Shown: in pieces, positions 1-64,000 of the stretch | Numbering within the stretch: the first letter of the stretch is position 1 | How the letters are laid out: each line of letters opens with the position of its first letter | Assembly: GCF_029167625.1 (NCBI RefSeq) | Contig: NZ_CP119145.1 | Location: forward strand, 3,286,001-3,350,000 | DNA: 64,000 nucleotides | From: Streptomyces sp. AM 4-1-1 | GTDB lineage: Bacteria; Actinomycetota; Actinomycetes; Streptomycetales; Streptomycetaceae | Direction of reading: 5' to 3' | Notes under the pieces: model-generated | The model's database searches: none | Told to the model about the DNA's origin: nothing | The model's input: the letters and a program-made list of their open reading frames with translations, nothing else | Translations under genes and position numbers: made by a program

Positions 1-308
1 TGGGTGGCGCACGCCCGCACCCCGGCTATCCGCTGGACGGTGTCAGCCTCGCCGGGTATCTGCTGCGCGGCGAACGGCCCGCCCAGCGCGACCTGTTCTG
101 GCGGGTGCGCGGGGAGCGGGCGCTGCGGCGGGGCGAGTGGAAGTACTACCGGGGCAGGAGCGGCGCCGACCAGTTGTTCCGGCTCTCGCACGATCTGCGG
201 GAACAGGCGGACCGGGCGGCCGCCGAGCCCCGGCTGCTCGCCGAGCTGCGGACCTCCTGGGAGCGGACGGACGCCGAGCTGCTGCCGTACCCGGCCCGCG
301 ACGCCTGA
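1..308 (+). CDS. Sulfatase family protein, C-terminal fragment
   Basis: Only the last ~100 codons are in the window, read in the frame beginning at base 3. The run DGVSLAGYLLRGE, then DLFWRVRGERALRRGEWKYY, then a DQLFRLSHDLREQADRA segment is the usual C-terminal pattern of arylsulfatases (a DGxSLxPLLxGE turn, a GxWKY strand, and an ELYDLxxDPxE tail). The catalytic Cys/Ser-x-P-x-R motif would lie upstream of the window, so substrate and activity cannot be judged. It runs convergently toward the next gene. Family confidence is moderate because only the tail is visible. Confidence 0.7.
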   Translation, partial: GGARPHPGYPLDGVSLAGYLLRGERPAQRDLFWRVRGERALRRGEWKYYRGRSGADQLFRLSHDLREQADRAAAEPRLLAELRTSWERTDAELLPYPARDA

Positions 309-440
309 CCCGCGCCGTCCGCCCGGCTTCCCGGTGTTCTCCGCCCGGCTCCGACGATCCCGCCGCCCGGCTCCCGGGTCGGCGGCGGGCGGCGGGGCCG
401 GGCAACCGCACCGCGCTCCCGGGCATCGCCCTGCCGGGGC

Positions 441-1250
441 TCAGCGGAGGAGCGGCAGCAGCTGTGCGAGATCCGCGCGCTCCCCGCTCGCACCGACCTT
501 CGCCGCCGCCAGCTCCCGCGCCCACTCCGTGCGCCCGGTGGCGAGCCGCAGCCAGGTCAGCGGATCGGTTTCGACGACGTTGGGCGGTGTGCCCCGGGTG
601 TGCTTCGGGCCCGCCACGCACTGGACCACGGCGAACGGCGGCACCCGTACCTCGACGGACCCGCCGGGCGCCTTCTCCGCGAGGGCGTCGGCCAGCAGCC
701 GCGTGCAGATGGCGAGCGCCTGGCGGTCGTACGGGATGTCGAGCCCGGTCGCGTCGTTCAGGTCGTCCGTGTGCACGACGAGCTCGACCGCGCGCGTCAC
801 CAGGAAGTCGCCCAGCCGCATCGCCCCCACCCGGGTCGACAGCAGCCGGTCGTCCGGGGCCTCGGACACACGCGCCCGGAACCGCTCGGCGACCTCCGCG
901 AACCATCCGTCCAATCCGGGCGATTCGGGCAGTTCGGCGGCGAGCGCCACGGTGTCGGCGGCGATCGGCCCGGCCTTCCCTGCCGTCGCGAACGGCCACT
1001 CCAGCAGCGCCACGTCCGGCTTCGGCAGGGCGGGGGCGGGCAGCTCCAGATTCCGGCTGACGTGGTCGAGGACCATGGTCAGGTGCACCGCCAGCTCACG
1101 CACGCTCCACTCCCCGAGGCGGGTGGGCCCGGCCAGCCGCTCGGGCGGCAGCGCGGCCACCGCCGCGCGGACGTTCTCGAACTGGGCCAGGACGGCGGCA
1201 CGGGTCTTCGCGGGGTCGTAAGCACGCGGGCGCTTCTTGGCGGGAGGCAT
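441..1250 (-). CDS. Maleylpyruvate isomerase / sterol-carrier family protein (DinB-like fold)
   Basis: A 269-residue cytosolic protein. The N-terminal half (TRLGEWSVRELAVHL around residues 43-57, and a later VTRAVELVVHTDDL) carries the His-rich helical pattern of mycothiol-dependent maleylpyruvate isomerase-type (MDMPI, DinB-like) proteins. The C-terminal part resembles the small sterol-carrier-like domain that often follows it in actinobacteria. I chose ATG at 1250 because the reading frame upstream runs through a low-complexity tandem repeat. Substrate is unknown; mycothiol-linked detoxification is a family-based inference. It is co-directional with purL but separated from it by the repeat tract. 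Confidence 0.75.
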   Translation of the reverse strand: MPPAKKRPRAYDPAKTRAAVLAQFENVRAAVAALPPERLAGPTRLGEWSVRELAVHLTMVLDHVSRNLELPAPALPKPDVALLEWPFATAGKAGPIAADTVALAAELPESPGLDGWFAEVAERFRARVSEAPDDRLLSTRVGAMRLGDFLVTRAVELVVHTDDLNDATGLDIPYDRQALAICTRLLADALAEKAPGGSVEVRVPPFAVVQCVAGPKHTRGTPPNVVETDPLTWLRLATGRTEWARELAAAKVGASGERADLAQLLPLLR

Positions 1251-1692
1251 GCGGATCAGGCTAATCGGGGGGTACGACAACGGGTTCGGCGACGGGTCCC
1301 CGCCCCGGCCAGGGCGCCGACCGGGCAGGCCGGCCGGTCCCCGGCACCGAAGCAGGCCGACCGGGTCCCCGCACCGGAGCACCGCCGACCAGGTCCGGAA
1401 CCGGAACACGGCCGACCCGGCCCCCGTACCAGAGCACCACCGACCGAACCAGGCACCGGAGCACGGCCAACCCGGCCCCCGTACCGGAGAACGACCGACC
1501 AGGTCCGGAACCAGAGCACAGCGGACCCGGCCCCCGTACCAGAGCACCACCGACCGGATCAGGCACCGGAGCGCAGCCGCCCCAGTCCCCGCACCGGAAC
1601 ACGACAACGCGTACGCCCCGCCCGGAAACGCCGCTGCCCCCGTCCGGTCGTCCCGGTCGGGGGCAGCGGCATGACCTACGTCGTACGAGAAC
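1251..1692. repeat. Gene-free gap with GC-rich degenerate tandem repeats
   Basis: No convincing gene in 440 bases. From about 1330 to 1600 the sequence is made of variants of accggagcac, gaccaggtccggaacc and gacccggcccccgtaccag. The unit beginning GACCAGGTCCGGAA occurs at 1387 and again at 1497, a period of 110 bp with internal sub-repeats of about 50-60 bp. All six frames give Pro/Arg/Gly-rich shadows only. It lies upstream of the 441-1250 gene and downstream of purL. Confidence 0.7.
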
Positions 1693-3942
1693 TCAGGCGA
1701 GCAGACCGGGGATGGTCGCCTCGTGCGCCGTGCGCAGCTCGCTCAGCGGGATGCTGAACTCGCCCTGCACCTCGATCTCCTCGCCGTCCACGACGCCGAT
1801 CCGGGTCACGGGCAGGCCGCGCGCCCCGCACATGTCGTTGAAGCGGAGCTCCTCGCTGCGCGGCACCGAGACGACCGCGCGTCCCGCCGACTCGGAGAAG
1901 AGGAACGTGAACGCGTCCAGGCCGTCCGGCACGACCAGCCGGGCGCCCTTCCCGCCGCGCAGGCAGGACTCGGTGACCGCCTGGATCAGGCCACCGTCGG
2001 ACAGGTCGTGCGCCGCGTCGATCATGCCGTCGCGGGAGGCGGAGATCAGGATCTCGCCGAGCAGCTTCTCGCGGCCCAGGTCGACCTTGGGCGGCAGCCC
2101 GCCGAGGTGCTGGTGGACGACCTCGGACCAGGCCGAGCCGCCGAACTCCTCACGCGTGTCGCCCAGCAGGTAGAGGAGCTGGCCCTCTTCCCGGAAGGCG
2201 ACCGGCGTGCGCCGGGTGACGTCGTCGATCACGCCGAGGACGGCGACGACCGGCGTCGGGTGGATCGCGGTGTCACCGGTCTGGTTGTACAGCGAGACGT
2301 TGCCGCCGGTGACCGGGGTGCCCAGCTCCAGGCAGCCGTCCGCGAGACCACGGGTGGCCTCCGCGAACTGCCACATGACGTCCGGGTCCTCGGGGGAGCC
2401 GAAGTTCAGGCAGTCGGAGATCGCGAGCGGCTTGGCGCCGGAGGCGGCGACGTTGCGGTACGACTCGGCGAGCGCGAGCTGTGCGCCCGCGTACGGGTCG
2501 AGCTTCGCGTACCGGCCGTTGCCGTCCGTCGCCATGGCCACGCCGAGGTTGGTCTCCGCGTCGATCCGGACCATGCCCGCGTCCTCGGGCATCGCCAGCA
2601 CGGTGTTGCCCTGCACGAAGCGGTCGTACTGGTCGGTGATCCACGCCTTGGACGCCTGGTTCGGGGAGGCGACCAGCTGGAGGACCTGCGCGCGCAGCTC
2701 GGCCGCGTCCGTCGGGCGGGCCAGCCTGTTCGCGTCGTCGGCCTGGAGCGCGTCCTGCCAGTCGGGGCGGGCGTACGGGCGGTGGTACGTCGGGCCCTCG
2801 TGGGCGACGGACCGCGGCGGCACGTCCACGATCTGCTCGCCGTGCCAGAAGATCTCCAGCTGGGTGCCCTCGGTCACCTCACCGATGACGGTGGCGATGA
2901 CGTCCCACTTCTCGCAGATCTCCAGGAAGCGGGCGACCTTGTCCGGCTCGACGATGGCGCACATGCGCTCCTGGGACTCGCTCATGAGGATTTCCTCGGG
3001 CGAGAGGGAGGAGTCGCGCAGCGGCACGGTGTCCAGCTCGACGCGCATCCCGCCGGAGCCGGCGGAGGCCAGCTCGGAGGTGGCGCAGGAGAGCCCGGCG
3101 CCGCCGAGGTCCTGGATGCCCGCGACCAGCTTCTCCTTGAAGATCTCCAGGGTGCACTCGATGAGGAGCTTCTCCTGGAAGGGGTCGCCGACCTGGACGG
3201 CCGGGCGCTTCGCCGGGCCGGTCGACTCGAAGGTCTCGGAGGCGAGCACGGAGACGCCGCCGATACCGTCGCCGCCGGTGCGGGCGCCGTAGAGGATGAC
3301 CTTGTTGCCGGGGCCCGACGCCTTCGCGAGGTGGATGTCCTCGTGCTTCATCACGCCGATGCAGCCGGCGTTGACGAGCGGGTTGCCCTGGTAGCAGGCG
3401 TCGAAGACGACCTCGCCGCCGATGTTCGGCAGGCCCAGGCAGTTGCCGTAACCGCCGATGCCCGCGACGACACCGGGCAGCACCCGCTTGGTGTCGGGGT
3501 GGTCGGCCGCGCCGAACCGCAGCGGGTCGACGACGGCGACCGGGCGGGCGCCCATGGCGAGGATGTCGCGGACGATGCCGCCGATGCCGGTCGCCGCGCC
3601 CTGGTAGGGCTCGATGTACGAGGGGTGGTTGTGCGACTCGACCTTGAAGGTGACCGCGTACCCCTGGCCGACGTCGACCACACCGGCGTTCTCACCGATG
3701 CCGACGAGCATCGCGTCGTTGGCGGGGACCTTCTCGCCGAACTGCTTGAGGTGGACCTTGCTGCTCTTGTACGAGCAGTGCTCGGACCACATCACGGAGT
3801 ACATGGCGAGCTCGGCACCGGTCGGGCGGCGGCCCAGGATCTCGCGGACGCGGTCGTACTCGTCCTCCTTGAGGCCGAGTTCCTTCCAGGGCTGCGCGGT
3901 GTCCGGGGTCTCGGCGGCGTGCTTGACCGTATCGAGGCTCAT
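1693..3942 (-). CDS. purL: Phosphoribosylformylglycinamidine synthase subunit II (FGAM synthase, PurL)
   Basis: A 749-residue protein, the length of the small, multi-subunit-type PurL found in Gram-positives. It uses ATP to convert FGAR to FGAM with ammonia supplied by PurQ, with PurS holding the complex together. Visible hallmarks are [15 protein letters not shown] near residue 47, [17 protein letters not shown], and the repeated AIR-synthase-type halves ([16 protein letters not shown] and [12 protein letters not shown]). It is the last gene of a purS-purQ-purL operon; its start overlaps the purQ stop by 4 bp (ATGA), indicating coupled translation. Cytosolic de novo purine biosynthesis. Confidence 0.97.
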
Positions 3943-4619
3943 GAGTTGACCAGCTTCTTGAGGATCGACGTGAAGAACCCGAGACCGTCGGTGCGACCCG
4001 TGCCGATCAGCGGTTCGACGGCGTGCTCGGGGTGCGGCATCAGACCGACGACGTTGCCCGCGGCGTTGGTGATGCCGGCGATGTCGCGCAGCGAGCCGTT
4101 GGGGTTCACGTCGAGGTACCGGAAGGCGACCCGCCCCTCGGCCTCCAGCTCGTCGAGCGTGCGCTCGTCGGCGGTGTAACGGCCGTCCATGTTCTTGAGC
4201 GGTACGGAGATCTCCTGGCCCGCGGAGTAGTCCGAGGTCCAGGCCGTGTCCGCGCTCTCCACCCGGAGTTTCTGATCACGGCAGATGAAGTGCAGGTGAT
4301 TGTTGCGCAGCATCGCGCCGGGCAGCAGATGCGCCTCGGTGAGAATCTGGAATCCGTTGCAGATGCCGAGGACCGGCAGACCGGCCTTCGCCTGCTCGAT
4401 GACGGTCTCCATCACCGGCGAGAAGCGCGAGATGGCCCCGGCCCGCAAATAGTCGCCGTACGAGAAACCACCCGCCAGGACGACCGCGTCGACCTGGTGA
4501 AGATCCTTGTCCCGGTGCCACAGCGAAACGGGCTCGGCGCCCGCGACGCCCACGGCACGCAGGGCGTCCTGATCGTCGAGCGTGCCGGGAAAAGTGACGA
4601 CTCCGATACGAGCGGTCAC
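3939..4619 (-). CDS. purQ: Phosphoribosylformylglycinamidine synthase subunit I (glutamine amidotransferase, PurQ)
   Basis: A 226-residue class I glutamine amidotransferase that releases ammonia from glutamine for PurL. The nucleophile elbow [11 protein letters not shown] carries the catalytic Cys, and [11 protein letters not shown] near the C-terminus supplies the His and Glu of the triad. The N-terminus [16 protein letters not shown] and [11 protein letters not shown] are typical. It overlaps purL by 4 bp at its 3' end and purS by 4 bp at its 5' end, so all three subunits are translationally coupled. Confidence 0.97.
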
Positions 4620-4867
4620 TTCTCCTCCTCCACCTTCACGGTGAAGTTCTCGATGACGGTGTTGGCGAGGAACGTCTCGGCCAGCTCATTGACGCGGGCG
4701 AGCGCGGCGTCGTCGACGGGCCCCTCCACCTCCAGCTCGAAACGCTTCCCCTGACGTACGTCCGCGATTCCCTCGAAGCCGAGACGGGGCAGTGCGCGCT
4801 GCACCGCCTGTCCCTGCGGGTCGAGGATCTCCGGCTTGAGCATGACGTCGACTACGACGCGTGCCAC
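4616..4867 (-). CDS. purS: Phosphoribosylformylglycinamidine synthase subunit PurS
   Basis: An 83-residue subunit bridging PurL and PurQ. The family pattern [19 protein letters not shown], then [13 protein letters not shown], then [11 protein letters not shown] is complete. The longest reading frame begins further upstream at 4981, but its first 38 residues are Arg/Pro-rich and unlike PurS, so I use the GTG at 4867, which has GGGAG a few bases upstream and gives the normal family length. It is the first gene of the purSQL operon. Confidence 0.95.
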
Positions 4868-5237
4868 TGGCACTCCCGGTGGTGTGGTGCGGCTGTGTCT
4901 CCGGGGGGTTCCCCTGGACCCCCGCGGGTCCCCCCAGCGTACCCGTCCCAAAATTCTACGCGGGTAGATATCATACGTCACAGATCACGTCGAGATATCG
5001 AGGGCGACAACACACAGGAAAAGTCCTGGAAAAAAATCCGCTACCGGATTGCGGGAGACACGCGGATACAATTGGCTGGGCTTCACAATGCGGTACTCAC
5101 CGCTGTACAAATGATTACCGAGAAAGCAACATCAGTCCATAACAGTCGACATCGGTCGACCAGTATCCGCCAAACAGCCGGAAGGCCGGTGTCAGCGCAT
5201 ACCAGAAGCGATGATGCCGCAGGAAGGACCGATATCC
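4868..5237. promoter_or_regulatory. Divergent AT-richer intergenic region between purS and lsrL
   Basis: This 370-bp gap separates divergently transcribed purS and lsrL and must hold both promoters. From about 4950 to 5150 the base composition is visibly richer in A/T than the surroundings, with runs such as AAAAAAATCC near 5031, which is unusual in this genome. Lsr2-family proteins prefer AT-rich DNA, so autoregulation is plausible. No clear -10/-35 pair or riboswitch fold was identified by eye. Confidence 0.45.
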
Positions 5238-5573
5238 GTGGCTCAGCGCGTGGTGGTCATACTCTCCGACGACATCGACGGGGGAGCAGCAGCGGAAACG
5301 GTCGCCTTCGCCCTGGACGGGAAGTCGTACGAGATCGACCTCAGCCCGACCAATGCCAAGAAGCTGCGCAAGGCCCTGGCTCCCTACGTGGCGGCGGGCC
5401 GCAGACAGTCGGCCGCCGGCCGCAGCGGCAGGAGCCTGACGTCGTACCGGCACACTTCAATCGCCCCCGACCCGGCGGCAGTTCGCGCCTGGGCCCGTTC
5501 GCACCGGATGGAGGTGCCGGCCAGGGGCCGAATCCCGAAGAAGGTCTACGAGGCCTTCCAGGCGGCGGGTTGA
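5238..5573 (+). CDS. lsrL: Lsr2-family nucleoid-associated protein (LsrL paralogue)
   Basis: A 111-residue H-NS-like xenogeneic silencer. The N-terminal dimerisation part (AQRVVVILSDDIDGG, residues 2-16, then FALDGKSYEIDLS) and the C-terminal DNA-binding part (VRAWARSHRMEVPARGRIP, with the minor-groove RGR at residues 96-98) are both intact. GTG at 5238 is preferred because AGGAAGGA sits 9 bp upstream and the length then matches Lsr2; an ATG exists at 5211. From memory, the S. coelicolor paralogue LsrL is encoded beside purS, so position supports LsrL rather than the main Lsr2. It would bind AT-rich DNA and repress acquired genes. Confidence 0.88.
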   Translation: MAQRVVVILSDDIDGGAAAETVAFALDGKSYEIDLSPTNAKKLRKALAPYVAAGRRQSAAGRSGRSLTSYRHTSIAPDPAAVRAWARSHRMEVPARGRIPKKVYEAFQAAG

Positions 5574-6135
5574 GCGGTTCGAGCCGGGACGAGTTGACGG
5601 AGCGGTTGAGCGGTCGCGCGATTGAGGCGGGGCGGGCGCGGCCGAACCGGCCGGGCGGCTGAGTGGTGCGGCGGCCGAGTCGGCCGGGCGGTTCAGCGGT
5701 TCAGCGGCTGACCGGAGCGCGGACGCACCGCGATCCGCGGGCACGGTGGGCTGGCGGGGCCAGTGGTCCCGGCGAGGCCGCCGGGACTGTTGGTGCCGTC
5801 CGCGCCAACAGTCAACAGTCCCGTCGGTGTCTGCGGTGCCTGCGGTGCCTGCGGTGCCTGCGGTGCCTGCGGTGCCATATGTGCAGCAGCACCAGCCGTC
5901 CCAGCAGTGCCAGCAGCCTCGTCGGTGCCACCGGTGCTGTCGGTGCTGTCGGTGCTGTCGCCCGAGGGGGTGTTCGAAGGCCCCCTCGGGCGTCCGTACG
6001 ACCATCAGGGGATCGGACATCGGGGCGCGCTCGAACATCCCTCGGGACCTCGACTTGCGCGACACCCCTGGAGATCGGCTAGAGTCTGGAACACGCCGAG
6101 GGGCAAGGCCGAAAGGCCGGAACCCCGAGCAGCGT
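5574..6135. repeat. Gene-free gap with short tandem repeats
   Basis: No supported gene between lsrL and the tRNA cluster. It contains five exact tandem copies of TGCGGTGCC (5832-5876) and, further on, three of CGGTGCTGT (5932-5958). Between and around them are related imperfect copies. Frames crossing the array give only Cys/Gly- or Ala/Pro-repetitive peptides, typical of shadows. The last ~50 bp should contain the promoter of the tRNA-Gly genes. Confidence 0.6.
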
Positions 6136-6207
6136 GCGGGTGTAGTTCAGTAGTAGAACATCCCCCTTCCAGGGGGAAGGCGCAGTGTGCAATTCCTGTC
6201 ACCCGCT
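6136..6207 (+). tRNA. tRNA-Gly (anticodon TCC)
   Basis: A 72-nt cloverleaf. The 7-bp acceptor stem GCGGGTG pairs with CACCCGC, with T as discriminator; the D-arm includes TAGTTCAGTAGTAGAAC; the anticodon stem is CCCCC/GGGGG with loop TTCCA reading GGA codons (anticodon TCC); the T-arm contains AATTCC. No CCA is encoded. It reads glycine GGA/GGG codons. Confidence 0.93.
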
Positions 6208-6289
6208 CTACATCACTCCTCCATCACCACTCCGGTGGATCAGGTAGAGTGATGTCCGCACCGCCCGGTGAGAGCCGAGCGGGAGCAAT

Positions 6290-6362
6290 GCGAACGTAGC
6301 TCAGTTGGTAGAGCGCAACCTTGCCAAGGTTGAGGTCGCGAGTTCGAACCTCGTCGTTCGCT
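6290..6362 (+). tRNA. tRNA-Gly (anticodon GCC), copy 1
   Basis: A 73-nt cloverleaf with acceptor stem GCGAACG/CGTTCGC, D-arm TAGCTCAGTTGGTAGAGC, anticodon stem CAACC/GGTTG with anticodon GCC, and T-arm loop GTTCGAACC. No encoded CCA. It is identical over its whole length to the copy at 10757-10829. It probably shares a transcript with the upstream tRNA-Gly(TCC), as only 82 bp separate them. Confidence 0.95.
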
Positions 6363-6380
6363 CTGTTGAGTTCTTGATCG

Positions 6381-6410
6381 AAGTCCCCGGCCGATATCGG
6401 CCGGGGACTT
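6381..6410 (+). terminator. Strong hairpin terminator after the tRNA-Gly pair
   Basis: A perfect 30-nt palindrome starting AAGTCCCCGGCCG and ending with its complement, followed by TTTGTC. It is placed 19 bp after the second tRNA-Gly and is the likely end of the tRNA transcript. Confidence 0.8.
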
Positions 6411-6582
6411 TGTCATGCCGGTCCTCGCTCCTGGCTCCTCTGCCGTTGGCTTCCGTGGCTTCTCCGCCGTCGGGTGGCGCCTCTCCCTCCCGCGTCTCCT
6501 CCCTGCCGTCCATGACGTTTGTCATGGGCACCGGTGACAGCGCGCACTGCTCAAGGCCGTGTCCCGGCGCGAGCCTTGGGAC

Positions 6583-7614
6583 ATGACCAGCGAAGAACTT
6601 CTCAACGACCGTGCGCACGGCCCGGGAAGCCGTCCGAGCGACGATGCCGTGATCGAGGCGGAGGAGGCGCGGCGCACCTACACGGGCGGCTTCGAGGCCG
6701 TCTCCGGGGTCTCCTTCTCCGTGGCGCGCGGCGAACTCTTCGCCCTGCTCGGCACCAACGGCGCGGGCAAGACCTCCACCGTCGAGCTGCTGGAGGGGCT
6801 GGCCGGGCCGGACAGCGGCGCGGTCCGGGTACTCGGCCACGACCCGTACAGGGAGCGCGCCGCCGTCCGGCCCCGGACCGGGGTGATGCTCCAGGAGGGC
6901 GGCTTCCCCTCCGACCTGACGGTCACCGAGACGCTGCGGATGTGGGCGGGCTGCACGAGCGGGGCCAGGCCGATCGGCGAGGCGATGGACATGGTGAGTC
7001 TCGGGACCCGGGCGAAGGTACGGGTCAAGCAGTTGTCCGGGGGCGAACGGCGCCGCCTCGACCTGGCGTTGGCGCTGCTGGGACGGCCGGAGGTGCTGTT
7101 CCTGGACGAACCGACGACCGGGCTGGACGCCGAGGGCCGTCGCGACACCTGGACGCTGGTGCGGGCACTGCGCGACGAGGGCCTGACCGTCCTCCTCACC
7201 ACGCACTACCTGGAGGAGGCCGAGGCGCTCGCCGACCGGCTGGCGATCATGCACCAGGGCCGGATCGTGGCGGCGGGCACCACGGCCGAGGTGACGGCGG
7301 CGCGTCCGGCGCGCATTCGGTTCACGCTGCCCGACGGCGTACCGGCGGCGCGGCTCCCGCTGTCGCTGCGGGCGGCGGCCGAGGGGCAGCGGATCGAGAT
7401 CCGTACCGCGCGGTTGCAGGACTCGCTCGGTGAACTGCTGCTCTGGGCAGGGCAGTCGGGCATCGAACTGCTCGGCCTCGACGCCCGCTCGGCCTCCCTC
7501 GAAGAGGCCTTCCTCGACATCGCCAGGGCGGCGGACGCCGGCGGGGAGACTCCCGTACGACCGCACACGGATACGGATGTGGATACGGACGCGGAGAGTC
7601 GGTCGGCCGCATGA
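6583..7614 (+). CDS. ABC transporter ATP-binding protein (ABC-2 type exporter)
   Basis: A 343-residue ATPase with Walker A GTNGAGKTS, Q-loop MLQEGGF, signature LSGGERRRLDLALALL, Walker B EVLFLDEPTTGLD and switch His in LLTTHYLEEA, all intact. It has a ~100-residue C-terminal extension typical of drug/lipid exporter ATPases (DrrA-like). GTG at 6559 would add eight residues; I prefer ATG at 6583, although ribosome-binding sites are weak for both. It overlaps the permease by 4 bp, and the four genes to 10734 look like one operon with a two-component system that may sense the substrate or stress. Confidence 0.9.
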   Translation: MTSEELLNDRAHGPGSRPSDDAVIEAEEARRTYTGGFEAVSGVSFSVARGELFALLGTNGAGKTSTVELLEGLAGPDSGAVRVLGHDPYRERAAVRPRTGVMLQEGGFPSDLTVTETLRMWAGCTSGARPIGEAMDMVSLGTRAKVRVKQLSGGERRRLDLALALLGRPEVLFLDEPTTGLDAEGRRDTWTLVRALRDEGLTVLLTTHYLEEAEALADRLAIMHQGRIVAAGTTAEVTAARPARIRFTLPDGVPAARLPLSLRAAAEGQRIEIRTARLQDSLGELLLWAGQSGIELLGLDARSASLEEAFLDIARAADAGGETPVRPHTDTDVDTDAESRSAA

Positions 7615-8516
7615 CGGACCCCATGAAGAGTTCCGCGAAGAGCCCCATGGCGAGCCGCATGACGCACACCACGATCCTGGAGCCCCGAATGCCACAGCCC
7701 GCCACCGCCGGTACCCCCGACTCCCGCAGACCCGCTTCCGGTACCGCTGGCTCCACGACCGCTCTCGGGCGGCTGACGGCCCTCGGGCGGGCCGAACTCG
7801 TGCTGCTCGCCCGGAACAGGACGGCGGTCTTCGTCGCCCTGGTGGTGCCCCTGCTGATGGTCGTGGCGATGAAGTCCTCGCTCGACGGGATCGACCTCGA
7901 CGGCACCGGTCTGACCGTCGCGGGGGTCGCGCTCAGCGGCGGGGTCGGCATGGTCCTGATCCAGGTCGTCCACATGAATCTGGTCGCCGCGTTCGTGGCT
8001 CGGCGCGAGGACCTGGTGCTGAAGCGGCTGCGTACCGGCGAGGTCCCCGATCTGGAGATCCTGGTCGGGACCTCACTGCCCTCGGTGCTGCTGGCGCTGG
8101 TGCAGTGCGTGCTGATGGTCGCGGTCGGCGGGGCCCTGTTCGGCCTCGGTGCCCCCGAGCGGCCCGAACTGCTCCTGGTGGGGCTGCTGTTGGGTCTGGT
8201 AATGATGGCCGCGCTGGCGGCGGCCACGTCCGCGCTCACCCGTACCGTGCAGACCGCGTCGCTCACGACGCTGCCGCTGTTCATCATCTCGATGCTGGGA
8301 TCGGGGCTGTTCGTACCGATGGAGGTGCTGCCGGACCGGCTGGCGTCGTTCTGCGAACTGCTGCCCATGACCGGCGTGATGACGCTCGTACGGGCCGGCT
8401 GGATGGGCGGTACGGACGGACACGACCTGCTCGGGGCCGCCGGAACCGCGCTGGTCTGGACGGTGTTCGCGGTGCTCGCTGTGCGACGGTGGTTCCGTTG
8501 GGAACCGCGGCGCTGA
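7611..8516 (+). CDS. ABC-2 type transporter permease
   Basis: A 301-residue membrane protein, translationally coupled to the ATPase (ATGA overlap). A ~50-residue polar, Met/Ser/Thr/Pro-rich N-terminal tail is followed by about six hydrophobic spans (for example AVFVALVVPLLMVVAM, VLLALVQCVLMVAVGGALFGLG, LLVGLLLGLVMMAALAAATSAL, LTTLPLFIISMLGSGLFVP and ALVWTVFAVLAV), as in ABC-2 permeases. Several in-frame ATGs in the polar tail (codons 5, 13, 17, 27) make the true start uncertain. The exported substrate is unknown. Confidence 0.85.
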   Translation: MTDPMKSSAKSPMASRMTHTTILEPRMPQPATAGTPDSRRPASGTAGSTTALGRLTALGRAELVLLARNRTAVFVALVVPLLMVVAMKSSLDGIDLDGTGLTVAGVALSGGVGMVLIQVVHMNLVAAFVARREDLVLKRLRTGEVPDLEILVGTSLPSVLLALVQCVLMVAVGGALFGLGAPERPELLLVGLLLGLVMMAALAAATSALTRTVQTASLTTLPLFIISMLGSGLFVPMEVLPDRLASFCELLPMTGVMTLVRAGWMGGTDGHDLLGAAGTALVWTVFAVLAVRRWFRWEPRR

Positions 8517-8587
8517 ACCGGCGCCACGATCAGGTGGGCGACATCGTGGCATCGAGACAGTGCCACCGGACAGCGGGACGGGTGATC

Positions 8588-10036
8588 GTGATCGCGCGGA
8601 TACGTGGCTGGCGGCGCGGCTGGCAGGAACGCAGCAGACTCCAGCGGATCGATCTCTACTCACGGGGCACCGTGCTGGCCCTGCCGTGGCTCTTCCTGCT
8701 GACCTGGGGGCTGCTGCCCACGACGGACTTCCGTCAGGCGCCCCTGCCGATCGCGCTGCACCTGGCGCTGCTGGTGACCAACATCGCGCAGTGCGTCATC
8801 AGCAACCGCAACACCGGAGTGGCATACCGGCACTACCTGGGCGGGACCGAGTTCCCCCGGCGTCGGCTGGTGCCCGCGCTGGCGCTGCTCGGCGTGTCCG
8901 TGGGCCTGCTGGCCGCCCTGCAGGCCGTGGACGGGGTGGGCGACGAGGAACTGCTCCTGGTGACGGACCTGCCGCTGGCCTTCGCGGTTCCGTACGTCCT
9001 GCTCGTTCCGGTCAGGATCTTCGTCGTCCACTGTCTGGGGTTCACGGGGTTGGTGGTCGGCGTGCTGGCGGTGGCGGGGCTGCGGGGGCCGATGCTGGCC
9101 GGGCTGGTTCCGGCGGTGGCGTTCGGCTGTCTGCTGGTGCTGGTGTCCGTGCGGCCCGGAATCTGGAGCCTGAGCGTGATGTGGCAGGCGGAGGAGGCCA
9201 GGGACGTACAAGCGCGGCTGGCGGTCGCGGAGGAGAGGCTGCGGTTCGGGCGGGACATGCATGATGTGCTGGGCCGGAATCTGGCGGTGATCGCGCTCAA
9301 GAGCGAGCTGGCCGTGGAGCTGGCCCAGCGCGGCAGACCGGAGGCCGTCGACCAGATGGTGGAGGTACAGCGGATCGCGCGCACCTCGCAGCAGGAGTTC
9401 CGGGATGTCGTACGGGGGTACCGGGAGGCCGATCTGCGTACGGAACTCATCGGCGCCCAGAGCGTGCTGCGGGCCGCCGGGATCGAGTGCGGGGTCGAGG
9501 GGGACGACGGCGGTGGGCTGCCCGCCCCGGTGCGGTCGACGCTCGGCTGGGTCGTGCGAGAGGCGGCGACCAATGTGCTGCGGCACGGCGATCCGCAGCG
9601 CTGCGTGATCCGGCTGACGACCTCGGTGGACGCGGTGGTGCTGGACGTGGAGAACGACGGGGCGCCCGTGCCCGTGGTCGGCGGCTCGGGGACGGGGGCC
9701 GTGGGGACGCGTGCGGTGGGGATGGGCACAGCGATGGGGGCGGGGAGGGTAAGGGCTGTGGGCGCGGCGAAGGCGGTTGGGGCTGCGAGTAGTCGGCCGG
9801 GTGCGGGGGTGCCGGGGGACGGCCTCGGTGGGGTCCTGTCAGATGGCGGATCGGGGCTCGCCGGGCTGCGGGAACGGCTCGGGGCGCTGGACGGTTCGCT
9901 GGACGCGGGGCCGACCGGGGAGGACGGCCGGATCTTCCGGCTGACCGCGAGGGTGCCGCTGCGACGACCGGCGGGAGCCGGCACGGGACGACGAGAGCCG
10001 GTCGGAACGACCCTGATCGTCGAGGAGAGCCGATGA
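8588..10036 (+). CDS. Two-component sensor histidine kinase, HisKA_3 (NarL-partner) type
   Basis: About 482 residues. The N-terminal third has five or six hydrophobic helices (LALPWLFLLTWGLLP through LVPAVAFGCLLVLVSV), a coiled linker (WQAEEARDVQARLAVAEERL), then the phosphoacceptor block FGRDMHDVLGRNLAVIALKSEL and a HATPase domain with N-box REAATNVLRHG and G-box GSGLAGLRERLG. A Gly/Ala/Val-rich insertion of about 60 residues splits the ATPase domain between the two boxes. GTG at 8588 has GGACGG well spaced upstream; GTG at 8582 is the alternative. It signals to the response regulator overlapping its stop codon, and membrane sensing linked to the adjacent exporter is inferred. Confidence 0.88.
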   Translation: MIARIRGWRRGWQERSRLQRIDLYSRGTVLALPWLFLLTWGLLPTTDFRQAPLPIALHLALLVTNIAQCVISNRNTGVAYRHYLGGTEFPRRRLVPALALLGVSVGLLAALQAVDGVGDEELLLVTDLPLAFAVPYVLLVPVRIFVVHCLGFTGLVVGVLAVAGLRGPMLAGLVPAVAFGCLLVLVSVRPGIWSLSVMWQAEEARDVQARLAVAEERLRFGRDMHDVLGRNLAVIALKSELAVELAQRGRPEAVDQMVEVQRIARTSQQEFRDVVRGYREADLRTELIGAQSVLRAAGIECGVEGDDGGGLPAPVRSTLGWVVREAATNVLRHGDPQRCVIRLTTSVDAVVLDVENDGAPVPVVGGSGTGAVGTRAVGMGTAMGAGRVRAVGAAKAVGAASSRPGAGVPGDGLGGVLSDGGSGLAGLRERLGALDGSLDAGPTGEDGRIFRLTARVPLRRPAGAGTGRREPVGTTLIVEESR

Positions 10037-10734
10037 CGAGGACGAGGACGATGGCGGAGACGGTGATGGCGACGGAGGTGACAGGGGTTACGAGAGTGAC
10101 GGGAGTGACGGCGATGGGGACCGACCGGCCCGTACGAGTCCTGCTCGCCGACGACGAGCACCTGATCCGGGGCGCGCTGGCCGCACTGCTCGGACTGGAG
10201 GACGATCTGGTGGTGGTCGCGGAGGCGGCGACCGGCCCGGAAGCCCTTGCGATGGCGCGGGCGCACCGGCCCGATGTGGCGGTGCTGGACCTGGAGATGC
10301 CGGGCGCGGACGGTGTGAAGGTCGCCACAGCGCTGCGGGACGAGCTGCCCGACTGCCGGACCATGATCGTGACGAGTCATGGCCGTCCGGGGCATCTGAA
10401 ACGGGCGCTCTCGGCAGGTGTACGCGGATTCGTGCCGAAGACGGTCAGCGCCCGCGGACTCGCCGAGATCATCCGTACCGTGCATGCCGGAAACCGTTAC
10501 GTGGACCCGGGATTGGCCGCCGACGCGATCTCCGCCGGGGACTCACCGCTGACCGTGCGGGAGGCCGAGGTACTGGAGCTGGCGGCGGACGGGGCGCCCG
10601 TCGCGGAGATCGCCGAACGGGCCTCGCTGTCGCAGGGGACCGTACGGAACTACCTCTCGTCGGCCGTGTCGAAGCTCGGCGCCGAGAACCGTCACGCGGC
10701 GGTGCGTCTCGCGCGGGAGCGGGGTTGGGTATAG
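10033..10734 (+). CDS. Two-component response regulator, NarL/FixJ family
   Basis: 233 residues. The receiver domain (VRVLLADDEHLIRGAL, phosphoacceptor in VAVLDLEMPGADG, switch residues in MIVTSHG and GFVPKT) is followed by a LuxR-type helix-turn-helix (LTVREAEVLELAADGAPVAEIAERASLSQGTVRNYLSSAVSKLG). The start overlaps the kinase stop (ATGA). The first 27 residues are a Thr/Val/Gly-rich run unlike the family and may be dispensable; an ATG at 10114 would give a canonical N-terminus. Likely activates the ABC operon upstream. Confidence 0.9.
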   Translation: MTRTRTMAETVMATEVTGVTRVTGVTAMGTDRPVRVLLADDEHLIRGALAALLGLEDDLVVVAEAATGPEALAMARAHRPDVAVLDLEMPGADGVKVATALRDELPDCRTMIVTSHGRPGHLKRALSAGVRGFVPKTVSARGLAEIIRTVHAGNRYVDPGLAADAISAGDSPLTVREAEVLELAADGAPVAEIAERASLSQGTVRNYLSSAVSKLGAENRHAAVRLARERGWV

Positions 10735-10756
10735 TGGACCTCGCGCTTCGGCGCAT

Positions 10757-10829
10757 GCGAACGTAGCTCAGTTGGTAGAGCGCAACCTTGCCAAGGTTGA
10801 GGTCGCGAGTTCGAACCTCGTCGTTCGCT
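10757..10829 (+). tRNA. tRNA-Gly (anticodon GCC), copy 2
   Basis: Same 73-nt sequence as the copy at 6290-6362, with anticodon GCC. It starts 23 bp after the response-regulator stop codon and is followed by its own terminator. The two identical copies bracket the ABC/two-component operon. Confidence 0.95.
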
Positions 10830-10842
10830 CCACGGAAACATG

Positions 10843-10876
10843 AAGAAGGCCCCGGTCCTGCGACCGGGGCCTTCTT
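10843..10876. terminator. Bidirectional intrinsic terminator
   Basis: A 15-bp perfect stem (AAGAAGGCCCCGGTC with its complement) with a 4-nt loop, followed by TTTT on the plus strand and preceded by A-rich sequence. It ends the tRNA-Gly transcript and could also stop read-through from purC on the minus strand. Confidence 0.85.
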
Positions 10877-11065
10877 TTCGGTCTGCCGCCAGGCGTCGGG
10901 CCACTCCCCGGGCCGGGTCCGGTTCCTCGGACCGGAGCCGGGTCGGCCGGCCCCCGGCCCTGGTCCCCCGCCCCGGCCCCCGGGCTGTGTATCCGGGGGC
11001 CGGGGTAGAGGCCGGGGCAGGGGCCGGGAGCGGCGTGAAGGCGTCGTCGGGGTGGGGCCCCCGCG

Positions 11066-11971
11066 TCAGGAGGACCAGCTGAGGCCGGTGAGGCGTTCGT
11101 ACGCTTCCAGGTACTTGGCCCGCGTCGCGTCGACGATCTCCCGCGGCAGCGGCGGGGGCGGCTGCTCGCTCTTGCGGTCCCAGCCGGAGGCGGGCGAGGT
11201 CAGCCAGTCACGTACGAACTGCTTGTCGTACGAGGGCTGCGCATGCCCCGGCTCCCATGTCTCGGCGGGCCAGAAGCGCGAGGAGTCCGGGGTCAGCACC
11301 TCATCCGCGATGATCAGCTCGTCGTCCTCGTTGAAACCGAACTCGAACTTCGTGTCGGCCAGGACGATCCCCCGCTCGCGTGCGATGTCCCGGGCCCTGC
11401 CGTACACGGCGAGGGTCGTCTGGCGCAGCAGGGCGGCGGGTTCGGCGCCGACCTGGCGGGCCACCTCCTCGTACGGGACGTTCTCGTCGTGATCACCGAC
11501 GGCCGCCTTGGTGGCGGGAGTGAAGATCGGCGCCGGGAGTTCCGACCCGTCGACGAGCCCTTCGGGGAGGGCGAGGCCGCAGACCGTGCGGGTCTCGTTG
11601 TACTCGACGAGGCCCGAACCGGTCAGATAGCCCCGGGCCACGCACTCGACCGGGACCATCCGCAGCGAGGTACAGACGAGCGTGCGGCCTTCCCAGTCGG
11701 CGGGGGCGCCGGGGGGGAGTTCCGTGGACAGGACGTGGTTCGGGACGAGGTCGGCGAGCTGGTCGAACCACCACAGCGAGAGCCGGGTCAGGACGCGGCC
11801 CTTGTCGGGGATCTCGGTGGGCAGGACCCAGTCGTACGCCGAGATGCGGTCGCTGGCGACCATGATGAGATCGCCCGCGTCGTTGCGGTAGAGGTCCCGG
11901 ACCTTGCCGGTGTGGAGATGGGTGAGTCCCGGTACCTGCGCGGGCTCGGGCTTTTCTACGAATCCGGACAT
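11066..11971 (-). CDS. purC: Phosphoribosylaminoimidazole-succinocarboxamide synthase (SAICAR synthase)
   Basis: A 301-residue cytosolic enzyme joining CAIR and aspartate with ATP. Visible family motifs are HTGKVRDLYRN near the N-terminus, MVASDRISAYDWVLPTEIPDKG, VECVARGYLTGSG and ADTKFEFGF followed by IIADEVLTPDSSRFWP. ATG at 11971 has GGAGG at the right spacing; the frame open upstream to 12241 is Thr/His-rich repeat and not coding. It is monocistronic here; the next minus-strand gene to its right lies about 300 bp away across a repeat tract. Confidence 0.96.
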   Translation of the reverse strand: MSGFVEKPEPAQVPGLTHLHTGKVRDLYRNDAGDLIMVASDRISAYDWVLPTEIPDKGRVLTRLSLWWFDQLADLVPNHVLSTELPPGAPADWEGRTLVCTSLRMVPVECVARGYLTGSGLVEYNETRTVCGLALPEGLVDGSELPAPIFTPATKAAVGDHDENVPYEEVARQVGAEPAALLRQTTLAVYGRARDIARERGIVLADTKFEFGFNEDDELIIADEVLTPDSSRFWPAETWEPGHAQPSYDKQFVRDWLTSPASGWDRKSEQPPPPLPREIVDATRAKYLEAYERLTGLSWSS

Positions 11972-12090
11972 GCTGCCTCCACGTAGGTTGATCCAGGAGT
12001 CGTTCCGATTGTCCCGTATCGATGTGGAGCGGTGGGGAGCGGGGCCGTCAAGCGGCGCGCGTCGCGGCGCGGAGCCGCGTACCGAGGTGG

Positions 12091-12137
12091 TCGGTGTCGT
12101 CGATGTCGGTGTCGTCGATGTCGTCGATGTCGGTGTT
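12091..12137. repeat. GTCGTCGAT/GTCGGT short tandem repeat upstream of purC
   Basis: Alternating copies of GTCGTCGAT and GTCGGT (12091-12137) in the ~300-bp gap between purC and the dimethylformamidase-like gene. Beyond it (12180-12267) related GTGGCGGTT and GTCGGTCGT motifs continue. No gene is supported in 11972-12267; the purC promoter must lie here. Confidence 0.55.
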
Positions 12138-12267
12138 GGCCTCGGCGCGTCACTGGTCACTGCGTCAGTCGTGGCGGTTTGGCAGTTGTGGCGGTTCGTG
12201 GCAGCCGTGGCAGTCCTGTGATGCACGTGCGTGCACGTCATCAGCCGTGTCGGTCGTGTCGGTCGCC

Positions 12268-13731
12268 TCAGTCGCGTTTGCAGATGCGGTCGAGGAGATT
12301 CGCGGTGGCGCGTTGGATGCGTGCGTCGACGTGGCCGGGGCGGTCCAGGGCCGGGGACCAGGCGAAGGTTCCGGATGCGAAGACCAGTGCGCCGGAAGGT
12401 GCCCGGTAGAGGGACGTCTCCTGGTGACGGGTTACGCCATCCGTGTCGGCGTACGGCGAGTGGGCGAGCAGGATGCGGTTCTCGTGCTCGGGGAGGCTGG
12501 TGCGCGGGAAGTACCGGTCGGCCTCGCCCGCGACCAGCCCGTCGATCTCGTCCCCCTCACCGGCCCCGGTCGCCTCCCAGAGCCAGTGCTGCGCGTTCCG
12601 TACGACCAAGGGGTGCGGCTCGGGCACTCGGCCGGCGTACTGGATGCCCAGCAACTGCTGCTCGCTGCGGTCCACCTCACGCCACAGCGCGGGCTTTCCG
12701 GGACCGTGGCGCTTGCGGCAGGTGAGGAGGCGGTCGGGGACACCGGACGCGGACGGGGAGAGGCCGACCTGCCAGTACATCGTGTTGGCGGAGAGGAACA
12801 CGAGGGACGTGCCGCTGTCCCGGGCCAGTTCGGCGGTACGGCGCATGGGGACCGACCAGTATTCGTCGTGTCCCGGGAAGACCAGGCCGCGGTACCGGGT
12901 CGGGTCGATACGGCCCGCGTGGAGATCGCGGGTGTCTGCGTAGGCGAGGTCGTAGCCGTACCGCTCGGCCCAACGGATGAAGTCGTACGCGTGCCCGACG
13001 TGGAGGGGCAGGCCCGCGCCCGCGTACGGACGGTCGAAGGAGACGGTGACCGCGGCGTCCTCCTCGCCGAGGAGCCGGCCCTGTTCGTCCCAGGCGTGGT
13101 AGAGGCTGGCACCCGTACGGCCGTCCTCCGGGTAGAGGTTGTACGCCTGCCAGGTGATGTCCGGGAGCAGGAGCAACAGGTCGGCGGGGTGGCTGTCGCG
13201 GACCGTGAAGGGGATGTGGGAGCGGTGGCCGTCGGCGGTGGTGAGCACGGCGACGTACGCGCCGATCGACCAGTAGCCGGGGATCTGGAGGCGCCAGGAC
13301 TGCCACCAGTGATGACAGGAGACCGTACGGTCGGCGGTGAGCGGCGGCGGCTGGACGATGCCGGAGAGCCGGGGACTCGTGGTGATCTTGGCGGCGCCGT
13401 CGCCCGCGTAGTGGCCGATCCGGTAGATGTCGACGGAGAACTGCTGGGGCGGGTCGACGGTGATGTGGAAGTCGATCGCCTCGCCGGGGGCGGCGGCACC
13501 GGTCGAGATGAAGCCCTTGATCTGCCGGTGCACGTCGTCGGCGGTACGGGTGCCGCCGCCGGCCCCGCTGCGGCCGAGGTCGGGATCGACGTACCAGGGG
13601 ACGACCTGGCCGGTGTCGTCGAAGTAGTTCTCACTGCCGCGCAGCCAGGGCAGCGGGCCCTGGCCGAAAGGGTCGGAAACGGCATGCGCGAGGGCACCCG
13701 ATTCCCACCGCCGAATCTGTTCCGCCCCCAT
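12268..13731 (-). CDS. N,N-dimethylformamidase large-subunit-like protein
   Basis: A 487-residue protein resembling the C-terminal catalytic portion of the iron-dependent N,N-dimethylformamidase beta subunit (DMFA2_C-like). Visible features are the SVDIYRIGHYAGDGA strand region, LLLLPDITWQAYNLYPEDG, the GLVFPGHDEYWSVPMR metal-site-like stretch and LVFLSANTMYWQV. ATG at 13731 has GGAG seven bases upstream; a GTG at 13803 would add 24 residues without a ribosome-binding site. The true dimethylformamidase also has a small alpha subunit, and none is adjacent, so the substrate is unknown. No signal peptide is visible. Confidence 0.72.
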   Translation of the reverse strand: MGAEQIRRWESGALAHAVSDPFGQGPLPWLRGSENYFDDTGQVVPWYVDPDLGRSGAGGGTRTADDVHRQIKGFISTGAAAPGEAIDFHITVDPPQQFSVDIYRIGHYAGDGAAKITTSPRLSGIVQPPPLTADRTVSCHHWWQSWRLQIPGYWSIGAYVAVLTTADGHRSHIPFTVRDSHPADLLLLLPDITWQAYNLYPEDGRTGASLYHAWDEQGRLLGEEDAAVTVSFDRPYAGAGLPLHVGHAYDFIRWAERYGYDLAYADTRDLHAGRIDPTRYRGLVFPGHDEYWSVPMRRTAELARDSGTSLVFLSANTMYWQVGLSPSASGVPDRLLTCRKRHGPGKPALWREVDRSEQQLLGIQYAGRVPEPHPLVVRNAQHWLWEATGAGEGDEIDGLVAGEADRYFPRTSLPEHENRILLAHSPYADTDGVTRHQETSLYRAPSGALVFASGTFAWSPALDRPGHVDARIQRATANLLDRICKRD

Positions 13732-14199
13732 ACCGCCGCTCCGCTCCCTCAAGTCCCCCGTGACACCTGTGATGCGCCGACTGTCAGCGCCGATCCCCAG
13801 CACATCACATAACGCATGCGGTCCGTCACCGTTCGTCGCTAATTGACGTGAACGGAACCTATCCTTCCGGTCGTTGGGAGCGAAAGGCGGGGCCGATCGG
13901 GGCGTGGGGCGGGAGGGAGAAGGGTGGGTGGGGAGGCGAGGGGTGCGGGAGGGGGTGGACGGGGTGGGAGGGGGTGGAGGGAGGGCTGAGGCAAGCGGAG
14001 GGACGGCTGAGGGACGGCGGAGGGACGGCGGAGGTGATGGGTGGGGCTGGGGTGGGCGCCGGGGCGGGGCGTTGCTGGGCTGGGAGCGGGGCTGGGCCGG
14101 GCTGGGGGCGGGGTCAGGGCCGGGGCGGACAACCGCTCGGACGGCTGACTGCCCGGTCGGCTGGCTGCCCGGCAGGCGGCAGGCGGAACGATCCGCCTC
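13732..14199. other. Gene-free G-rich tract
   Basis: The 470-bp gap between two minus-strand genes contains, from about 13890 to 14130, an extreme plus-strand G-run tract (repeated GGGTGGGGAGG, GGGAGGGGGTGG and GGGGCTGGG motifs). Both C-rich and G-rich strands give only Pro/Gly-rich shadow frames. The part nearest 13731 should hold the promoter of the dimethylformamidase-like gene. The G-runs could form quadruplex structure. Confidence 0.5.
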
Positions 14200-16338
14200 T
14201 CAGACGAGGCGGACAGGCTTGTCGAGACGTATGCCGGTTGTGGCCACCCAGGTGCGTAGGGGGCCCGGATCACCGTCCTCGACCAGGCTCAGGACGGGCC
14301 GACCCAGGTCCGTCCGGCGCTCGCCGTCGATCAGGAGGACAGGCCCGTCGAGCCAGTCGAGGCCGGGTGCGGCACCCGCGGTGTCCACGGCCGCGCAGCA
14401 GACCATGGCCGCGACATGATCGGCCAGAAGTTCCGTACCGCTGCGGGGCGGCTGGAGCGGAAACAGCGGCAACGGGTCGGGACCCCAGAAGTCCGGGACA
14501 CCGCCGGCCGTACCGCCGGTCGCACTCCCTTCCGTGTCCCCCGCGGTATCGCCAAGCGCGTCGACACCGCCGTCGACCCCGGCGTCGGCACCAATGGAGG
14601 TATCGGCACCGCCGGGGCCGGGTGATCCGCAGACGGCACCGGGGGTGCCGGGGTCACCATCACCGGGACCACTGGGATCGCCGGAACGCGCGGGACTGCC
14701 GGAACGCCGCCCACAGCTGCCGGAACTACCGGAACCCTCGGGGACGCCAGTGTCACCAGGACCGTCGGGTCCGCCGTGGTCACCAAGGCCACCAAGGCAG
14801 CCAGGGCTGCCAGTGCCGCCGGGATCGCCGTACGAGCCGTCGGCGCGGTCCCGGTCGCGGCCGCCGTACGAGCCGTTACGGCCCCCAGGGCTCTCCGCAC
14901 CGCCCGAGCCGTCTGAACCGCCTGAGCCGTCCGAACCCCCTGTCCCTGTCCCCACCACGTCCCCGGCTCCCCCGGAACCGGCCGGTGGGTGGGCCACGGT
15001 CGCCTCACGCGCCATCGCAGCGCTGATCCCGGCCGCCAGTTCCTCGCCCGCGTTCGGCGCGGTGAGATGGTCGACGATCCGGGCGAGGGTGGGGGCACCG
15101 GGATCGGTGTCCGCGACCGGCGGCACCCCCATCGCGTCCAGGACCCGGTGCAGACGGGCGGCCTCCGTGCGCCACTTCCGGTCGACGACCTCCTCCGGAT
15201 AGTGCTGCCAGTCGACCGGTGACCAGTCGGCGCCGTCCCTCGTCGGCCCGCCGTGGAACAGGCGGGCAGCCAGCAGCGACGCCGCCTCGTCCGCCGCGCC
15301 GGGCTCCTCCAGGAGGTCGCACGCGGGGCGCTCACCGAGCCGTGAGGTGAAGCCCTCGGCGAGGCTGTCACGCCGGGAGAGCTCAGTGAGGGCCGAGACG
15401 ACCCCCGCGTCGAGCCGGGACGGCCAGCGGCCCATCTGCCAAGCGGGCAGCGCGACCCGAGTCAGCAACCTGTCCCAGCCCGCGAAGGCGAGGCCGACCT
15501 GCTCCTGGGCGGCGATCCGGAGCCCGTAGTCGACGGCCTGCGCGCGCTCGGACGACGCCGCGGCGACACCGCGTTCCATCTCCACGGCGTGGACGCGGCA
15601 ATTGTTCAGCAGCAGTCGGGCGACCCAGCCGACGAGGGCGAGCGGCAGCGCGCGTACCGCCCCGGAGCCGGGTCGGGTGGCATCGGCCGCGGCGGCGTCC
15701 AGCCCTCGTACGAAACGACGGGCCGCGGCTATGTCCGGCTGCGCGGACGGGCCCGTGCCCGCGACGACCGGGGCGAGCACCGCCCGCAGCTCGGCGACGC
15801 GCATCCACCACAGGAACGGCGACCCGATGACCAGCACGGGCGCCTCCTCCACCCGCCGACGGCGCCCGAGGACGCTGCCTCCCGGCCGTCGGGCGGAGGG
15901 CGCGGACAGCCGGGGCCGGTTCGCGGGATGCGTGCGGTCCTCCAGCCAGCTGTCACAGTCCGGGGTGAGGGCTATCGCCGAAGGCACGGGCACGTCGAGC
16001 CTTCCTGCCAGCTCCTGGACCAGCCGGTGGAGGTCGGGGGCCGACTCCTCGGTCAGCGGAACGGTCGGACTGACCGCGGGCCTCGCCCGTACGATCACGG
16101 CCGCGGACACGGCGGCCACCAGCAGCACGACGACCGCACAGACCGTCACCACCCAGCGCAAGGCGTCCCAGGCATCGCCCGTGAGGAGACCCCGGGCTCC
16201 CGCGAAGAGCAGCACGACCGCGACCGCGGCAGGGAGCAGCGCCACGGAGAACGCCCTGCTGCGGGTGCGCAGCACGGCGAGAGCGCGGGCACGTGCGGCC
16301 CGCGCACCCAGCCCCTCATCCATCTCGATATCGGACAC
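14200..16338 (-). CDS. Membrane protein resembling an M48 protease without the zinc site
   Basis: 712 residues. After a basic N-terminus there are two hydrophobic helices (about 32-50 and 62-83). Residues 95-200 follow the layout of M48 (HtpX/Ste24-like) peptidases: a LHRLVQELAGRLDVPVP helix, IALTPDCDSWLED and VLVIGSPFLWWMRVAELRAVLA, but where HExxH should follow AVLA the sequence reads PVVAGT. A ~165-residue Gly/Asp/Ser/Pro collagen-like insert (about 446-612) precedes the C-terminal 100 residues. The fold call is tentative; protease activity is not expected. Its neighbour on the right is purD, about 480 bp away. Confidence 0.6.
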   Translation of the reverse strand: MSDIEMDEGLGARAARARALAVLRTRSRAFSVALLPAAVAVVLLFAGARGLLTGDAWDALRWVVTVCAVVVLLVAAVSAAVIVRARPAVSPTVPLTEESAPDLHRLVQELAGRLDVPVPSAIALTPDCDSWLEDRTHPANRPRLSAPSARRPGGSVLGRRRRVEEAPVLVIGSPFLWWMRVAELRAVLAPVVAGTGPSAQPDIAAARRFVRGLDAAAADATRPGSGAVRALPLALVGWVARLLLNNCRVHAVEMERGVAAASSERAQAVDYGLRIAAQEQVGLAFAGWDRLLTRVALPAWQMGRWPSRLDAGVVSALTELSRRDSLAEGFTSRLGERPACDLLEEPGAADEAASLLAARLFHGGPTRDGADWSPVDWQHYPEEVVDRKWRTEAARLHRVLDAMGVPPVADTDPGAPTLARIVDHLTAPNAGEELAAGISAAMAREATVAHPPAGSGGAGDVVGTGTGGSDGSGGSDGSGGAESPGGRNGSYGGRDRDRADGSYGDPGGTGSPGCLGGLGDHGGPDGPGDTGVPEGSGSSGSCGRRSGSPARSGDPSGPGDGDPGTPGAVCGSPGPGGADTSIGADAGVDGGVDALGDTAGDTEGSATGGTAGGVPDFWGPDPLPLFPLQPPRSGTELLADHVAAMVCCAAVDTAGAAPGLDWLDGPVLLIDGERRTDLGRPVLSLVEDGDPGPLRTWVATTGIRLDKPVRLV

Positions 16339-16822
16339 GGCCGGACGTCACCCCCTCTGCCCCCGCGGCGGTGTTGCTCACTCCCCCACTGTGGCACCCG
16401 GCACTGACATCGCAATGCCGGTGGGCCAAGTGCCGGAACGCTTGCGCTGCACCCTAGTTGGGGCCTCGGCAGGCGTCATCCGGATGGCCCAGTCGTCACT
16501 CGATGGAATGGCTTTGGGTAAAGGTGCTGGCGCTGTGGGTTTGCGTAGGACAGCGATACCGCTTCCGGCTCGCCGCCCGTACGGCCCGCGTGTCTCGCGG
16601 GCGCCCGCGCGCCCGCGAATGTGGTCCGGGTGCGCCGTACCGACGCTCGGGTGCGCCCTACCCGCCCGTACCCCTCCGTGTGCCCCGTTTTCCATCTGTT
16701 TCCGCCTGTTTCCGGTCTGTCGCCCGCGCGCTCCGCGACGTGCGAACGGGCCGCCTCCCTCGCGGCCCGGCCTCACACCCCGCCTCATGCCTCGGGCTCA
16801 CACCCGGCCTCACGTCTCAGGC
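16339..16822. other. Gap of ~480 bp without a recognised feature
   Basis: No gene is supported between the M48-like gene and purD. The frames are Pro/Arg-rich shadows. The stretch next to 16338 (with GGGGGTGACG close to the start codon) is likely promoter sequence for the M48-like gene. The part from 16680 to 16822 has loose CCTCACGCCTC-type repeats downstream of purD. Confidence 0.4.
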
Positions 16823-18079
16823 TCATGCCTCGGTCGCGGCGGCCTTCCGGGCGATGTCGGTCCGGTACTGGGAGCCGTCGAGCCGGATGCGGGCGGTGGC
16901 CGCGTAGGCGCGTTCGCGCGCTTCGGCGAGGTCCTTGCCGGACGCGGTCACGGAGAGCACCCGCCCGCCCGCGCTGACGACGGTGTCGCCGTCCCGCCTG
17001 GTCCCGGCGTGCAGGACGTACGCGTCCGGGGCGTCCTGCGCGGCCACGTCCTCGAGACCGTCGATCGGGTCGCCGGTGCGGGGCGGGCCGGGGTAGTTGT
17101 GCGAGGCGATGACCACGGTGACCGCGGCCTCGTCGCGCCAGTTGAGCGGGGGCAGCACGTCGAGGGTGCCGGTGGCGGAACCCAGCAGTACGCCCGCCAG
17201 CGGGGTCTTCAGACGGGCCAGGACGACCTGGGTCTCGGGGTCCCCGAAGCGCGCGTTGAACTCGATGACCCGTACACCGCGCGAGGTGATGGCCAGACCG
17301 GCGTACAGCAGCCCGGAGAACGGGGTGCCACGGCGGCGGAGCTCGTCCACGGTCGGCTGGAGCACGGTCTCCAGGACTTCGTCGACCAGCTTGGGATCGG
17401 CCCAGGGGAGCGGGGAGTACGCGCCCATGCCACCGGTGTTCGGCCCCTCGTCGTCATCGAGGGCGCGCTTGAAGTCCTGGGCGGGCTGGAGCGGCAGCAC
17501 GGTGACGCCGTCCGTGATGGCGAACAGGCTCACCTCGGGTCCGTCGAGGAACTCCTCGATGACCACGCGTTCGCAGGCGAGGGCGTGGGCACGGGCCGCC
17601 TCGATGTCGTCGGTGACGACGACGCCCTTGCCAGCGGCGAGACCGTCGTCCTTGACGACGTACGGGGCGCCGAACGCGTCGAGCGCCGAGTCGATCTCGG
17701 ACGGGGTGGTGCAGACGTAGCTACGGGCGGTGGGGACGTTGGCCGCCGCCATCACGTCCTTGGCGAACGCCTTGGAGCCTTCCAGCTGTGCGGCCTCCGC
17801 GGAGGGACCGAAACACGGGACACCGGCCGCGCGCACGGCGTCGGCGACCCCGGCGACGAGCGGTGCCTCCGGGCCGACGACCACCAGCTCGGCGCCGAGA
17901 TCGGTGGCGAGGCGCGCCACGGCGTCGCCGTCGAGCGCGTCCACCGGGTGCGGTTCGGCCACCTCTGCGATGCCGGCGTTGCCGGGGGCGCAGTACAGAG
18001 CGGTGACCTCGGGGTCGAGGGAGAGAGAGCGGCACAGGGCATGTTCGCGGGCGCCGCCGCCGATGACGAGGACCTTCAC
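16823..18079 (-). CDS. purD: Phosphoribosylamine--glycine ligase (GAR synthetase)
   Basis: A 418-residue ATP-grasp enzyme that makes GAR from phosphoribosylamine and glycine. It shows N-terminal [59 protein letters not shown], the ATP-binding [25 protein letters not shown] and [14 protein letters not shown]. The frame is open to 18619 but the upstream 180 codons are Arg/Pro-rich repeat; GTG at 18079 gives the family N-terminus and length. Shares the purine pathway with purC, purSQL in this region. Confidence 0.96.
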
Positions 18080-18707
18080 GGGGTGCAGCCTAACCGCCGG
18101 GACGGAGGCGACTCGACGGCCGCCGACCCGTGGACAGGGGGGCAGGGAAGGCGGTGTACGGATGGCGTGGGATGCGGGAGGTGTGTGTGGGGGGGGTGGA
18201 GGTACGGGCATCGGGGGCGCGGGGCGCAGGTGCGGGCATCCGGGGTGCGGGACGCGGGGCCGTGGGGCGCAGGCGCGGACATCGGGAGCGCAGGGCGCGG
18301 GATGCGCGGCCCGGACATCCGGAGCACGGGACGCGAAGGGGGCCCGAGACGCGGGGCCCGGGACGCGGAGCCCGGGACGCGGGGCCCGGACATCGGCGGA
18401 TACGACGATCAGGCGCGAAGCCGGTACTACCGAACGCCAACCACCGAACGTCGCCCCCGGGCTGCAACCGCCGAACACCAACCGCTGGCCGCCAACCACC
18501 AACCGCTGGCCGCTGGCCGCTGCCGCAGCAACCAAGCAACTCAGCGCCCCACCACGGGCCCTCCACAGCTCAGCGCCCACCGCACCGCTCATCACCAGCC
18601 GCAGCACCCGATATGTCACTCACCGAAGCCGCACAGCTTCTCGCCGTCCCGCCACCGGACACGGTCACGGACACAGACACGGCTGGGACCGTCTGCGGCC
18701 GGTCGGC
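18080..18707. repeat. Gene-free gap with GCGGGACGCGG-type degenerate repeats
   Basis: About 630 bp separate purD from dnaX. From 18190 to 18400 the sequence is built from variants of CGGGACGCGG, GGGGCCCGG and CGGACATC arranged irregularly, and a second set (AACCGCTGGCCGC variants) spans about 18475-18525. The first 100 bp upstream of purD should hold its promoter. I see no tRNA, ncRNA or credible small gene. Confidence 0.6.
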
Positions 18708-20978
18708 CTACTCGTTGGTGAACTCCTCCAGGACGGTGGCGCCCAGTTCGCGGACGATCAGGTCGTGTCCGGAGAGCGCCGAGTCGACGAGATCCGGGTC
18801 GTCGGCCTCCGGGGTGTCGTCCTCCGGGGCGACCGAGCGCGGCGGCTCCTGCGCCGCGTAGGCCGAACCGGTGCCGCTCACACCACTCGCGCCGCTCGCA
18901 CTTCCCCCACCGCCCGTACCGCTCACACCGCCCGACGCGTGACCGGACTGCTGGGACGTCTGGTTCGCCTGCCCCTGCTGGTACGGCTGCTGCGCCTGTG
19001 ACTGTTGTGACTGCTGTCCGTGCTGCTGAGCGGTCGGCCGGGGCTCGTACTGCTGCTGCGGGGCGGACGGGGCCTGATACTGCTGCGGTGCCGGAGCGGC
19101 CGGCCGGACGCCGCCGGTCTGCGGGGGCTGACCGCCACCCGAGAGATCGACGATCGACTCGATCTTCCAGTGCGAGTTGAACTGCTCTGCGAGAGCCTGC
19201 TTCAGCACCTCTTCGCTGCCGCTGCTGGAGAAGGTGTCGCGGGCGCCCGCGTTGAGGAAACCGAGCTGGAGCGTGGTGCCGTCGAAGCCGGTTACCTGGG
19301 CGTTCTGGCTGAGAAGAATCCAGGTGAATCGGCGGCGGTTCTTCACGGCCTCCAGGATGTTCGGCCACATGTTCCGTACCTGCATGGCGCCCTGCACCAT
19401 GCCCTGACTCGGCTCGGGTGCGGCGGGGCCCGACTGGTGCGTCGGGGCGGCCGGCGCGGCGGGTCCCGGCACGGACGGTGGGGCCGGGGTCCGGCCGGGC
19501 GTGGAGGCGGTCGGCCAGCCTCCGGGTCGACGAGCGCTGTCGGCACCGGCCGGGGTCGCGGTGGGCCAGGCGCCGGGCCGCGGTCCGGCGGCCTCGGGGA
19601 CCTCGTCCGGGGAGGTCGGGGCCGCGGGAGTGGGTACGGGCGGCGCCGGAGGGGCGGTCGGCCCGGACGGCTCGGGCGCGTCCACCCGTACCGCGGCATG
19701 GGTGGCGACGGGCCCGGTGCCGGGCGCCGGGACGGGATGCGTGACCAGCGGTGCGTGCGCCTGGGCCTCGGGACCCGGTACGTACCCCACGGCGGGTCCC
19801 GCACCGGCCGTCGCGAACGAGGCGCCCCGCTCCAGCCGGTCCAGCCGGGCCTGTGTCGACCGCTCGTCGTCGAAGGCGGCGGGCAGCAGCACCCGGGCGC
19901 AGATCAGCTCCACCTGGAGGCGCGGCGAAGTGGCCCCGCGCATCTCGGTGAGCCCCTGGTTGACCAGGTCGGCCGCGCGGCTCAGTTCGGCGGCGCCGAA
20001 GACGGACGCCTGGGCCTGCATCCGCTCGACGACGTCGGGGGGGGCGTCGATGAGACCCTTCTCCCCCGCGTCCGGCACGGCGGCCAGGATCACCAGGTCC
20101 CGTAGCCGCTCAAGGAGGTCCGCGACGAACCGTCGCGGGTCGTTGCCACCCTCGACGACCTGGTCCACGACCTCGAAGGCCGCAGCCCCGTCTCCCGCCG
20201 CGAAGGCGTCCACGATGGAGTCGAGCAGCGTGCCGTCCGTATAACCGAGCAGGGAGGTCGCCATGGCGTATGTCACACCGGCGTCGCCCGCACCCGCGAG
20301 GAGCTGGTCCATGACGGACATCGAGTCACGCACGGACCCGGCGCCGGCCCGCACGACGAGTGGCAGCACGCCGTCCTCGACCGGGCTGTTCTCCTTGCCG
20401 CAGACCTCCGCGAGATAACCGCGCAGAGTGCCCGGCGGAACCAGGCGGAACGGATAGTGGTGCGTACGCGACCGGATCGTGCCGATGACCTTCTCGGGCT
20501 CGGTGGTCGCGAAGATGAACTTCAGATGCTCGGGCGGCTCCTCGACCACCTTCAGCAGGGCGTTGAACCCCGCCGGGGTGACCATGTGCGCCTCGTCGAT
20601 GATGTAGATCTTGTAACGGCTGGAGGCGGGCCCGAAGAACGCCTTCTCGCGCAGATCACGGGCGTCGTCCACACCACCGTGCGACGCGGCGTCGATCTCG
20701 ATGACATCGATCGATCCCGGCCCGTTGCGCGCGAGGTCCTGGCAGGACTGGCACTCCCCGCACGGTGTCGGCGTGGGCCCCTGCTCGCAGTTCAGACAGC
20801 GGGCGAGGATGCGTGCGCTGGTCGTCTTTCCACAGCCCCGCGGCCCACTGAACAGGTACGCGTGGTTGACCCGGTTGTTCCGCAGGGCCTGCTGCAGCGG
20901 GTCAGTGACATGCTCCTGACCGATGACCTCGGCGAACGACTCGGGGCGATAGCGACGGTACAACGCAAGGGACGACAC
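18708..20978 (-). CDS. dnaX: DNA polymerase III subunits gamma and tau
   Basis: A 756-residue clamp-loader ATPase. N-terminal [20 protein letters not shown], Walker [13 protein letters not shown], the four-Cys zinc module ([19 protein letters not shown]), Walker [10 protein letters not shown] and sensor [10 protein letters not shown] are intact. A Pro/Ala-rich linker (about 400-520), a tau-like domain ([23 protein letters not shown] onward) and a Gln/Gly/Ser-rich region (about 640-720) precede an acidic C-terminus. GTG at 20978 gives the known actinobacterial N-terminus; the frame's earlier start at 21053 adds 25 unlikely residues. Confidence 0.96.
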
Positions 20979-21074
20979 ACATACGAGGTTAAGGGGACGG
21001 ACTGACAACCGGCCCCATCCCGCCCACACACCCGCGCCGACCAGCGGAAACACCGTTCCCGCCCACGCAGACGC

Positions 21075-21169
21075 CCCCCACGCACCCGCCAGAGCCGACC
21101 TACCCTTGCTGCCTTCCGGCCCTGGGGGAGTTCAGTCAGATAGCGCCACGTGAGGGGCTGCCCCCCACC
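21075..21169 (-). ncRNA. ffs: Signal recognition particle 4.5S RNA (small bacterial SRP RNA)
   Basis: Read on the minus strand, the sequence contains the conserved apical loop CAGGGCCGGAAGGCAGCA followed by AGGGTAGG, flanked by complementary arms beginning GTGGGGGGCAG and ending TGGGGGG, which can form one long hairpin. It binds Ffh and targets membrane proteins. It lies just upstream of dnaX. End positions are approximate to within about 8 nt. Confidence 0.88.
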
Positions 21170-21292
21170 TTAGCCGATCCCCACCCCCACCGGTCCACCT
21201 CCTCCGCCCGACCCCGCCCGTGACCCACCCACACCCGAACCGATCCGGACGGGGTGCGCGAGCACCCCTCAACGTCTTGTATTGTTTGCGGC

Positions 21293-21380
21293 GGAGGATT
21301 CGCCTAGTGGCCTAGGGCGCACGCTTGGAAAGCGTGTTGGGGGCAACCCCTCACGAGTTCGAATCTCGTATCCTCCGCCA
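21293..21380 (+). tRNA. tRNA-Ser (anticodon GGA), integration target, with encoded CCA
   Basis: A class II tRNA with acceptor stem GGAGGAT/ATCCTCC, anticodon stem CACGC/GCGTG with loop TTGGAAA (anticodon GGA), a long variable arm (TTGGGGGCAACCCCTCAC region) and T-loop GTTCGAATC; discriminator G and CCA are encoded. The 3' half from 21325 onward is duplicated at 48394, so this is attL: the element supplies the 3' half and keeps the gene functional. Confidence 0.95.
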
Positions 21381-21408
21381 TTGCTCTCACCGGGCAATAC
21401 GTTGAAGG
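21325..21408 (+). mobile_element. attL core of the integrated element (84-bp direct repeat)
   Basis: Starts with TTGGAAAGCGTG in the tRNA-Ser anticodon loop and runs 28 bp past the CCA. It is identical base for base to 48394-48477; flanking bases then diverge (C versus T before, G versus C after). This marks the left end of the ~27-kb integrated element. An identity block this long, covering half of a tRNA gene, is typical of tyrosine-recombinase islands in actinobacteria. Confidence 0.95.
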
Positions 21409-21435
21409 GCCCCGCAGCTTGCTGCGGGGCCCTTC
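21404..21435 (+). terminator. Terminator hairpin after tRNA-Ser
   Basis: A 15-bp perfect stem (GAAGGGCCCCGCAGC with its complement) and a 2-nt loop start 24 bp after the CCA. The first five bases belong to the att core; the rest comes from the element, so integration also provides a new terminator for the tRNA. A similar but diverged hairpin follows attR (about 48472-48505). Confidence 0.75.
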
Positions 21436-21444
21436 GGCGTTCGT

Positions 21445-21467
21445 GGTTGCAGTTCTGGTTGCAGTTC
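21445..21467 (+). repeat. Paired 11-bp direct repeats inside attL (candidate integrase arm sites)
   Basis: GGTTGCAGTTC occurs at 21445-21455 and again at 21457-21467, separated by one base. A near copy of the pair (GGTTGCAATTC-T-GGTTGCGTTC) lies at 48280-48301 just inside attR. Such paired repeats close to both ends are what arm-type binding sites of a lambda-family integrase look like; binding is inferred. Confidence 0.6.
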
Positions 21468-21609
21468 GTGTGGCGGCCCAGCCTGGAACCGCCAGACGGT
21501 CCACTACCGGCACCTAGGCATCCCTCGCAACTTCGACCGGCTTTGTCGGTGGTGAGTGGTAAGTCTGTTCTCCTACCGATCGGCTTCTCGGGTGAAGGGG
21601 CGGACAGCC

Positions 21610-22608
21610 ATGGCGGGGGAGAGCTACGTCGACCACGAGGTCCTCAAGTCGTACGCGAAGAGCAAGGTGAACGTGCCGAAGGAGGAGGCGAAGGAACGCC
21701 GCCGCCAGGTGAACTACCTGCGGGAGCGGCTGGAGGACTACATCGCAGCCCACCCAGACTTCGACCTCGTGAAGCTCCGAGCATCCGGCAGCACGGCCAA
21801 GCACACAGCGATCCGTCGCAGGCGCGGCACAGGGTCTGACGCGGATGTCGCCGCGTACCTGCGCGTCGGCGATCCCGCCATCGACGTCTCGACGGCACTG
21901 GCCTGGCTGGAGAAGCGTTGCAAAGAGGTCTATGGCAAGACGAAGGTTGCGGAGGACTTCAAGCTCTCCGACCACGCCGTCGGTATCACGATGCGGGGCT
22001 CCGACTTGAAGATCGACGTGGTGCCGGTGCTCTACACCGGCGAGCCGGACGACCAGGGCTACCTGGTCACCAGTGGCGGCATCAAGGTACTCACCTCGGT
22101 CACGCTGCACCTGCGCTTCATCGAAAAGCGCAAGGGGGAGGCCGGCGACGGCTACCGGGAGCTTATCCGCCTGCTGAAGGGATGGGTCCGGGAGAGCAAG
22201 GAGGGCGATCCGCAGCTGCGCTGCAAGTCCTTCCTGATTGAACTCTTGGTCGCGCACCTCTGGGACGTCGGCTGGAACGGACAGCCGCTGCAGGTTGACG
22301 ACTATCCGCGGGCGATCGAGCAGGTCCTCTCCTACATCGTCCGCACCGGCCTGAAGACACCGATCACCTTCACCGACTACTACACGGCCGACGAGGTGAG
22401 CGCGACGACAGACCCTATCCAGGTCTGGGACCCGGTCAATCCGGAAAACAATGTCGCTCGCGGCTACACCGAGTTCGACCGCCAGCGGTTGGTCAACCAC
22501 GCCAAGACGACCCTCGACACGCTCACGACGGCCGCCTACGCGACCACGAAGAGTGAGGCGCTCGACCTCTGGCGCGAGCTGTTCGGCCCCACCTTCCCGG
22601 GAGAGTGA
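21610..22608 (+). CDS. CBASS CD-NTase (cGAS/DncV-like nucleotidyltransferase)
   Basis: A 332-residue enzyme predicted to make a cyclic oligonucleotide alarm signal on phage infection. The nucleotidyltransferase core has the GS motif ASGSTAKHTAI (about 58-68), metal Asps in GSDADVAAYL (about 75-84) and the third Asp in SDLKIDVVPVLY (about 131-142), then an OAS-like helical C-terminal domain. ATG at 21610 is preferred over a GTG-type upstream start at 21556. Followed within 3 bp by HORMA, then TRIP13 and a SAVED effector: a complete type III CBASS operon, which makes an unrelated nucleotidyltransferase role unlikely. Confidence 0.9.
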   Translation: MAGESYVDHEVLKSYAKSKVNVPKEEAKERRRQVNYLRERLEDYIAAHPDFDLVKLRASGSTAKHTAIRRRRGTGSDADVAAYLRVGDPAIDVSTALAWLEKRCKEVYGKTKVAEDFKLSDHAVGITMRGSDLKIDVVPVLYTGEPDDQGYLVTSGGIKVLTSVTLHLRFIEKRKGEAGDGYRELIRLLKGWVRESKEGDPQLRCKSFLIELLVAHLWDVGWNGQPLQVDDYPRAIEQVLSYIVRTGLKTPITFTDYYTADEVSATTDPIQVWDPVNPENNVARGYTEFDRQRLVNHAKTTLDTLTTAAYATTKSEALDLWRELFGPTFPGE

Positions 22609-22610
22609 CC

Positions 22611-23126
22611 ATGACCGGCTCGTACTCCAGATCCGCTTCCGGCTCGTTCACGATCACCGATGCCCGCTACGTCGGAGGCAGAGTCGCTGCGGACCTGCGC
22701 CTGCTGTACAACCTCTACGGCGAGCCCTCCCTCGAGAGAATCGAGAAGTTCGCCGAGGAGGTCGCCCTGCTCCTGCGCGACGGCTATCTCGACACCGTCG
22801 ACTACGGCTTCCGCGACACGGCAACCAACGCCTGGAAGTTCCGCCTGCGCTATAAGGCCACGGCCGGCGGCCAGCTCATCGACTCCCGGCCAGGCAGCTT
22901 CCCTGACGCGGTCGACCTCACCGGCTACACCTTTCATAGCTTCCTGGACTACAGCTCTACCTTCTGGCTCCTGACCAGCAGCCAGAAGGCTGGGGTCAAG
23001 GAGGCCCTGCCGATCTCCCGGACGACCGGCACCGCCCCGAGTGCCGTCGCGGGCACCGGCACCACGGGGCACGGCTACGCCCGCAACGGCACGGGAGTCT
23101 CACGCGACGTCTACGTCGCTTACTAG
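22611..23126 (+). CDS. cap7: Bacterial HORMA-domain protein of CBASS (Cap7-like)
   Basis: 171 residues with the bacterial HORMA-1 pattern: SFTITDARYVGGRVAADLRLLYNLYG, a FAEEVALLLRDGYLDTVDYGFRD stretch, LTGYTFHSFLDYSSTFWLL, and a flexible Gly/Thr-rich C-terminal tail ending in SRDVYVAY that could act as safety-belt or closure segment. In type III CBASS, HORMA proteins recognise phage peptides and activate the CD-NTase. ATG at 22611 has GGGAGAG six bases upstream; GTG at 22605 overlapping the CD-NTase stop is the alternative. Confidence 0.85.
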   Translation: MTGSYSRSASGSFTITDARYVGGRVAADLRLLYNLYGEPSLERIEKFAEEVALLLRDGYLDTVDYGFRDTATNAWKFRLRYKATAGGQLIDSRPGSFPDAVDLTGYTFHSFLDYSSTFWLLTSSQKAGVKEALPISRTTGTAPSAVAGTGTTGHGYARNGTGVSRDVYVAY

Positions 23127-23157
23127 TCCGAAGCCTTTGAGCAGGAGGAACGAGCAC

Positions 23158-24078
23158 GTGACCAGCCAGGACGATCTGTTCCACCCCGTCATCGAGTTGC
23201 CCGAGCCCACCCGACGCGCCCGCTACGACCGCTTGATCGGCCTGGACGAGACGAAGCTGCGCCTGCGCAAGGAAGCCGCGCTCCTCGCGGATCCGCGCCG
23301 GCTTCGGTCTTGGGCCGCGCAGTACCACGGTGGCGACGTCGCCGCTCTCGCTCTGTTCGCAGACCGGGCGCCGCTGTTCGTTTTCGCAGGCGACGTCGGC
23401 TCCGGCAAGTCCGCGCTGGCCGAATCCTTCGGCTGCGACCTCGCCGACTGGCTCGATCTGCCGGTGTACCTATACCGGCTCAAGCTCGCTACCCGCGGCA
23501 GCGGCTTGGTCGGCGAGATGACCTCGCTCATTGGAGACGCCTTTACCCACATGCACACAGTGGGCAAGCGGGCGTCGGGCTCTGGGGGAGCACGCGCAGT
23601 GCAGCTTCTTGTCGTCGACGAGGCGGACGCCCTGGTGCAGTCCCGCGAGGCCCAGCAGATGCACCATGAGGATCGCGCCGGCGTCGACGCGTTCCTGGCC
23701 GGCATCGACGGCTTGACCGGCGCCGCGCTCCCGGTCGTCATCGTGCTGTGCACCAACCGGGTCGGCGCCCTCGACCCGGCCGTCATGCGCCGCGCCGCGG
23801 CCACATTCACCTTCACCCGCCCCAGCGACGAGCAACGCCACGCAGTCCTCACTCAGGCTCTCGACGGACTCGGCATCCGACCGGAGACCGTCCGCAAGGT
23901 AGTCGTGCTCACCGGCCCTACTGAGGGACGCCCCGGCTACACCTTCTCCGACCTCACCCAGCGCCTGGTCCCGGCAGCTGTCTTCCGTGCCTTCCCCGAC
24001 CGGCCCGTCATGGACGAGGACCTCCTCGCCCTTGCCGAGGAGATGGAGCCCACCCCCGTCTTCACCGAGGAGCGCTGA
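23158..24078 (+). CDS. cap6: TRIP13/Pch2-like AAA+ ATPase of CBASS (Cap6-like)
   Basis: A 306-residue AAA+ protein with Walker A AGDVGSGKSAL (about 76-86), Walker B LLVVDEADAL (about 150-159), sensor LCTNRVGALDPAVMRRAA with the arginine finger region, and FTRPSDEQRHAVL. In type III CBASS it unfolds HORMA to switch off the CD-NTase. GTG at 23158 is chosen because AGGAGGA stands upstream; the frame runs upstream to 23041 through the HORMA tail. It overlaps the next gene by one base (TGATG), consistent with a tightly coupled operon. Confidence 0.9.
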   Translation: MTSQDDLFHPVIELPEPTRRARYDRLIGLDETKLRLRKEAALLADPRRLRSWAAQYHGGDVAALALFADRAPLFVFAGDVGSGKSALAESFGCDLADWLDLPVYLYRLKLATRGSGLVGEMTSLIGDAFTHMHTVGKRASGSGGARAVQLLVVDEADALVQSREAQQMHHEDRAGVDAFLAGIDGLTGAALPVVIVLCTNRVGALDPAVMRRAAATFTFTRPSDEQRHAVLTQALDGLGIRPETVRKVVVLTGPTEGRPGYTFSDLTQRLVPAAVFRAFPDRPVMDEDLLALAEEMEPTPVFTEER

Positions 24079-25562
24079 TGGCCCACCTCCCCGCCCCCGG
24101 CCCCACCAGCGTCCGCACCACCGGTGACTATTACCAATGGCTAGTCGCCTGGGAGGCATGCCTGACCCTCCTCCGGGAGAACGCCGCCCGTTCGCATAAC
24201 CCTGTGCGCGCCGTCGGCGTCGAGCTTGACGGCGTCGGCAATCTCGACGACGTCGTCATGCTGCGCGATGTTCCTCCGAGCACTTACAAGCAGGTCAAGT
24301 ACGCGGTCGACAGCGCCACACCGGTCAACGTGGAATACCTGACCAAGCCCAGCAACAGCGGTGGCCCGTCGATTCTCAAGAAGATCGCCAGGACGTGGAA
24401 GCAGTTGACCGCAGACGGCGGCAGCGTCGAACTGCACTTGGTCACCAACCGGGCGGCCGATCCTGCTGATGATCTGGTGAAGGTCTGCGATGCCCGCACC
24501 GGGCTTCTGATGCCAAAGGCAGGCGTCGGCGGAGACAAGTCGGATCGCGGCAAGGCCCGTGCCCGGTGGGCCGAGGAAGCAGCTCTAACCGAGGCTGAAC
24601 TCCTCGACCTGCTGTCGGTTCTGCACTTCGACCTGTCAGTGAACATGGTCAAGTACCAGGAATATCTGCAGCTGTTGATGGCCGTCGCGGGTCTACACAA
24701 CGACCAGCGGGCGTTGGAGGCGGGAGCCGGATGGGTCGCCAAGATGGTCCGCGATGGCCAGCGCGAGCTCACGCTGGCCATGGTCGAGAGTGCCGTCACC
24801 GAGTTGGGCCTGGAGGCCGGCCCCGCTCGGGCCGTCCTGTCGATCGCCACTCTTAAGCCAGACCCGATGGCCCCGGACGCCGACCACGCCATTGATTGGG
24901 TTGACCGCTTCGAAAGCGAATCCGAGTACACGAAGCGTCGACCCTTGTCGCCGAATACCTGGGCCCAGCTGCAGGCGGACATTGAGGCCGCGCCCGGGCG
25001 CCTCCCCGCCGGTACGACCGCCGTCTCCGTCACGGGCAGCATCCGTCTAGCGCCAGCCTTCCTGGTTGGTACCACGTTCCGCATGGTCACAGGGACCGAC
25101 CTGGCAGCGCTGCAGCGGGGGAGGGCCGGCAGCGAGCTCTGGTCCACCAACGACCCGTTCGAGACCCCCTTGGCCCCGGAAGTCGCTGAGTACGAGCTTG
25201 GCCAAGGCGACGAGATCGCTGTCGCCATCGCGGTCGCGACGGAGATCACCAGCGACGTCCTGGAGTACCTGCGCGAGCAGAACCTCCCGGTCGGTAAGCT
25301 CATCGTCTTCGCCCCGCCGAGCGGTAAGGCGAATGACGGCTCCGTCCATGGCAGCACCGCCGCCAACGCCTTGGCAGTGGGCATCCGCGATCATCTCCGC
25401 CGCTCCACTCGCCGAGTTCAGCGCATGCACCTCTTCCTCGCCTGCCCGATGGGACTTGCTGTTCTACTGGGCAACCGATGGAACCGGCTGTGTCAGACCG
25501 TTGTTTACGAGGACATCAAGATCGGCGACGGATACGAAGCAGCATTCACCGTAGAGGCATAA
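24078..25562 (+). CDS. cap4: CBASS effector: DUF4297-like nuclease fused to SAVED domain (Cap4-like)
   Basis: 494 residues. The N-terminal ~200 residues carry a restriction-endonuclease-like pattern (GDYYQWLVAWEACLTLL, then VELDGVGNLDDVVML and YKQVKYAV, giving E...DD...QxK acid/lysine spacing). The last ~200 residues (from about residue 310) match SAVED domains: LAPAFLVGTTFRM, a VAIAVATEITSDVLEYL segment and RMHLFLACPMGLAVLLGNRWN. In Cap4 proteins ligand binding to SAVED activates indiscriminate DNA cleavage and cell death. Last gene of the CBASS operon; a terminator-like hairpin follows. Confidence 0.85.
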   Translation: MAHLPAPGPTSVRTTGDYYQWLVAWEACLTLLRENAARSHNPVRAVGVELDGVGNLDDVVMLRDVPPSTYKQVKYAVDSATPVNVEYLTKPSNSGGPSILKKIARTWKQLTADGGSVELHLVTNRAADPADDLVKVCDARTGLLMPKAGVGGDKSDRGKARARWAEEAALTEAELLDLLSVLHFDLSVNMVKYQEYLQLLMAVAGLHNDQRALEAGAGWVAKMVRDGQRELTLAMVESAVTELGLEAGPARAVLSIATLKPDPMAPDADHAIDWVDRFESESEYTKRRPLSPNTWAQLQADIEAAPGRLPAGTTAVSVTGSIRLAPAFLVGTTFRMVTGTDLAALQRGRAGSELWSTNDPFETPLAPEVAEYELGQGDEIAVAIAVATEITSDVLEYLREQNLPVGKLIVFAPPSGKANDGSVHGSTAANALAVGIRDHLRRSTRRVQRMHLFLACPMGLAVLLGNRWNRLCQTVVYEDIKIGDGYEAAFTVEA

Positions 25563-25624
25563 GAGGCTCAAGCCCAAGGGCACCGGACCTCAGTGTTCAG
25601 AGGGTCGCCAGCCTCTGCGCAGAG

Positions 25625-25658
25625 TGCGGGCTCCGACCATTGGCGATCGGAGCCCGCA
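25625..25658. terminator. Hairpin between convergent CBASS operon and integrase
   Basis: TGCGGGCTCCGA pairs perfectly with its complement 10 nt downstream (12-bp stem). It lies between the Cap4 stop and the integrase stop, as expected for a shared bidirectional terminator; there is no T-run. Confidence 0.6.
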
Positions 25659-25677
25659 TGGCCCACCTGCAGCAGGA

Positions 25678-26928
25678 TCAGAGGGCGGGTGGCTCGCCAG
25701 CCCAGGGCCAAAGCAGCCCACCGACCTTGTCCGCTGTGTCCTTGAGGACGCGGCTGGTCAGGTGCTGATAACGGCGGCGCATCCGCGCGGACTTGCCCGG
25801 TTCCCACCCCATGATTCCGTCCACCACCGCGTCAGAGACGCCCAGGATCAGCAGGACGGTCGCTGCGGTGTGGCGAGCGTCGTGGAGGCGGCCGTCGCGG
25901 ACTCCCGCCGCCTTCAGCAAGTCCTTCCACTTGTGGAAGTCCGTGTTCGGGTTCAGAGGCTCGCCGGTCGGCGAGGTAAAGACGTACCCCTTCTCTGTCC
26001 ACAGGTCCCGTCCGCGCTTCCGCTCGCGGCCCTGTTCCTCCTTGTGCTGGCGAAGTAGCTCCATCAGCTCACCCGGGACGCCGATGGGCCTCTGACCGGC
26101 CCGGGACTTCACGCTCTTGGTCTCACGCCGGGTGTTGATCTTCTGGGGGCAGAAGCCCGGCTTACGCCCGCAGCGGTCGCCGCAGCCGTGCTGGTAGCGG
26201 GGCCGCAGCCGGCCTCGGCGCACGCGGATCACATTGAGTTCGAAGTCGACGTCACTCCACTGCATGCCGAGGACCTCGCCCTGTCGCAGGCCGAGCGCGA
26301 GGGCGATGACCCAGCGTGCGGTGTTGCGATGCTTGTGCGCTTCGGCGAGCAGGCGCTGGACCTCCTCTACCGAGTACGGCTCGACCTCCTCCTCTTCAAC
26401 ACGAGGGCCCTTGGCGATCGTTGCTGGGTTGACCGTGAGGTGAGCCCGCCGCACCGCCTCATTGAGGGCGGTACGGACGGTCCGGTGACTCTGGTGAACG
26501 GTGCCGGCCGAGCTTCCGTTGTCCTGCATCTTCTTGTAGAAGCGCTCCAGGTGCTCTGGCTCCAGCTTCTCCAGGCGGTGGGCACCGAGGCCGGGTATGA
26601 GGTGGTGGTAGACCGCGACACGGTAGCCATCGATCGTGTTCTCGGAGACGTTCGGCGCGGCAATGTTCTCGACCCAGTGGACGAGCCAGGTCTCCAGCGT
26701 CCAGTTCTGGCCGGCCTTGCGGACGGCTCCCTTGTCCCGCTGGCGCTCCAGTTCGCGGACGGCCCTGGTGACGTCAGGGCGGGTCTTCCGACTGATGTGG
26801 CGCCGATCGGGTGCACCGTTGTCCTTGGTGCCCACGGTGACGTATCCGTGCCAGCGACCGTCCTTGCCGTAGAAGATCGACGAGGCGCCATTGGGCTGAC
26901 GGCCTTTCGCCGTCCCGGCCCGGGTCAT
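25678..26928 (-). CDS. int: Site-specific tyrosine recombinase (integrase)
   Basis: 416 residues. N-terminal arm-binding and SAM-like core-binding domains (LETWLVHWVENIAAPNVSENTI onward) precede the catalytic domain with R215 (ALGLRQGEVL), the H349-x-x-R352 box (LHDARHTAA), W375 (IMGWEPGKS) and the nucleophile Y387 (RRRYQHLTS). A Cys-rich insert (HGCGDRCGRKPGFC, 247-260) interrupts the catalytic domain, as in other Streptomyces element integrases. It would recombine attP with the tRNA-Ser attB. It overlaps xis by 4 bp. Confidence 0.95.
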   Translation of the reverse strand: MTRAGTAKGRQPNGASSIFYGKDGRWHGYVTVGTKDNGAPDRRHISRKTRPDVTRAVRELERQRDKGAVRKAGQNWTLETWLVHWVENIAAPNVSENTIDGYRVAVYHHLIPGLGAHRLEKLEPEHLERFYKKMQDNGSSAGTVHQSHRTVRTALNEAVRRAHLTVNPATIAKGPRVEEEEVEPYSVEEVQRLLAEAHKHRNTARWVIALALGLRQGEVLGMQWSDVDFELNVIRVRRGRLRPRYQHGCGDRCGRKPGFCPQKINTRRETKSVKSRAGQRPIGVPGELMELLRQHKEEQGRERKRGRDLWTEKGYVFTSPTGEPLNPNTDFHKWKDLLKAAGVRDGRLHDARHTAATVLLILGVSDAVVDGIMGWEPGKSARMRRRYQHLTSRVLKDTADKVGGLLWPWAGEPPAL

Positions 26929-27224
26929 GCTGCGGTCCCGAAGTCGCCGGCCGTGAGACGCCGAGCCAGGAAGTCGTTCACCGCCTCTGTTGGGATGCGG
27001 CGCAAACTACCGATCTTGACCGAGGCGATCTCGCCGGAGGTGACGTACTCGTACAGTTTCGTGCGACCGATGCCGATCCGTCGCGCGGCCTCGGCGACGG
27101 TGAAGGCGACAAGGGTGGTCTCGTCTTGGGCGGGCCGACGTTCGGAGATCAGGTTCCGCAGGTCGTCCTCGGGGACGTCCAGCAGGTCGGCTATCAGGGC
27201 AAGCGGAAGGTCGCTTCGGTGCAA
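26925..27224 (-). CDS. xis: Excisionase, MerR-like helix-turn-helix
   Basis: 99 residues. The C-terminal half (FTVAEAARRIGIGRTKLYEYVTSGEIASVKIGS followed by RRIPTEAVNDFL) is the winged-helix excisionase fold of the SinR/Xis type. Its stop overlaps the int start by 4 bp, so excision directionality factor and integrase are made together. A conserved promoter-like element lies upstream at 27251-27296. Confidence 0.88.
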   Translation of the reverse strand: MHRSDLPLALIADLLDVPEDDLRNLISERRPAQDETTLVAFTVAEAARRIGIGRTKLYEYVTSGEIASVKIGSLRRIPTEAVNDFLARRLTAGDFGTAA

Positions 27225-27250
27225 GGGAGGGTCCTCTCCTGGCAGGCCAC

Positions 27251-27296
27251 GGGACGGCGAATCCCGCTAGGTCGGCAAGTCGTTCAGGGATGGGCG
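27251..27296 (-). promoter_or_regulatory. Promoter/operator element upstream of xis-int (copy 1)
   Basis: On the minus strand it reads CGCCCATCCCTGAACGA, a 14-bp spacer including TTGCCG, then GGGATTCGCCGTCCC, pointing toward xis. The same two blocks, in the same orientation relative to the gene, occur at 28104-28151 before the DnaB-like gene. Likely a shared promoter or binding site for an element-encoded regulator. Confidence 0.6.
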
Positions 27297-27365
27297 TGAA
27301 GAGAAAAGAAGGAGCCCGAGACGGCAAAACCCGCGCTGTTCGTAGCAGCGAGCGAGGTGCCGGGA

Positions 27366-27914
27366 TCAGCTCTGCTCGGTCGGCGCGTCCATGCGCTCGC
27401 CGAGGAAGCTGCGGAGCCGCGTAGGGGCTCCGCGGTGGTGATGGAATTCGCCATTCGAGGCGATGGTCAACTCGTGGGTCAGTAGAGCCTTGACCATGTC
27501 GTCCTGGTTGGGGTTGGCGTCCGTGTAGGCCGCCAGTTCGTCCTGGATTCGGCGCATGTCCTTCCCCAGATCCCGCCATTCCCTCCATCTCGCGACGTAC
27601 TCGCCGACGAGACGTCGGACCAGCGGATTGGCGAGCTGGCCGGGCGGACTGGTCAACTCGTCGAAGGTCAGATCGAAGACCTTGCAGAAGCCGAGCGCCT
27701 CATCGAGATTGACCCTTCGGCGGGGCTTCCCACTCTCGATGCGCCAGATCGCGGACTGGTTGACCGGGTGGCCGACATCAGCCATCCGCTCGGCGAGCGT
27801 GACCGTGCTCCACCCGCGTGCCTCGCGTTCGAGCTTGATCCGCTCCGCGACATGCTCCTCGGCCAGCGGCCGGTCCGGCCCCGCGCGGGAGGCGCCTTCG
27901 TTACTACTCACCAC
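27366..27914 (-). CDS. XRE-family transcriptional repressor
   Basis: 182 residues with an N-terminal Cro/CI-type helix-turn-helix (RIKLEREARGWSTVTLAERM, then HPVNQSAIWRIESGKPRRRVNLDEALGF). The C-terminal half is helical (LVRRLVGEYVARWREWRDLGKDMRRIQDELAAYTD) and could dimerise. Lying between the two copies of a shared promoter element that point to the xis-int and replication arms, it is the natural candidate for the master repressor of the element. A start codon at 27914 is preceded by GGAGG. Confidence 0.82.
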   Translation of the reverse strand: MVSSNEGASRAGPDRPLAEEHVAERIKLEREARGWSTVTLAERMADVGHPVNQSAIWRIESGKPRRRVNLDEALGFCKVFDLTFDELTSPPGQLANPLVRRLVGEYVARWREWRDLGKDMRRIQDELAAYTDANPNQDDMVKALLTHELTIASNGEFHHHRGAPTRLRSFLGERMDAPTEQS

Positions 27915-27952
27915 TGCACCTCCTTGCTGGGGCCCGACGGACAGCCGGGGCG

Positions 27953-27973
27953 ATGGTGAAAACTAAACACCAT
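27953..27973 (-). promoter_or_regulatory. AT-rich palindromic operator upstream of the XRE repressor
   Basis: ATGGTG is followed after nine A/T-rich bases by CACCAT, a dyad 39 bp upstream of the repressor start in otherwise GC-rich DNA. It is probably a promoter -10 region overlapped by an autoregulatory operator. Confidence 0.5.
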
Positions 27974-28056
27974 TCCGGAGTCGAATGCAACCGTTGCGCT
28001 TCCAAAAACGTCAGGTACTGTAGACGTCCGCCCTCGAACGGCGGTGAACGCAAAAA

Positions 28057-28083
28057 GCCCCCGACGCTACGAACGTCGGGGGC
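28057..28083 (-). terminator. Minus-strand intrinsic terminator in the replication-gene leader
   Basis: GCCCCCGACG and its complement form a 10-bp stem with a 7-nt loop. On the minus strand it is followed by TTTTTG, so it ends minus-strand transcription, yet no minus-strand gene lies immediately upstream; see findings for the possible counter-transcript. Confidence 0.6.
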
Positions 28084-28103
28084 CAAGCACGAACTCTTGT
28101 AAC

Positions 28104-28151
28104 CGCCCATCCCTGAACGATTGACCCGCGTGGCCTGGGATTCGCCGTCCC
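28104..28151 (+). promoter_or_regulatory. Promoter/operator element upstream of the DnaB-like gene (copy 2)
   Basis: CGCCCATCCCTGAACGA, then a 16-bp spacer beginning TTGACC, then GGGATTCGCCGTCCC, 27 bp before the start codon. Inverted with respect to the copy at 27251-27296, so the two face outward from the XRE repressor. Confidence 0.6.
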
Positions 28152-28177
28152 GTACGGCCCGCAAGTTGAGGAGCTCA

Positions 28178-29716
28178 ATGTCCAGTATGGACGAACCCCG
28201 GCCGAACGCGCCACACCTCGCGGGAACCGGCCGCCAGCCCACGGCGGGCTACCCCACCGCGGTTCCGCCGCACGACGTCGACGCCGAAGCCGCCGTGCTG
28301 GGGGCCTGCATGCATCAGGCGGCGGTGATCGACGAAGTGCGCCAATTGCTCGACGCGGCCGACTTCTACCGCCCCGCGCACGAGACGGTCTGGCGCGCCA
28401 TCCTCGCTCTGCACGGCGAGGACAAGCCGACCGACCCCATCGTCCTGTCGCACCAGCTGCGCGCCCAGGACGACCTGGAACGGGTCGGCGGTGTGGTGTA
28501 CGTCCACCAGCTCGCCGACGCCGTGCCCTCCGCCAGCAGCGCCGCCTATTACGCGGGCATCGTGCGCACGATGGCCGACCTGAGGCGTCTGCGGGCCTCC
28601 GGCATCCGGACCGCTCAGCAGGCGATGGAGCCGGGCGCCGATCCGGATGCCATCCGCAGCGAGGTGGAGGCAGAGGTCCAGGCGGAGCGCGAGCGTGCGC
28701 TGGCCTCGGGACAGGGCCGACTCTCCCGGTTCATCACCGACGGATGGCGCTTCGTCACCGAGACCGGCACTGACACCGAACCTCTCTGGGGCACTCGGGA
28801 GCAGACGGCCTGGTCGTCGGGAGAGAGCCTGATGATCGTCGGAGCGCCGGGAGTCGGGAAGACCACGCTGGCCCACCAAGTGATCCTCGCTCGTCTGGGC
28901 CTGTCGGACAGCGTCCTGGACATGCCGGTCGCACCGAGCCGACGGGTGCTGTACCTCGCGCTGGACAGGTATAAGCAGATCGCCCGCGCCATGGCCCGCA
29001 GCGTCGGGCCTGAGCATGAGCAGCGCTTGCGCGACGGGCTCGCCGTCTGGCAAGGGCCTCTGCCCGCCGCCCTGGACAGGGAGCCCGACCTCCTTGCCGA
29101 CCTCGCCGCAGCCCACCAGGCCGACACAATCGTGATCGACAGCCTCAAGGACGCGGTAAGCACGCTGGTCGACGACGCCCTCGGCGTCGCCTACAACAAC
29201 GCCCGCCAGCGAGCTATCCGCAATGGCGTCGAGATCATGGAACTCCACCATCAGCGCAAGGCCACCGAGGGCGCTCCACGCGCCCAGAAGCCCACCCTGG
29301 ACCGCGTCTACGGCTCCACGTGGATCACGTCCGGCGCGGGCAGCGTTCTCTTCGTCTCCGGGGAGGCCGGCGACCTCGCCGTCACCCTGCACCACCTCAA
29401 AACCCCCACCGGCGAGATCGGCCCCCTCCAGGTCATCCACGACCACGAACGCGGCATCTCGACGCTCGACCCCGCCCTCGACCCGGTCGCCATCCTGCGA
29501 CAGCGCCCCGATGGCCTGACCGTGCGCGAACTCGCCATGATCCAGAGCGGCCAGAACAACCCCGAGCGCTCGGCCACCGAGAAAGCCAGGCGCACCCTGG
29601 ACCGACTCGTCAGGGCCGGACTCGCAGGCAAGGCCGAAGGCACCGCAGGCGGCACCGGAGGCGGCCAGCAAGCCCGCTACCGCGCCTCAGTCCGCCATAT
29701 CGGCGCCGTCTCCTGA
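28178..29716 (+). CDS. DnaB-like helicase N-domain plus RecA-fold ATPase (element replication protein)
   Basis: 512 residues. Residues about 30-130 resemble the DnaB N-terminal primase-interaction domain (VDAEAAVLGACMHQAAVIDEV, FYRPAHETVWRAILALHGE, GGVVYVHQLADAVP). A RecA-like core follows with Walker A GAPGVGKTTL (about 222-231) and Walker B DTIVIDSLKDA. It is shorter and more divergent than a replicative DnaB, closer to RepA-like AAA proteins of actinobacterial elements. A winged-helix-like C-terminus ends in Gly-rich sequence. ATG at 28178 has GAGGAG five bases upstream. Probably loads or drives replication of the excised element. Confidence 0.75.
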   Translation: MSSMDEPRPNAPHLAGTGRQPTAGYPTAVPPHDVDAEAAVLGACMHQAAVIDEVRQLLDAADFYRPAHETVWRAILALHGEDKPTDPIVLSHQLRAQDDLERVGGVVYVHQLADAVPSASSAAYYAGIVRTMADLRRLRASGIRTAQQAMEPGADPDAIRSEVEAEVQAERERALASGQGRLSRFITDGWRFVTETGTDTEPLWGTREQTAWSSGESLMIVGAPGVGKTTLAHQVILARLGLSDSVLDMPVAPSRRVLYLALDRYKQIARAMARSVGPEHEQRLRDGLAVWQGPLPAALDREPDLLADLAAAHQADTIVIDSLKDAVSTLVDDALGVAYNNARQRAIRNGVEIMELHHQRKATEGAPRAQKPTLDRVYGSTWITSGAGSVLFVSGEAGDLAVTLHHLKTPTGEIGPLQVIHDHERGISTLDPALDPVAILRQRPDGLTVRELAMIQSGQNNPERSATEKARRTLDRLVRAGLAGKAEGTAGGTGGGQQARYRASVRHIGAVS

Positions 29717-29739
29717 CCTGATCGCCGAACGCCGGGACC

Positions 29740-29924
29740 GTACACGAGGGCGTACACGCACCCCTCCCCCGCGCACCGGCCCACGCCTCACCGCAGGCGA
29801 ACACGCCAAGAACGAAACCCCAGGTCAGACGATCACGCGATCGTTCACGCCGTACACGCACACCAGCGTTCACGCGTGAGCCCCCCTTTAGAAGGGGGCT
29901 CGCGTGTACGCCCCCTGCGTGAAC
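29740..29924. repeat. GTWCACGC repeats with hairpin: candidate oriT or replication origin
   Basis: The octamer GTWCACGC (W = A/T) occurs on the plus strand at 29752, 29843, 29852 and 29868 and inverted at 29902 and 29917, with near copies at 29740 and 29831. Around 29866-29911 the flanking copies form a long hairpin whose inner stem is AGCCCCC/GGGGGCT. The spot is between the replication gene and the mobilization genes, where an origin of transfer or an iteron-type origin, or an operator cluster, would sit. Confidence 0.6.
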
Positions 29925-29963
29925 GCCGTGATCGCCTCCGCAGAACCACCCCGGAGAACCCGC

Positions 29964-30806
29964 ATGACCACACCCGCCACGCCTCATGACACCACCCAGC
30001 AGGGCAACGCGATGCCCCACGCCGAGCACGTCCAAGACGTGAAGCCACAAGCAACGGCCCAGCATGCCGCCGAGCGGTACGCCCTCGCCGCAGCCGGAAC
30101 CGTCATCATCGCCCTCACCGCCGGCGGCTTCTGGCTCTCCTACGCACACCTCGCCCAAGTCGCCGGACAGCATGGCCTGGGAAGCTCCCCGGTCCGGCAA
30201 TGGGCCTGGCCCGCGACCCTGGACGCCTTCATCGTCGCGGGCGAACTGCTCATGCTCCGCGCCGGCCTCCGGCGAGTGACCGACTGGTGGGCGGTCACCC
30301 TGACCGCTACCGGGTCGGTCGGATCCATTGCGCTCAACGTGGCCGGTGTCAGCGGCACGGGCAACGCGAGCGTCGTGCCCTTGCTCGACTACGTGGTCGC
30401 GGCGGTTCCCCCGACCGCAGCCCTGCTGGCCTTCGGCGTGCTGATGCGGCAGATCCACCAACTGGTCGACCGGCCCCTCGACCGCCCGGCACTCAATTCC
30501 GCCGAGGCACCGGAACCGCGGGCCACACCATCCGAACGCATCGCCAATCCGCAGGCAACCGACTCCGGCCGAACGCCGTCGCCCCGGATTTCGGAGGACC
30601 AGCCGCGTGGTGGGCGTCCGGTCAGCGCGACGGTCGAGGAACTGGTTGAGATCGGGCGGATCGCTGCGGCCGAGCAGCGCAAGCTCACACGGGACATCGT
30701 GCAACAGGCCATACGGGCCAAGGGACATACGGTCGGCGGCCAGAGGCTGACCGAAGTCATGGAAGTCCTCCGGTCGGAACCCGGCATCGGTCGGAACGTC
30801 GGCTGA
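29964..30806 (+). CDS. DUF2637 membrane protein (Spd-like spread protein)
   Basis: 280 residues. After a polar ~40-residue start there are four hydrophobic spans (YALAAAGTVIIALTAGGFWLSYA; WPATLDAFIVAGELLMLRA; WAVTLTATGSVGSIALNVAG; LDYVVAAVPPTAALLAFGVLM), the DUF2637 layout common on Streptomyces plasmids and integrative elements, where such genes often belong to spread/transfer regions. The soluble C-terminus (from about 190) has an RGGRPVSATVEELVEIGR segment like a DNA-binding tail. ATG at 29964 has GGAGAA upstream. Confidence 0.75.
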   Translation: MTTPATPHDTTQQGNAMPHAEHVQDVKPQATAQHAAERYALAAAGTVIIALTAGGFWLSYAHLAQVAGQHGLGSSPVRQWAWPATLDAFIVAGELLMLRAGLRRVTDWWAVTLTATGSVGSIALNVAGVSGTGNASVVPLLDYVVAAVPPTAALLAFGVLMRQIHQLVDRPLDRPALNSAEAPEPRATPSERIANPQATDSGRTPSPRISEDQPRGGRPVSATVEELVEIGRIAAAEQRKLTRDIVQQAIRAKGHTVGGQRLTEVMEVLRSEPGIGRNVG

Positions 30807-30954
30807 TCGCCCGCCATCCCGGTGGCCGGAACTCCTACGGCCACCGGTCAAGCGGTCCCCGCCTCTCCGCCGCCCTCACTCATCCACACTCCCGCAGTCG
30901 TAGCCGTGGCCTCAGCACGCCACCACCCGGCCCACACCTTCCGGAGAGCTATCC

Positions 30955-31680
30955 GTGACCCACGACCCGAACCACACTGACGGCTCCATCGACGGGCCGC
31001 CGACACTGACGAAGTCGCCTACGCTGACGGAACGTTTGCGGCGGGCGTTCGGACGGACGGCTCCTGGCGGAGCCAGTAGTACCCCGAGTCCGACTCATGG
31101 CCGGTCTTCGGGGGTCTCCGCCCCAGGGGTGACGGAGACGGGCCAGCGCCAGGGGGCGCCGGACCGGGAGGCCGGGGCCGAGGGCGGCCCCGACCAGGAC
31201 GAGCTCCGTACCGTCCAGCAGCAACTCCTTCACCCCACGCCCACCGCCGAGCCGACGGCCGGCGAGCGCGATGTGCAGAGCGTCCAGCCGGCGATCCGCC
31301 GCTTCACCGGCACCAAGCGAACCGTCCGCGTCGGCCCGCTGCGCTTCACCGCCGACGAGCACGCCGCCCTTCAGGAGGCCGCCGCCGAGCACGGCTACAA
31401 GGGCGAATCCGGCTTCGCCGCCGACATCGTCCTCGCCTTCGTCACCGGCCGGTTCACCGCGAACCTTCCCCTGTCCGAGGACCGCCGCCGCACCCACATG
31501 TTCCGCGCCCAGGTGCTGCGCGAGCTCAACCGCATCGGCGTCAACGTCAACCAGATCGCCCGCGCGCTCAACAGCGACTTCACGCCGCCCGACATCCGTC
31601 AGCGCCTCGACGAACTCCACCACCTGCTCGCCCTGATCGCCGAAGCCCTGCGCCGGCCCACTGACCCAACGGAGGTCTGA
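30955..31680 (+). CDS. mobC: Mobilization accessory protein MobC
   Basis: 241 residues. A long disordered Pro/Gly/Thr-rich N-terminal half is followed by a ribbon-helix-helix-like region (TVRVGPLRFTADEHAALQEAA) and the MobC signature ELNRIGVNVNQIARALNSD (about 185-203). MobC helps open the origin of transfer for the relaxase encoded 4 bp downstream. GTG start at 30955. Confidence 0.85.
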   Translation: MTHDPNHTDGSIDGPPTLTKSPTLTERLRRAFGRTAPGGASSTPSPTHGRSSGVSAPGVTETGQRQGAPDREAGAEGGPDQDELRTVQQQLLHPTPTAEPTAGERDVQSVQPAIRRFTGTKRTVRVGPLRFTADEHAALQEAAAEHGYKGESGFAADIVLAFVTGRFTANLPLSEDRRRTHMFRAQVLRELNRIGVNVNQIARALNSDFTPPDIRQRLDELHHLLALIAEALRRPTDPTEV

Positions 31681-31684
31681 CCGG

Positions 31685-33409
31685 ATGATCGCCGCCATCA
31701 AACCGACCGGAGCCAACACCCGCGGCCTGCTCTCCTACCTCTACGGCCCAGGCCGACACGACGAACACCTCGACCCGCACCTGGTGACCGGCTACGCGAT
31801 GCTCGGCATGCCCGACCCCGGACGCGACGAGAACGCCACCCTCACCCAGCTTGCCCGCCACCTCGACGAGCCCGTACGCCTGCGGAACAGCGAGTTCGGC
31901 AAACCCGTCACCGACCACGTCTGGCACTGCCCCGTCCGCGCCGCCCCCGAGGACCGTAACCTCTCCGACACTGAGTGGGGCGAGATCGCCCAGCGCATCG
32001 TCCACGCAGCAGGCATCGCCCCTGACGGCGACGACCTGGCCTGCCGCTGGATCGCCGTACGCCACGCCGACGACCACATCCACATCCTCGCCACCACAGT
32101 CCGCGAAGACGGCCGTCGCCCCAAACTCCACGACAGCGGCATCCGCGTCGGCGACGCCTGCCGCCAGATCGAGAAGGACTACGGGCTGCGCCGCCTGAAG
32201 AAAGGCGACCGCACCGCCGGGCGTCGGCCCGCCCAGGCCGAGATGCACAAGGCCGAGCGCCTCGGCTGGGAGCAGACCAGCCGCCAGTGGCTCCAGGACC
32301 GCATCCGCGCCGCCATCCCGCACGCCACCAGCGCCGAGGAACTCCTCGCCTACCTCGAAGCCGACGACATCCTGGTCAAGCCCCGCCGAGGCCCCTCCGG
32401 AGACCTCCTCGGCTACGCCGTCGGCAGGCCCGGCGACCTCAACAAGGACGGCGAGCAGATCTACCACCCCGGCGGGAAGATCGCCCCCGACCTCACCCTG
32501 CCCAAGCTCAAGGACCGCCTGGAAACCAGCGCACCGGAGGAACACCCCACAGCCCGCCGCGACCGACCCACCACCCCCTGGCATCAGGCCACCCAAGCCC
32601 TCGACACCCTTCGCCCAGAGACCACCAACACGAGCGCCGACGAGGACGCACGGACACAGGCGAACATCAGTGCCCTGGGCGAACTGATCGAAGCCACCGC
32701 CCAAGCAGCGCCCGCCGACCATCGCGCTCAACTGCGCTCAGCCAGTGCGGCATTCGCCCGTGCCCAGCGTTCACAGGTCCGGGCCGAGGACCGTGCCGCC
32801 CACGCCCTGCGGACCGCGGCCCGCGACATCGCACACACCGCCACTGGCCCCGACGGCAGCGTCCTCGCAGCCCTGACCGCTGCACTCGTCTGGGCCGCCG
32901 TCCTCGCTGCACGCTGGCACGAGGCCAAGGGCCATGCCCACCAGGCCGACGCTGCGCGCCAGGCCGTCCAGCACCTCCAGTCGGCAGCCGACGCCGCGCT
33001 CGCTCCGACGCTCTCCGAACTTGAAGCCCGGCGCCCTGGTGAAGGGACCCGCCGCACTCTTGCCAACGACGTACGCGCAGCCGTTCCCGAACACGCCGAG
33101 CGGATCCTTACCGACCCGGGCTGGCCCGCCCTCGCCACCGTCCTCGCCGACGCCGAAGCCAGCGGCCACAAACCCCACCAGCTCCTCAAGGAAGCCGCAG
33201 CCCAACGTGAACTGACCACAGCCCGCCAACCGGCCCGCGTCTTGATCACCCGCATCCAGCACACCAGCCGCAACCCCGCACCCAACCGCCGCGCCGAGGC
33301 AGCCCGCCTACGAAGCGTCAGCGCATCAGCCTTTGGCGCCCCTTCACCTAACGACCAGCCGAGGACAACCGCAGCGCCCACGAGCCAGCCGAGCCGCCAC
33401 CGACGCTGA
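31685..33409 (+). CDS. Relaxase / mobilization nuclease (VirD2-MobA-like)
   Basis: 574 residues. The N-terminal nuclease domain contains the three-His metal motif in HADDHIHILATTVREDGR (about 128-145), the MOBP-type HxDxxHxHI pattern, and MIAAIKPTGANTRGLLSYL at the start with a plausible early catalytic Tyr (Y19/Y21). The C-terminal 270 residues are Ala-rich helical and probably bind DNA or partner proteins. It would nick oriT and lead the strand to a recipient with a helper translocase. Forms an operon with mobC. Confidence 0.87.
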   Translation: MIAAIKPTGANTRGLLSYLYGPGRHDEHLDPHLVTGYAMLGMPDPGRDENATLTQLARHLDEPVRLRNSEFGKPVTDHVWHCPVRAAPEDRNLSDTEWGEIAQRIVHAAGIAPDGDDLACRWIAVRHADDHIHILATTVREDGRRPKLHDSGIRVGDACRQIEKDYGLRRLKKGDRTAGRRPAQAEMHKAERLGWEQTSRQWLQDRIRAAIPHATSAEELLAYLEADDILVKPRRGPSGDLLGYAVGRPGDLNKDGEQIYHPGGKIAPDLTLPKLKDRLETSAPEEHPTARRDRPTTPWHQATQALDTLRPETTNTSADEDARTQANISALGELIEATAQAAPADHRAQLRSASAAFARAQRSQVRAEDRAAHALRTAARDIAHTATGPDGSVLAALTAALVWAAVLAARWHEAKGHAHQADAARQAVQHLQSAADAALAPTLSELEARRPGEGTRRTLANDVRAAVPEHAERILTDPGWPALATVLADAEASGHKPHQLLKEAAAQRELTTARQPARVLITRIQHTSRNPAPNRRAEAARLRSVSASAFGAPSPNDQPRTTAAPTSQPSRHRR

Positions 33410-33520
33410 CCCGGCAGGAGAGCCAGATCCCCAGAGACCCGCCAGCAACGTCGGCGAGGGTCTCCTCAGGACGCCCGTGAGCCCCGGAAGCGTGGACCTA
33501 CGTCGGAGAGGCGCCTGTAT

Positions 33521-33570
33521 ATCAGCGGCTGGGCCGGTCACCACGCGTGGTGACCGGCCCAGCCGCTGAT
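33521..33570. repeat. 50-bp perfect palindrome
   Basis: Every base from ATCAGCGGCTGG at 33521 to its complement at 33570 is mirrored, with no loop (centre at 33545/33546). It lies 110 bp after the relaxase stop and 24 bp before the end of the convergent small gene. It could be a bidirectional terminator (no T-run), a cruciform, or a recombination/transfer site. Confidence 0.85.
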
Positions 33571-33593
33571 GCGCCCACTGTCCGTTCTCGGCC

Positions 33594-33965
33594 TCACTCC
33601 CGACGGAACATGCCGCCCCGCGCGCGATGCTTTCCAACGCGGCGCCCCTCAGGCTGCTCGGTTGCAGAAGCCGTGCTCACAGGTGGCGGGCGAGTCGGTT
33701 CGTCGTGAAGGAGGAGGGACTGCCAGACCTGCTCCTGCAAGACGCGGATGCACGGGCCGCAGGCGAACATCGCCGCCTGGGCACCCGCCACACTCACCGG
33801 GCCGATCCATAGAACACGGGTCCATCGCTGGCCGCAGTAGAGCCAGCAGAAGCCGTCAGTCCACGTATTGCCGTCGTCAGTGTCTGCTGCGGCGGGCAGA
33901 CCGCCGCGCGCGAACTCGGCGATGCCGGGTATGACCCGAGGCGTCACGGCCAGTTCTATCAACAC
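33594..33965 (-). CDS. Small hypothetical protein with Cys/Trp-rich centre
   Basis: A 123-residue reading frame starting GTG 17 bp after the CYTH gene, on the same strand. The middle (TDGFCWLYCGQRWTRVLWIG and FACGPCIRVL) has four Cys in two pairs, suggesting a small zinc-binding fold; the last 30 residues are polar. It seems a real gene on position and composition, but I do not recognise a family. Confidence 0.5.
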   Translation of the reverse strand: MLIELAVTPRVIPGIAEFARGGLPAAADTDDGNTWTDGFCWLYCGQRWTRVLWIGPVSVAGAQAAMFACGPCIRVLQEQVWQSLLLHDEPTRPPPVSTASATEQPEGRRVGKHRARGGMFRRE

Positions 33966-33981
33966 AGCTCGGCCCCCAAGA

Positions 33982-34569
33982 TCACTCGCTCGGGACAGCT
34001 GCCCTGGCCGAAGCCTGCTTGTCGGCGTCAGCGAAAAGGAGCGTGGGCTCGGCCAGGATGTCCCTGCCGGCCTCGCTCTTGTAGATCTCGTCGACGCTGC
34101 CGAATCGTGCCTCGGTGTAGTCGAGGTCGAGCAGGGCTGCTGCCTGGCGGACCGATGCCTCGTCGGGTCCCTCGATCTCGACGAAGGTGGGGAGGTCCGG
34201 CCAGGTGTCGAAATCGAAGGCGACTTCGCCCAGGCGCCACTCCTCGCGGAAGTTCTCCTGGTAGCGGACTTCGCGCAGGCCGACGTTGCGGAGGATCTCG
34301 GCCATGGCGTGCAGGTCGGACACCTCGGTCTCGATCTCGGTGGTGCCGTCGATCGTCGTGGAGTCGGTGACCTGCTTCAGCGTGAGAGTGGAGCGGGTGG
34401 CCTCGTCCCTCAGGCGGACCCAGGCGCCGCCTTCGAGGGCGTCGTTCTCGAAGATCTTCCGGGTGAGGAGGGTGCGCGGAAATGCCTGGACGGCTCCGAG
34501 CGCGATCAGTTTGGCCTGGAGGCCGTCGACGTCGACGGCGAGGAACTTGGCCTCGTACTCGTGCTTCAT
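33982..34569 (-). CDS. CYTH-domain protein (class IV adenylate cyclase / triphosphatase-like)
   Basis: 195 residues. The N-terminal HEYEAKFLAVD has the ExExK-type signature (E4, E6, K8); alternating charged strands follow (VRLRDEATRSTLTLKQV, YQENFREEWRLGEVAFDFDTWPDLPTFVEIEG), forming the expected triphosphate-binding tunnel. Family members hydrolyse or cyclise triphosphates (ThTPase, PPPi or cAMP formation); which is not decidable. In a five-gene minus-strand run from the radical SAM gene. Confidence 0.85.
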   Translation of the reverse strand: MKHEYEAKFLAVDVDGLQAKLIALGAVQAFPRTLLTRKIFENDALEGGAWVRLRDEATRSTLTLKQVTDSTTIDGTTEIETEVSDLHAMAEILRNVGLREVRYQENFREEWRLGEVAFDFDTWPDLPTFVEIEGPDEASVRQAAALLDLDYTEARFGSVDEIYKSEAGRDILAEPTLLFADADKQASARAAVPSE

Positions 34570-34589
34570 AGGTCCTTCTTCCCGTAGCT

Positions 34590-35243
34590 CTAGGAGGGGG
34601 TGGACGCACGGGCGGCGAGGAGGAGGCCCATGCGGTGGTTGTGGTCCTGCAGCTGTCCGACGTGCGCCTGCTCGGTGAACTCGTTGGTCCGCAGGGTGAG
34701 CAGGACGTCCCAGTCCCCGATGAAGTAACGCCGCAGCTTCTCGGGGGATGTGTAGTGCTCAAGCACGTGGTGGCGTTGCGTGAGGGGCATCATGAACTCC
34801 GCGCCGAACAGGCCGCCGGGCCGGACCAGGCGCTGCATGCGGTCGACGAACTCGCCCAACGGCCGGTGGTGGTTGGCACTGTAATGCCACGAGCAGCTCG
34901 TCCAGACGGCATCACCGGGGGCGGTGACGGGTTCGGAGGCGAGGAAGTCCTCCTCCACGACCTGGACACGGTCGTGAAGCCCTTCCTGCTTCAGCCGCTC
35001 GATCATGCCCGTCGCGTGACCGGTTCTGCCACCCGGGAGTTGGACCTCGCCGCCGTGGAGGGCGAGCGGGTCGCGCTCGATGGCGATGACGCGGTAGCCG
35101 GCCGCGGCCAGTGGCACGACGAGTCTGCCGTCGCTCGCGCCGATGACCGTCACGGTGGAGTCAGGCTCCGTACGCTCCTTCAGCGCGGCGAGGAACTGGG
35201 GGAAGAAGGTGAGGGTGTGCCGCCACATGCTGGGTGTCTGCAC
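34590..35243 (-). CDS. Class I SAM-dependent methyltransferase
   Basis: 217 residues. Motif I is VTVIGASDGRLVVPLAAAGYRV, motif II the acidic end IAIERD, and later DAVWTSCSWHY and RLVRPGGLFGAEFM match a Rossmann methyltransferase. GTG at 35243 is supported by AAGGAG upstream, but it lies inside the 3' end of the kinase-like gene (83-bp overlap). ATG at 35228 is an alternative. Substrate unknown; a small phosphorylated metabolite is plausible from its neighbours. Confidence 0.8.
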   Translation of the reverse strand: MQTPSMWRHTLTFFPQFLAALKERTEPDSTVTVIGASDGRLVVPLAAAGYRVIAIERDPLALHGGEVQLPGGRTGHATGMIERLKQEGLHDRVQVVEEDFLASEPVTAPGDAVWTSCSWHYSANHHRPLGEFVDRMQRLVRPGGLFGAEFMMPLTQRHHVLEHYTSPEKLRRYFIGDWDVLLTLRTNEFTEQAHVGQLQDHNHRMGLLLAARASTPS

Positions 35244-35802
35244 GGGGTTGCTCTCCTTGCGGGTGGGTGCTCAGGACGGCTCGGAGTACCTCGTCAGGGG
35301 TGAGTCCGGTGGTGTTCACGCGGTGCACTGGGTACGAGGCGTAGGCGTCGGTGATCTTGTCTGCGGTGATCTCGGCGAGGGTGTCCCAACGCGAGACAGG
35401 CTTGTCGCGCCTGGCGAGTCGGCGCTGGCGCTCGTCCTCCGCGCAGACGAGGTAGTAGGTGACGGGACGCGGGATGCCCGGCGGCAGGGACACGGAGAGG
35501 TTGGCTCCGAAAGCGCTGTGGTTGGCCAGACAGCGTGCGAAGTAGCTTTCCACGACGACCGGGATGCCGGCGGACAGGTACCGCTGGATCTGATCGGTGG
35601 CGGTGAACAGGGCCGAGAGGTAGAAGCACATGCGCGCCTCTACGTTTCCCAGCCGGTCGACCTCCTGCCGCAGTACCTGGTAGGCGGGTGGCACGGTCGG
35701 GACCAGTACCGCGCCACGGGCGGCCGCGAGCATGGGGGCGAGCGTCGACTTGCCGGTGCCGCGTAGCCCTTCGACGCTCTCGAACGACGCCGGATCAGAC
35801 AC
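35161..35802 (-). CDS. dTMP-kinase-like P-loop nucleotide kinase
   Basis: 213 residues. P-loop EGLRGTGKSTLAP (about 11-23) opens the protein as in thymidylate kinases (EGxDGxGKxT); later VVVESYFARCLANH, the lid-like EDERQRRLARRDKP and DKITDAYASYPVHRVNT follow the family plan. GTG at 35802 overlaps the radical SAM stop by 8 bp. The final ~27 residues overlap the methyltransferase gene. It may phosphorylate the radical SAM product or a nucleotide. Confidence 0.75.
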   Translation of the reverse strand: MSDPASFESVEGLRGTGKSTLAPMLAAARGAVLVPTVPPAYQVLRQEVDRLGNVEARMCFYLSALFTATDQIQRYLSAGIPVVVESYFARCLANHSAFGANLSVSLPPGIPRPVTYYLVCAEDERQRRLARRDKPVSRWDTLAEITADKITDAYASYPVHRVNTTGLTPDEVLRAVLSTHPQGEQPRADTQHVAAHPHLLPPVPRRAEGAYGA

Positions 35803-36697
35803 GTCCGTACACCACGTCCGGCACCGCGAGCGTGAGCTCGTCGGTGGCGGACGGCCGGTGGTCGATGTGATCGGCGAGCTTGTCGTACCAGAAGGCGTGC
35901 GAGTCCTTGCCGACAGCCTTGCAGGACATAGTGAGCGCGCCGCGCGGGTCGGCCTCGATCCGCTCGATCTCCACAGGGCCCCCCGCAGGGAGGCAGGCGT
36001 CCGGCGCACCGAGCTCGGACAGGTCCTCGTCGAGGATCACCTCGATGCCCAGCTCGGCCGAGGCCAGGCACTCCCGCAGACGGGTGTAGGCCGTGGCGTC
36101 GTTGACTAGGAGCTCGGGGTGGTCCGCTGCGTTGCCGACCGGCCGAAGGCAGTGGAGTTTCAGCTGCTCCACCCCGTAGTGCTGCAGTGTGCGGGCGAGC
36201 GACAGGACCTCGTCGATGTTGCGTGAGGTGACCGTCATGGTCGCGCCAGCGCGGACGCCGAGCTGCTGGGCGATTTCGAGTGCGCTCAGGGCACTGCGGT
36301 AACTTCCGAACTTCCGGATCTTGTCGTTGGTCGTACCGATGCCCTCCAGCGACACCCGGAGCAGGTCCAGGTCGGGGGCGATCTCGGTCAACCGGCGCTC
36401 GATCCGGTAGCCGTTGGTGCAGATCTCGACCTGCATGCCCAGGTCCCGCTTGGCGTACCGGACGACCTGGGCGAGGTCCCGATAGACGAACGGCTCGCCG
36501 CCCAGCAGGGTGACAGCCTCGGTGCCGTACTCGTCGCGCATCAGCGTAAGGAGGTTGACCGCCTCGTCCGAGGTGAAGGCGTCGGCGTGCTGAAGCCGTT
36601 TGCCGTGGAAGCAGTGCAGGCATTCGAAGTTGCAGCGGTAGAGCAGCTGCAGGTACAGCATCCGGATCCTGCGGATCCCGGTGACTTCGCTGATCAC
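35795..36697 (-). CDS. Radical SAM enzyme
   Basis: 300 residues. The 4Fe-4S motif is C22-x3-C26-x2-C29 (YRCNFECLHCFHGKR); SAM-binding elements are GGEP (66-69), EICTNGYRIE and RVSLEG. There is no SPASM-type Cys cluster at the C-terminus; a single MSCKAVG Cys is seen. CFH after the third Cys is also the viperin pattern. First gene of a probable operon with the kinase, methyltransferase, CYTH and small genes; a 19-bp operator-like element is 89 bp upstream (36786-36804). Confidence 0.9.
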   Translation of the reverse strand: MISEVTGIRRIRMLYLQLLYRCNFECLHCFHGKRLQHADAFTSDEAVNLLTLMRDEYGTEAVTLLGGEPFVYRDLAQVVRYAKRDLGMQVEICTNGYRIERRLTEIAPDLDLLRVSLEGIGTTNDKIRKFGSYRSALSALEIAQQLGVRAGATMTVTSRNIDEVLSLARTLQHYGVEQLKLHCLRPVGNAADHPELLVNDATAYTRLRECLASAELGIEVILDEDLSELGAPDACLPAGGPVEIERIEADPRGALTMSCKAVGKDSHAFWYDKLADHIDHRPSATDELTLAVPDVVYGRV

Positions 36698-36785
36698 GAG
36701 GGTCTCCTTCGAGGCGCTTGCCTGGTGGGAGACCTGATATTGGCGGGACAGGTACGGACCTCGTCACCGCGTATCGGGACGCTGT

Positions 36786-36804
36786 AAGGACGTCCTGGGA
36801 CGTT
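36786..36804 (-). promoter_or_regulatory. Operator-like element before the radical SAM operon
   Basis: On the minus strand AACGTCCCAGGACGTCCTT. It matches 37543-37561 in 16 of 19 positions, with all mismatches in the central three. Both copies point toward the gene they precede. Confidence 0.6.
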
Positions 36805-36805
36805 T

Positions 36806-37498
36806 TCAGCGTGCGGAGAGCCCCTCCAGAATCCCGAGTACACGGCCGGTGTCCGTCAGATCGGGCAGGACCATACGGGCACCGGCGGCTGCCAGCTCTT
36901 CGGTGCTGTGGACGCCGGAGGCGACCGCGATGATCTCGGAACCCGTGACGAGTGCGGCCTCCACGTCCCTCGGAGTGTCTCCGACGAGCACGACGGGCAC
37001 GCCATCCGGGGCTCCCCGCAGCCGCCGGGCCCGCTCCCGGGCGACAGCGACCAGGTCGGGGCGTTGGAGGGCATCGGCCCCGTAGGCGCCAACCGGCAGG
37101 TCGAGGAGGGGATCAAGGCCGAAGGCCGCGACCTTCACGCGGGCGTTGTCCGCGATATTGCCTGTGAGCACCGACGACACCCAACTGCTGCGCACGGAGA
37201 CCTCCTTCAGGACTTCCCGCACACCGGGCAGGGCTGTTCCCCGCTGGCTGAGGGCGTGGAGACGGGCCTCCCCGGCGTCGGCGAGAGCCTTCTCGACCGC
37301 TGGCCAGTCCGGCTCGGCCAGGCCGTTCCGCTCGAACATGTCGCGCATAATCAGCCGGTCCGTACGCCCTTCCGTCCGCGCCGGCCCCGCGGGCGCCCTT
37401 CCCGCCAGGGCCGTGAAGGCGGCGGCGTAGATCTCCTTGCTGACCCCTGAGTTCTCGATCAGGGTGTGGTCGATGTCCCACAGGACGATGAGCTCCAT
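36806..37498 (-). CDS. HAD-family hydrolase (phosphatase-like)
   Basis: 230 residues. Motif I is LWDIDHTLI with nucleophile D8 and D10; motif II is SVLTGN; motif III/IV is RARRLRGA then VVLVGDTPRDVEAA. The cap region suits a small phosphorylated substrate, as in phosphoglycolate phosphatase-type enzymes. ATG at 37498. It is transcribed divergently from the XRE-DUF5919 gene across an 89-bp spacer with the shared operator. Confidence 0.87.
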   Translation of the reverse strand: MELIVLWDIDHTLIENSGVSKEIYAAAFTALAGRAPAGPARTEGRTDRLIMRDMFERNGLAEPDWPAVEKALADAGEARLHALSQRGTALPGVREVLKEVSVRSSWVSSVLTGNIADNARVKVAAFGLDPLLDLPVGAYGADALQRPDLVAVARERARRLRGAPDGVPVVLVGDTPRDVEAALVTGSEIIAVASGVHSTEELAAAGARMVLPDLTDTGRVLGILEGLSAR

Positions 37499-37542
37499 GC
37501 ATCCAGCGTAAATACAGCGGTCATGGCCCCCTCCTTCTGTGG

Positions 37543-37561
37543 AACGTCCCGAAACGTCCTT
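37543..37561 (+). promoter_or_regulatory. Operator-like element in the HAD / XRE-DUF5919 divergent promoter
   Basis: AACGTCCCGAAACGTCCTT, a direct repeat of ACGTCC spaced 11 bp, 27 bp before the regulator gene. The partner copy precedes the radical SAM operon. Confidence 0.6.
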
Positions 37562-37587
37562 GCCGCTCCTGACCGGTCTCGGCTTGT

Positions 37588-38370
37588 ATGGCGTCTGTGA
37601 ACGAGCGATTGCAATCCGTGCTCGCCCAGCGCGGCATCCCACCCGAATCACTCGCCGAAGTCTGTGAGGTGGACCCCAAGACCGTCGGCCGGTGGCTCGG
37701 CGGGCGCGTTCCCCATCCTCGCCACCGCTTCCGCGTCGCCAAGCACTTACGGGTCGAGGAACTGTTCCTCTGGCCCGCACCAGCGCCGACCACGCCGCAG
37801 CAACTCGCAGGTTCAGGGCAGGAGCTGGTCGGGACCTACCAGAACCGGGCGAGCGTCCCGCGCGACACATGGCTGTCGCTGCTCAACGGCGCCCAGGAGC
37901 AGATCAGCGTCCTCGTCTTCTCCGGCACCTTCTTCGCTCAGTCCAACCCGCACGTGGCCAAGATGCTCGCCGAGCGTGCGTCGAGCGGGGTGCGAGTGCG
38001 GCTCTGCTTCGGCGACTCGAAGGGCCGGGCTGCAGCAATCCGGGGCCACGAAGAGGGAATCGGCGACACACTCGCCGCCAAGATCCGTGCCTCCCTGACC
38101 TACTACCGGCCCCTGTTGTCCGAGGCCGGATGCGAGGTGAGACTGCACGACACCACGCTCTACACCTCCATGTTCCGATACGACGATGATCTTCTGATCA
38201 ACCCGCATGTCTGGGGCCAGCCGGCCAGTGCCAACCCCCTCCTCCATCTCCGCAGAGCAGACACGGCGGGCTGGTTCGACAACTACGCTCAGAGTTTCGA
38301 AGCTGTCTGGGCCACCGCACGGCCCTGGACACCAGACCAGGAGGGGCCCTCGCCACATGGGCAGGACTGA
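37588..38370 (+). CDS. XRE-family regulator with C-terminal PLD-like (DUF5919) domain
   Basis: 260 residues. The N-terminal helix-turn-helix (LAQRGIPPESLAEVCEVDPKTVGRWLGG) is followed by a ~170-residue domain resembling phospholipase-D-fold sensor domains (ISVLVFSGTFFAQSN, SSGVRVRLCFGDSKG, DDDLLINPHVWG) without a complete HKD motif, so ligand binding rather than catalysis is likely. It overlaps the Nudix gene by 14 bp. The matching operator-like sites suggest that it controls itself, the HAD gene and the radical SAM operon. Confidence 0.82.
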   Translation: MASVNERLQSVLAQRGIPPESLAEVCEVDPKTVGRWLGGRVPHPRHRFRVAKHLRVEELFLWPAPAPTTPQQLAGSGQELVGTYQNRASVPRDTWLSLLNGAQEQISVLVFSGTFFAQSNPHVAKMLAERASSGVRVRLCFGDSKGRAAAIRGHEEGIGDTLAAKIRASLTYYRPLLSEAGCEVRLHDTTLYTSMFRYDDDLLINPHVWGQPASANPLLHLRRADTAGWFDNYAQSFEAVWATARPWTPDQEGPSPHGQD

Positions 38371-38824
38371 GTACTACAACGACCCCAAGGCCCCCAAGGC
38401 GAACACGCTCATCCCCGCCAACAACCTGCTCGTCGTCGACGACAACGGCGCCATACTCCTCCAGCGCCGCAGGGACACCGGCCAATGGGCCCTTCCCGGA
38501 GGAGCCCAGGACATCGGCGAGACCGCCGCCCAGTGCGCCGTGCGGGAATGCCAGGAAGAGACCGGAATCATCGCCGAGATCACGGGCTTCCTGGGGGTCT
38601 ACACGAACCCGAACCACATCGTGGCCTACACCGACGGCGAGATCCGCCAGCAGTACGAGAACACCTACATCGGCCGCCCCGTAGGCGGCGAGCCCACCAT
38701 CAACGACGAAGCCGACGGCGTCCGCTACGTCCAGCCGAGCGACCTGGACCAGTACGACATCCACCCCAGCATGCGCCAACAGATCGGCGACTACCTCGCC
38801 GGCACCTACCCCTACCTGGGCTGA
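38357..38824 (+). CDS. Nudix hydrolase
   Basis: 155 residues. The Nudix box GGAQDIGETAAQCAVRECQEETGI (start G48) carries the REUxEExGU core. It lies after LLVVDDNGAILLQRRRDTGQWALPGG. It should cleave a nucleoside diphosphate linked to another group. ATG at 38357 lies within the end of the regulator gene. It converges on the HD gene with a 13-bp 3' overlap. Confidence 0.92.
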   Translation: MGRTEYYNDPKAPKANTLIPANNLLVVDDNGAILLQRRRDTGQWALPGGAQDIGETAAQCAVRECQEETGIIAEITGFLGVYTNPNHIVAYTDGEIRQQYENTYIGRPVGGEPTINDEADGVRYVQPSDLDQYDIHPSMRQQIGDYLAGTYPYLG

Positions 38825-39363
38825 GCAGCCAGCGCTGCCTCCACTCGCCCCACGGCCGCAAGAATGTCCGGTGACGCTCGACGGATGAACCGCCCCACCA
38901 GGCTGTCCGACCCATACCGGCCGGTAATCTCGGCCAACCGGGCATCGGTAGAAGTGATCGCACCATCGGGCGTAGTCGTCATATCGCAGTACACGAGTGC
39001 GTCCACGAGGCACTGGTTGTCCAGCAGCGGAAACTCAGCTTCCAGCACATCCCGCAACCTGCGCTCCTCCGCTTCCAATATCGCAAACGAGTGGTTTGCC
39101 ACCAACCGAACCAGCTGTTCATCCGCAGCATGGGTGTCACGAAGGAAACGAGCCCCATCCAGCGGATGGAAACCAGTGACAGCCAGGCGCGGGGCATAGC
39201 CCACGTCGTGCAGGACGGCCGCAGAGGCCAGGAGCTCCGCGTCCTCTCCTGCAACTCTGGCCAGTCCCTCTGCTCGCTGCGCGACCCCTTGCGAGTGCGC
39301 CCAACGACGAGGAAGGGGCTCAGCCATCTCCGTCTCGGCCACCCCGCATGCCCACTCCATCAT
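38812..39363 (-). CDS. HD-domain phosphohydrolase
   Basis: About 183 residues. The metal site is spread as RWAHSQGVAQRAEGLARVAG (H), LASAAVLHDVGYAP (HD) and later CLVDALVYCDMTTTPDG (D), the HD superfamily order; substrates are commonly nucleotides or phosphomonoesters. ATG at 39363 with GGACGGA upstream is my choice; ATG 39375 and GTG 39408 are possible. It overlaps the end of the convergent Nudix gene. Confidence 0.78.
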   Translation of the reverse strand: MMEWACGVAETEMAEPLPRRWAHSQGVAQRAEGLARVAGEDAELLASAAVLHDVGYAPRLAVTGFHPLDGARFLRDTHAADEQLVRLVANHSFAILEAEERRLRDVLEAEFPLLDNQCLVDALVYCDMTTTPDGAITSTDARLAEITGRYGSDSLVGRFIRRASPDILAAVGRVEAALAAQPR

Positions 39364-39545
39364 CGATCCGTCCATGCTCGGTACGTGCCCAGGTCCAGCC
39401 CTCCCCACTCGGGACTGGATAGCGTCACAGCGAGGAATCGACCGGAGCCCATACTGCGGCTCCTGGGGCCAGTAGGGTTCTGACTGATTCTGGATACTCC
39501 GGCGCGCGGGTACGCGGGCCTTTAGCTGTGAGGGAACGAGGCGCA

Positions 39546-42500
39546 GTGGCGACGACCACGACGGTGCACGACGTTATCTGGGCGATCCGTAACGGCGTCG
39601 ACGGGAATCGCGATCGTGGTACCCGCTTCGAGGAACTCATGCTCCAGTACCTCAGCACGGACCCGACATGGACCGAACAGTTCACGCGGGTATGGATGTG
39701 GGCCGACTGGCCGGGTGCCGAGCATGACAAGCGCGACACCGGCATCGACCTGGTAGCCCAGGATCGGGAGACCGGCGGCTTCTGCGCCATCCAGTGCAAG
39801 TTTTACGAGTCGAAGCACACCATCCAGAAGGAAGACATCGACTCGTTCTTCACCGCTTCCGGCAAGGGCGGCTTCACCCGCCGCATGGTCATCTCCACCA
39901 CCGAGAAGTGGGGTGTCCATGCCGAAGCGGCCCTGGATGATCAGCAAATCCCTGTTACCAGGGTCGGCCTGTCCGACATCGCGAACAGCCCGGTCGAGTG
40001 GCACATGCCCACGATCGGCGCCCCGCTCGAAATGCAACTGAAGGCCAAGAAGACTCCGCGCCCACACCAACGCGAGGCAATCGACTCAGTCTTTGACGGC
40101 TTTACCGAGAACAATCGCGGCAAGCTGATCATGGCCTGCGGCACGGGAAAGACGTTCACGGGTCTGAAGATCGTCGAGCGGCTCCAGAAGGAGCGCGCCG
40201 CTGCTGGCAAGGGCGATCACACCACCGTCCTCTTCTTGGTCCCCTCCATCGCGCTGCTGTCGCAGACCCTGCGCGAGTGGTCATTCGAGGCTGAAGTCAC
40301 TCTGCGCCCCTTTGCTGTCTGCTCTGACGTCAAGGTTGGCAAGGGGAAGCCTCAGGGCGATGACCAGGACATGGCCACCCACGACCTGGCTCTACCCGCC
40401 ACAACTGACCCCGATCGCCTGATCAAGCAGATGGCCAGCGTCGAGGCAGGCCCGGGACTGACGGTGGTCTTCTCCACCTATCAATCGATTGCCACGATCG
40501 CCGCAGCGCAGAAGAAGGGGCTGGGCAGCTTCGACCTCATCCTGTGCGACGAAGCCCACCGCACCACTGGCGTCACGCTGTCTGGCCACGACGAGTCGGC
40601 CTTCGTCCGCGTCCACGACGACGCGTACCTCGCCGCAGACCGCCGCCTCTACATGACGGCCACCCCACGCATCTACAACGAAGACACGAAGGCCGACGCC
40701 AAAAACTCGGAAGCGGTCCTGGCGTCGATGGACAACGAAACGCTCTTCGGCCCGGAATTTCACCGGCTTGGCTTCGGCAAGGCCGTCGAACAGGGCCTGC
40801 TTACTGACTACAAGGTCCTCATCCTCACCATCGACGAAGGCGTCGTCGCCAAGACCCTCCAAGAGGGCCTCGCTGGTGGCGCGGGCGAGCTGAACATCGA
40901 TGACGCAGCGAAGATCATCGGCTGCTGGAACGCCATGGCCAAGCGCACCGGCACGTTTGCCGACGGCTCCGGCTTCGCCGAAGGTGAGGCGCCAATGAAG
41001 CGGGCAGTCGCCTTCGCCCGTTCCATCGCCGATTCCCAGTCCATCGCCGATCGGTTCAACGAAGTCGTTGATGCTTATGACGATGCCGACGACGACGTAC
41101 TTCACTGCGAGGTAGACCACGTAGATGGCACCTTCAACACCCTGAAGCGCAACGTCCTGCTCGACTGGCTCAAGCAGGATCCGGGCCAGAACCAGGCACG
41201 CATTCTGTCCAACGCACGCTGTCTGTCAGAGGGCGTTGACGTCCCCAGCCTGGATGCCGTCCTCTTCCTGCACCCGCGCAACTCAGTGGTCGACGTAGTC
41301 CAGTCCGTCGGCCGCGTGATGCGCCTGGCCCCCGGCAAGAACTACGGCTACATCATCCTGCCCGTCGCGGTGCCGGCTGGCACGCCGCCGGAAAAGGCTC
41401 TCGCCGATAACCAGCGCTTCAAGACTGTGTGGCAGGTACTTCAGGCCCTGCGCGCCCACGACGACCGCTTCAACGCGACCGTCAACCAAATCGAGCTGAA
41501 CAAGCATAAGCCCGACAACAAAATCGGCATCGGCAGCATCGGGCCTAACGACGAGACGATCGGCGGAAAGGACGGCTCCAGCACAGCGGACAGCACGCAG
41601 GAGGCCAAGGACAGGGAAGCCCAAAGCGCCCAGCACGTCCAGGACGCACTGTTCTCTATCAGCGACTGGCGCGACGCAATCTACGCACGAATCGTCGATA
41701 AGGTCGGCGAGCGCCACTACTGGGAGGACTGGGCGAAGGACATCGCGGACATCGCCCGCCGGCATGTCACCCGCATCGAGGCCGCGCTCGCGATCCCCGA
41801 GAAGAAGGCGGCCTTCGACGAGTTCGTAAGCGAGTTGAGGGCCAACATAAACCCCGGCGTCTCCGAGACCGACGCCATCGACATGCTCGCACAGCACATC
41901 GTCACCAAGCCCGTCTTTGACGCCCTCTTCAAGGACTACGGCTTCGCCGAACATAACCCGGTCTCCAAGGCTATGGAGCGAATGCTCGACATCCTCGATG
42001 ATCAGGGCCTAGACGCAGAGACAAAAACCCTTGAAAGCTTCTATCAATCGGTGAAGGTTCGCGCCGAGGGAATCGACAATCACGAGGGCCGCCAGCGAGT
42101 CATTGTCGAATTGTACGACAAATTCTTTAAGACGGCGTTGCCTAAGACGGCCGACGCCCTCGGCATCGTCTATACGCCGGTCGAGGTCGTCGACTTCATC
42201 ATCCGTTCTACCGAGCAGGCCATGGCGAAGCACTTCGGCCGATCGCTCTCGGATGAAGGCGTTCAAATTATTGACCCGTTCGTCGGGACCGGCACGTTCC
42301 CCGTACGCCTCCTTCAGTCCGGGCTTATTAGATCGGAGGATCTTCTACGGAAGTACACGAGTGAGATTCACGCAAACGAAATCGTGCTCCTCGCGTACTA
42401 CATTGCTGCCGTCAATATCGAGGCCGCTTTCCACGAGATTGCCGACGGCGATTACCAACCCTTCGAAGGCATCGTCCTAACAGACACCTTCCAGCTTGCC

Positions 42501-44429
42501 GAGGGCACAGGGAAGCTAGACGGAATGGATGTCCTGGAGGGCAATAGTGAGCGCGCGAAGAAGCAGCAAACTCAGGGCATTACTGTGGTCGTCGGAAATC
42601 CACCGTACTCAGTCGGACAGGACAGCCAGAACGACGACAACCAGAATCTAAAGTACCAGGTTTTGGACGATCGCATTCAGCGAACGTACGTCGCACGATC
42701 GACAGCAACAAATAAGAATTCACTTTACGATTCCTATATTCGCGCTGTCCGCTGGGCATCCGATCGCATCAAACATGAGGGCGTCGTCGCCTTCGTCTCC
42801 AACGGTGGCTATATCGACGGCAATACGGCGGACGGTCTACGTAAGTCACTTACCGAGGAATTCGACACAATCTACTGCTACAACCTACGGGGGAACCAGC
42901 GCACCGCCGGAGAGCTGTCTCGGAGAGAGGGCGGGAAAATCTTCGGGTCGGGCAGCCGGAACACCGTCGCCATCCTCATCTTGGTCAAGGGAGGAGAAAG
43001 TGTAAATTCAGCTGAAAATTGCACACTGTACTACCGGGATATCGGCGACTACCTCAGCCGTGAGGACAAGCTTCGCATCATTGGATCCGAGAATCTCGAC
43101 ACGGTAAAGTGGCAGCACCTCACTCCGAACGCAGACGGCGACTGGATTAACCAGCGTGACGAGCGGTTCGCAGAGTTTCGACCCATTGGCGAAAAGGATA
43201 AGGCTGCTCGCGCGAACGCTGTCTTCGAAGTGCACTCCGGCGGGCTAAAGAGCGGACGCGACCCTTGGGTCTACAACTTCTCCATGCACAGCGTGAGGGA
43301 AAACGTACGGTCGATGATCGACTTCTACAACGAACAGGTGACGGGATTCGCAGAATACTGCGAGACACGGGGCGTGACCGACCCTAAATCGACGGATGCC
43401 GAGAAGTTCATTGACTTCGATCCGAAAAAGATCAGCTGGAACCGCGCAGACAAAGCCAATGTCGCGAGGGGAACAAAGATTTCCTTCGATGAACGACGCC
43501 TATTCCGCTCCACCTATCGCCCATTCGCGAAGCAGCATGTCGTCTTCGACGCGCGACTGAACGATATGGTTTACCAACTCGGACGGCTGTTCCCAACCCC
43601 TGATGACACTAACTTCGGCTTCTACACTGTCGGCAACGGCTCAGCCGTGCCCTTCTCCGTCCTCATGCTCGACGATGTGCCTGATCTCCATGTAACGGGT
43701 GCAGGTAGCGGCGGTCAATTCTTCCCTCGCTATACCTACCGAGAACTCGGCAAGAAAGACGACCTCTTCGCCGACACAGAGGAAGAGACCGGACTCGAAC
43801 GCGTCGACAACATCACTGACGCCGCCCTGCGGGACTACCAGAAGAGCTACAACGACTCGACCATCACCAAGGACGACGTCTTCTACTACACATACGGGCT
43901 GCTTCACTCGCCGGAATACCGCGAACGCTTCGCCGCTGACCTAAGAAAGTCACTACCCCGCATTCCCAAGGTGCGGGACTTCCGGGGATTCACTGAAGCC
44001 GGCCGGAGACTTGCCGAGCTGCACGTTCGCTACGAGCAGGCTGAGCCGTATGGGGGCATCGTCGAGACACCGGCTCCAGACACTCTGTCGGGTACCTCGC
44101 CCCACGAGATGTACCGGGTCGCCAAAATGAAGATCCCCAAAAAGAAGAGCGAACAAGACCGCTCGACGATCATCTACAACAACCGTGTCACCCTCACCAA
44201 CATCCCCGAGGACGCGTACCGATTCCAACTCGGCGCCCGCTCCGCGATCGAGTGGATCATCGACCGCTACCAGGTTAAGGTCGATAAGGCGTCGGGCATT
44301 ATCAACGACCCGAACGAGTGGTCCGATAACCCGCGTTACATCATCGACCTTCTCAAGCGGATCGTGACGGTCAGCTTGGAGACTATGAAGATCGTGGACT
44401 CGCTTCCGCCACTAGAAATTCTCGGGTAG
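39546..44429 (+). CDS. Type ISP restriction-modification enzyme (LlaGI/LlaBIII-like)
   Basis: 1627 residues, close to the ~1570 of LlaGI. In order: Mrr-like nuclease (DTGIDLVAQDRETGG then AIQCKFYE, about 63-88), SF2 helicase-translocase (Walker A MACGTGKTF near 197, DEAH in LILCDEAHRT near 333, motif VI QSVGRVMR near 587), a helical coupler, an N6-adenine methyltransferase (DPFVGTGTF near 909, NPPYS near 1018) and a C-terminal target-recognition domain. One polypeptide both protects and cuts DNA. GTG at 39546 has GAGG upstream; GTG at 39528 is the alternative. The stretch 42-44 kb is visibly richer in A/T than the chromosome, a sign of transfer. Confidence 0.92.
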   Translation: MATTTTVHDVIWAIRNGVDGNRDRGTRFEELMLQYLSTDPTWTEQFTRVWMWADWPGAEHDKRDTGIDLVAQDRETGGFCAIQCKFYESKHTIQKEDIDSFFTASGKGGFTRRMVISTTEKWGVHAEAALDDQQIPVTRVGLSDIANSPVEWHMPTIGAPLEMQLKAKKTPRPHQREAIDSVFDGFTENNRGKLIMACGTGKTFTGLKIVERLQKERAAAGKGDHTTVLFLVPSIALLSQTLREWSFEAEVTLRPFAVCSDVKVGKGKPQGDDQDMATHDLALPATTDPDRLIKQMASVEAGPGLTVVFSTYQSIATIAAAQKKGLGSFDLILCDEAHRTTGVTLSGHDESAFVRVHDDAYLAADRRLYMTATPRIYNEDTKADAKNSEAVLASMDNETLFGPEFHRLGFGKAVEQGLLTDYKVLILTIDEGVVAKTLQEGLAGGAGELNIDDAAKIIGCWNAMAKRTGTFADGSGFAEGEAPMKRAVAFARSIADSQSIADRFNEVVDAYDDADDDVLHCEVDHVDGTFNTLKRNVLLDWLKQDPGQNQARILSNARCLSEGVDVPSLDAVLFLHPRNSVVDVVQSVGRVMRLAPGKNYGYIILPVAVPAGTPPEKALADNQRFKTVWQVLQALRAHDDRFNATVNQIELNKHKPDNKIGIGSIGPNDETIGGKDGSSTADSTQEAKDREAQSAQHVQDALFSISDWRDAIYARIVDKVGERHYWEDWAKDIADIARRHVTRIEAALAIPEKKAAFDEFVSELRANINPGVSETDAIDMLAQHIVTKPVFDALFKDYGFAEHNPVSKAMERMLDILDDQGLDAETKTLESFYQSVKVRAEGIDNHEGRQRVIVELYDKFFKTALPKTADALGIVYTPVEVVDFIIRSTEQAMAKHFGRSLSDEGVQIIDPFVGTGTFPVRLLQSGLIRSEDLLRKYTSEIHANEIVLLAYYIAAVNIEAAFHEIADGDYQPFEGIVLTDTFQLAEGTGKLDGMDVLEGNSERAKKQQTQGITVVVGNPPYSVGQDSQNDDNQNLKYQVLDDRIQRTYVARSTATNKNSLYDSYIRAVRWASDRIKHEGVVAFVSNGGYIDGNTADGLRKSLTEEFDTIYCYNLRGNQRTAGELSRREGGKIFGSGSRNTVAILILVKGGESVNSAENCTLYYRDIGDYLSREDKLRIIGSENLDTVKWQHLTPNADGDWINQRDERFAEFRPIGEKDKAARANAVFEVHSGGLKSGRDPWVYNFSMHSVRENVRSMIDFYNEQVTGFAEYCETRGVTDPKSTDAEKFIDFDPKKISWNRADKANVARGTKISFDERRLFRSTYRPFAKQHVVFDARLNDMVYQLGRLFPTPDDTNFGFYTVGNGSAVPFSVLMLDDVPDLHVTGAGSGGQFFPRYTYRELGKKDDLFADTEEETGLERVDNITDAALRDYQKSYNDSTITKDDVFYYTYGLLHSPEYRERFAADLRKSLPRIPKVRDFRGFTEAGRRLAELHVRYEQAEPYGGIVETPAPDTLSGTSPHEMYRVAKMKIPKKKSEQDRSTIIYNNRVTLTNIPEDAYRFQLGARSAIEWIIDRYQVKVDKASGIINDPNEWSDNPRYIIDLLKRIVTVSLETMKIVDSLPPLEILG

Positions 44430-44524
44430 CGGATAAGTGGACTCTGCCCAATGAACGGCCCCCTGCGCGTGCAGGTTGCTTGCCCTAGAGGGGCCGCTCG
44501 TCCTCAGCCCGCCGGCGGCACCTC

Positions 44525-47500
44525 TTAGGGCTTGCCGGGCTTCGGCCGGGCGACACGCGGCACCTTTGGCCCCTTCTTGGCCGACGGAGGAACCGGAAGC
44601 AGCCCGCGCTGGGTCAGCTCGTCGATCCCGATCATGGGAGCTTCAGCGACCTCTCTGAGGAGACTCCTTTGCTCGGGCTCAAGCGCAACCAACAAACCAA
44701 GGACGTTCAATAGATTGAGGAGTTCAATCGTATATTCCGAAGGCCACTCCTCGGGCAGAATGTCGTTTAGTGGCGTCTGGCGTTCGACGTCGGGGTTGCG
44801 CTTACGGAAACCGAACCACTTTTTTACGACTTGCACCCCGCCGATCTGGTAGTCCCAAACCTCCGATGTGACGGGGGCGATAGCGCCCGTGCCAAGAGTG
44901 AGGGTGCGTGTGCCAGCATCGTAGAGAATGGCTTCGGGGAATCCCCCAGACCCCTCACCGATAGGCGTCGGGTTCCTAGGCCGGTCACGCTCCGGTAGAC
45001 GCGGCTCTGACTCCGGTCGGCCAGCCGCTGGGTCCGCCCAGCGATCACCGTAGGTGTGCAGCCACACCACACGCTTGCCGACGTTCGCCACCTTCTCCCA
45101 CAGGTCTGCATCTCGGGTTAGAGGGATGCGGACGCCGGGTGCGCTCAGCTGCTGCCGGAAGTACTCGGTATATCCGGAATGTCCGGCGATTCCAGCGATA
45201 TAGGCAAGTAGGTCCTCAGCCGTGACTGGGATGCCGAGCACGCTGGCAAGAGCTTCGAGGAGGCCGGGCGTGATATTCACATGCTGGCCGAGAGGGTCAC
45301 GGTATAGGGGTAGGACGCGCCCACCCTCGGTACCCTTGAAATGGTGCATGTCCGGGATGAGTGCAGTGAAGCTCACCGCGGGGCCCGGACGACCTGATTC
45401 CGAGTGAAGCTCGGAAAGGAACACCTGTCGGTCACTCTTCGTGAACCACAAGGGAGGACGCGGGTAGTCAATGATGCGGCGGTCCGCTATTAGGTGTTGT
45501 CGGTCGAAGGTCATCCGCCCGTACGGTTCCAGCACGGGAATCTGGTTGGTCGCATCTGCGAGGACCTCCCGCCATTCTTGGTTGGGCAGGGGCTGTTCCA
45601 GCTTGTCAGGGCTGCGATCACGAGTGCCCTTCATAAGCGCGGCCTTGCGACTCTTAGGCGCTTTGATCAGAGCCTTCCAGCGATCGTGTAGCGCCTCCCT
45701 ACTAGGGGATATCGGCCAACTGCGGTTGTTCTTATTCCCGGGCGTGGTCCACGGCAACAGCGCGTCCAAGGGTGGCATCATCGCCCAATCCTCGGCCGCC
45801 GCGGGACGGAATGGGTCCGTAAGGACTTCGGAGCAAATTTGCCATGGGCTACCGTCCTTGTGCCCATCCACGCCGAGACCCGCGAGCCAGGCGAATTTTT
45901 CCTCTCGGCGTCCAGCGGGAACGTCCAGCCGTTGCACCGTAGCTGGCAAGTTGGGGTTCGGTGTACCCCTGCGCACGAAGATTGCGATGCAAATCTCCCG
46001 CTTCGCTGTCGGGAACACACGATTCCGTGTGTCGGAATAGGCGCCCTCTGGCGAGAGGCCGATAATCCATCCCTCATCTGCCGACGTGCGCAGGTACCGG
46101 CGCATTCCTGCAGCTCCCTTGCTGTCGAGGAAGCCTGCATTAGTAATGAACGCAACCACTCCTGAGGGGGCGTCAGGATCCCCGTTAGCGGACATCTGAT
46201 CGAATGCCTTCCAGGTGGCCCATGCCCAGAAGTAAACGTAGAGGTTGTCCAGGGCATACCCGGTCCGACCTATGTCGGGCGCGCGGAATCGGTTCAGGAT
46301 CGGAGGGGCCTTATTTTCACCTCCCTCTGCTATCCATCTTCCTTGGCCTGCGGCCTTGGCACCCTTGAGATAGGGCGGATTACCGATGACCACCATCACC
46401 TGCTCTTCGGCCTTGATCTTGTTCGCGGCCTTTCGGTGCTGGGCGATGGCCTCGTAAACAAAACCGAGGCGCTGTTCGACACCCGGGTCGTCGAGGGTGT
46501 CGGCAACGTGCAGGCGGAATGCGTTGTCTACGATCTCCGTCTGGTGGGCCTTGAAGGCATGGCTGAGGCGGAGCTCGGCCACGGCGTACGGGCCGGTCTG
46601 CTTCTCGAAGCCGATGAGACGGCCGGCAAGTTTACGCAGGAGACCTGGCTTGAGGCCGTTGTCGTATTCCTGCTCGATGTCCTTAGCCACACGATTGACG
46701 ATGTTGATCAGAAACGTACCGGTACCGGTGGCAGGATCGACCACGGTTACATCGTCGCTGCCGAAGCCCTTTTCTCGGCCGAGCCGAGTCCGCAGGACCT
46801 GGTCGGTGAAGCCGACCATGAAGCTGACGACCTCATTAGGCGTGTAGTAGATACCAGTCCGCTGTCTGAGTGCCGGGTCGTACGCCCCTAGGAAGCCCTC
46901 ATAGAAGTGGAGGTAAGCGTCACCGGTCTCGTCTTCGAATAGTGCGGAGTCGACTTTGGAGATGACCTCAACCATGACGCCGACCACGCCGCGCAGACCG
47001 TCCAAGGCGTCGTCCGTCATGACCTCGAGCGCCCTACCCATCAGCGAGTGGCTCTTGCCGAGCTTCCTCGCCACCTCCACCAAGGAAAGAGTCTCCAGAT
47101 CAATATTCTCGATCCGGGCTAGCAGTAGTGCGAATGTGAGGGTCTGAGCGTACTGGTCCGCGAAGGACTCTGGCGTCGCGTCCGGAAACAGTAGATCGCG
47201 CCAGTCCTGTGCAAGGAACGTGAAGGTTGCGTTAGCCTCCCCGCGCTCTTCACGGGCAAGTCGCTCCCGAACCTCGTCACGCAGCAATGCGCACAGACCG
47301 GCGATGCGTTTGACCAGGTCGCCGAGGTTCTCCGGCTCTGTTGGTACCCAGCCGAAGAACAGAGCGACGAGCTGCTCGAACCTGTCATCTGCCACGGCCA
47401 GCGCTGCGGTGCCATGGTCCAAGTCGCCGACTAGTCTGGCCGTTGCTCCGATCTGGACCCCCTCCCGGTACAGGGCCCACTCGTAGCCGTCTGTGTAGAG

Positions 47501-47881
47501 GAGATTGGGCAATACCTTGATCTTTTCCCATTGCTCGTGGTCATGGCTGTTGACTGACCACTTCGAAGGGTCAACGCCCTTCCCGGGCGCCTTCAGCTCG
47601 ACATGCCCAATGATCTTGCCCCCGATGGTCATGGCGAAGTCTGGCCGGGCCTTGAGCTTCTTGATCGCGTGTTGGCCGTGTGCAGTCATCCTGACGTTCT
47701 GACGACGGGCCATACCTCGCATGAGGTGCTCCGTAGGGGCTGTCAGCGCCTCTTCTCGGCCACTGCCCCTCCCTCCGACCCCCTGGAGCTTTGCTGAGAC
47801 CTCGCGACCGAACTGCGCGACAAGCTCCGCGACACCTGATGCGGCCCCCGCCCCGTCAGACTGTTTAGCTACATACGACAT
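44525..47881 (-). CDS. Single-chain restriction-modification enzyme (type IIG / ISP-like without helicase)
   Basis: 1118 residues. An N-terminal PD-(D/E)xK nuclease (D81, then E95-x-K97 in [11 protein letters not shown]), a helical linker, an N6-adenine methyltransferase ([12 protein letters not shown] near 380, [10 protein letters not shown] near 500) and a long C-terminal specificity part of the LlaBIII type. No helicase motifs are present. ATG at 47881 has GGGGGCGG upstream; the frame is open to 48028. It lies tail to tail with the ISP gene, 95 bp between stops. An alternative role as a phage-defence methyltransferase (PglX-like) is less likely given the nuclease motif. Confidence 0.85.
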
Positions 47882-48393
47882 CGTCCGCCCCCAACGCAGC
47901 CCTATTAGGTTGACGATCCTACGAGCCGAGTGCGCGGTAGGAAGATAAGCCAGGGCACTCGCCCTTGGGACGTGCCCCTCCTGGCCGGTTGCGACGTCGA
48001 CGCTCTTCCACGCGGTACCACTCAGCACCCTTGCTCACACGCGCCTGCGCCCTCAGTAGCTTCCGCCGTAGCTGCGACTCGCGAGCAGCGGAGCCGCATG
48101 ATGTAGCCAGGCAGGGAAGGGACTCCGACCCAGAGAAGACGACAACGCGTAATCACCTGATCACCCCCTGCCATGATCTGGCAACCCCAAGCAATGTGGC
48201 GCGCGCCGTACCCGAGTCGAGATAGTGGCGCTCAAGCAGCCGCGGACGGTCTCTGACCGAGTGGAACCACTGGTGTCGTGGTTGCAATTCTGGTTGCGTT
48301 CACCGACATACGGCACCGTTCAGAAAGTCCGCCGTAGCATCCCTGCCGCAGGTCAGGACACCTGCGTACATTGCCGAACCCTCAGGCGAACAT
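47882..48393. other. Element right end: promoter of the R-M gene and integrase arm repeats
   Basis: No gene is supported in this ~510-bp stretch. The left part should contain the R-M promoter. GGTTGCAATTC-T-GGTTGCGTTC at 48280-48301 is a near copy of the paired repeats inside attL. A loose GCATCCCTGCCGCAGG segment follows before attR. Confidence 0.5.
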
Positions 48394-48477
48394 TTGGAAA
48401 GCGTGTTGGGGGCAACCCCTCACGAGTTCGAATCTCGTATCCTCCGCCATTGCTCTCACCGGGCAATACGTTGAAGG
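48394..48477 (+). mobile_element. attR core of the integrated element (84-bp direct repeat)
   Basis: Identical to 21325-21408. It begins in what was the anticodon loop of tRNA-Ser and includes the 3' half, CCA and 28 bp beyond, but no 5' half, so it is not a functional tRNA. Marks the right end of the element. Confidence 0.95.
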
Positions 48478-48529
48478 CCCCTGCAATTCGCTGCGGGGGC
48501 CTTCGACATCGGTGATCGCAGTTCTGGTC

Positions 48530-48994
48530 TCAGTCGACCGACTGACAGCGCCTCGGCTCATGTCCCGTGTTCACGGGCTCCCCCGTTCCTCCCTCCCTCC
48601 CGGCCATCGCCTCCCGGTACGCCTCGGGCAGGCCGAGTGCCACGGCCAGGACGAGGTCCCGCTTGTGCGTGATGGTCACGCTGATTTCGTGCAGGTCCAG
48701 GGTGGCCGCCCGGGCGGCGGCCGCACCGGTGAGGCGTACGGCGGGGGCGCCGTCGTCCTCGCGCAGGACGGCCACCTGGCAGGGCCGCACTCCGCCCGCC
48801 ATTCCGGTGCCGAGTACCTTCAGCACCGCCTCCTTGGCCGCGAACCGTCCGGCGAGGAACTCCCGGGCGCGGGCGGGGCCGAAGCTCTCGGCCGTGGCCA
48901 GTTCCTCCGGCGTGTAGACGAAGGAGGTGAACCAGCTCCGGCCGAGCAGCCGATCCAGCTCGCCGAGGTACAGCAGGTCGGCCCCGAGCCACAT
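48530..48994 (-). CDS. Holo-ACP synthase (AcpS-type phosphopantetheinyl transferase) 1
   Basis: 154 residues. GADLLYLGELDRLL keeps the metal Asp of the AcpS GxDxx motif, and EFLAGRFAAKEAVLKVLGTGM is the KEAxxK signature; LDLHEISVTITHKRDLVLAVALG ends the domain, then a ~30-residue polar tail. It would transfer 4'-phosphopantetheine to the cluster's ACPs. Its ATG overlaps the upstream stop (TGATG). Its 3' end lies only 52 bp from attR. Confidence 0.87.
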   Translation of the reverse strand: MWLGADLLYLGELDRLLGRSWFTSFVYTPEELATAESFGPARAREFLAGRFAAKEAVLKVLGTGMAGGVRPCQVAVLREDDGAPAVRLTGAAAARAATLDLHEISVTITHKRDLVLAVALGLPEAYREAMAGREGGTGEPVNTGHEPRRCQSVD

Positions 48995-49809
48995 CACTCG
49001 TCCCTGTCGCCCGCTGCCGTGAACACCGCGAGATGACCGCGGCCGTCGCGCGGGTCCGTGTCGCAGAGCACGACCTTGCGGTACGTGCGCTGCCACCGCT
49101 GCCAGTTCTCGGCGAGCTCCAGCCAGACGCCGGTGCAGTACGTGCCGGGCGGGGCACGGTGGGCGTCCGCGCCCTCCGGCACCGGTACCTCCCCGGCCCA
49201 GGGGCCGAACACGAACAGGGTCCGCCGTGTGCCGTCCTCCCGGGCGCAGGCATCGGCCAGTGACGGCACGGTGGCGACCCGCGCGAGGTTCAGCCCCTGT
49301 CCCTCGCCCGAACGGAGCACCAGCGCCGCCGCCGAGTCGGTCAGCGGGGTGTCGTGCACCAGCGGGAACCTGGTCGGCAGCGTGGTCTGTTCCAGTACCG
49401 CGATGACCACCTCGGCCGCCCGCCCCGCGCGGTGGTACGCGGCAGCGATCCGCAGCGCGGTGAACGGGGCGGCGAGCCCCTGCTGTCCGACGGCGAAGTT
49501 GACCGCCTCGCCCCCCAGGCGCTCGGTGAGGTGGGGGGAGATCGCGGTGAACGGCACCACGTCCGGCAGGGCGTGGGCGACCACCAGCAAGTGCGGTCTG
49601 CTCTCCCGTACCCCGTCGGCTTCGGCGAGCAGGTCCGCGAGCTGCCGGTGGCTCACGTGGGGGCCCCTGCCCAGCAGTTCCTCGTCCGGTTTGATGCCGA
49701 AGGGGCCCAGCAGGTCCCGGAAGTACTCCAGGGCCGCCGTGTCGTCGGCGGGTGCCTCGCCCCTCGGTGCGCGCACCGCGGCGGCCGCTCCTACGGTCAG
49801 GTGTGTCAT
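48994..49809 (-). CDS. KASIII/thiolase-fold protein with Cys replaced by Gln (CLF-like)
   Basis: 271 residues with thiolase-fold character (LLVVAHALPDVVPFTAISPHL, NFAVGQQGLAAPFTALRIAA, DSAAALVLRSGEG). Where KASIII enzymes have the nucleophile in an A-C-x-G-F turn, this reads GQQGLA, so the Cys is a Gln, as in chain-length factors of type II polyketide systems. The C-terminal His/Asn half is short or missing. It is encoded with a Cys-containing KASIII-like protein, separated only by an ACP gene, so a heterodimer is plausible. Overlaps the ACP gene by 4 bp. Confidence 0.6.
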   Translation of the reverse strand: MTHLTVGAAAAVRAPRGEAPADDTAALEYFRDLLGPFGIKPDEELLGRGPHVSHRQLADLLAEADGVRESRPHLLVVAHALPDVVPFTAISPHLTERLGGEAVNFAVGQQGLAAPFTALRIAAAYHRAGRAAEVVIAVLEQTTLPTRFPLVHDTPLTDSAAALVLRSGEGQGLNLARVATVPSLADACAREDGTRRTLFVFGPWAGEVPVPEGADAHRAPPGTYCTGVWLELAENWQRWQRTYRKVVLCDTDPRDGRGHLAVFTAAGDRDE

Positions 49810-50087
49810 GCCGCCACCTGTCCCGCCGTCAGCAGTTTCTCGACGTAGTCGGCGAAGGACCGGATGGTGCGCAGATGGTCGATGTCGAGGGTCTCCGGGT
49901 CGACCGCGGCCCCGGTGCTGTCCTCGACCAGCAGCAGCAGTTCGAGTACGGACGAGGAGTCGAGCCGCAGGTCGTCGAAGAGGCCGGTGTCCTCGGGCAC
50001 CCGCCCGATCTGCCGTCCCAGCACGTCCTCCAGTGCTTCCTCGATGGCCGCGAGGACCTGGTCGCGGCCCGGCGCCGTGTCGTTCAC
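49806..50087 (-). CDS. Acyl carrier protein 1
   Basis: 93 residues. The phosphopantetheine attachment site is DDLRLDSSSVLELLLLVED, with Ser after LD, in a four-helix ACP layout (VLAAIEEALEDVLGRQIGRV at the start and a LRTIRSFADYVEKLL end). GTG at 50087 has AGGAGGG upstream and overlaps the KASIII stop by 4 bp (GTGA). Confidence 0.9.
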   Translation of the reverse strand: MNDTAPGRDQVLAAIEEALEDVLGRQIGRVPEDTGLFDDLRLDSSSVLELLLLVEDSTGAAVDPETLDIDHLRTIRSFADYVEKLLTAGQVAA

Positions 50088-51049
50088 GCGCCGCCCTCCT
50101 TCCGGTGGGTGATCACCATGGCCCCGAAGGTCGCGCCGAGGCCGACCGAGACCAGCACGTAGTGGGCGCCCTCGGTGAGCCGGCCCGCCTCGCGCAGGGT
50201 GGTGTAGTTGACGAACACGTCGGACGCGAAGGTGTGGCTGTAGCGGGGGACGTTCTCCAGGAAGACCCGCTCGGGGGCCACGTCGAGCGCCTTGATGGTC
50301 TGGCGCCAGGCGAGCATGTTGACGTTGTGCGGGATGATCAGCTCGATGTCGTCCAGGGTGAGGCCCGCGTCCGCCACCGCCCGGTTGATCACCTCGGCGA
50401 TCCGGGGCCCGTACTGCTGGCCGAACTCGTTGTTCTGCTCCGCCGTCAGCTCCAGCCACTGGGCGTACTCGCCGAGCGTGCGCGTGGTGAAGGCGTGGAC
50501 CTGGTCCCCCTGTCCGTCGATGGTGACCAGGCAGGCCGCCGCCGCGTCCGCCATGATCGCCGTGTTGGGGATGTGCTGGACGATGGGCGAATAGGCCCGC
50601 TCGCCCGTCACCATCAGGGCGTACGCGCTGTCGTCGCCCTCCGCGCGCAGCAGTTCGCCCACCACGTCGATGGCGCCGAGGCTGGAGACGCACGCCTGGT
50701 GGCTGAGGGCGAACGCCTCGGTTCCGCCTTCGGCGAGCCCCAGTTCGTCCCTGACCACCTGGGCGACGTCCACGTCGGGCGGTGCGACCGCCTGGGTGGT
50801 GTGGGCGTAGACGAGATAGGCCAGCCTGCCGCCCTCGGGCAGCGCCTCCAGCGCGCGCCGCGCCGCGGGCCTCACCAGGTCGAAGAGGCCGATGTCCGGA
50901 TCGAACCGAAGGGTGTCGAGACCGTAGAACTTCCGGAAGACCCCCAGTTCGGCCCGGCGGAGCCCGAGGTGCTCACCCAACTCCTCGATGCGCAGGCTGC
51001 GTTCGGGCAGATGGGATTCGATGCGTTCCAGTGTGGTGTGACCGCCCAT
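50084..51049 (-). CDS. KASIII-like ketosynthase/acyltransferase
   Basis: 321 residues. Nucleophile Cys in ALSHQACVSSLGAIDVV; His in LIIPHNVNMLAW; the position usually occupied by the catalytic Asn reads YSHTFASDVFVNY (His in place of Asn). The rest follows the KASIII plan (VYAHTTQ, AACLVTIDG, VSVGLGATFGAMV). It may load or condense an acyl or aminoacyl group on an ACP, or act as an acyltransferase as some KASIII relatives do. ATG overlaps the methyltransferase stop (TGATG). Confidence 0.82.
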   Translation of the reverse strand: MGGHTTLERIESHLPERSLRIEELGEHLGLRRAELGVFRKFYGLDTLRFDPDIGLFDLVRPAARRALEALPEGGRLAYLVYAHTTQAVAPPDVDVAQVVRDELGLAEGGTEAFALSHQACVSSLGAIDVVGELLRAEGDDSAYALMVTGERAYSPIVQHIPNTAIMADAAAACLVTIDGQGDQVHAFTTRTLGEYAQWLELTAEQNNEFGQQYGPRIAEVINRAVADAGLTLDDIELIIPHNVNMLAWRQTIKALDVAPERVFLENVPRYSHTFASDVFVNYTTLREAGRLTEGAHYVLVSVGLGATFGAMVITHRKEGGA

Positions 51050-51873
51050 CAGCCGACGGCGATCTCTGCGCGGATCAGCCACAGGCGGTTGGCACCGCGC
51101 CTGCTCCTCGGCTGGACCTCGTACGGCCAGCGCCCCTCACCGGCACCGGGAGCGCCGGGCTCGCGCAGGTCCGTCACCTTCCAGCCGTTGCCTTCGATGA
51201 ACTCCTCGGGCTGGTCGGTGCCGAAGATCCACGGCGTGCCGTCGGCCGCGAGCGTGTCCAGGAACGGCTTGGAGAAGGGGCTGCGCAGCAGGGACCGGCC
51301 GAGGATGTCGAAGGAGAGCCGGCTGCCGGGCGCGGACGCGGAGGCCAGCAGCCGCAGCAGACCCGCCGCCTGCTCCTCGGTGAGGAAGAAGGTGAGCGCC
51401 TCGGCGATCCACAGGGTGGGCCGGGAGGCGTCGAAACCGGCGGCCTTCAGGTCCGGCAGCCACTCCCCCGTCAGATCGGCCGGGACCTCGCGGCGGTCCG
51501 TGCGGGGCTCCGCGCCCAGCGCGTCCAGGCGCCTGCGCTTCTCTTCGATGAGCGGGCCGTGGTCCACCTCGTAGACCTTGGTGCCCTCGGGCCACTGGAG
51601 ACGGAAGGCCCGGGTGTCCATGCCCGCGGCGATCAGGACGACCTGCTGGATGTCGGTCTCGGCGAGCGTGGTCCGGATGCTGTCGTCGAGGAACTTGGTA
51701 CGGATGGAGATGAACGGCAGTAGCCCTCCGCCCTGGTAGCGCTCGATGAGGTCGAAACCCTTGGGCGCCGCGAGGTCACGGGCGAGCGGGTCGTGGTAGA
51801 GGGCATCGTCCCGCTCGGATTCCAGCGCTCGCGCGGCGGCCATCCACTGGGCCGTGTAGGAGACTGCGTGCAT
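51049..51873 (-). CDS. SAM-dependent methyltransferase, leucine-carboxyl-methyltransferase (LCM) family
   Basis: 274 residues. The family pattern YTAQWMAAARALES, DPLARDLA, SIRTKFLDDSI, VVLIAAGMDTRAFRLQWPEGTKVYEVD, IAEALTFFLTEEQ and FDILG is complete. Members O-methylate small molecules or carboxylates, fitting a tailoring step. A 340-bp repeat-rich gap separates it from the ACP-fusion gene on its right, so it may have its own promoter. Confidence 0.87.
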   Translation of the reverse strand: MHAVSYTAQWMAAARALESERDDALYHDPLARDLAAPKGFDLIERYQGGGLLPFISIRTKFLDDSIRTTLAETDIQQVVLIAAGMDTRAFRLQWPEGTKVYEVDHGPLIEEKRRRLDALGAEPRTDRREVPADLTGEWLPDLKAAGFDASRPTLWIAEALTFFLTEEQAAGLLRLLASASAPGSRLSFDILGRSLLRSPFSKPFLDTLAADGTPWIFGTDQPEEFIEGNGWKVTDLREPGAPGAGEGRWPYEVQPRSRRGANRLWLIRAEIAVG

Positions 51874-52213
51874 GATTCGCCTCTTCAGGGGTCGGGGTGT
51901 GGTCGGTCACGGCCGGCGGGCCGGGACCGTCGGGGCGGCCGGGGAGGCCGGGAGGTTCGGGGAACCGGGCGCGGTCCGGGAAGGCCGGGGTAGCAGGGCA
52001 GTTCGAGGAGCCGGGAAAGCCCGGGGAGCCCCGGACGGTCCGGGGAGCCCGGGAAAGCCCCGGGAGCCCCGGAAGGCCCGGGGAGCCCGGGAAAGCCCCG
52101 GAAGCCCCGGTAACCCTGGGAGGCCAGGACGGCCGGGAAGCCCAGGAAGGCCGAACGGCCCGGAAGCTCCGGTACGGCCAGGTAGCCCCGGAAGCCCGGG
52201 ACAGCCGGGCAGG
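51874..52213. repeat. Gap with GGAGCCC/GGAAAGCCCC tandem repeats
   Basis: From about 51930 to 52200 the plus strand is a chain of GGCCGGGA, GGGGAGCCCCGGA and GGGAAAGCCCC units; GGGGAGCCCGGGAAAGCCCC occurs exactly at 52042-52061 and 52080-52099. No gene is supported. The part next to 51873 likely holds the promoter or leader of the methyltransferase operon. Confidence 0.65.
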
Positions 52214-52930
52214 TCAGGAGAAGAACGCCTTCTGGATGGTCGCGAGGGACTGGAAGTCCTCGATGTCGATGGCGTCGAAGTCGATCTCGGTGCCGCTGGC
52301 GTCCTCGATCGTGTAGACCAGCTCGACGAAGGAGAGCGAGTCGACCAGTCGGCTCTCGATGATGTTGACGTCCATGGCCAGCTCGGTGCGGTCGGCGTGC
52401 CGCCCGAGTATCCAGTCCCTGACCTTCTCGATTCCGGTGGAGGTGGTGACGGAACTCATGGGTTTCCTCTCAGAGTTGGGTTCTGCGGGTGGTTCGGAAG
52501 GGGTGGCGGGGGCGTGGGCGACCGCCGCGGCGACCGCGACGGCGTAGCCACCGTCGTGGCTGATGCTGACGTCGACCGGGCCGAGCCCGGCGCTGCGGGC
52601 GAGGCGGGCGGCCCGTCCGGTGAGCCGTACGAAGGGCCTGCCACCGGTGCCGCGCAGGATCTGGATGCCGGGCCAGGGCAGCGGTTGCCCGGTGGAGCCG
52701 AACAGCTTGAAGACGGCTTCCTTGGCGGCGATGCGCCCGGCGACGGCCGCCGGGTCGGGCTCGCCGTCGGGGTCCGGGCTCGACTGCGCCAGTTCCTCGT
52801 CGGTGACCATCCGGTGGAGGGCGGGGCCCGACTCGGGGTCGAGCAGGGCGGGAATCCGGGAGAGCGGGACGATGTCGACGCCGATGCGGGGCAGTGCGGC
52901 GGCGATCGCCGGCGCGGGATCAGCCCGCAT
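52214..52930 (-). CDS. AcpS-type phosphopantetheinyl transferase fused to an acyl carrier protein
   Basis: 238 residues in one uninterrupted frame. Residues 1-~148 are an Acp[16 protein letters not shown] and [15 protein letters not shown], ending [20 protein letters not shown] ~20-residue Pro/Glu/Ser linker leads to an ACP with attachment site [18 protein letters not shown]. The ACP begins with an internal ATG at 52459 preceded by AGAGGAAA, so free ACP (81 residues, 52214-52459) may also be made. The start at 52930 overlaps the ligase gene by 11 bp. A sequencing error that removed a stop codon is the alternative explanation. Confidence 0.8.
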
Positions 52931-53759
52931 CGACGGCCGCCGCCCGTACGGCGTCCGCCGCGGCGTCCAGGTCGTCGTCGAAGTGCTCGGACAGTACGGC
53001 CAGCCAGCGCTCCAGGCCGAAGGCGACACAGGAGGTGAAGGCGTGCTCGCCGGAGGCGAGGGTGATACCGCAGCGTTCACCGAAGAAGTTGCGGTGGGTG
53101 TTGACCGAAGCGATGGCCAGGTCGCCGTACTGGAACTCGTACTTGACCGGGCTGAGTTTGGCCAGCAGGGCGCGGGCACCGTCGTTCTTGAAGAACGGGT
53201 CGGTGGCCGCCTCCTTGGCGAGACCGATTCCGAGCGCGTCGGAGAAGGCCAGGATGCGTTCGGTGGAGCGGGCGATGACCCGCTGGGTGTGTTCGTACGT
53301 GCCCAGGGCGACGATCTCGCGCATCTGGAAGCTGGCCAGGCGCCGCAGTCCCCCGTAGTGGTCCTCGTTGCGGAAGCACCGGTTGACCAGGGTCACCAGG
53401 GTGTCGTCGGCGACCCGGCCGCCTTCGTGGAAGAGGTAGGCGCCGTAGCAGGTGGCGTGCGGCAGGCCGTAACGCGCCTCGCGCAGCTGGGCCCGGTCGA
53501 ACGCGCCGCCCAGCGGCTTGGCGTCACCGGCCTCCAGGTCCAGTGAGCCGGCCACCCACGCCAGGTGCGGGAAGTTGTCGTAGACGTCGAACTTCTCCAG
53601 GTCGGTGACCGGGTACAACGGCGGAGGGCTGATCTCGTCGGCCCCCGCGGCGAGTCCCCAGCCGGCGAACGTCCGGTCCAGCTCCCTGAGCAGCCGGGTC
53701 GCCCCGGGCCCGAGGATCGCCAGGGCCTGTTCGCCCCCGCTGCCGGTCAGCCGGTTCAT
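52920..53759 (-). CDS. Amino acid--[carrier protein] ligase (class II aminoacyl-tRNA-synthetase-like)
   Basis: 279 residues. It resembles the seryl-tRNA-synthetase-derived aa:CP ligases that charge carrier proteins instead of tRNA. Motif 2 is RCFRNEDHYGGLRRLASFQMREI, motif 3 AFGLERW. Zinc ligands of the archaeal-SerRS type appear as Cys in ATCYGAY, Glu in FQMREI and Cys in FTSCVAFG. The tRNA-binding arm is absent. It should activate a small amino acid with ATP and load it on one of the cluster's ACPs. It overlaps the diiron gene by 4 bp. Confidence 0.85.
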   Translation of the reverse strand: MNRLTGSGGEQALAILGPGATRLLRELDRTFAGWGLAAGADEISPPPLYPVTDLEKFDVYDNFPHLAWVAGSLDLEAGDAKPLGGAFDRAQLREARYGLPHATCYGAYLFHEGGRVADDTLVTLVNRCFRNEDHYGGLRRLASFQMREIVALGTYEHTQRVIARSTERILAFSDALGIGLAKEAATDPFFKNDGARALLAKLSPVKYEFQYGDLAIASVNTHRNFFGERCGITLASGEHAFTSCVAFGLERWLAVLSEHFDDDLDAAADAVRAAAVDAG

Positions 53760-54631
53760 CGGACGATTCCCGTCTTCCGCAGGAACTTGGTGGTCTTGCG
53801 GAACGTCTGTTCCTCGGCGTGGACCCGGGCCGGTGAGGCGAGCAGTTCACGGCGTATCCCGTGCGGGTCGTCGAGCCCGGCGTCGCGGTAGACCTGCGGG
53901 TGGTAGAGGGATTCGAAGCTGTGGGTCATGTAACGGCGCAGATAGCCGGAGATCTCCTGGAGTTCCTCCTCCGTCGCCGTCCTGCGCACTTCCTCGAAGA
54001 GCAGTTGGACCAGTTCGCGGCCGAAGGCGATGTGCCGGGACTCGTCCTGGTGGTGAATGCGGTTGATGGCGCGGATCGTCTCGTGCAGCCGCTCGTCCAC
54101 CGCCATCGAGGAGTTGTAGTGGTCCACCAGCTCTTCGAAGATCATGATGCGGGCGAAGACGAGCAGGTTCTCCACCGCGGCCGATGAGGTGGGGGCGGCC
54201 GTGGCGCCGGCCGGCTGGCGGTAGATCTTGCCGTTGCCGTAGCGCAGGCAGAACTCCGCGAAGAACCACATGTGCTCGTTCTCCTCACCGATGAAATGGT
54301 GGAAGAACTCGGACGGCGCCTCGAATCCTGCTGTGTGGATGCGGTTGACGACCTCGATGAGGAGTTCGCGAATGCCGTGCACATTGAGGCTGTAGAAGTT
54401 GATGCTCTCGTACCGCGAGAGGGCGTGGGCCTGCTCGGGGCTGAGCCGCCGCGCCACCTCCGTCCCGTGGGTGGTGGTGAGTTCGGGGCTCATCCACCAC
54501 ATGTCCTCGGGGAGCCGGTCGGGCCAGTCGAAGAGCCGGTACGGGTTGTAGTAGTCGTCGATGGACTTGGCGCTGAGGCGACCCAGAATCCCCTGGAACC
54601 GCTCGCTGCGCTCGATGACTTCGCTGACCAT
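53756..54631 (-). CDS. AurF-family diiron N-oxygenase
   Basis: 291 residues, all-helical. Ligand motifs are YESINFYSLN (E), GEENEHMWFFAEF (E..H), MIFEELVDHYN (E) and HHQDESRHIAFGREL (H...E..H), in the order of AurF/CmlI. AurF-type enzymes oxidise amines to hydroxylamine, nitroso or nitro groups, in some cases on carrier-bound substrates. With the adjacent aa:CP ligase, oxidation of the amine of an ACP-bound amino acid is the simplest inference. First gene of the minus-strand operon. Confidence 0.87.
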   Translation of the reverse strand: MVSEVIERSERFQGILGRLSAKSIDDYYNPYRLFDWPDRLPEDMWWMSPELTTTHGTEVARRLSPEQAHALSRYESINFYSLNVHGIRELLIEVVNRIHTAGFEAPSEFFHHFIGEENEHMWFFAEFCLRYGNGKIYRQPAGATAAPTSSAAVENLLVFARIMIFEELVDHYNSSMAVDERLHETIRAINRIHHQDESRHIAFGRELVQLLFEEVRRTATEEELQEISGYLRRYMTHSFESLYHPQVYRDAGLDDPHGIRRELLASPARVHAEEQTFRKTTKFLRKTGIVR

Positions 54632-54928
54632 GGACCGATGACCTCCGTTCGCCGCGGGTGCCGCGTCGTCTCCGAAGGTAGGTCGGCACCGGAAGTCCGT
54701 TCAACGCCAGAAAGCGGCCTGGCCGGGACCGGACGCCGACCGGTCGCGCACGGATGGGCACGGGTGGGCAATTCGAACCCATGGGCGCGGTTCAAAAATC
54801 CCGGGCACCCCTATATCATTGATCGATTAATTTCACCAACCGGATGATTTGCTACGAGTTCGACAGTTTGCGCATATCGCTCCGACCAATGCTATGGAAT
54901 CGCCGACATTCATGGACAGGGACACCTT
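54632..54928. promoter_or_regulatory. Divergent promoter region of the biosynthetic cluster
   Basis: A ~300-bp spacer between the AurF operon and the SARP gene. From 54785 to 54910 it is clearly A/T-richer (TATATCATTGATCGATTAAT near 54812), a typical pathway-specific regulator target. No exact heptamer direct repeats were confirmed by eye. Confidence 0.55.
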
Positions 54929-57900
54929 GTGGCAAAGCAGCTCTCAGCGGAGAAACGAATTTTGCCGGATACCTCAGAAATTATTTCCGTGTCCGCCGGA
55001 AGCTGGATCCAGGCGGCGCGCAAACGCGCCGTGATGAGCCAGCGGGAACTGGCCGCGAAGGCCGGGATGAGCACCCGGGCACTGCGCGACATCGAGCACG
55101 GCCGGGTCCGGCAGCCCCAACTGAGCACGGTCCGGCGCCTGATCACCGCCCTGGGACTCGCCGACGCCGAGGCCGCGGCCCTGCACGCCGCGGTACGGGG
55201 GAACGCGTCCCAGGCCCAGGACGGCAGGCGGCTGCGCCTCCTCGTCCTCGGCACGCTCTCGGTGCAGCGCGGAGAGAGCCAGGTGGTGATCGCCCGGCCC
55301 ATGCTGCGGCGGATCATCGGGCTGCTGGTGCTCAAGCACCCGCAGCCGGTCACGCGGCAGGAGCTGGTGGACACCCTGTGGCCGTCCAACCCGCCCCGCT
55401 CCTACCAGAGCCTGATCCACACCTACATCAGCCAGGTGCGCCAGAGCCTCGGACAGGGCACGTCGCGCTCCGCGGCGCCGGGCGTGGAACGCGTCCCGGG
55501 TGGATACGTGCTCAAGGTCGACCGGAGCCAGACGGACCTGGGCCGCTTCCAGGAGCTCGTGGCCCGCGCGAAGCGCTCCCGGAGCGCCGGGTCCCCCGAG
55601 CTCGCCCACGACTCCCTGACGGCCGCGCTGCGGTGCTGGCGCGGGCCGCTGCTCGCGGACATGGACCCCGCGCTGCAACAGCACCCGAGGGCCGTCGCCG
55701 TCACCGAGAGCCGTACCGAGGCCGCCCTCCTCCACGCCGACCTGGCCCTGGAGTTGGGCCGCCCCGAGCAGTCCGTACGTCTGCTGTGGTCCGTGGCCGA
55801 CAGCGATCCGCTGCACGAGGGGGTGCACGCACGGCTGATGCTCACGCTCGCGGCCTGCGGCGAACAGGCCGCCGCACTCAAGGTGTTCGCCGCCTTCCGG
55901 GACCGCCTCGACGACCAGCTCGGCATCTCCCCGAGCGACGAGATACGCGACGCGCACCTGCGCGTCCTGCGCCAGCAGCTGCCCCGTCCCGACCGCGGCG
56001 CGGACCCGGAGCCCGCCACCGCCGACCGGCCGGCCACCGCCCGGCCCGCCCAACTGCCGTACGGCACCTCCTGGTACACCGGCCGTGACCGGCAGATGCA
56101 CGAGCTGGACGCGCTGCTGAACGACGACCCGGCCGAGCACACCCCCATCGTGACCGTGATCGGCCCGCCCGGCGTCGGCAAGACGGCCCTCGCGCTGCAC
56201 TGGGCCCATGCCCATCGCGACCACTTCCCCGACGGACAGCTGTTCGTGAACCTGCAAGGGCACTCGCTGCTGCCCGCCCTGCGCCCCGTGGACGTCCTGG
56301 CCCGCTTCCTGCGGGCGCTGGGCGTGGCACCGGGGCAGGTGCCACCCGGTGAGGACGAGGCGGCCGCTCTCCTGCGCACGCTGCTCGCGGGTGAACGCAT
56401 GCTGATCGTGCTGGACAACGCGGCGGGCGTCGACCAGGTGCGCCCGCTGCTGCCGGGGAGCGGTGCCTGCCGGACCGTCATCACCAGCCGCACCCACCTC
56501 TCGGGCCTGATCGCCAACGACGGGGCCCGGCCGCTCAGCCTGGACGTGCTGAACCTGAGCGAGGCCCACGCCCTGCTCACCCGCATCCTCGGCGAGCACC
56601 GGGTGGCCGACGAGCCCGACGCCGTGGTGGAGCTGGCCAGGCTGTGCGGCTGGCTACCACTGGCGATCCGCATCGCCGGGGCCAATCTGATCGCCAACGG
56701 GAGCGCCGGCGTGGCGGATTACTGCGCGGAGCTGGTCAACGGCGATCTGCTCGGCAGGCTCCAGGTGGAGGGCGACGAACGGTCCGCGGTACGGGCCGCC
56801 TTCCACCTCTCGTACCAGGCCCTGCCCGAACCCGCCCGCCGCATGTTCCGGCTGCTCGGCCTCGCTCCGGGGCCCGACATCACCGTGCGGGGCGCCGCGT
56901 CCCTGATCGACGCGGACCCGGCCGAGGCCGAACCGCTGCTCAGGTCGCTGGCCCACGCCCATCTGGTCCAGGAGCCGGAACCCGGACGGTTCGGCATGCA
57001 CGACCTGCTCCGCTCCTACGCCCGCGAGCTGGTCGCGGACGACGAGAGCGGGGCGCGACGGCGTCTGCTCGACTGGTACACGCGAGGCGCGGAGGCGGCC
57101 GCCCTGGTCCTGTATCCGGAGGACCCGGTACTGCGGGCGCGCGCCGGGGAGGGGAACGCCACCGAGGCCGCCGTCGCCGACGCCACCAAGGCGACGGAGT
57201 GGCTGGAGAGCGAACGCGAGAACCTGATCGGTACGGTGCTGTTCGCGGCGGAGTCCGGGGAGCACCGGACCGCCTGGCGGCTGGCGGAGGCGCTGTACGG
57301 CTTCCTCTCCCAGGGCACGTACACCACCGAGTGCCTGGCGGTCGCGGAGGCGGGGTTCGCTTCCGCGACGGCGGACGGTGATCCACGGGCCCGGTCGGCG
57401 GCCCGTCTCAAGATCGCCGACTGTCACTGGGCGCAGGGCCACAACGCGGTGGCCCAGGAGCAGTACGCCGACGCGCTGGACCTGGCCACCGAGGCGGGCT
57501 GGGCCGACGGGCAGGCCGCCGCGCTGCGCCGGATCGGCGCCGCGTACCAGGAGAACGGCGCCATGCGCACGGCATCCGGACTGTTCCTGCGGGCGCGCGG
57601 TCTCACCGGGCAGACCGAAGGGGTGGGCGCGGCCGACGACTTGATGAACCTGGGGCTGATCGGCTGGAAGCTGGGGCGGCTGCACGAGGCCGTTGCCCAC
57701 TACACACAGGCCGCCCGCCTCTTCAGGGACCTGGGTTCGCTCAGCGGCGAGGCCATATCGCACACCAACCTGGGGATCGTCTACCGCGCCCTCGGCCGTC
57801 CCCTGGACGCCATCCAGGTGATGAACGAGGCCCTGCACGTGCACACGCTCAGCGGCAACAAGGCCAGCGAGACAGTGGCATTGAGCTGCCTGTCGTCGGC

Positions 57901-58513
57901 CCACTCCGACCTCGGCGACCACGAGTCGGGTACGCGTCTGGCGCGTACCGCGCTCGCCTCGGCCCAGTCCATGCGCAACCGGCGCCTGGAAGCCAACGCG
58001 CACTTCTCGATGGGTACGGCGCAGGAGCGGGCCGGCGACCTGGAAGGGGCGTCGGCCAGCTACCGGGAGGCGCTGCACCTGGCGGAGGTGGTCAACGACC
58101 GCTATCCGCAGGTCTACGCGCTGGTCGGACTCGCCACGATGCGGCTGCGCCTGGGCGCTCCCGAGGAGGCGCTGGCCACCGCCCACCAGGCCCTGTCCCT
58201 CGCCCAGGGGGCCGAGTTCCGGCTCCTCGAAGCGTCCGCGCTCAACGTCCTGGCCCAGGTGCGGGTCGTCCTCGGTGAGCCGGCGCGTGCGCTCGACGAC
58301 GCCGGACGGGCGCTCATCCTGCACCGGGAGACCGGTCACCGGCCCGGTGAGGCGCGCAGCCATCTGGTGATCGGCAGCGCGTACCGGGCGCTGGGCGCCC
58401 GGGGCCGGGCGTTCGGGCACTGGCGCCGGTCGCTGCTGCTCTTCCGGGACATGGGTGTGGCGGGCTTCCGGGACCTGAACGTCCGTGCCGTGGGGGGCGC
58501 CGCCCGCCCCTGA
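54929..58513 (+). CDS. Large SARP-type pathway regulator (XRE HTH, SARP, NB-ARC ATPase, TPR)
   Basis: 1194 residues. In order: an XRE helix-turn-helix (MSQRELAAKAGMSTRALRDIEHG, about 36-58), an OmpR-like winged helix and BTAD (LVLGTLSVQRG, then QELVDTLWPSNPPRSYQSLIHTYISQVRQ; LGRFQELVARA), an NB-ARC ATPase with Walker A GPPGVGKTAL (about 411-420) and LIVLDNA, then about ten TPR-like helical pairs from residue 740. GTG start at 54929. Such AfsR-like regulators activate secondary-metabolite clusters; an extra XRE domain before SARP is uncommon. Confidence 0.9.
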   Translation: MAKQLSAEKRILPDTSEIISVSAGSWIQAARKRAVMSQRELAAKAGMSTRALRDIEHGRVRQPQLSTVRRLITALGLADAEAAALHAAVRGNASQAQDGRRLRLLVLGTLSVQRGESQVVIARPMLRRIIGLLVLKHPQPVTRQELVDTLWPSNPPRSYQSLIHTYISQVRQSLGQGTSRSAAPGVERVPGGYVLKVDRSQTDLGRFQELVARAKRSRSAGSPELAHDSLTAALRCWRGPLLADMDPALQQHPRAVAVTESRTEAALLHADLALELGRPEQSVRLLWSVADSDPLHEGVHARLMLTLAACGEQAAALKVFAAFRDRLDDQLGISPSDEIRDAHLRVLRQQLPRPDRGADPEPATADRPATARPAQLPYGTSWYTGRDRQMHELDALLNDDPAEHTPIVTVIGPPGVGKTALALHWAHAHRDHFPDGQLFVNLQGHSLLPALRPVDVLARFLRALGVAPGQVPPGEDEAAALLRTLLAGERMLIVLDNAAGVDQVRPLLPGSGACRTVITSRTHLSGLIANDGARPLSLDVLNLSEAHALLTRILGEHRVADEPDAVVELARLCGWLPLAIRIAGANLIANGSAGVADYCAELVNGDLLGRLQVEGDERSAVRAAFHLSYQALPEPARRMFRLLGLAPGPDITVRGAASLIDADPAEAEPLLRSLAHAHLVQEPEPGRFGMHDLLRSYARELVADDESGARRRLLDWYTRGAEAAALVLYPEDPVLRARAGEGNATEAAVADATKATEWLESERENLIGTVLFAAESGEHRTAWRLAEALYGFLSQGTYTTECLAVAEAGFASATADGDPRARSAARLKIADCHWAQGHNAVAQEQYADALDLATEAGWADGQAAALRRIGAAYQENGAMRTASGLFLRARGLTGQTEGVGAADDLMNLGLIGWKLGRLHEAVAHYTQAARLFRDLGSLSGEAISHTNLGIVYRALGRPLDAIQVMNEALHVHTLSGNKASETVALSCLSSAHSDLGDHESGTRLARTALASAQSMRNRRLEANAHFSMGTAQERAGDLEGASASYREALHLAEVVNDRYPQVYALVGLATMRLRLGAPEEALATAHQALSLAQGAEFRLLEASALNVLAQVRVVLGEPARALDDAGRALILHRETGHRPGEARSHLVIGSAYRALGARGRAFGHWRRSLLLFRDMGVAGFRDLNVRAVGGAARP

Positions 58514-58735
58514 CGGCTCCCCGTCCACCCCCGGCAGCGGGCCTCCGGGACCCGAACGTCCGCACCGTCGGGGGCGCCGCCCGCCCCTGACGGCCCTCGG
58601 CGCCCCGGCGGCGGTTCCGCCCCCGACGGCTCCCCGTCCACCCCCGGCAGCGGGCCTCCGGGACCCGAACGCCCACGCCGTCGGGGGCGCCGCCCGCCCC
58701 TGACGGCCCTCCTCCCCCGGCAGCGGGCTCCGGTG
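58461..58735 (+). repeat. Tandem copies of the regulator's 3' end
   Basis: The last ~60 bp of the regulator (from CGGGCTTCCGGGACC at 58461 through its TGA) recur with few changes at 58538 and 58651, each again ending CGCCGCCCGCCCCTGACGG; a fourth copy begins at 58724 and breaks off. Spacer sequences with CTCCCCGTCCACCCCCGG are also repeated. The rest of the gap to 58980 holds no gene, only the leader of the next one. Confidence 0.8.
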
Positions 58736-58980
58736 ACTACCGGCAGAGGAATTGCGACTTCTGCCGCCCTCGCGGGGCGACCTCGCTCCGGGGACGCGTC
58801 GGCCCAAGTCAGTGCCGGTTCTTCCGGTTCCGCGCGGAGGGCCGACGCGGCCGGGACGGCTATGGCCCGGTTCTGGCCGCGCGGCCAAACGGTCTCCGTA
58901 CGCTGCTCAGGAAAGGTACAGACCATTCGGCTTCGAAGTGTTCCGCCGCACGTCAATTCACACTCCACCGAAGGAGAACC

Positions 58981-59607
58981 GTGGAGATCACTTGCGCCGC
59001 ACGGCCCGGGGGTGACCCCGGCGGAATCGAGGACGTCATCGTCACGGGCGGCCGCTTCGCCGTCCTGGTGAACACGGCCGGCCCGGGGCCCGGCACACAT
59101 CCACCGGCACATGAGATCTGCGCCCAGCTGGTGGCCGGCCTGATCCAGCACGCCGATACGCCCCTGCCCGCGCTGCTGGACGCCGCCCTCGGCGAGGCGG
59201 AGGCAGGACCCCCCGCCTCGGGGTCCGAGCCCCCCGCCTCCCTCTCCGTCGCCGTGGCCCGCACCCGCGAGGGCAAGGTGGATCTGCTCCTGCGGGGCGA
59301 GACGGCCGCGCTCATCCAGTTCCCGGACCTGACCGTCAACGAGATGCTGCACAGCCGCTACCCCGGCCGGGCCCTGGTCGGCAGCCTGCCCGTGTCGGAG
59401 GCCCGCCGGGTCTGCCTGCTGTCCGAGGGCGCACGCCGGCTGGCCGACCGGTGCGGCTGGGACTGCCGCCGGATTCTCGACCAGGTGACCGCCGAGGGCC
59501 CTGACGCCCTCCTGGCGAAGATGCGCGCGGCCGCGCCGGGCGACCTCGCACCGCCGTCCCGGCTCCCCGGAGCGTCGGTGGCGCTCTGCTCCCCGTACAC
59601 CCGCTGA
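58981..59607 (+). CDS. PP2C-like protein with lost metal ligands (pseudophosphatase)
   Basis: 208 residues following the PP2C plan: VIVTGGRFAVLVNTAG in place of a DG-containing strand, a PHxxHE-like helix start, SLSVAVARTREGKVDLLLRGETA, VCLLSEGARRLADRCGW and SRLPGASVALC. At the four places where PP2Cs carry metal-binding Asp (DGA, GDS, TDG, DDAT) there is Asn/Thr, Glu, Ser-Glu and Pro-Gly. It would bind rather than hydrolyse phosphoproteins. GTG at 58981 has AAGGAGAA upstream. It precedes the condensation-like gene and likely shares its transcript. Confidence 0.6.
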   Translation: MEITCAARPGGDPGGIEDVIVTGGRFAVLVNTAGPGPGTHPPAHEICAQLVAGLIQHADTPLPALLDAALGEAEAGPPASGSEPPASLSVAVARTREGKVDLLLRGETAALIQFPDLTVNEMLHSRYPGRALVGSLPVSEARRVCLLSEGARRLADRCGWDCRRILDQVTAEGPDALLAKMRAAAPGDLAPPSRLPGASVALCSPYTR

Positions 59608-59662
59608 CGCGTTCCAGCCCTCCGCGTCCTCACTCCCTTCCGACCTATCCGAGGTGTCCCCT

Positions 59663-61420
59663 TTGTCACAGTTCACAGTGGCCTTCTCCGGTCTTTCCCA
59701 CCGCACCGGACCACTCTCGTTCGGACACGCCAACATCCTGCGGGCCATCACCATCGACGACGACCCGACCCGGCTCAACCTGGCCATGGTCTTCGACGCC
59801 CCGGCCGACGGCGGACTCGACCGCGTGGCACGGCAGTTGCACACGCTCCTCGCACGGCACGAGTCACTGCGCACGACGTACCGGTCCGCCACCCCCGTCA
59901 CCCAGCGGGTGGCCGGCGACGGCGCCCTTACCGCCGAGGTCGTCGACGGCGGCTCCGACCCGCTGGAGACCGCCGAGCGCACCGCGCGCCGACTGCGTTC
60001 CAAGACCTTCGACCTGAGCGCGGAACTGCCCTTCAGGGTCGCGGTGGTCACCGCGGACGGCGCGCCGCGCCACCTGGTGTGGGTGGTCTCGCACGCCGCG
60101 ATGGACGTGGCGGCCTGCGAGGTCCTGCACGCGGAATGGCACGCCCTGTCGACCGGCGAACCGCTGCCCCCGGCGCCCGCGTCGGAGCCCGTCGACGTCG
60201 TGGAGCTGGAGCGGACGCCCTCCATCAAGCGGCTCGGCGAAGGGGCCGTACGGTACTGGGAATCACAGATCCGCCAGGTGCCGCAGGCGATGTTCACGCT
60301 CCCGCACACGGCTCCCGCGAAGAACGACTGGCTGCACCCCGGACTGAACATCCGCTCACGCACCGTCCCCGCCCAGCTCGAAGCCATCGCGGAGCGCACC
60401 GGCGCCAGCGCGTCCGCCGTGGCGCTCGCGGCGCTGGCCACACTGATCGGCCACCGCACCCGCAACGAGTCCGTGACCACCACCTCGCTCTCCGGCAACC
60501 GGGTGGTGCGCAAGCTCCACGGGTTCTTCGGTTCGCTGGCGCAGGACGCGCTGCTGCCGGTCGACCTCTCCGGGGCCGCCACCTTCGACGACGTGGTCCG
60601 CCAGGTGCGCTCCGCCGGCCTTCCCGCCTACCGGCACAGCTGGTTCGACCCCACCGCCGTCTGGCAGGTCATCAACGGCGTGAGCGCCGGACGCGGCATC
60701 AGCTTCGCCCGCGACCTGGTCTTCAACGACATGAGCGCGCTGGCGGCCGCGGCCGGTTCGCCCGACCGGTCCGCGCTCGGGCGGCTGCCCGGCGTCTGGA
60801 TACCCGGCCACCAGCCCCCGCTCCAAGAGGATGCGGAACTCGGCGGCGGGATCACCTGGCTGCCCGCCGAGGACATCCCCTGCCGGTTCTTCATCTGCCT
60901 GTACCAGCTGGAGGAGGAGTTCGAGGTGACGCTCTGGATCGACCCGTACGTCCTGGACAAGGACGAGGCGGAGGAGTTCGGGCGGTCCCTGCTGCGGCTG
61001 CTGCGGGCCGCCGCCGGGACCGAACTGCCGCTGACCGAACTGCCCCCGCTCATCACGCTGCCACCGGTCGACCGCGGCGAGGGCTGGTATCTGAGCGACC
61101 ACTCGTGGATCGAGCTGGACGCCGTACGGGAACTGATCTCCGAGGTCGTCGGGGACGCCCCGCACCTGGTCACCATCGAGCCCGACGAACGGCTCGGGCA
61201 CCGCCTGGTGTGCCATCTCGTCGCGCCCGCCGCACCGGAGTCCGTCCACGAGCGCACCCTGGTGGCGCTCCCGGGACGGGTCACCGCCATCGCCCCGCAC
61301 CGCTATCTGGTGCACCCCGCCGCACCGCCCGCCGACGGCCTCGCCGACCCCGCGGCGTGGGCCGCCCTGCCCGTGATCGCGGACGCCTCCGGACGCGCCG
61401 AAGGACGTGTGACCGCATGA
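59663..61420 (+). CDS. Stand-alone condensation-domain protein (NRPS C-domain-like)
   Basis: About 585 residues. The core motif is VSHAAMDVAAC (second His and Asp of HHxxxDG kept; first His is Ser and Gly is Val); LSFGHANILRAITIDDD at the start, LATLIGHRTRNESVTTTSLSGN and LHGFFGSLAQDALLPVDL follow C-domain motifs. The last ~110 residues extend beyond the fold. A free C-domain could join an ACP-bound amino acid to an amine, alcohol or second acyl group. TTG at 59663 has GAGG upstream; GTG at 59654 is the alternative. Confidence 0.75.
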   Translation: MSQFTVAFSGLSHRTGPLSFGHANILRAITIDDDPTRLNLAMVFDAPADGGLDRVARQLHTLLARHESLRTTYRSATPVTQRVAGDGALTAEVVDGGSDPLETAERTARRLRSKTFDLSAELPFRVAVVTADGAPRHLVWVVSHAAMDVAACEVLHAEWHALSTGEPLPPAPASEPVDVVELERTPSIKRLGEGAVRYWESQIRQVPQAMFTLPHTAPAKNDWLHPGLNIRSRTVPAQLEAIAERTGASASAVALAALATLIGHRTRNESVTTTSLSGNRVVRKLHGFFGSLAQDALLPVDLSGAATFDDVVRQVRSAGLPAYRHSWFDPTAVWQVINGVSAGRGISFARDLVFNDMSALAAAAGSPDRSALGRLPGVWIPGHQPPLQEDAELGGGITWLPAEDIPCRFFICLYQLEEEFEVTLWIDPYVLDKDEAEEFGRSLLRLLRAAAGTELPLTELPPLITLPPVDRGEGWYLSDHSWIELDAVRELISEVVGDAPHLVTIEPDERLGHRLVCHLVAPAAPESVHERTLVALPGRVTAIAPHRYLVHPAAPPADGLADPAAWAALPVIADASGRAEGRVTA

Positions 61421-62748
61421 GCACCACGACCGACGCGCACACCGGCGGATCACCGGAGGGAATCCCGGCGAACGAAGCACCCGCCGACCCGGGGCGGCCC
61501 GGGGCGCCGGAGCGCGGGACATCCGTGTGGACCACCAACTTCCGGCTCTACTTCGGCGCCCGGACCGGCTCACTGCTGGGCGACGCGATGCTGCCCGTGG
61601 CCCTCTCCGTCGGCCTGCTCGACGCCGGATACGGCTCGTCGGGCGTCGGATACGCGCTCGGCGCGTGGATGGCCGCGCTCGCACTGTGCATGCTCTTCGG
61701 AGGGGTCCTCGCCGACCGCTTCACGCCTCGCCGGATGATGGTGCTCGCGGATCTGGCCCGGCTGGCGATCCAGGCGGGCATGGCGGTGATGTTCGCCACC
61801 GGTTCGACCTCCCTGATCGGCGTCGTCGCCCTCCAGTTCCTCAGCGGCGCCGCCACCGCGCTGTTCCAGCCCGGCGTGGCGAGCATGGTCCCGCAGGTCG
61901 CCACCGACGTGCAGCGGGCCAACGGGGTGCTCAGGGTCGCGGAGTCGGTGGCCGGCGTCCTCGGCCCGGCGCTCGCGGGGCTCCTGGTCAGCTTCTCGGG
62001 CCCGGGGACCGTGTTCGGCATCTACGCGGCGACGTACGCGCTGAGCGCCGGATGCCTCTTCGCCCTGCGCCTGGACGCGGCTGCGGCCGGCGACGGCGAA
62101 GCGGACTCCTTCCTGCGCCAACTGGCCACCGGATGGCAGGAGTTCAAGGCCCGCACCTGGCTGTGGGGGGTCATCTCCATCTTCCTGCTGTACGGGTGCT
62201 TCGTGGCCGGCGTCTCGCTGCCGGTCGGGGCCGACCTGATCGTGAGCGACCTGGGGTCCACCGCGCTCGGCATCGGCATGGCCGCCTTCGGCGCGGGCGG
62301 AGTGCTCGGCGGCTTCGTGGCCATCAAGGTGCGCAGCGAACGGCCACTGGCCGCGGGCTCCCTCGGCTGGGCGCTGTTCGCCCTGTATCCGATCATGCCC
62401 GCGCTGCGTCCGGGCGTCGTCACGCTCTCGGCCGGGTGGGCCCTGGCCGGTGCCGGTCTGGCCTACTGGTCGGTCATCTGGGCGACCACCGTACAGACCC
62501 AGATCCCCGCCGAACTGCTCAACCGGGTGTACGCCTACGACGTCGCCGGATCGCTGACCTCCATGGCGCTGGGCCGCTCACTGGCCGGTCCGCTGGCCTC
62601 CGTGACCGGGCAGCGCACGCTGATGGTCCTGGCCACGGCGCTCGGACTGGCCTGCGCGGGACTCCTGCTCGCGGTACCGGCCATCCGGCAGCTGCGGGCG
62701 GTCAGGACCGGTGCGGAACCGGACGAGGACGAGAAGCAGAGGAGTTGA
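61417..62748 (+). CDS. MFS transporter (probable product exporter)
   Basis: 443 residues with ~12 membrane spans. The MFS loop motif GGVLADRFTPRRMMVLADLARL is intact; ATALFQPGVASMVPQV and LLNRVYAYDVAGSL are typical of MFS-3/enterobactin-exporter-like proteins. Start overlaps the condensation gene stop (ATGA). Export of, or self-resistance to, the cluster product is the likely role. Confidence 0.88.
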   Translation: MSTTTDAHTGGSPEGIPANEAPADPGRPGAPERGTSVWTTNFRLYFGARTGSLLGDAMLPVALSVGLLDAGYGSSGVGYALGAWMAALALCMLFGGVLADRFTPRRMMVLADLARLAIQAGMAVMFATGSTSLIGVVALQFLSGAATALFQPGVASMVPQVATDVQRANGVLRVAESVAGVLGPALAGLLVSFSGPGTVFGIYAATYALSAGCLFALRLDAAAAGDGEADSFLRQLATGWQEFKARTWLWGVISIFLLYGCFVAGVSLPVGADLIVSDLGSTALGIGMAAFGAGGVLGGFVAIKVRSERPLAAGSLGWALFALYPIMPALRPGVVTLSAGWALAGAGLAYWSVIWATTVQTQIPAELLNRVYAYDVAGSLTSMALGRSLAGPLASVTGQRTLMVLATALGLACAGLLLAVPAIRQLRAVRTGAEPDEDEKQRS

Positions 62749-62750
62749 CC

Positions 62751-63842
62751 ATGAACACCGCGGTCCGGACCGCCCGTGCCCATGCCACGTCCGCCACGAT
62801 CCCCCCGCACCCCGAGGGTGTCGACGAATTCGCCGTCCACGTCTACGAGTACACGCTCGGCCACGGCAGCGTCACGCCCGAAGTCCTCGCCACCGAGCTG
62901 GACGCCCCCGCGCACCGCGTCGAGCAGGCCCTGAGTACGCTGCGCGGGCTCCACCTGGTCAAGAGCGCGGCCGGGTCGGGACGCGAACTCGTCGCCGTGC
63001 ACCCGGAAGCCGCCCAGTTGGAACTGCTCCTGCCCCTGGAGAGCGCCATCCGCGACCACCGGCGCCGTCTGGCGGGCGTCAAGGGACAGCTCCTCTCCTT
63101 CATGGAGGTGTTCGACAGCACCCGACAGCACCGCGAGACCGTCGTGGTCACCGATGACCGGGGCGAGATCGCACTGCGCCTGCGGGAGGCCGCTCAGTGC
63201 TGCGCGTCGGAGATACTGCTGATGCAGCCGTGCGTCACCCAGGAACCCGCCGAGCTGATCAACGCCCGGCCGCTGATCAACGAGGCACTGCAACGCGGCG
63301 TCCAGGGGCGGGTGTTGTACCCGCACACGGCGCGCAGCGACGCCGCCGCCCGTTCGTACGCCCTACGGCTCACCGCGGCCGGCGGCCAGGTACGCACATC
63401 GCCGGACCTGCATGCCCGCTTCCTGGTCTTCGACCGCAAGACGTCCTTCGTCACGGTGGACGACGGCACGAGCGACAGCAGCGTCGTCACCATCATCTAC
63501 GAACCCTCCGTCGCGACGTTCCTCGGCTCCATCCACGACCTGGCCTGGCAGTCCGCGTTCCCCCTCCAGCAGGGGACGAACGGTTACGCCGGGACCCTCG
63601 ACGACCTGAGGGCCACGATCGTCGGACTCCTCGCGTCCGGTATCAAGGACGAGGTGATCGCCCGCCGGGTCGGCCTGTCGGAGCGCTCCTTCCGCCGTCA
63701 TGTCGCGGCGATCATGCAGAACCTGGCCGCCAGGAGCCGTTTCCAGGCCGGGGTGATGGCCGCGCAGACCGGTCTGCTCGCCCCGGTCCGCGAGGGCCGC
63801 GCCCCGCTGGTCCCGGCCACCACGGCCAGCGGGGCCGCATGA
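62751..63842 (+). CDS. TrmB/LuxR-type transcriptional regulator with PLD-like middle domain
   Basis: 363 residues. An N-terminal winged helix (VDEFAVHVYEYTLGHGSVTPEVLATELDAPAHRVEQALSTL), a central sensor domain of phospholipase-D fold type (ILLMQPCVTQEPAELINARPLINEALQRGVQGRVLYPH, LHARFLVFDRKTSFV), and a C-terminal LuxR-like helix-turn-helix (GIKDEVIARRVGLSERSFRRHVAAIMQNL). ATG at 62751 has GAGG upstream, 3 bp after the MFS gene. Probably senses a product or precursor. Confidence 0.85.
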   Translation: MNTAVRTARAHATSATIPPHPEGVDEFAVHVYEYTLGHGSVTPEVLATELDAPAHRVEQALSTLRGLHLVKSAAGSGRELVAVHPEAAQLELLLPLESAIRDHRRRLAGVKGQLLSFMEVFDSTRQHRETVVVTDDRGEIALRLREAAQCCASEILLMQPCVTQEPAELINARPLINEALQRGVQGRVLYPHTARSDAAARSYALRLTAAGGQVRTSPDLHARFLVFDRKTSFVTVDDGTSDSSVVTIIYEPSVATFLGSIHDLAWQSAFPLQQGTNGYAGTLDDLRATIVGLLASGIKDEVIARRVGLSERSFRRHVAAIMQNLAARSRFQAGVMAAQTGLLAPVREGRAPLVPATTASGAA

Positions 63843-64000
63843 GCCGCTACGCCCGTCTCGCCTACACGCCGGCCGTCCGCCAGGTCCAGCACGAGATGGG
63901 CAGCGGAATCGCGGCGGGCCGCAGGCTGCGCGAGCCGGGAGACCTGCCGGAACCGCTCACCTCGGCGGAGGCCGCGTTCGTCGGGAGCCTGGACGGCTTC
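63839..64000 (+). CDS. Pyridoxamine 5'-phosphate oxidase-like flavoprotein, N-terminal fragment
   Basis: 54 codons before the window ends. The start YARLAYTPAVRQVQHEMGSG and LTSAEAAFVGSLDGF resemble the family that precedes the FMN-binding SETGWPYVQHRGGP segment in actinobacteria. ATG overlaps the regulator stop by 4 bp. Could be a further redox step of the cluster. Only the N-terminus is visible. Confidence 0.5.
   Translation, partial: MSRYARLAYTPAVRQVQHEMGSGIAAGRRLREPGDLPEPLTSAEAAFVGSLDGF

What the first reader, a model, noticed from the sequence alone, without database searches (positions are those of the whole stretch)
48530..64000. Unassigned biosynthetic cluster: aa:carrier ligase, AurF-type oxygenase, KASIII pair, two AcpS, two ACPs, condensation protein
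Amino acid loading without an NRPS module, followed by amine oxidation on the carrier and joining by stand-alone KASIII-like or condensation proteins, is a rare logic. It suggests an N-oxygenated small molecule (hydroxylamine, nitro or azoxy type). I cannot match the gene set to a known product.
Basis: inference. Interest (0 to 1): 0.75.

Follow-up and report, generated by a model that had tools for sequence, protein, structure and literature searches.

The report
Orphan O-methyl-nitronate biosynthesis gene cluster
This stretch of a soil bacterium's chromosome holds a gene set that probably turns glycine, held on a carrier protein, into the rare O-methyl nitronate group known from the antibiotic enteromycin, and then joins it to a partner that is still unknown.

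Summary
The genes are real and form one cluster (48530 to 64510; the last gene lies mostly past the window end). Diiron oxygenase, amino acid:carrier ligase, carrier protein and this methyltransferase stand together in 65 of 80 ligase loci. Among 78 oxygenase+ligase loci, 65 have this methyltransferase, 9 a nitronate monooxygenase, 4 neither, none both. That is the published fork of glycine-derived nitronates (O-methylation or denitrification), recovered from sequence. So the core is of a known kind.

The rest is less ordinary. Two KASIII-like proteins and a second carrier form a separable module. In 13 related clusters it sits with an ATP-grasp enzyme and a BtrK-like decarboxylase (9 also with an acyl-CoA dehydrogenase), which matches the amide-forming dehydro-beta-alanine route proposed for bolagladin and would fit enteromycin. 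The window lacks these partners and has a stand-alone condensation protein instead. Its second building block and product are unknown. Verdict: new variant of a known kind, an O-methyl-nitronate cluster with an unassigned second half.

The parts
53756..54631 (-). AurF-type diiron oxygenase, proposed to oxidise carrier-bound glycine to the nitronate
   Evidence: PF11583 120.8 bits. Within 24 homologs E117, H120, E166, H193, E197 and H200 are invariant and line up with ligand-type residues of two other AurF-family proteins of the same genome; the first Glu ligand was not resolved.
52920..53759 (-). Amino acid:[carrier protein] ligase, class-II aaRS type, proposed to load glycine
   Evidence: PRK07080 94.3 bits, under its cut-off; Bll0957 3mey E 1.1e-29 with the profile; C104, E148 and C244 align with a Cys, Glu and Cys of Bll0957 and are invariant in 27 homologs. 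That these are the zinc ligands is recalled.
52460..52930 (-). AcpS-type phosphopantetheinyl transferase (first), in one open frame with the next gene
   Evidence: PF01648 41.6 bits
52214..52459 (-). Carrier protein 1 (DSL serine motif), proposed glycyl carrier
   Evidence: NCBIfam carrier models, best 23.9 bits, under cut-off; own ATG with GAGAGGA upstream; homologs in the same place
51049..51873 (-). Leucine-carboxyl-type methyltransferase, proposed nitronate O-methyltransferase
   Evidence: PF04072 164.7 bits, TIGR00027 215 bits
50084..51049 (-). KASIII-like protein a (Cys-His-His)
   Evidence: PF08541 61.5 bits; C120, H241 and H272 invariant in 21 homologs
49806..50087 (-). Carrier protein 2
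   Evidence: PF00550 37.1 bits
48994..49809 (-). KASIII-like protein b, shortened, without the nucleophile Cys
   Evidence: No Pfam or NCBIfam match; KASIII fold by prediction; no Cys at the elbow
48530..48997 (-). AcpS-type phosphopantetheinyl transferase (second)
   Evidence: PF01648 48.1 bits on the frame 48530-49096
54929..58513 (+). SARP-type regulator with NB-ARC and TPR parts
   Evidence: PF03704 117.6 bits; best NCBIfam AfsR model 533 bits, under cut-off 1430
58981..59607 (+). Protein of unknown family, conserved in some relatives
   Evidence: No Pfam or NCBIfam match; homologs beside the SARP in L008 and L024
59654..61420 (+). Stand-alone condensation protein
   Evidence: PF00668 75 bits; [ST]H[AV]AMD[VA] in window, L008, L023, L024 and L037
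61525..62748 (+). MFS transporter, proposed exporter
   Evidence: PF07690 85.4 bits
62751..63842 (+). LuxR-type HTH regulator with PLD-like part
   Evidence: PF00196 23.9 bits, cut-off 23.5; PLDc_2 under cut-off
63839..64000 (+). Start of a PPOX-type flavoprotein gene that ends at 64510, past the window
   Evidence: PF01243 42.7 bits on the full gene from the genome

Best explanation
An orphan cluster for a small peptide-like metabolite with an O-methyl nitronate end. The ligase activates glycine and loads it on carrier 1, which the first AcpS has armed. The diiron oxygenase oxidises the amine to a carrier-bound nitronate, and the carboxylate-type methyltransferase caps the nitronate oxygen. 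KASIII a takes the acyl group on its Cys and, together with the Cys-less KASIII b, passes it to an amine (or first to carrier 2, armed by the second AcpS) instead of making a carbon-carbon bond. The stand-alone condensation protein forms a further amide or releases the product, and the MFS protein exports it under SARP and LuxR-type control. Shown here: the gene set, its recurrence, the MT-or-NMO fork, the catalytic residues and the modular nature of the KASIII pair. Inferred from published work: glycine -> nitronate -> O-methyl nitronate. Inferred by me: the role of the KASIII pair and the condensation protein. Unknown: what carrier 2 holds, and the product.
For: Cassette: 65 of 80 ligase loci carry oxygenase, ligase, carrier 1 and MT. 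Fork: of 78 oxygenase+ligase loci 65 MT, 9 NMO within 6 kb, 4 neither, 0 both; two NMO cases are annotated as nitronate monooxygenase in named records. Literature: passages state that carrier-bound glycine is turned by a diiron oxygenase into a nitronate and by a methyltransferase into part of enteromycin carboxamide (PMC12183544), and that an NMO can denitrify it instead (PMC11035981). Catalytic residues kept: ligase, oxygenase, KASIII a. 16 of those 28 have no nitronate cassette, and 15 of the 16 have a BtrK-like decarboxylase. Precedent: in bolagladin a KASIII homologue is proposed to join a fatty acyl group to the amine of beta-alanyl carrier (PMC7756342). In every KASIII a row that could be read there (61 of 63) the Asn of FabH is a His.
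Against: No sequence comparison with the published enteromycin carboxamide cluster was possible (not held). The 80 loci were picked by likeness to the window's ligase, which favours the MT side, and 7 of the 9 NMO cases come from one genus, some nearly identical. The NMO cluster of Tistrella also has an annotated methyltransferase of another class, so 'none both' holds for this methyltransferase family only. Carrier 2 has no loading enzyme in the window cluster: no ATP-grasp, decarboxylase or adenylation gene was found there. The bolagladin KASIII proteins are reported with Ser and Thr in place of Cys, unlike KASIII a here. That glycine is the substrate is not tested here.
Confidence: 0.72

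Rival explanations
1. The KASIII pair does a carbon-carbon (Claisen) condensation: the O-methyl-nitronoacetyl group is extended with malonyl held on carrier 2, and the condensation protein then adds an amine.
For: KASIII fold and a kept Cys and His; no amino acid loading enzyme for carrier 2 in the window cluster; malonyl could come from primary metabolism.
Against: The Asn that FabH uses in malonyl decarboxylation (role recalled) is a His in 61 of 61 readable rows. Carrier 2 of the window kind resembles carrier 2 of the clusters with ATP-grasp and decarboxylase (mean score 208.5) far more than carrier 1 (77.3), which points to an amino-acyl type of carrier.
Confidence: 0.2
2. The cluster makes enteromycin or a close analogue with the same 3-aminoacrylate part, supplied in trans.
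For: Same nitronate cassette and KASIII pair as the 13 clusters that also carry ATP-grasp and decarboxylase, including one of Streptomyces albireticuli and one of S. achromogenes. The window's own genome has a second locus with ATP-grasp, BtrK-like decarboxylase, carrier and acyl-CoA dehydrogenase.
Against: Only 3 of 16 searched genomes with the window's kind or the sister kind of cluster hold such an ATP-grasp protein anywhere (one more genome was not held), against 16 of 150 genomes of the genus. The second locus in the window's genome has its own carrier and KASIII pair. A condensation protein replaces the missing genes.
Confidence: 0.12
3. The oxygenase stops at an oxime or hydroxylamine and the methyltransferase works on a carboxylate of the final product, so the product has no O-methyl nitronate.
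For: The methyltransferase family is named for carboxyl methylation. An oxime end occurs in akazaoxime, an enteromycin-class compound (PMC9967187, passages).
Against: The methyltransferase travels with the oxygenase and ligase in very different surroundings (34 of 80 loci have oxygenase, ligase, carrier and MT without the KASIII pair), and it takes the place of a nitronate monooxygenase.
Confidence: 0.12

Closest known systems
Enteromycin carboxamide pathway (He and Ryan 2021, doi 10.1038/s41557-021-00656-8; not readable here)
   Same: Carrier-bound glycine, diiron oxygenase, nitronate, methyltransferase (as stated in passages of PMC12183544, and PMC9967187)
   Different: Could not be compared by sequence. 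Clusters here that would fit enteromycin (13 loci) also have ATP-grasp and BtrK-like decarboxylase genes, which the window lacks.
Glycine-nitronate denitrification cassettes
   Same: Diiron oxygenase, carrier and ligase of the same families (e.g. Tistrella mobilis pTM2; Streptomyces sp. NBC_01431)
   Different: They have a nitronate monooxygenase where the window has the methyltransferase.
Bolagladin dehydro-beta-alanine route (PMC7756342; passages and section 7, part 2 read)
   Same: KASIII homologues proposed to N-acylate a carrier-bound beta-amino acid
   Different: The window has no adenylation enzyme, decarboxylase or dehydrogenase for it. BolM and BolP are reported with Ser and Thr at the Cys site; KASIII a here keeps Cys and b lacks it. 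No direct sequence comparison was made.
PqsBC of Pseudomonas aeruginosa
   Different: Only a shared fold; many other KASIII and type III PKS chains score the same or higher.
Amino acid:[acyl-carrier-protein] ligase Bll0957
   Same: Class-II aaRS-like core; Cys/Glu/Cys positions match
   Different: 94.3 bits to the NCBIfam model, far under its cut-off of 357; the window family is its own branch.

Membership tests
Glycine-nitronate O-methylation pathway (enteromycin type) | Diiron oxygenase, carrier, carrier-loading enzyme and methyltransferase encoded together | tested here: met
   recurrence in 65 of 80 loci
Glycine-nitronate O-methylation pathway (enteromycin type) | Methyltransferase in place of nitronate monooxygenase | tested here: met
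   0 of 78 oxygenase+ligase loci have both
Glycine-nitronate O-methylation pathway (enteromycin type) | Glycine as the loaded amino acid and nitronate as oxygenase product | not testable with these tools
   Needs in vitro assays
Glycine-nitronate O-methylation pathway (enteromycin type) | Homology to the proteins of the published cluster | not testable with these tools
   Paper not held; no MIBiG here
Enteromycin cluster with 3-aminoacrylate module | ATP-grasp, BtrK-like decarboxylase and acyl-CoA dehydrogenase in the cluster | tested here: not met
   Present in 13, 13 and 9 of 80 loci at the thresholds, not among the window cluster's genes
AurF family of diiron oxygenases | Match over Pfam cut-off and diiron ligands | tested here: met
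   120.8 bits against 29.6; six ligand-type residues invariant, the first Glu unresolved
Decarboxylating KASIII (FabH) | Cys-His-Asn triad | tested here: not met
   Cys and His kept, Asn replaced by His
NRPS condensation domains | HHxxxDG motif (recalled) with catalytic second His | tested here: inconclusive
   [ST]HxAMD[VA]: second His and Asp kept, first His and Gly not; PF00668 75 bits
PqsBC-like heterodimers | Physical pairing of active and inactive KASIII | not tested
   Only gene pairing (31 of 31) and fold were examined

The most novel reading that the evidence does not exclude
KASIII a and b form a dedicated amide synthase: a Cys-His-His KASIII with a Cys-less partner that joins an acyl group from one carrier to the amine of an amino acid on a second carrier. 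The pair is a mobile part that nature has combined with glycine-nitronate cassettes, modular PKS ends, fatty acyl ligases and an NRPS. In the window it works with a stand-alone condensation protein and an unknown amine to give O-methyl-nitronate amides unlike enteromycin.
Probability: 0.42. Interest if true: 0.72.

Novelty: new variant of a known kind. Interest (0 to 1): 0.52.

Why it matters
O-methyl nitronates are rare reactive groups. The survey shows that the cassette which makes them is common in actinobacteria and is coupled to several different second halves, so more compounds of this class than the few described can be expected. It also offers a concrete test of an open point in the bolagladin work, where either of two KASIII homologues was proposed to form the amide bond: here a KASIII pair stays together across many clusters with different acyl donors.

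Tried and rejected
(1) The finding as azoxy, hydroxylamine or plain nitro product: set aside because of the methyltransferase and the NMO alternative. (2) One ligase charging both carriers: carrier 2 of the window kind is no more like carrier 1 (mean 77.3) than carrier 2 of the ATP-grasp clusters is (95.8), so there is no support. (3) Supply of the second amino acid in trans by an ATP-grasp module: 3 of 16 genomes only (L023 not held), 16 of 150 in the genus. (4) Identification of the akazaoxime cluster in Micromonospora as an independent check of the methyltransferase: 12 regions around AurF-type hits were fetched, and none had a homolog of the window's methyltransferase; the akazaoxime cluster was not recognised. 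(5) Mapping the diiron ligands on a solved AurF: neither the window family's profile nor another AurF-family protein of the genome found an AurF entry; an alignment with two genome paralogs was used instead. (6) Rfam: no match in 47500-64000. (7) Literature: no paper with all six terms; 'O-methyl nitronate' none; KASIII/amide/ATP-grasp/enamide none with five of six terms; one search gave the bolagladin paper. These searches cover open-licence PMC papers only. (8) Which residue of KASIII b stands at the Cys site (Gln, Gly, Leu or Ala) was not settled; only the absence of Cys was.
Full report
What is there. My own gene calling with Pfam and NCBIfam gives a minus-strand operon from 54631 to 48530: AurF-type diiron oxygenase; amino acid:carrier ligase; AcpS and carrier 1 in one open frame; a gap of 340 bases with GC-rich repeats; leucine-carboxyl-type methyltransferase; KASIII a; carrier 2; KASIII b; second AcpS. 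Six of seven junctions overlap by 1 to 11 bases. On the plus strand follow a SARP-type regulator, a protein of unknown family, a stand-alone condensation protein, an MFS transporter, a LuxR-type regulator and, mostly outside the window, a PPOX-type flavoprotein (to 64510). The genome has two further AurF-family genes elsewhere.

How common. One scan of species genomes with a ligase profile found 244 relatives among 268 pattern matches and kept the best 80. Searched with the window's proteins, 67 of 80 have oxygenase and ligase, 65 have oxygenase, ligase, carrier 1 and methyltransferase, and 59 of these also the first AcpS over my threshold. 31 have KASIII a, and the same 31 have KASIII b and carrier 2. 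11 have ligase and carrier but no oxygenase or methyltransferase. The choice of the 80 favours near relatives of the window.

The fork. Of 82 loci with an oxygenase of this kind (67 of the 80, 12 Micromonospora regions, 3 plasmid records), 78 have a ligase. Of the 78, 65 have the methyltransferase, 9 have a nitronate monooxygenase within 6 kb, none has both, 4 have neither (L007, whose contig ends just after the AcpS; L053; L101; L113). Seven of the nine are Micromonospora regions, four of them nearly alike; the two named ones are Tistrella mobilis pTM2 and Streptomyces sp. NBC_01431. In the Tistrella record a methyltransferase of another class is annotated next to the monooxygenase. I recall from the abstract of He and Ryan 2021 that glycine-derived nitronates go either to O-methylation or to denitrification; the title is cited in PMC9967187, and passages of PMC12183544 and PMC11035981 say the same. 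The sequence survey agrees with it in full, which is the main ground for the assignment.

Catalytic residues. The ligase keeps C104, E148 and C244 in 27 of 27 homologs, aligned with a Cys, Glu and Cys of Bll0957. The oxygenase keeps E117, H120, E166, H193, E197 and H200 in 24 of 24. KASIII a keeps Cys in 63 of 63 rows and the first His in 60 of 61 readable rows (the exception is L131, which also lacks the decarboxylase); the position of the FabH Asn is His in 61 of 61 (two rows, L022 and L129, from one broken sequence, are unreadable there; rows include loci fetched twice). KASIII b has no Cys near the elbow in 52 of 52 rows long and strong enough to use, of about 60. Its model resembles many KASIII and type III PKS structures about equally well, so the fold says little on function.

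Three kinds of clusters with the KASIII pair. Kind A: window, L008, L023, L024, L037, with the window's condensation protein. Kind B: 13 loci (L010-L022) with a different condensation protein and, in the example that I scanned, a polysaccharide-deacetylase-type gene. Kind C: 13 loci with ATP-grasp and decarboxylase, 9 of them with an acyl-CoA dehydrogenase. L009 has the pair without any of these within the fetched stretch. In a quick tree of the oxygenase (83 rows, SH-aLRT support only, long branches flagged) the window groups with L008 and L024 (92), then with kind B (98); the KASIII label needs at least 7 changes, so the pair has been gained or lost repeatedly.

The module on its own. A search of 392 genomes of the window's genus with KASIII b found it in 30 at E 1e-10, 17 of them with 240 bits or more. 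It missed the more distant copy in the window's own genome (39.8 bits), so this is a lower bound. I fetched 28 loci from 27 of the 30 genomes (own genome, G113 and G147 not fetched); at least 8 of the 28 have the contig lengths of loci already seen. KASIII a stands beside b in all 28. 12 have the nitronate cassette (in L117 the oxygenase was not seen), 16 do not. Of these 16, 15 have the decarboxylase, 11 the ATP-grasp gene and 10 an acyl-CoA dehydrogenase over 250 bits. Neighbours that I recognised by eye in the lists include the end of a modular PKS (L138, L128), fatty acyl ligase and dehydrogenases (L133; also the window's own genome) and glutamate-mutase-like genes (L136); in Streptomyces decoyicus the module lies beside an annotated NRPS. 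The best solved relative of the kind C decarboxylase is BtrK, 319.7 bits, against 154.2 for the best diaminopimelate decarboxylase.

Interpretation. In bolagladin biosynthesis aspartate is proposed to be loaded on a carrier, decarboxylated by a BtrK-like enzyme, N-acylated by one of two KASIII homologues and desaturated by an acyl-CoA dehydrogenase; deletion of the decarboxylase gene and of the dehydrogenase gene supports those two steps, while the KASIII step is a proposal (PMC7756342). Kind C is the same set plus the O-methyl nitronate cassette. From memory enteromycin is an O-methyl-nitronoacetyl amide of 3-aminoacrylic acid and is made by S. albireticuli; one kind C locus is from S. albireticuli (L039), one from S. 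achromogenes subsp. achromogenes (L026), and PMC11035981 names S. achromogenes var. streptozoticus for enteromycin. So kind C fits enteromycin, though I could not check it against the published cluster. The bolagladin paper counts only enamidonins as further carriers of such a residue, which does not mention enteromycin.

The window, kind A, keeps the cassette, the KASIII pair, carrier 2 and the second AcpS, but none of the genes that load and decarboxylate an amino acid on carrier 2. Carrier 2 is still of the kind C type (mean alignment score 208.5, against 77.3 to carrier 1). The ATP-grasp gene is not generally found elsewhere in such genomes (3 of 16). Either an unlinked enzyme loads carrier 2, or the pair passes the acyl group to carrier 2 itself and the condensation protein makes the amide. 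A condensation protein of the same wider family (34% identity) lies near a ligase homolog, a carrier-sized gene, a phosphopantetheinyl transferase, an MFS gene and a phytanoyl-CoA-dioxygenase-type gene on a Streptomyces clavuligerus plasmid, so ligase plus stand-alone condensation protein is a recurring partnership even with another oxygenase.

Confidence. Glycine to O-methyl nitronate on carrier 1: about 0.85. KASIII pair as acyl transfer or amide-forming enzymes rather than a Claisen pair: about 0.6. Product: unknown. I found no description of the window's full gene set in the searches, which cover open-licence papers only.

Noticed in passing
window 52214-52930: AcpS and carrier 1 share one open frame with no stop between them; the carrier keeps its own ATG and GAGAGGA motif, so fused and separate products are both possible. 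The same is seen in 4 of 80 related loci (L025, L033, L038, L060) and in L124.
   Followed up: partly
window 51874-52213: The gap of 340 bases before the methyltransferase is filled with imperfect GC-rich tandem repeats (period 19 and 38). Function unknown.
   Followed up: partly
window 39528-48028: Two convergent proteins with the type ISP specificity domain, one complete with Mrr-type nuclease and helicase parts, the other with methylase and specificity parts only.
   Followed up: no
L147 (same genome, 752000-771900 of contig 1): A second KASIII-pair module with fatty acyl ligase-like gene, dehydrogenases, ATP-grasp, BtrK-like decarboxylase, condensation protein and phosphopantetheinyl transferase: a likely lipid-dehydro-beta-alanine cluster.
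   Followed up: partly
L149 12803-21721 (Streptomyces clavuligerus plasmid): Ligase homolog, small gene, phosphopantetheinyl transferase, phytanoyl-CoA dioxygenase-type gene, condensation protein and MFS gene: an uncharacterised cluster with another oxygenase in place of the diiron enzyme.
   Followed up: no
L113 (Streptomyces sp. NBC_00335 plasmid): Oxygenase, carrier and ligase beside ketosynthase/chain-length-factor genes, AMP-binding proteins and pabB, with neither the methyltransferase nor an NMO: a possible third fate of the nitronate.
   Followed up: no
L136 766-3628: Glutamate-mutase-like genes (recognised by eye, not by a family search) beside the KASIII module, which would supply 3-methylaspartate to carrier 2.
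   Followed up: no
window 63839-64510: PPOX-type flavoprotein gene next to the LuxR-type regulator, kept in several related clusters; perhaps self-protection.
   Followed up: no
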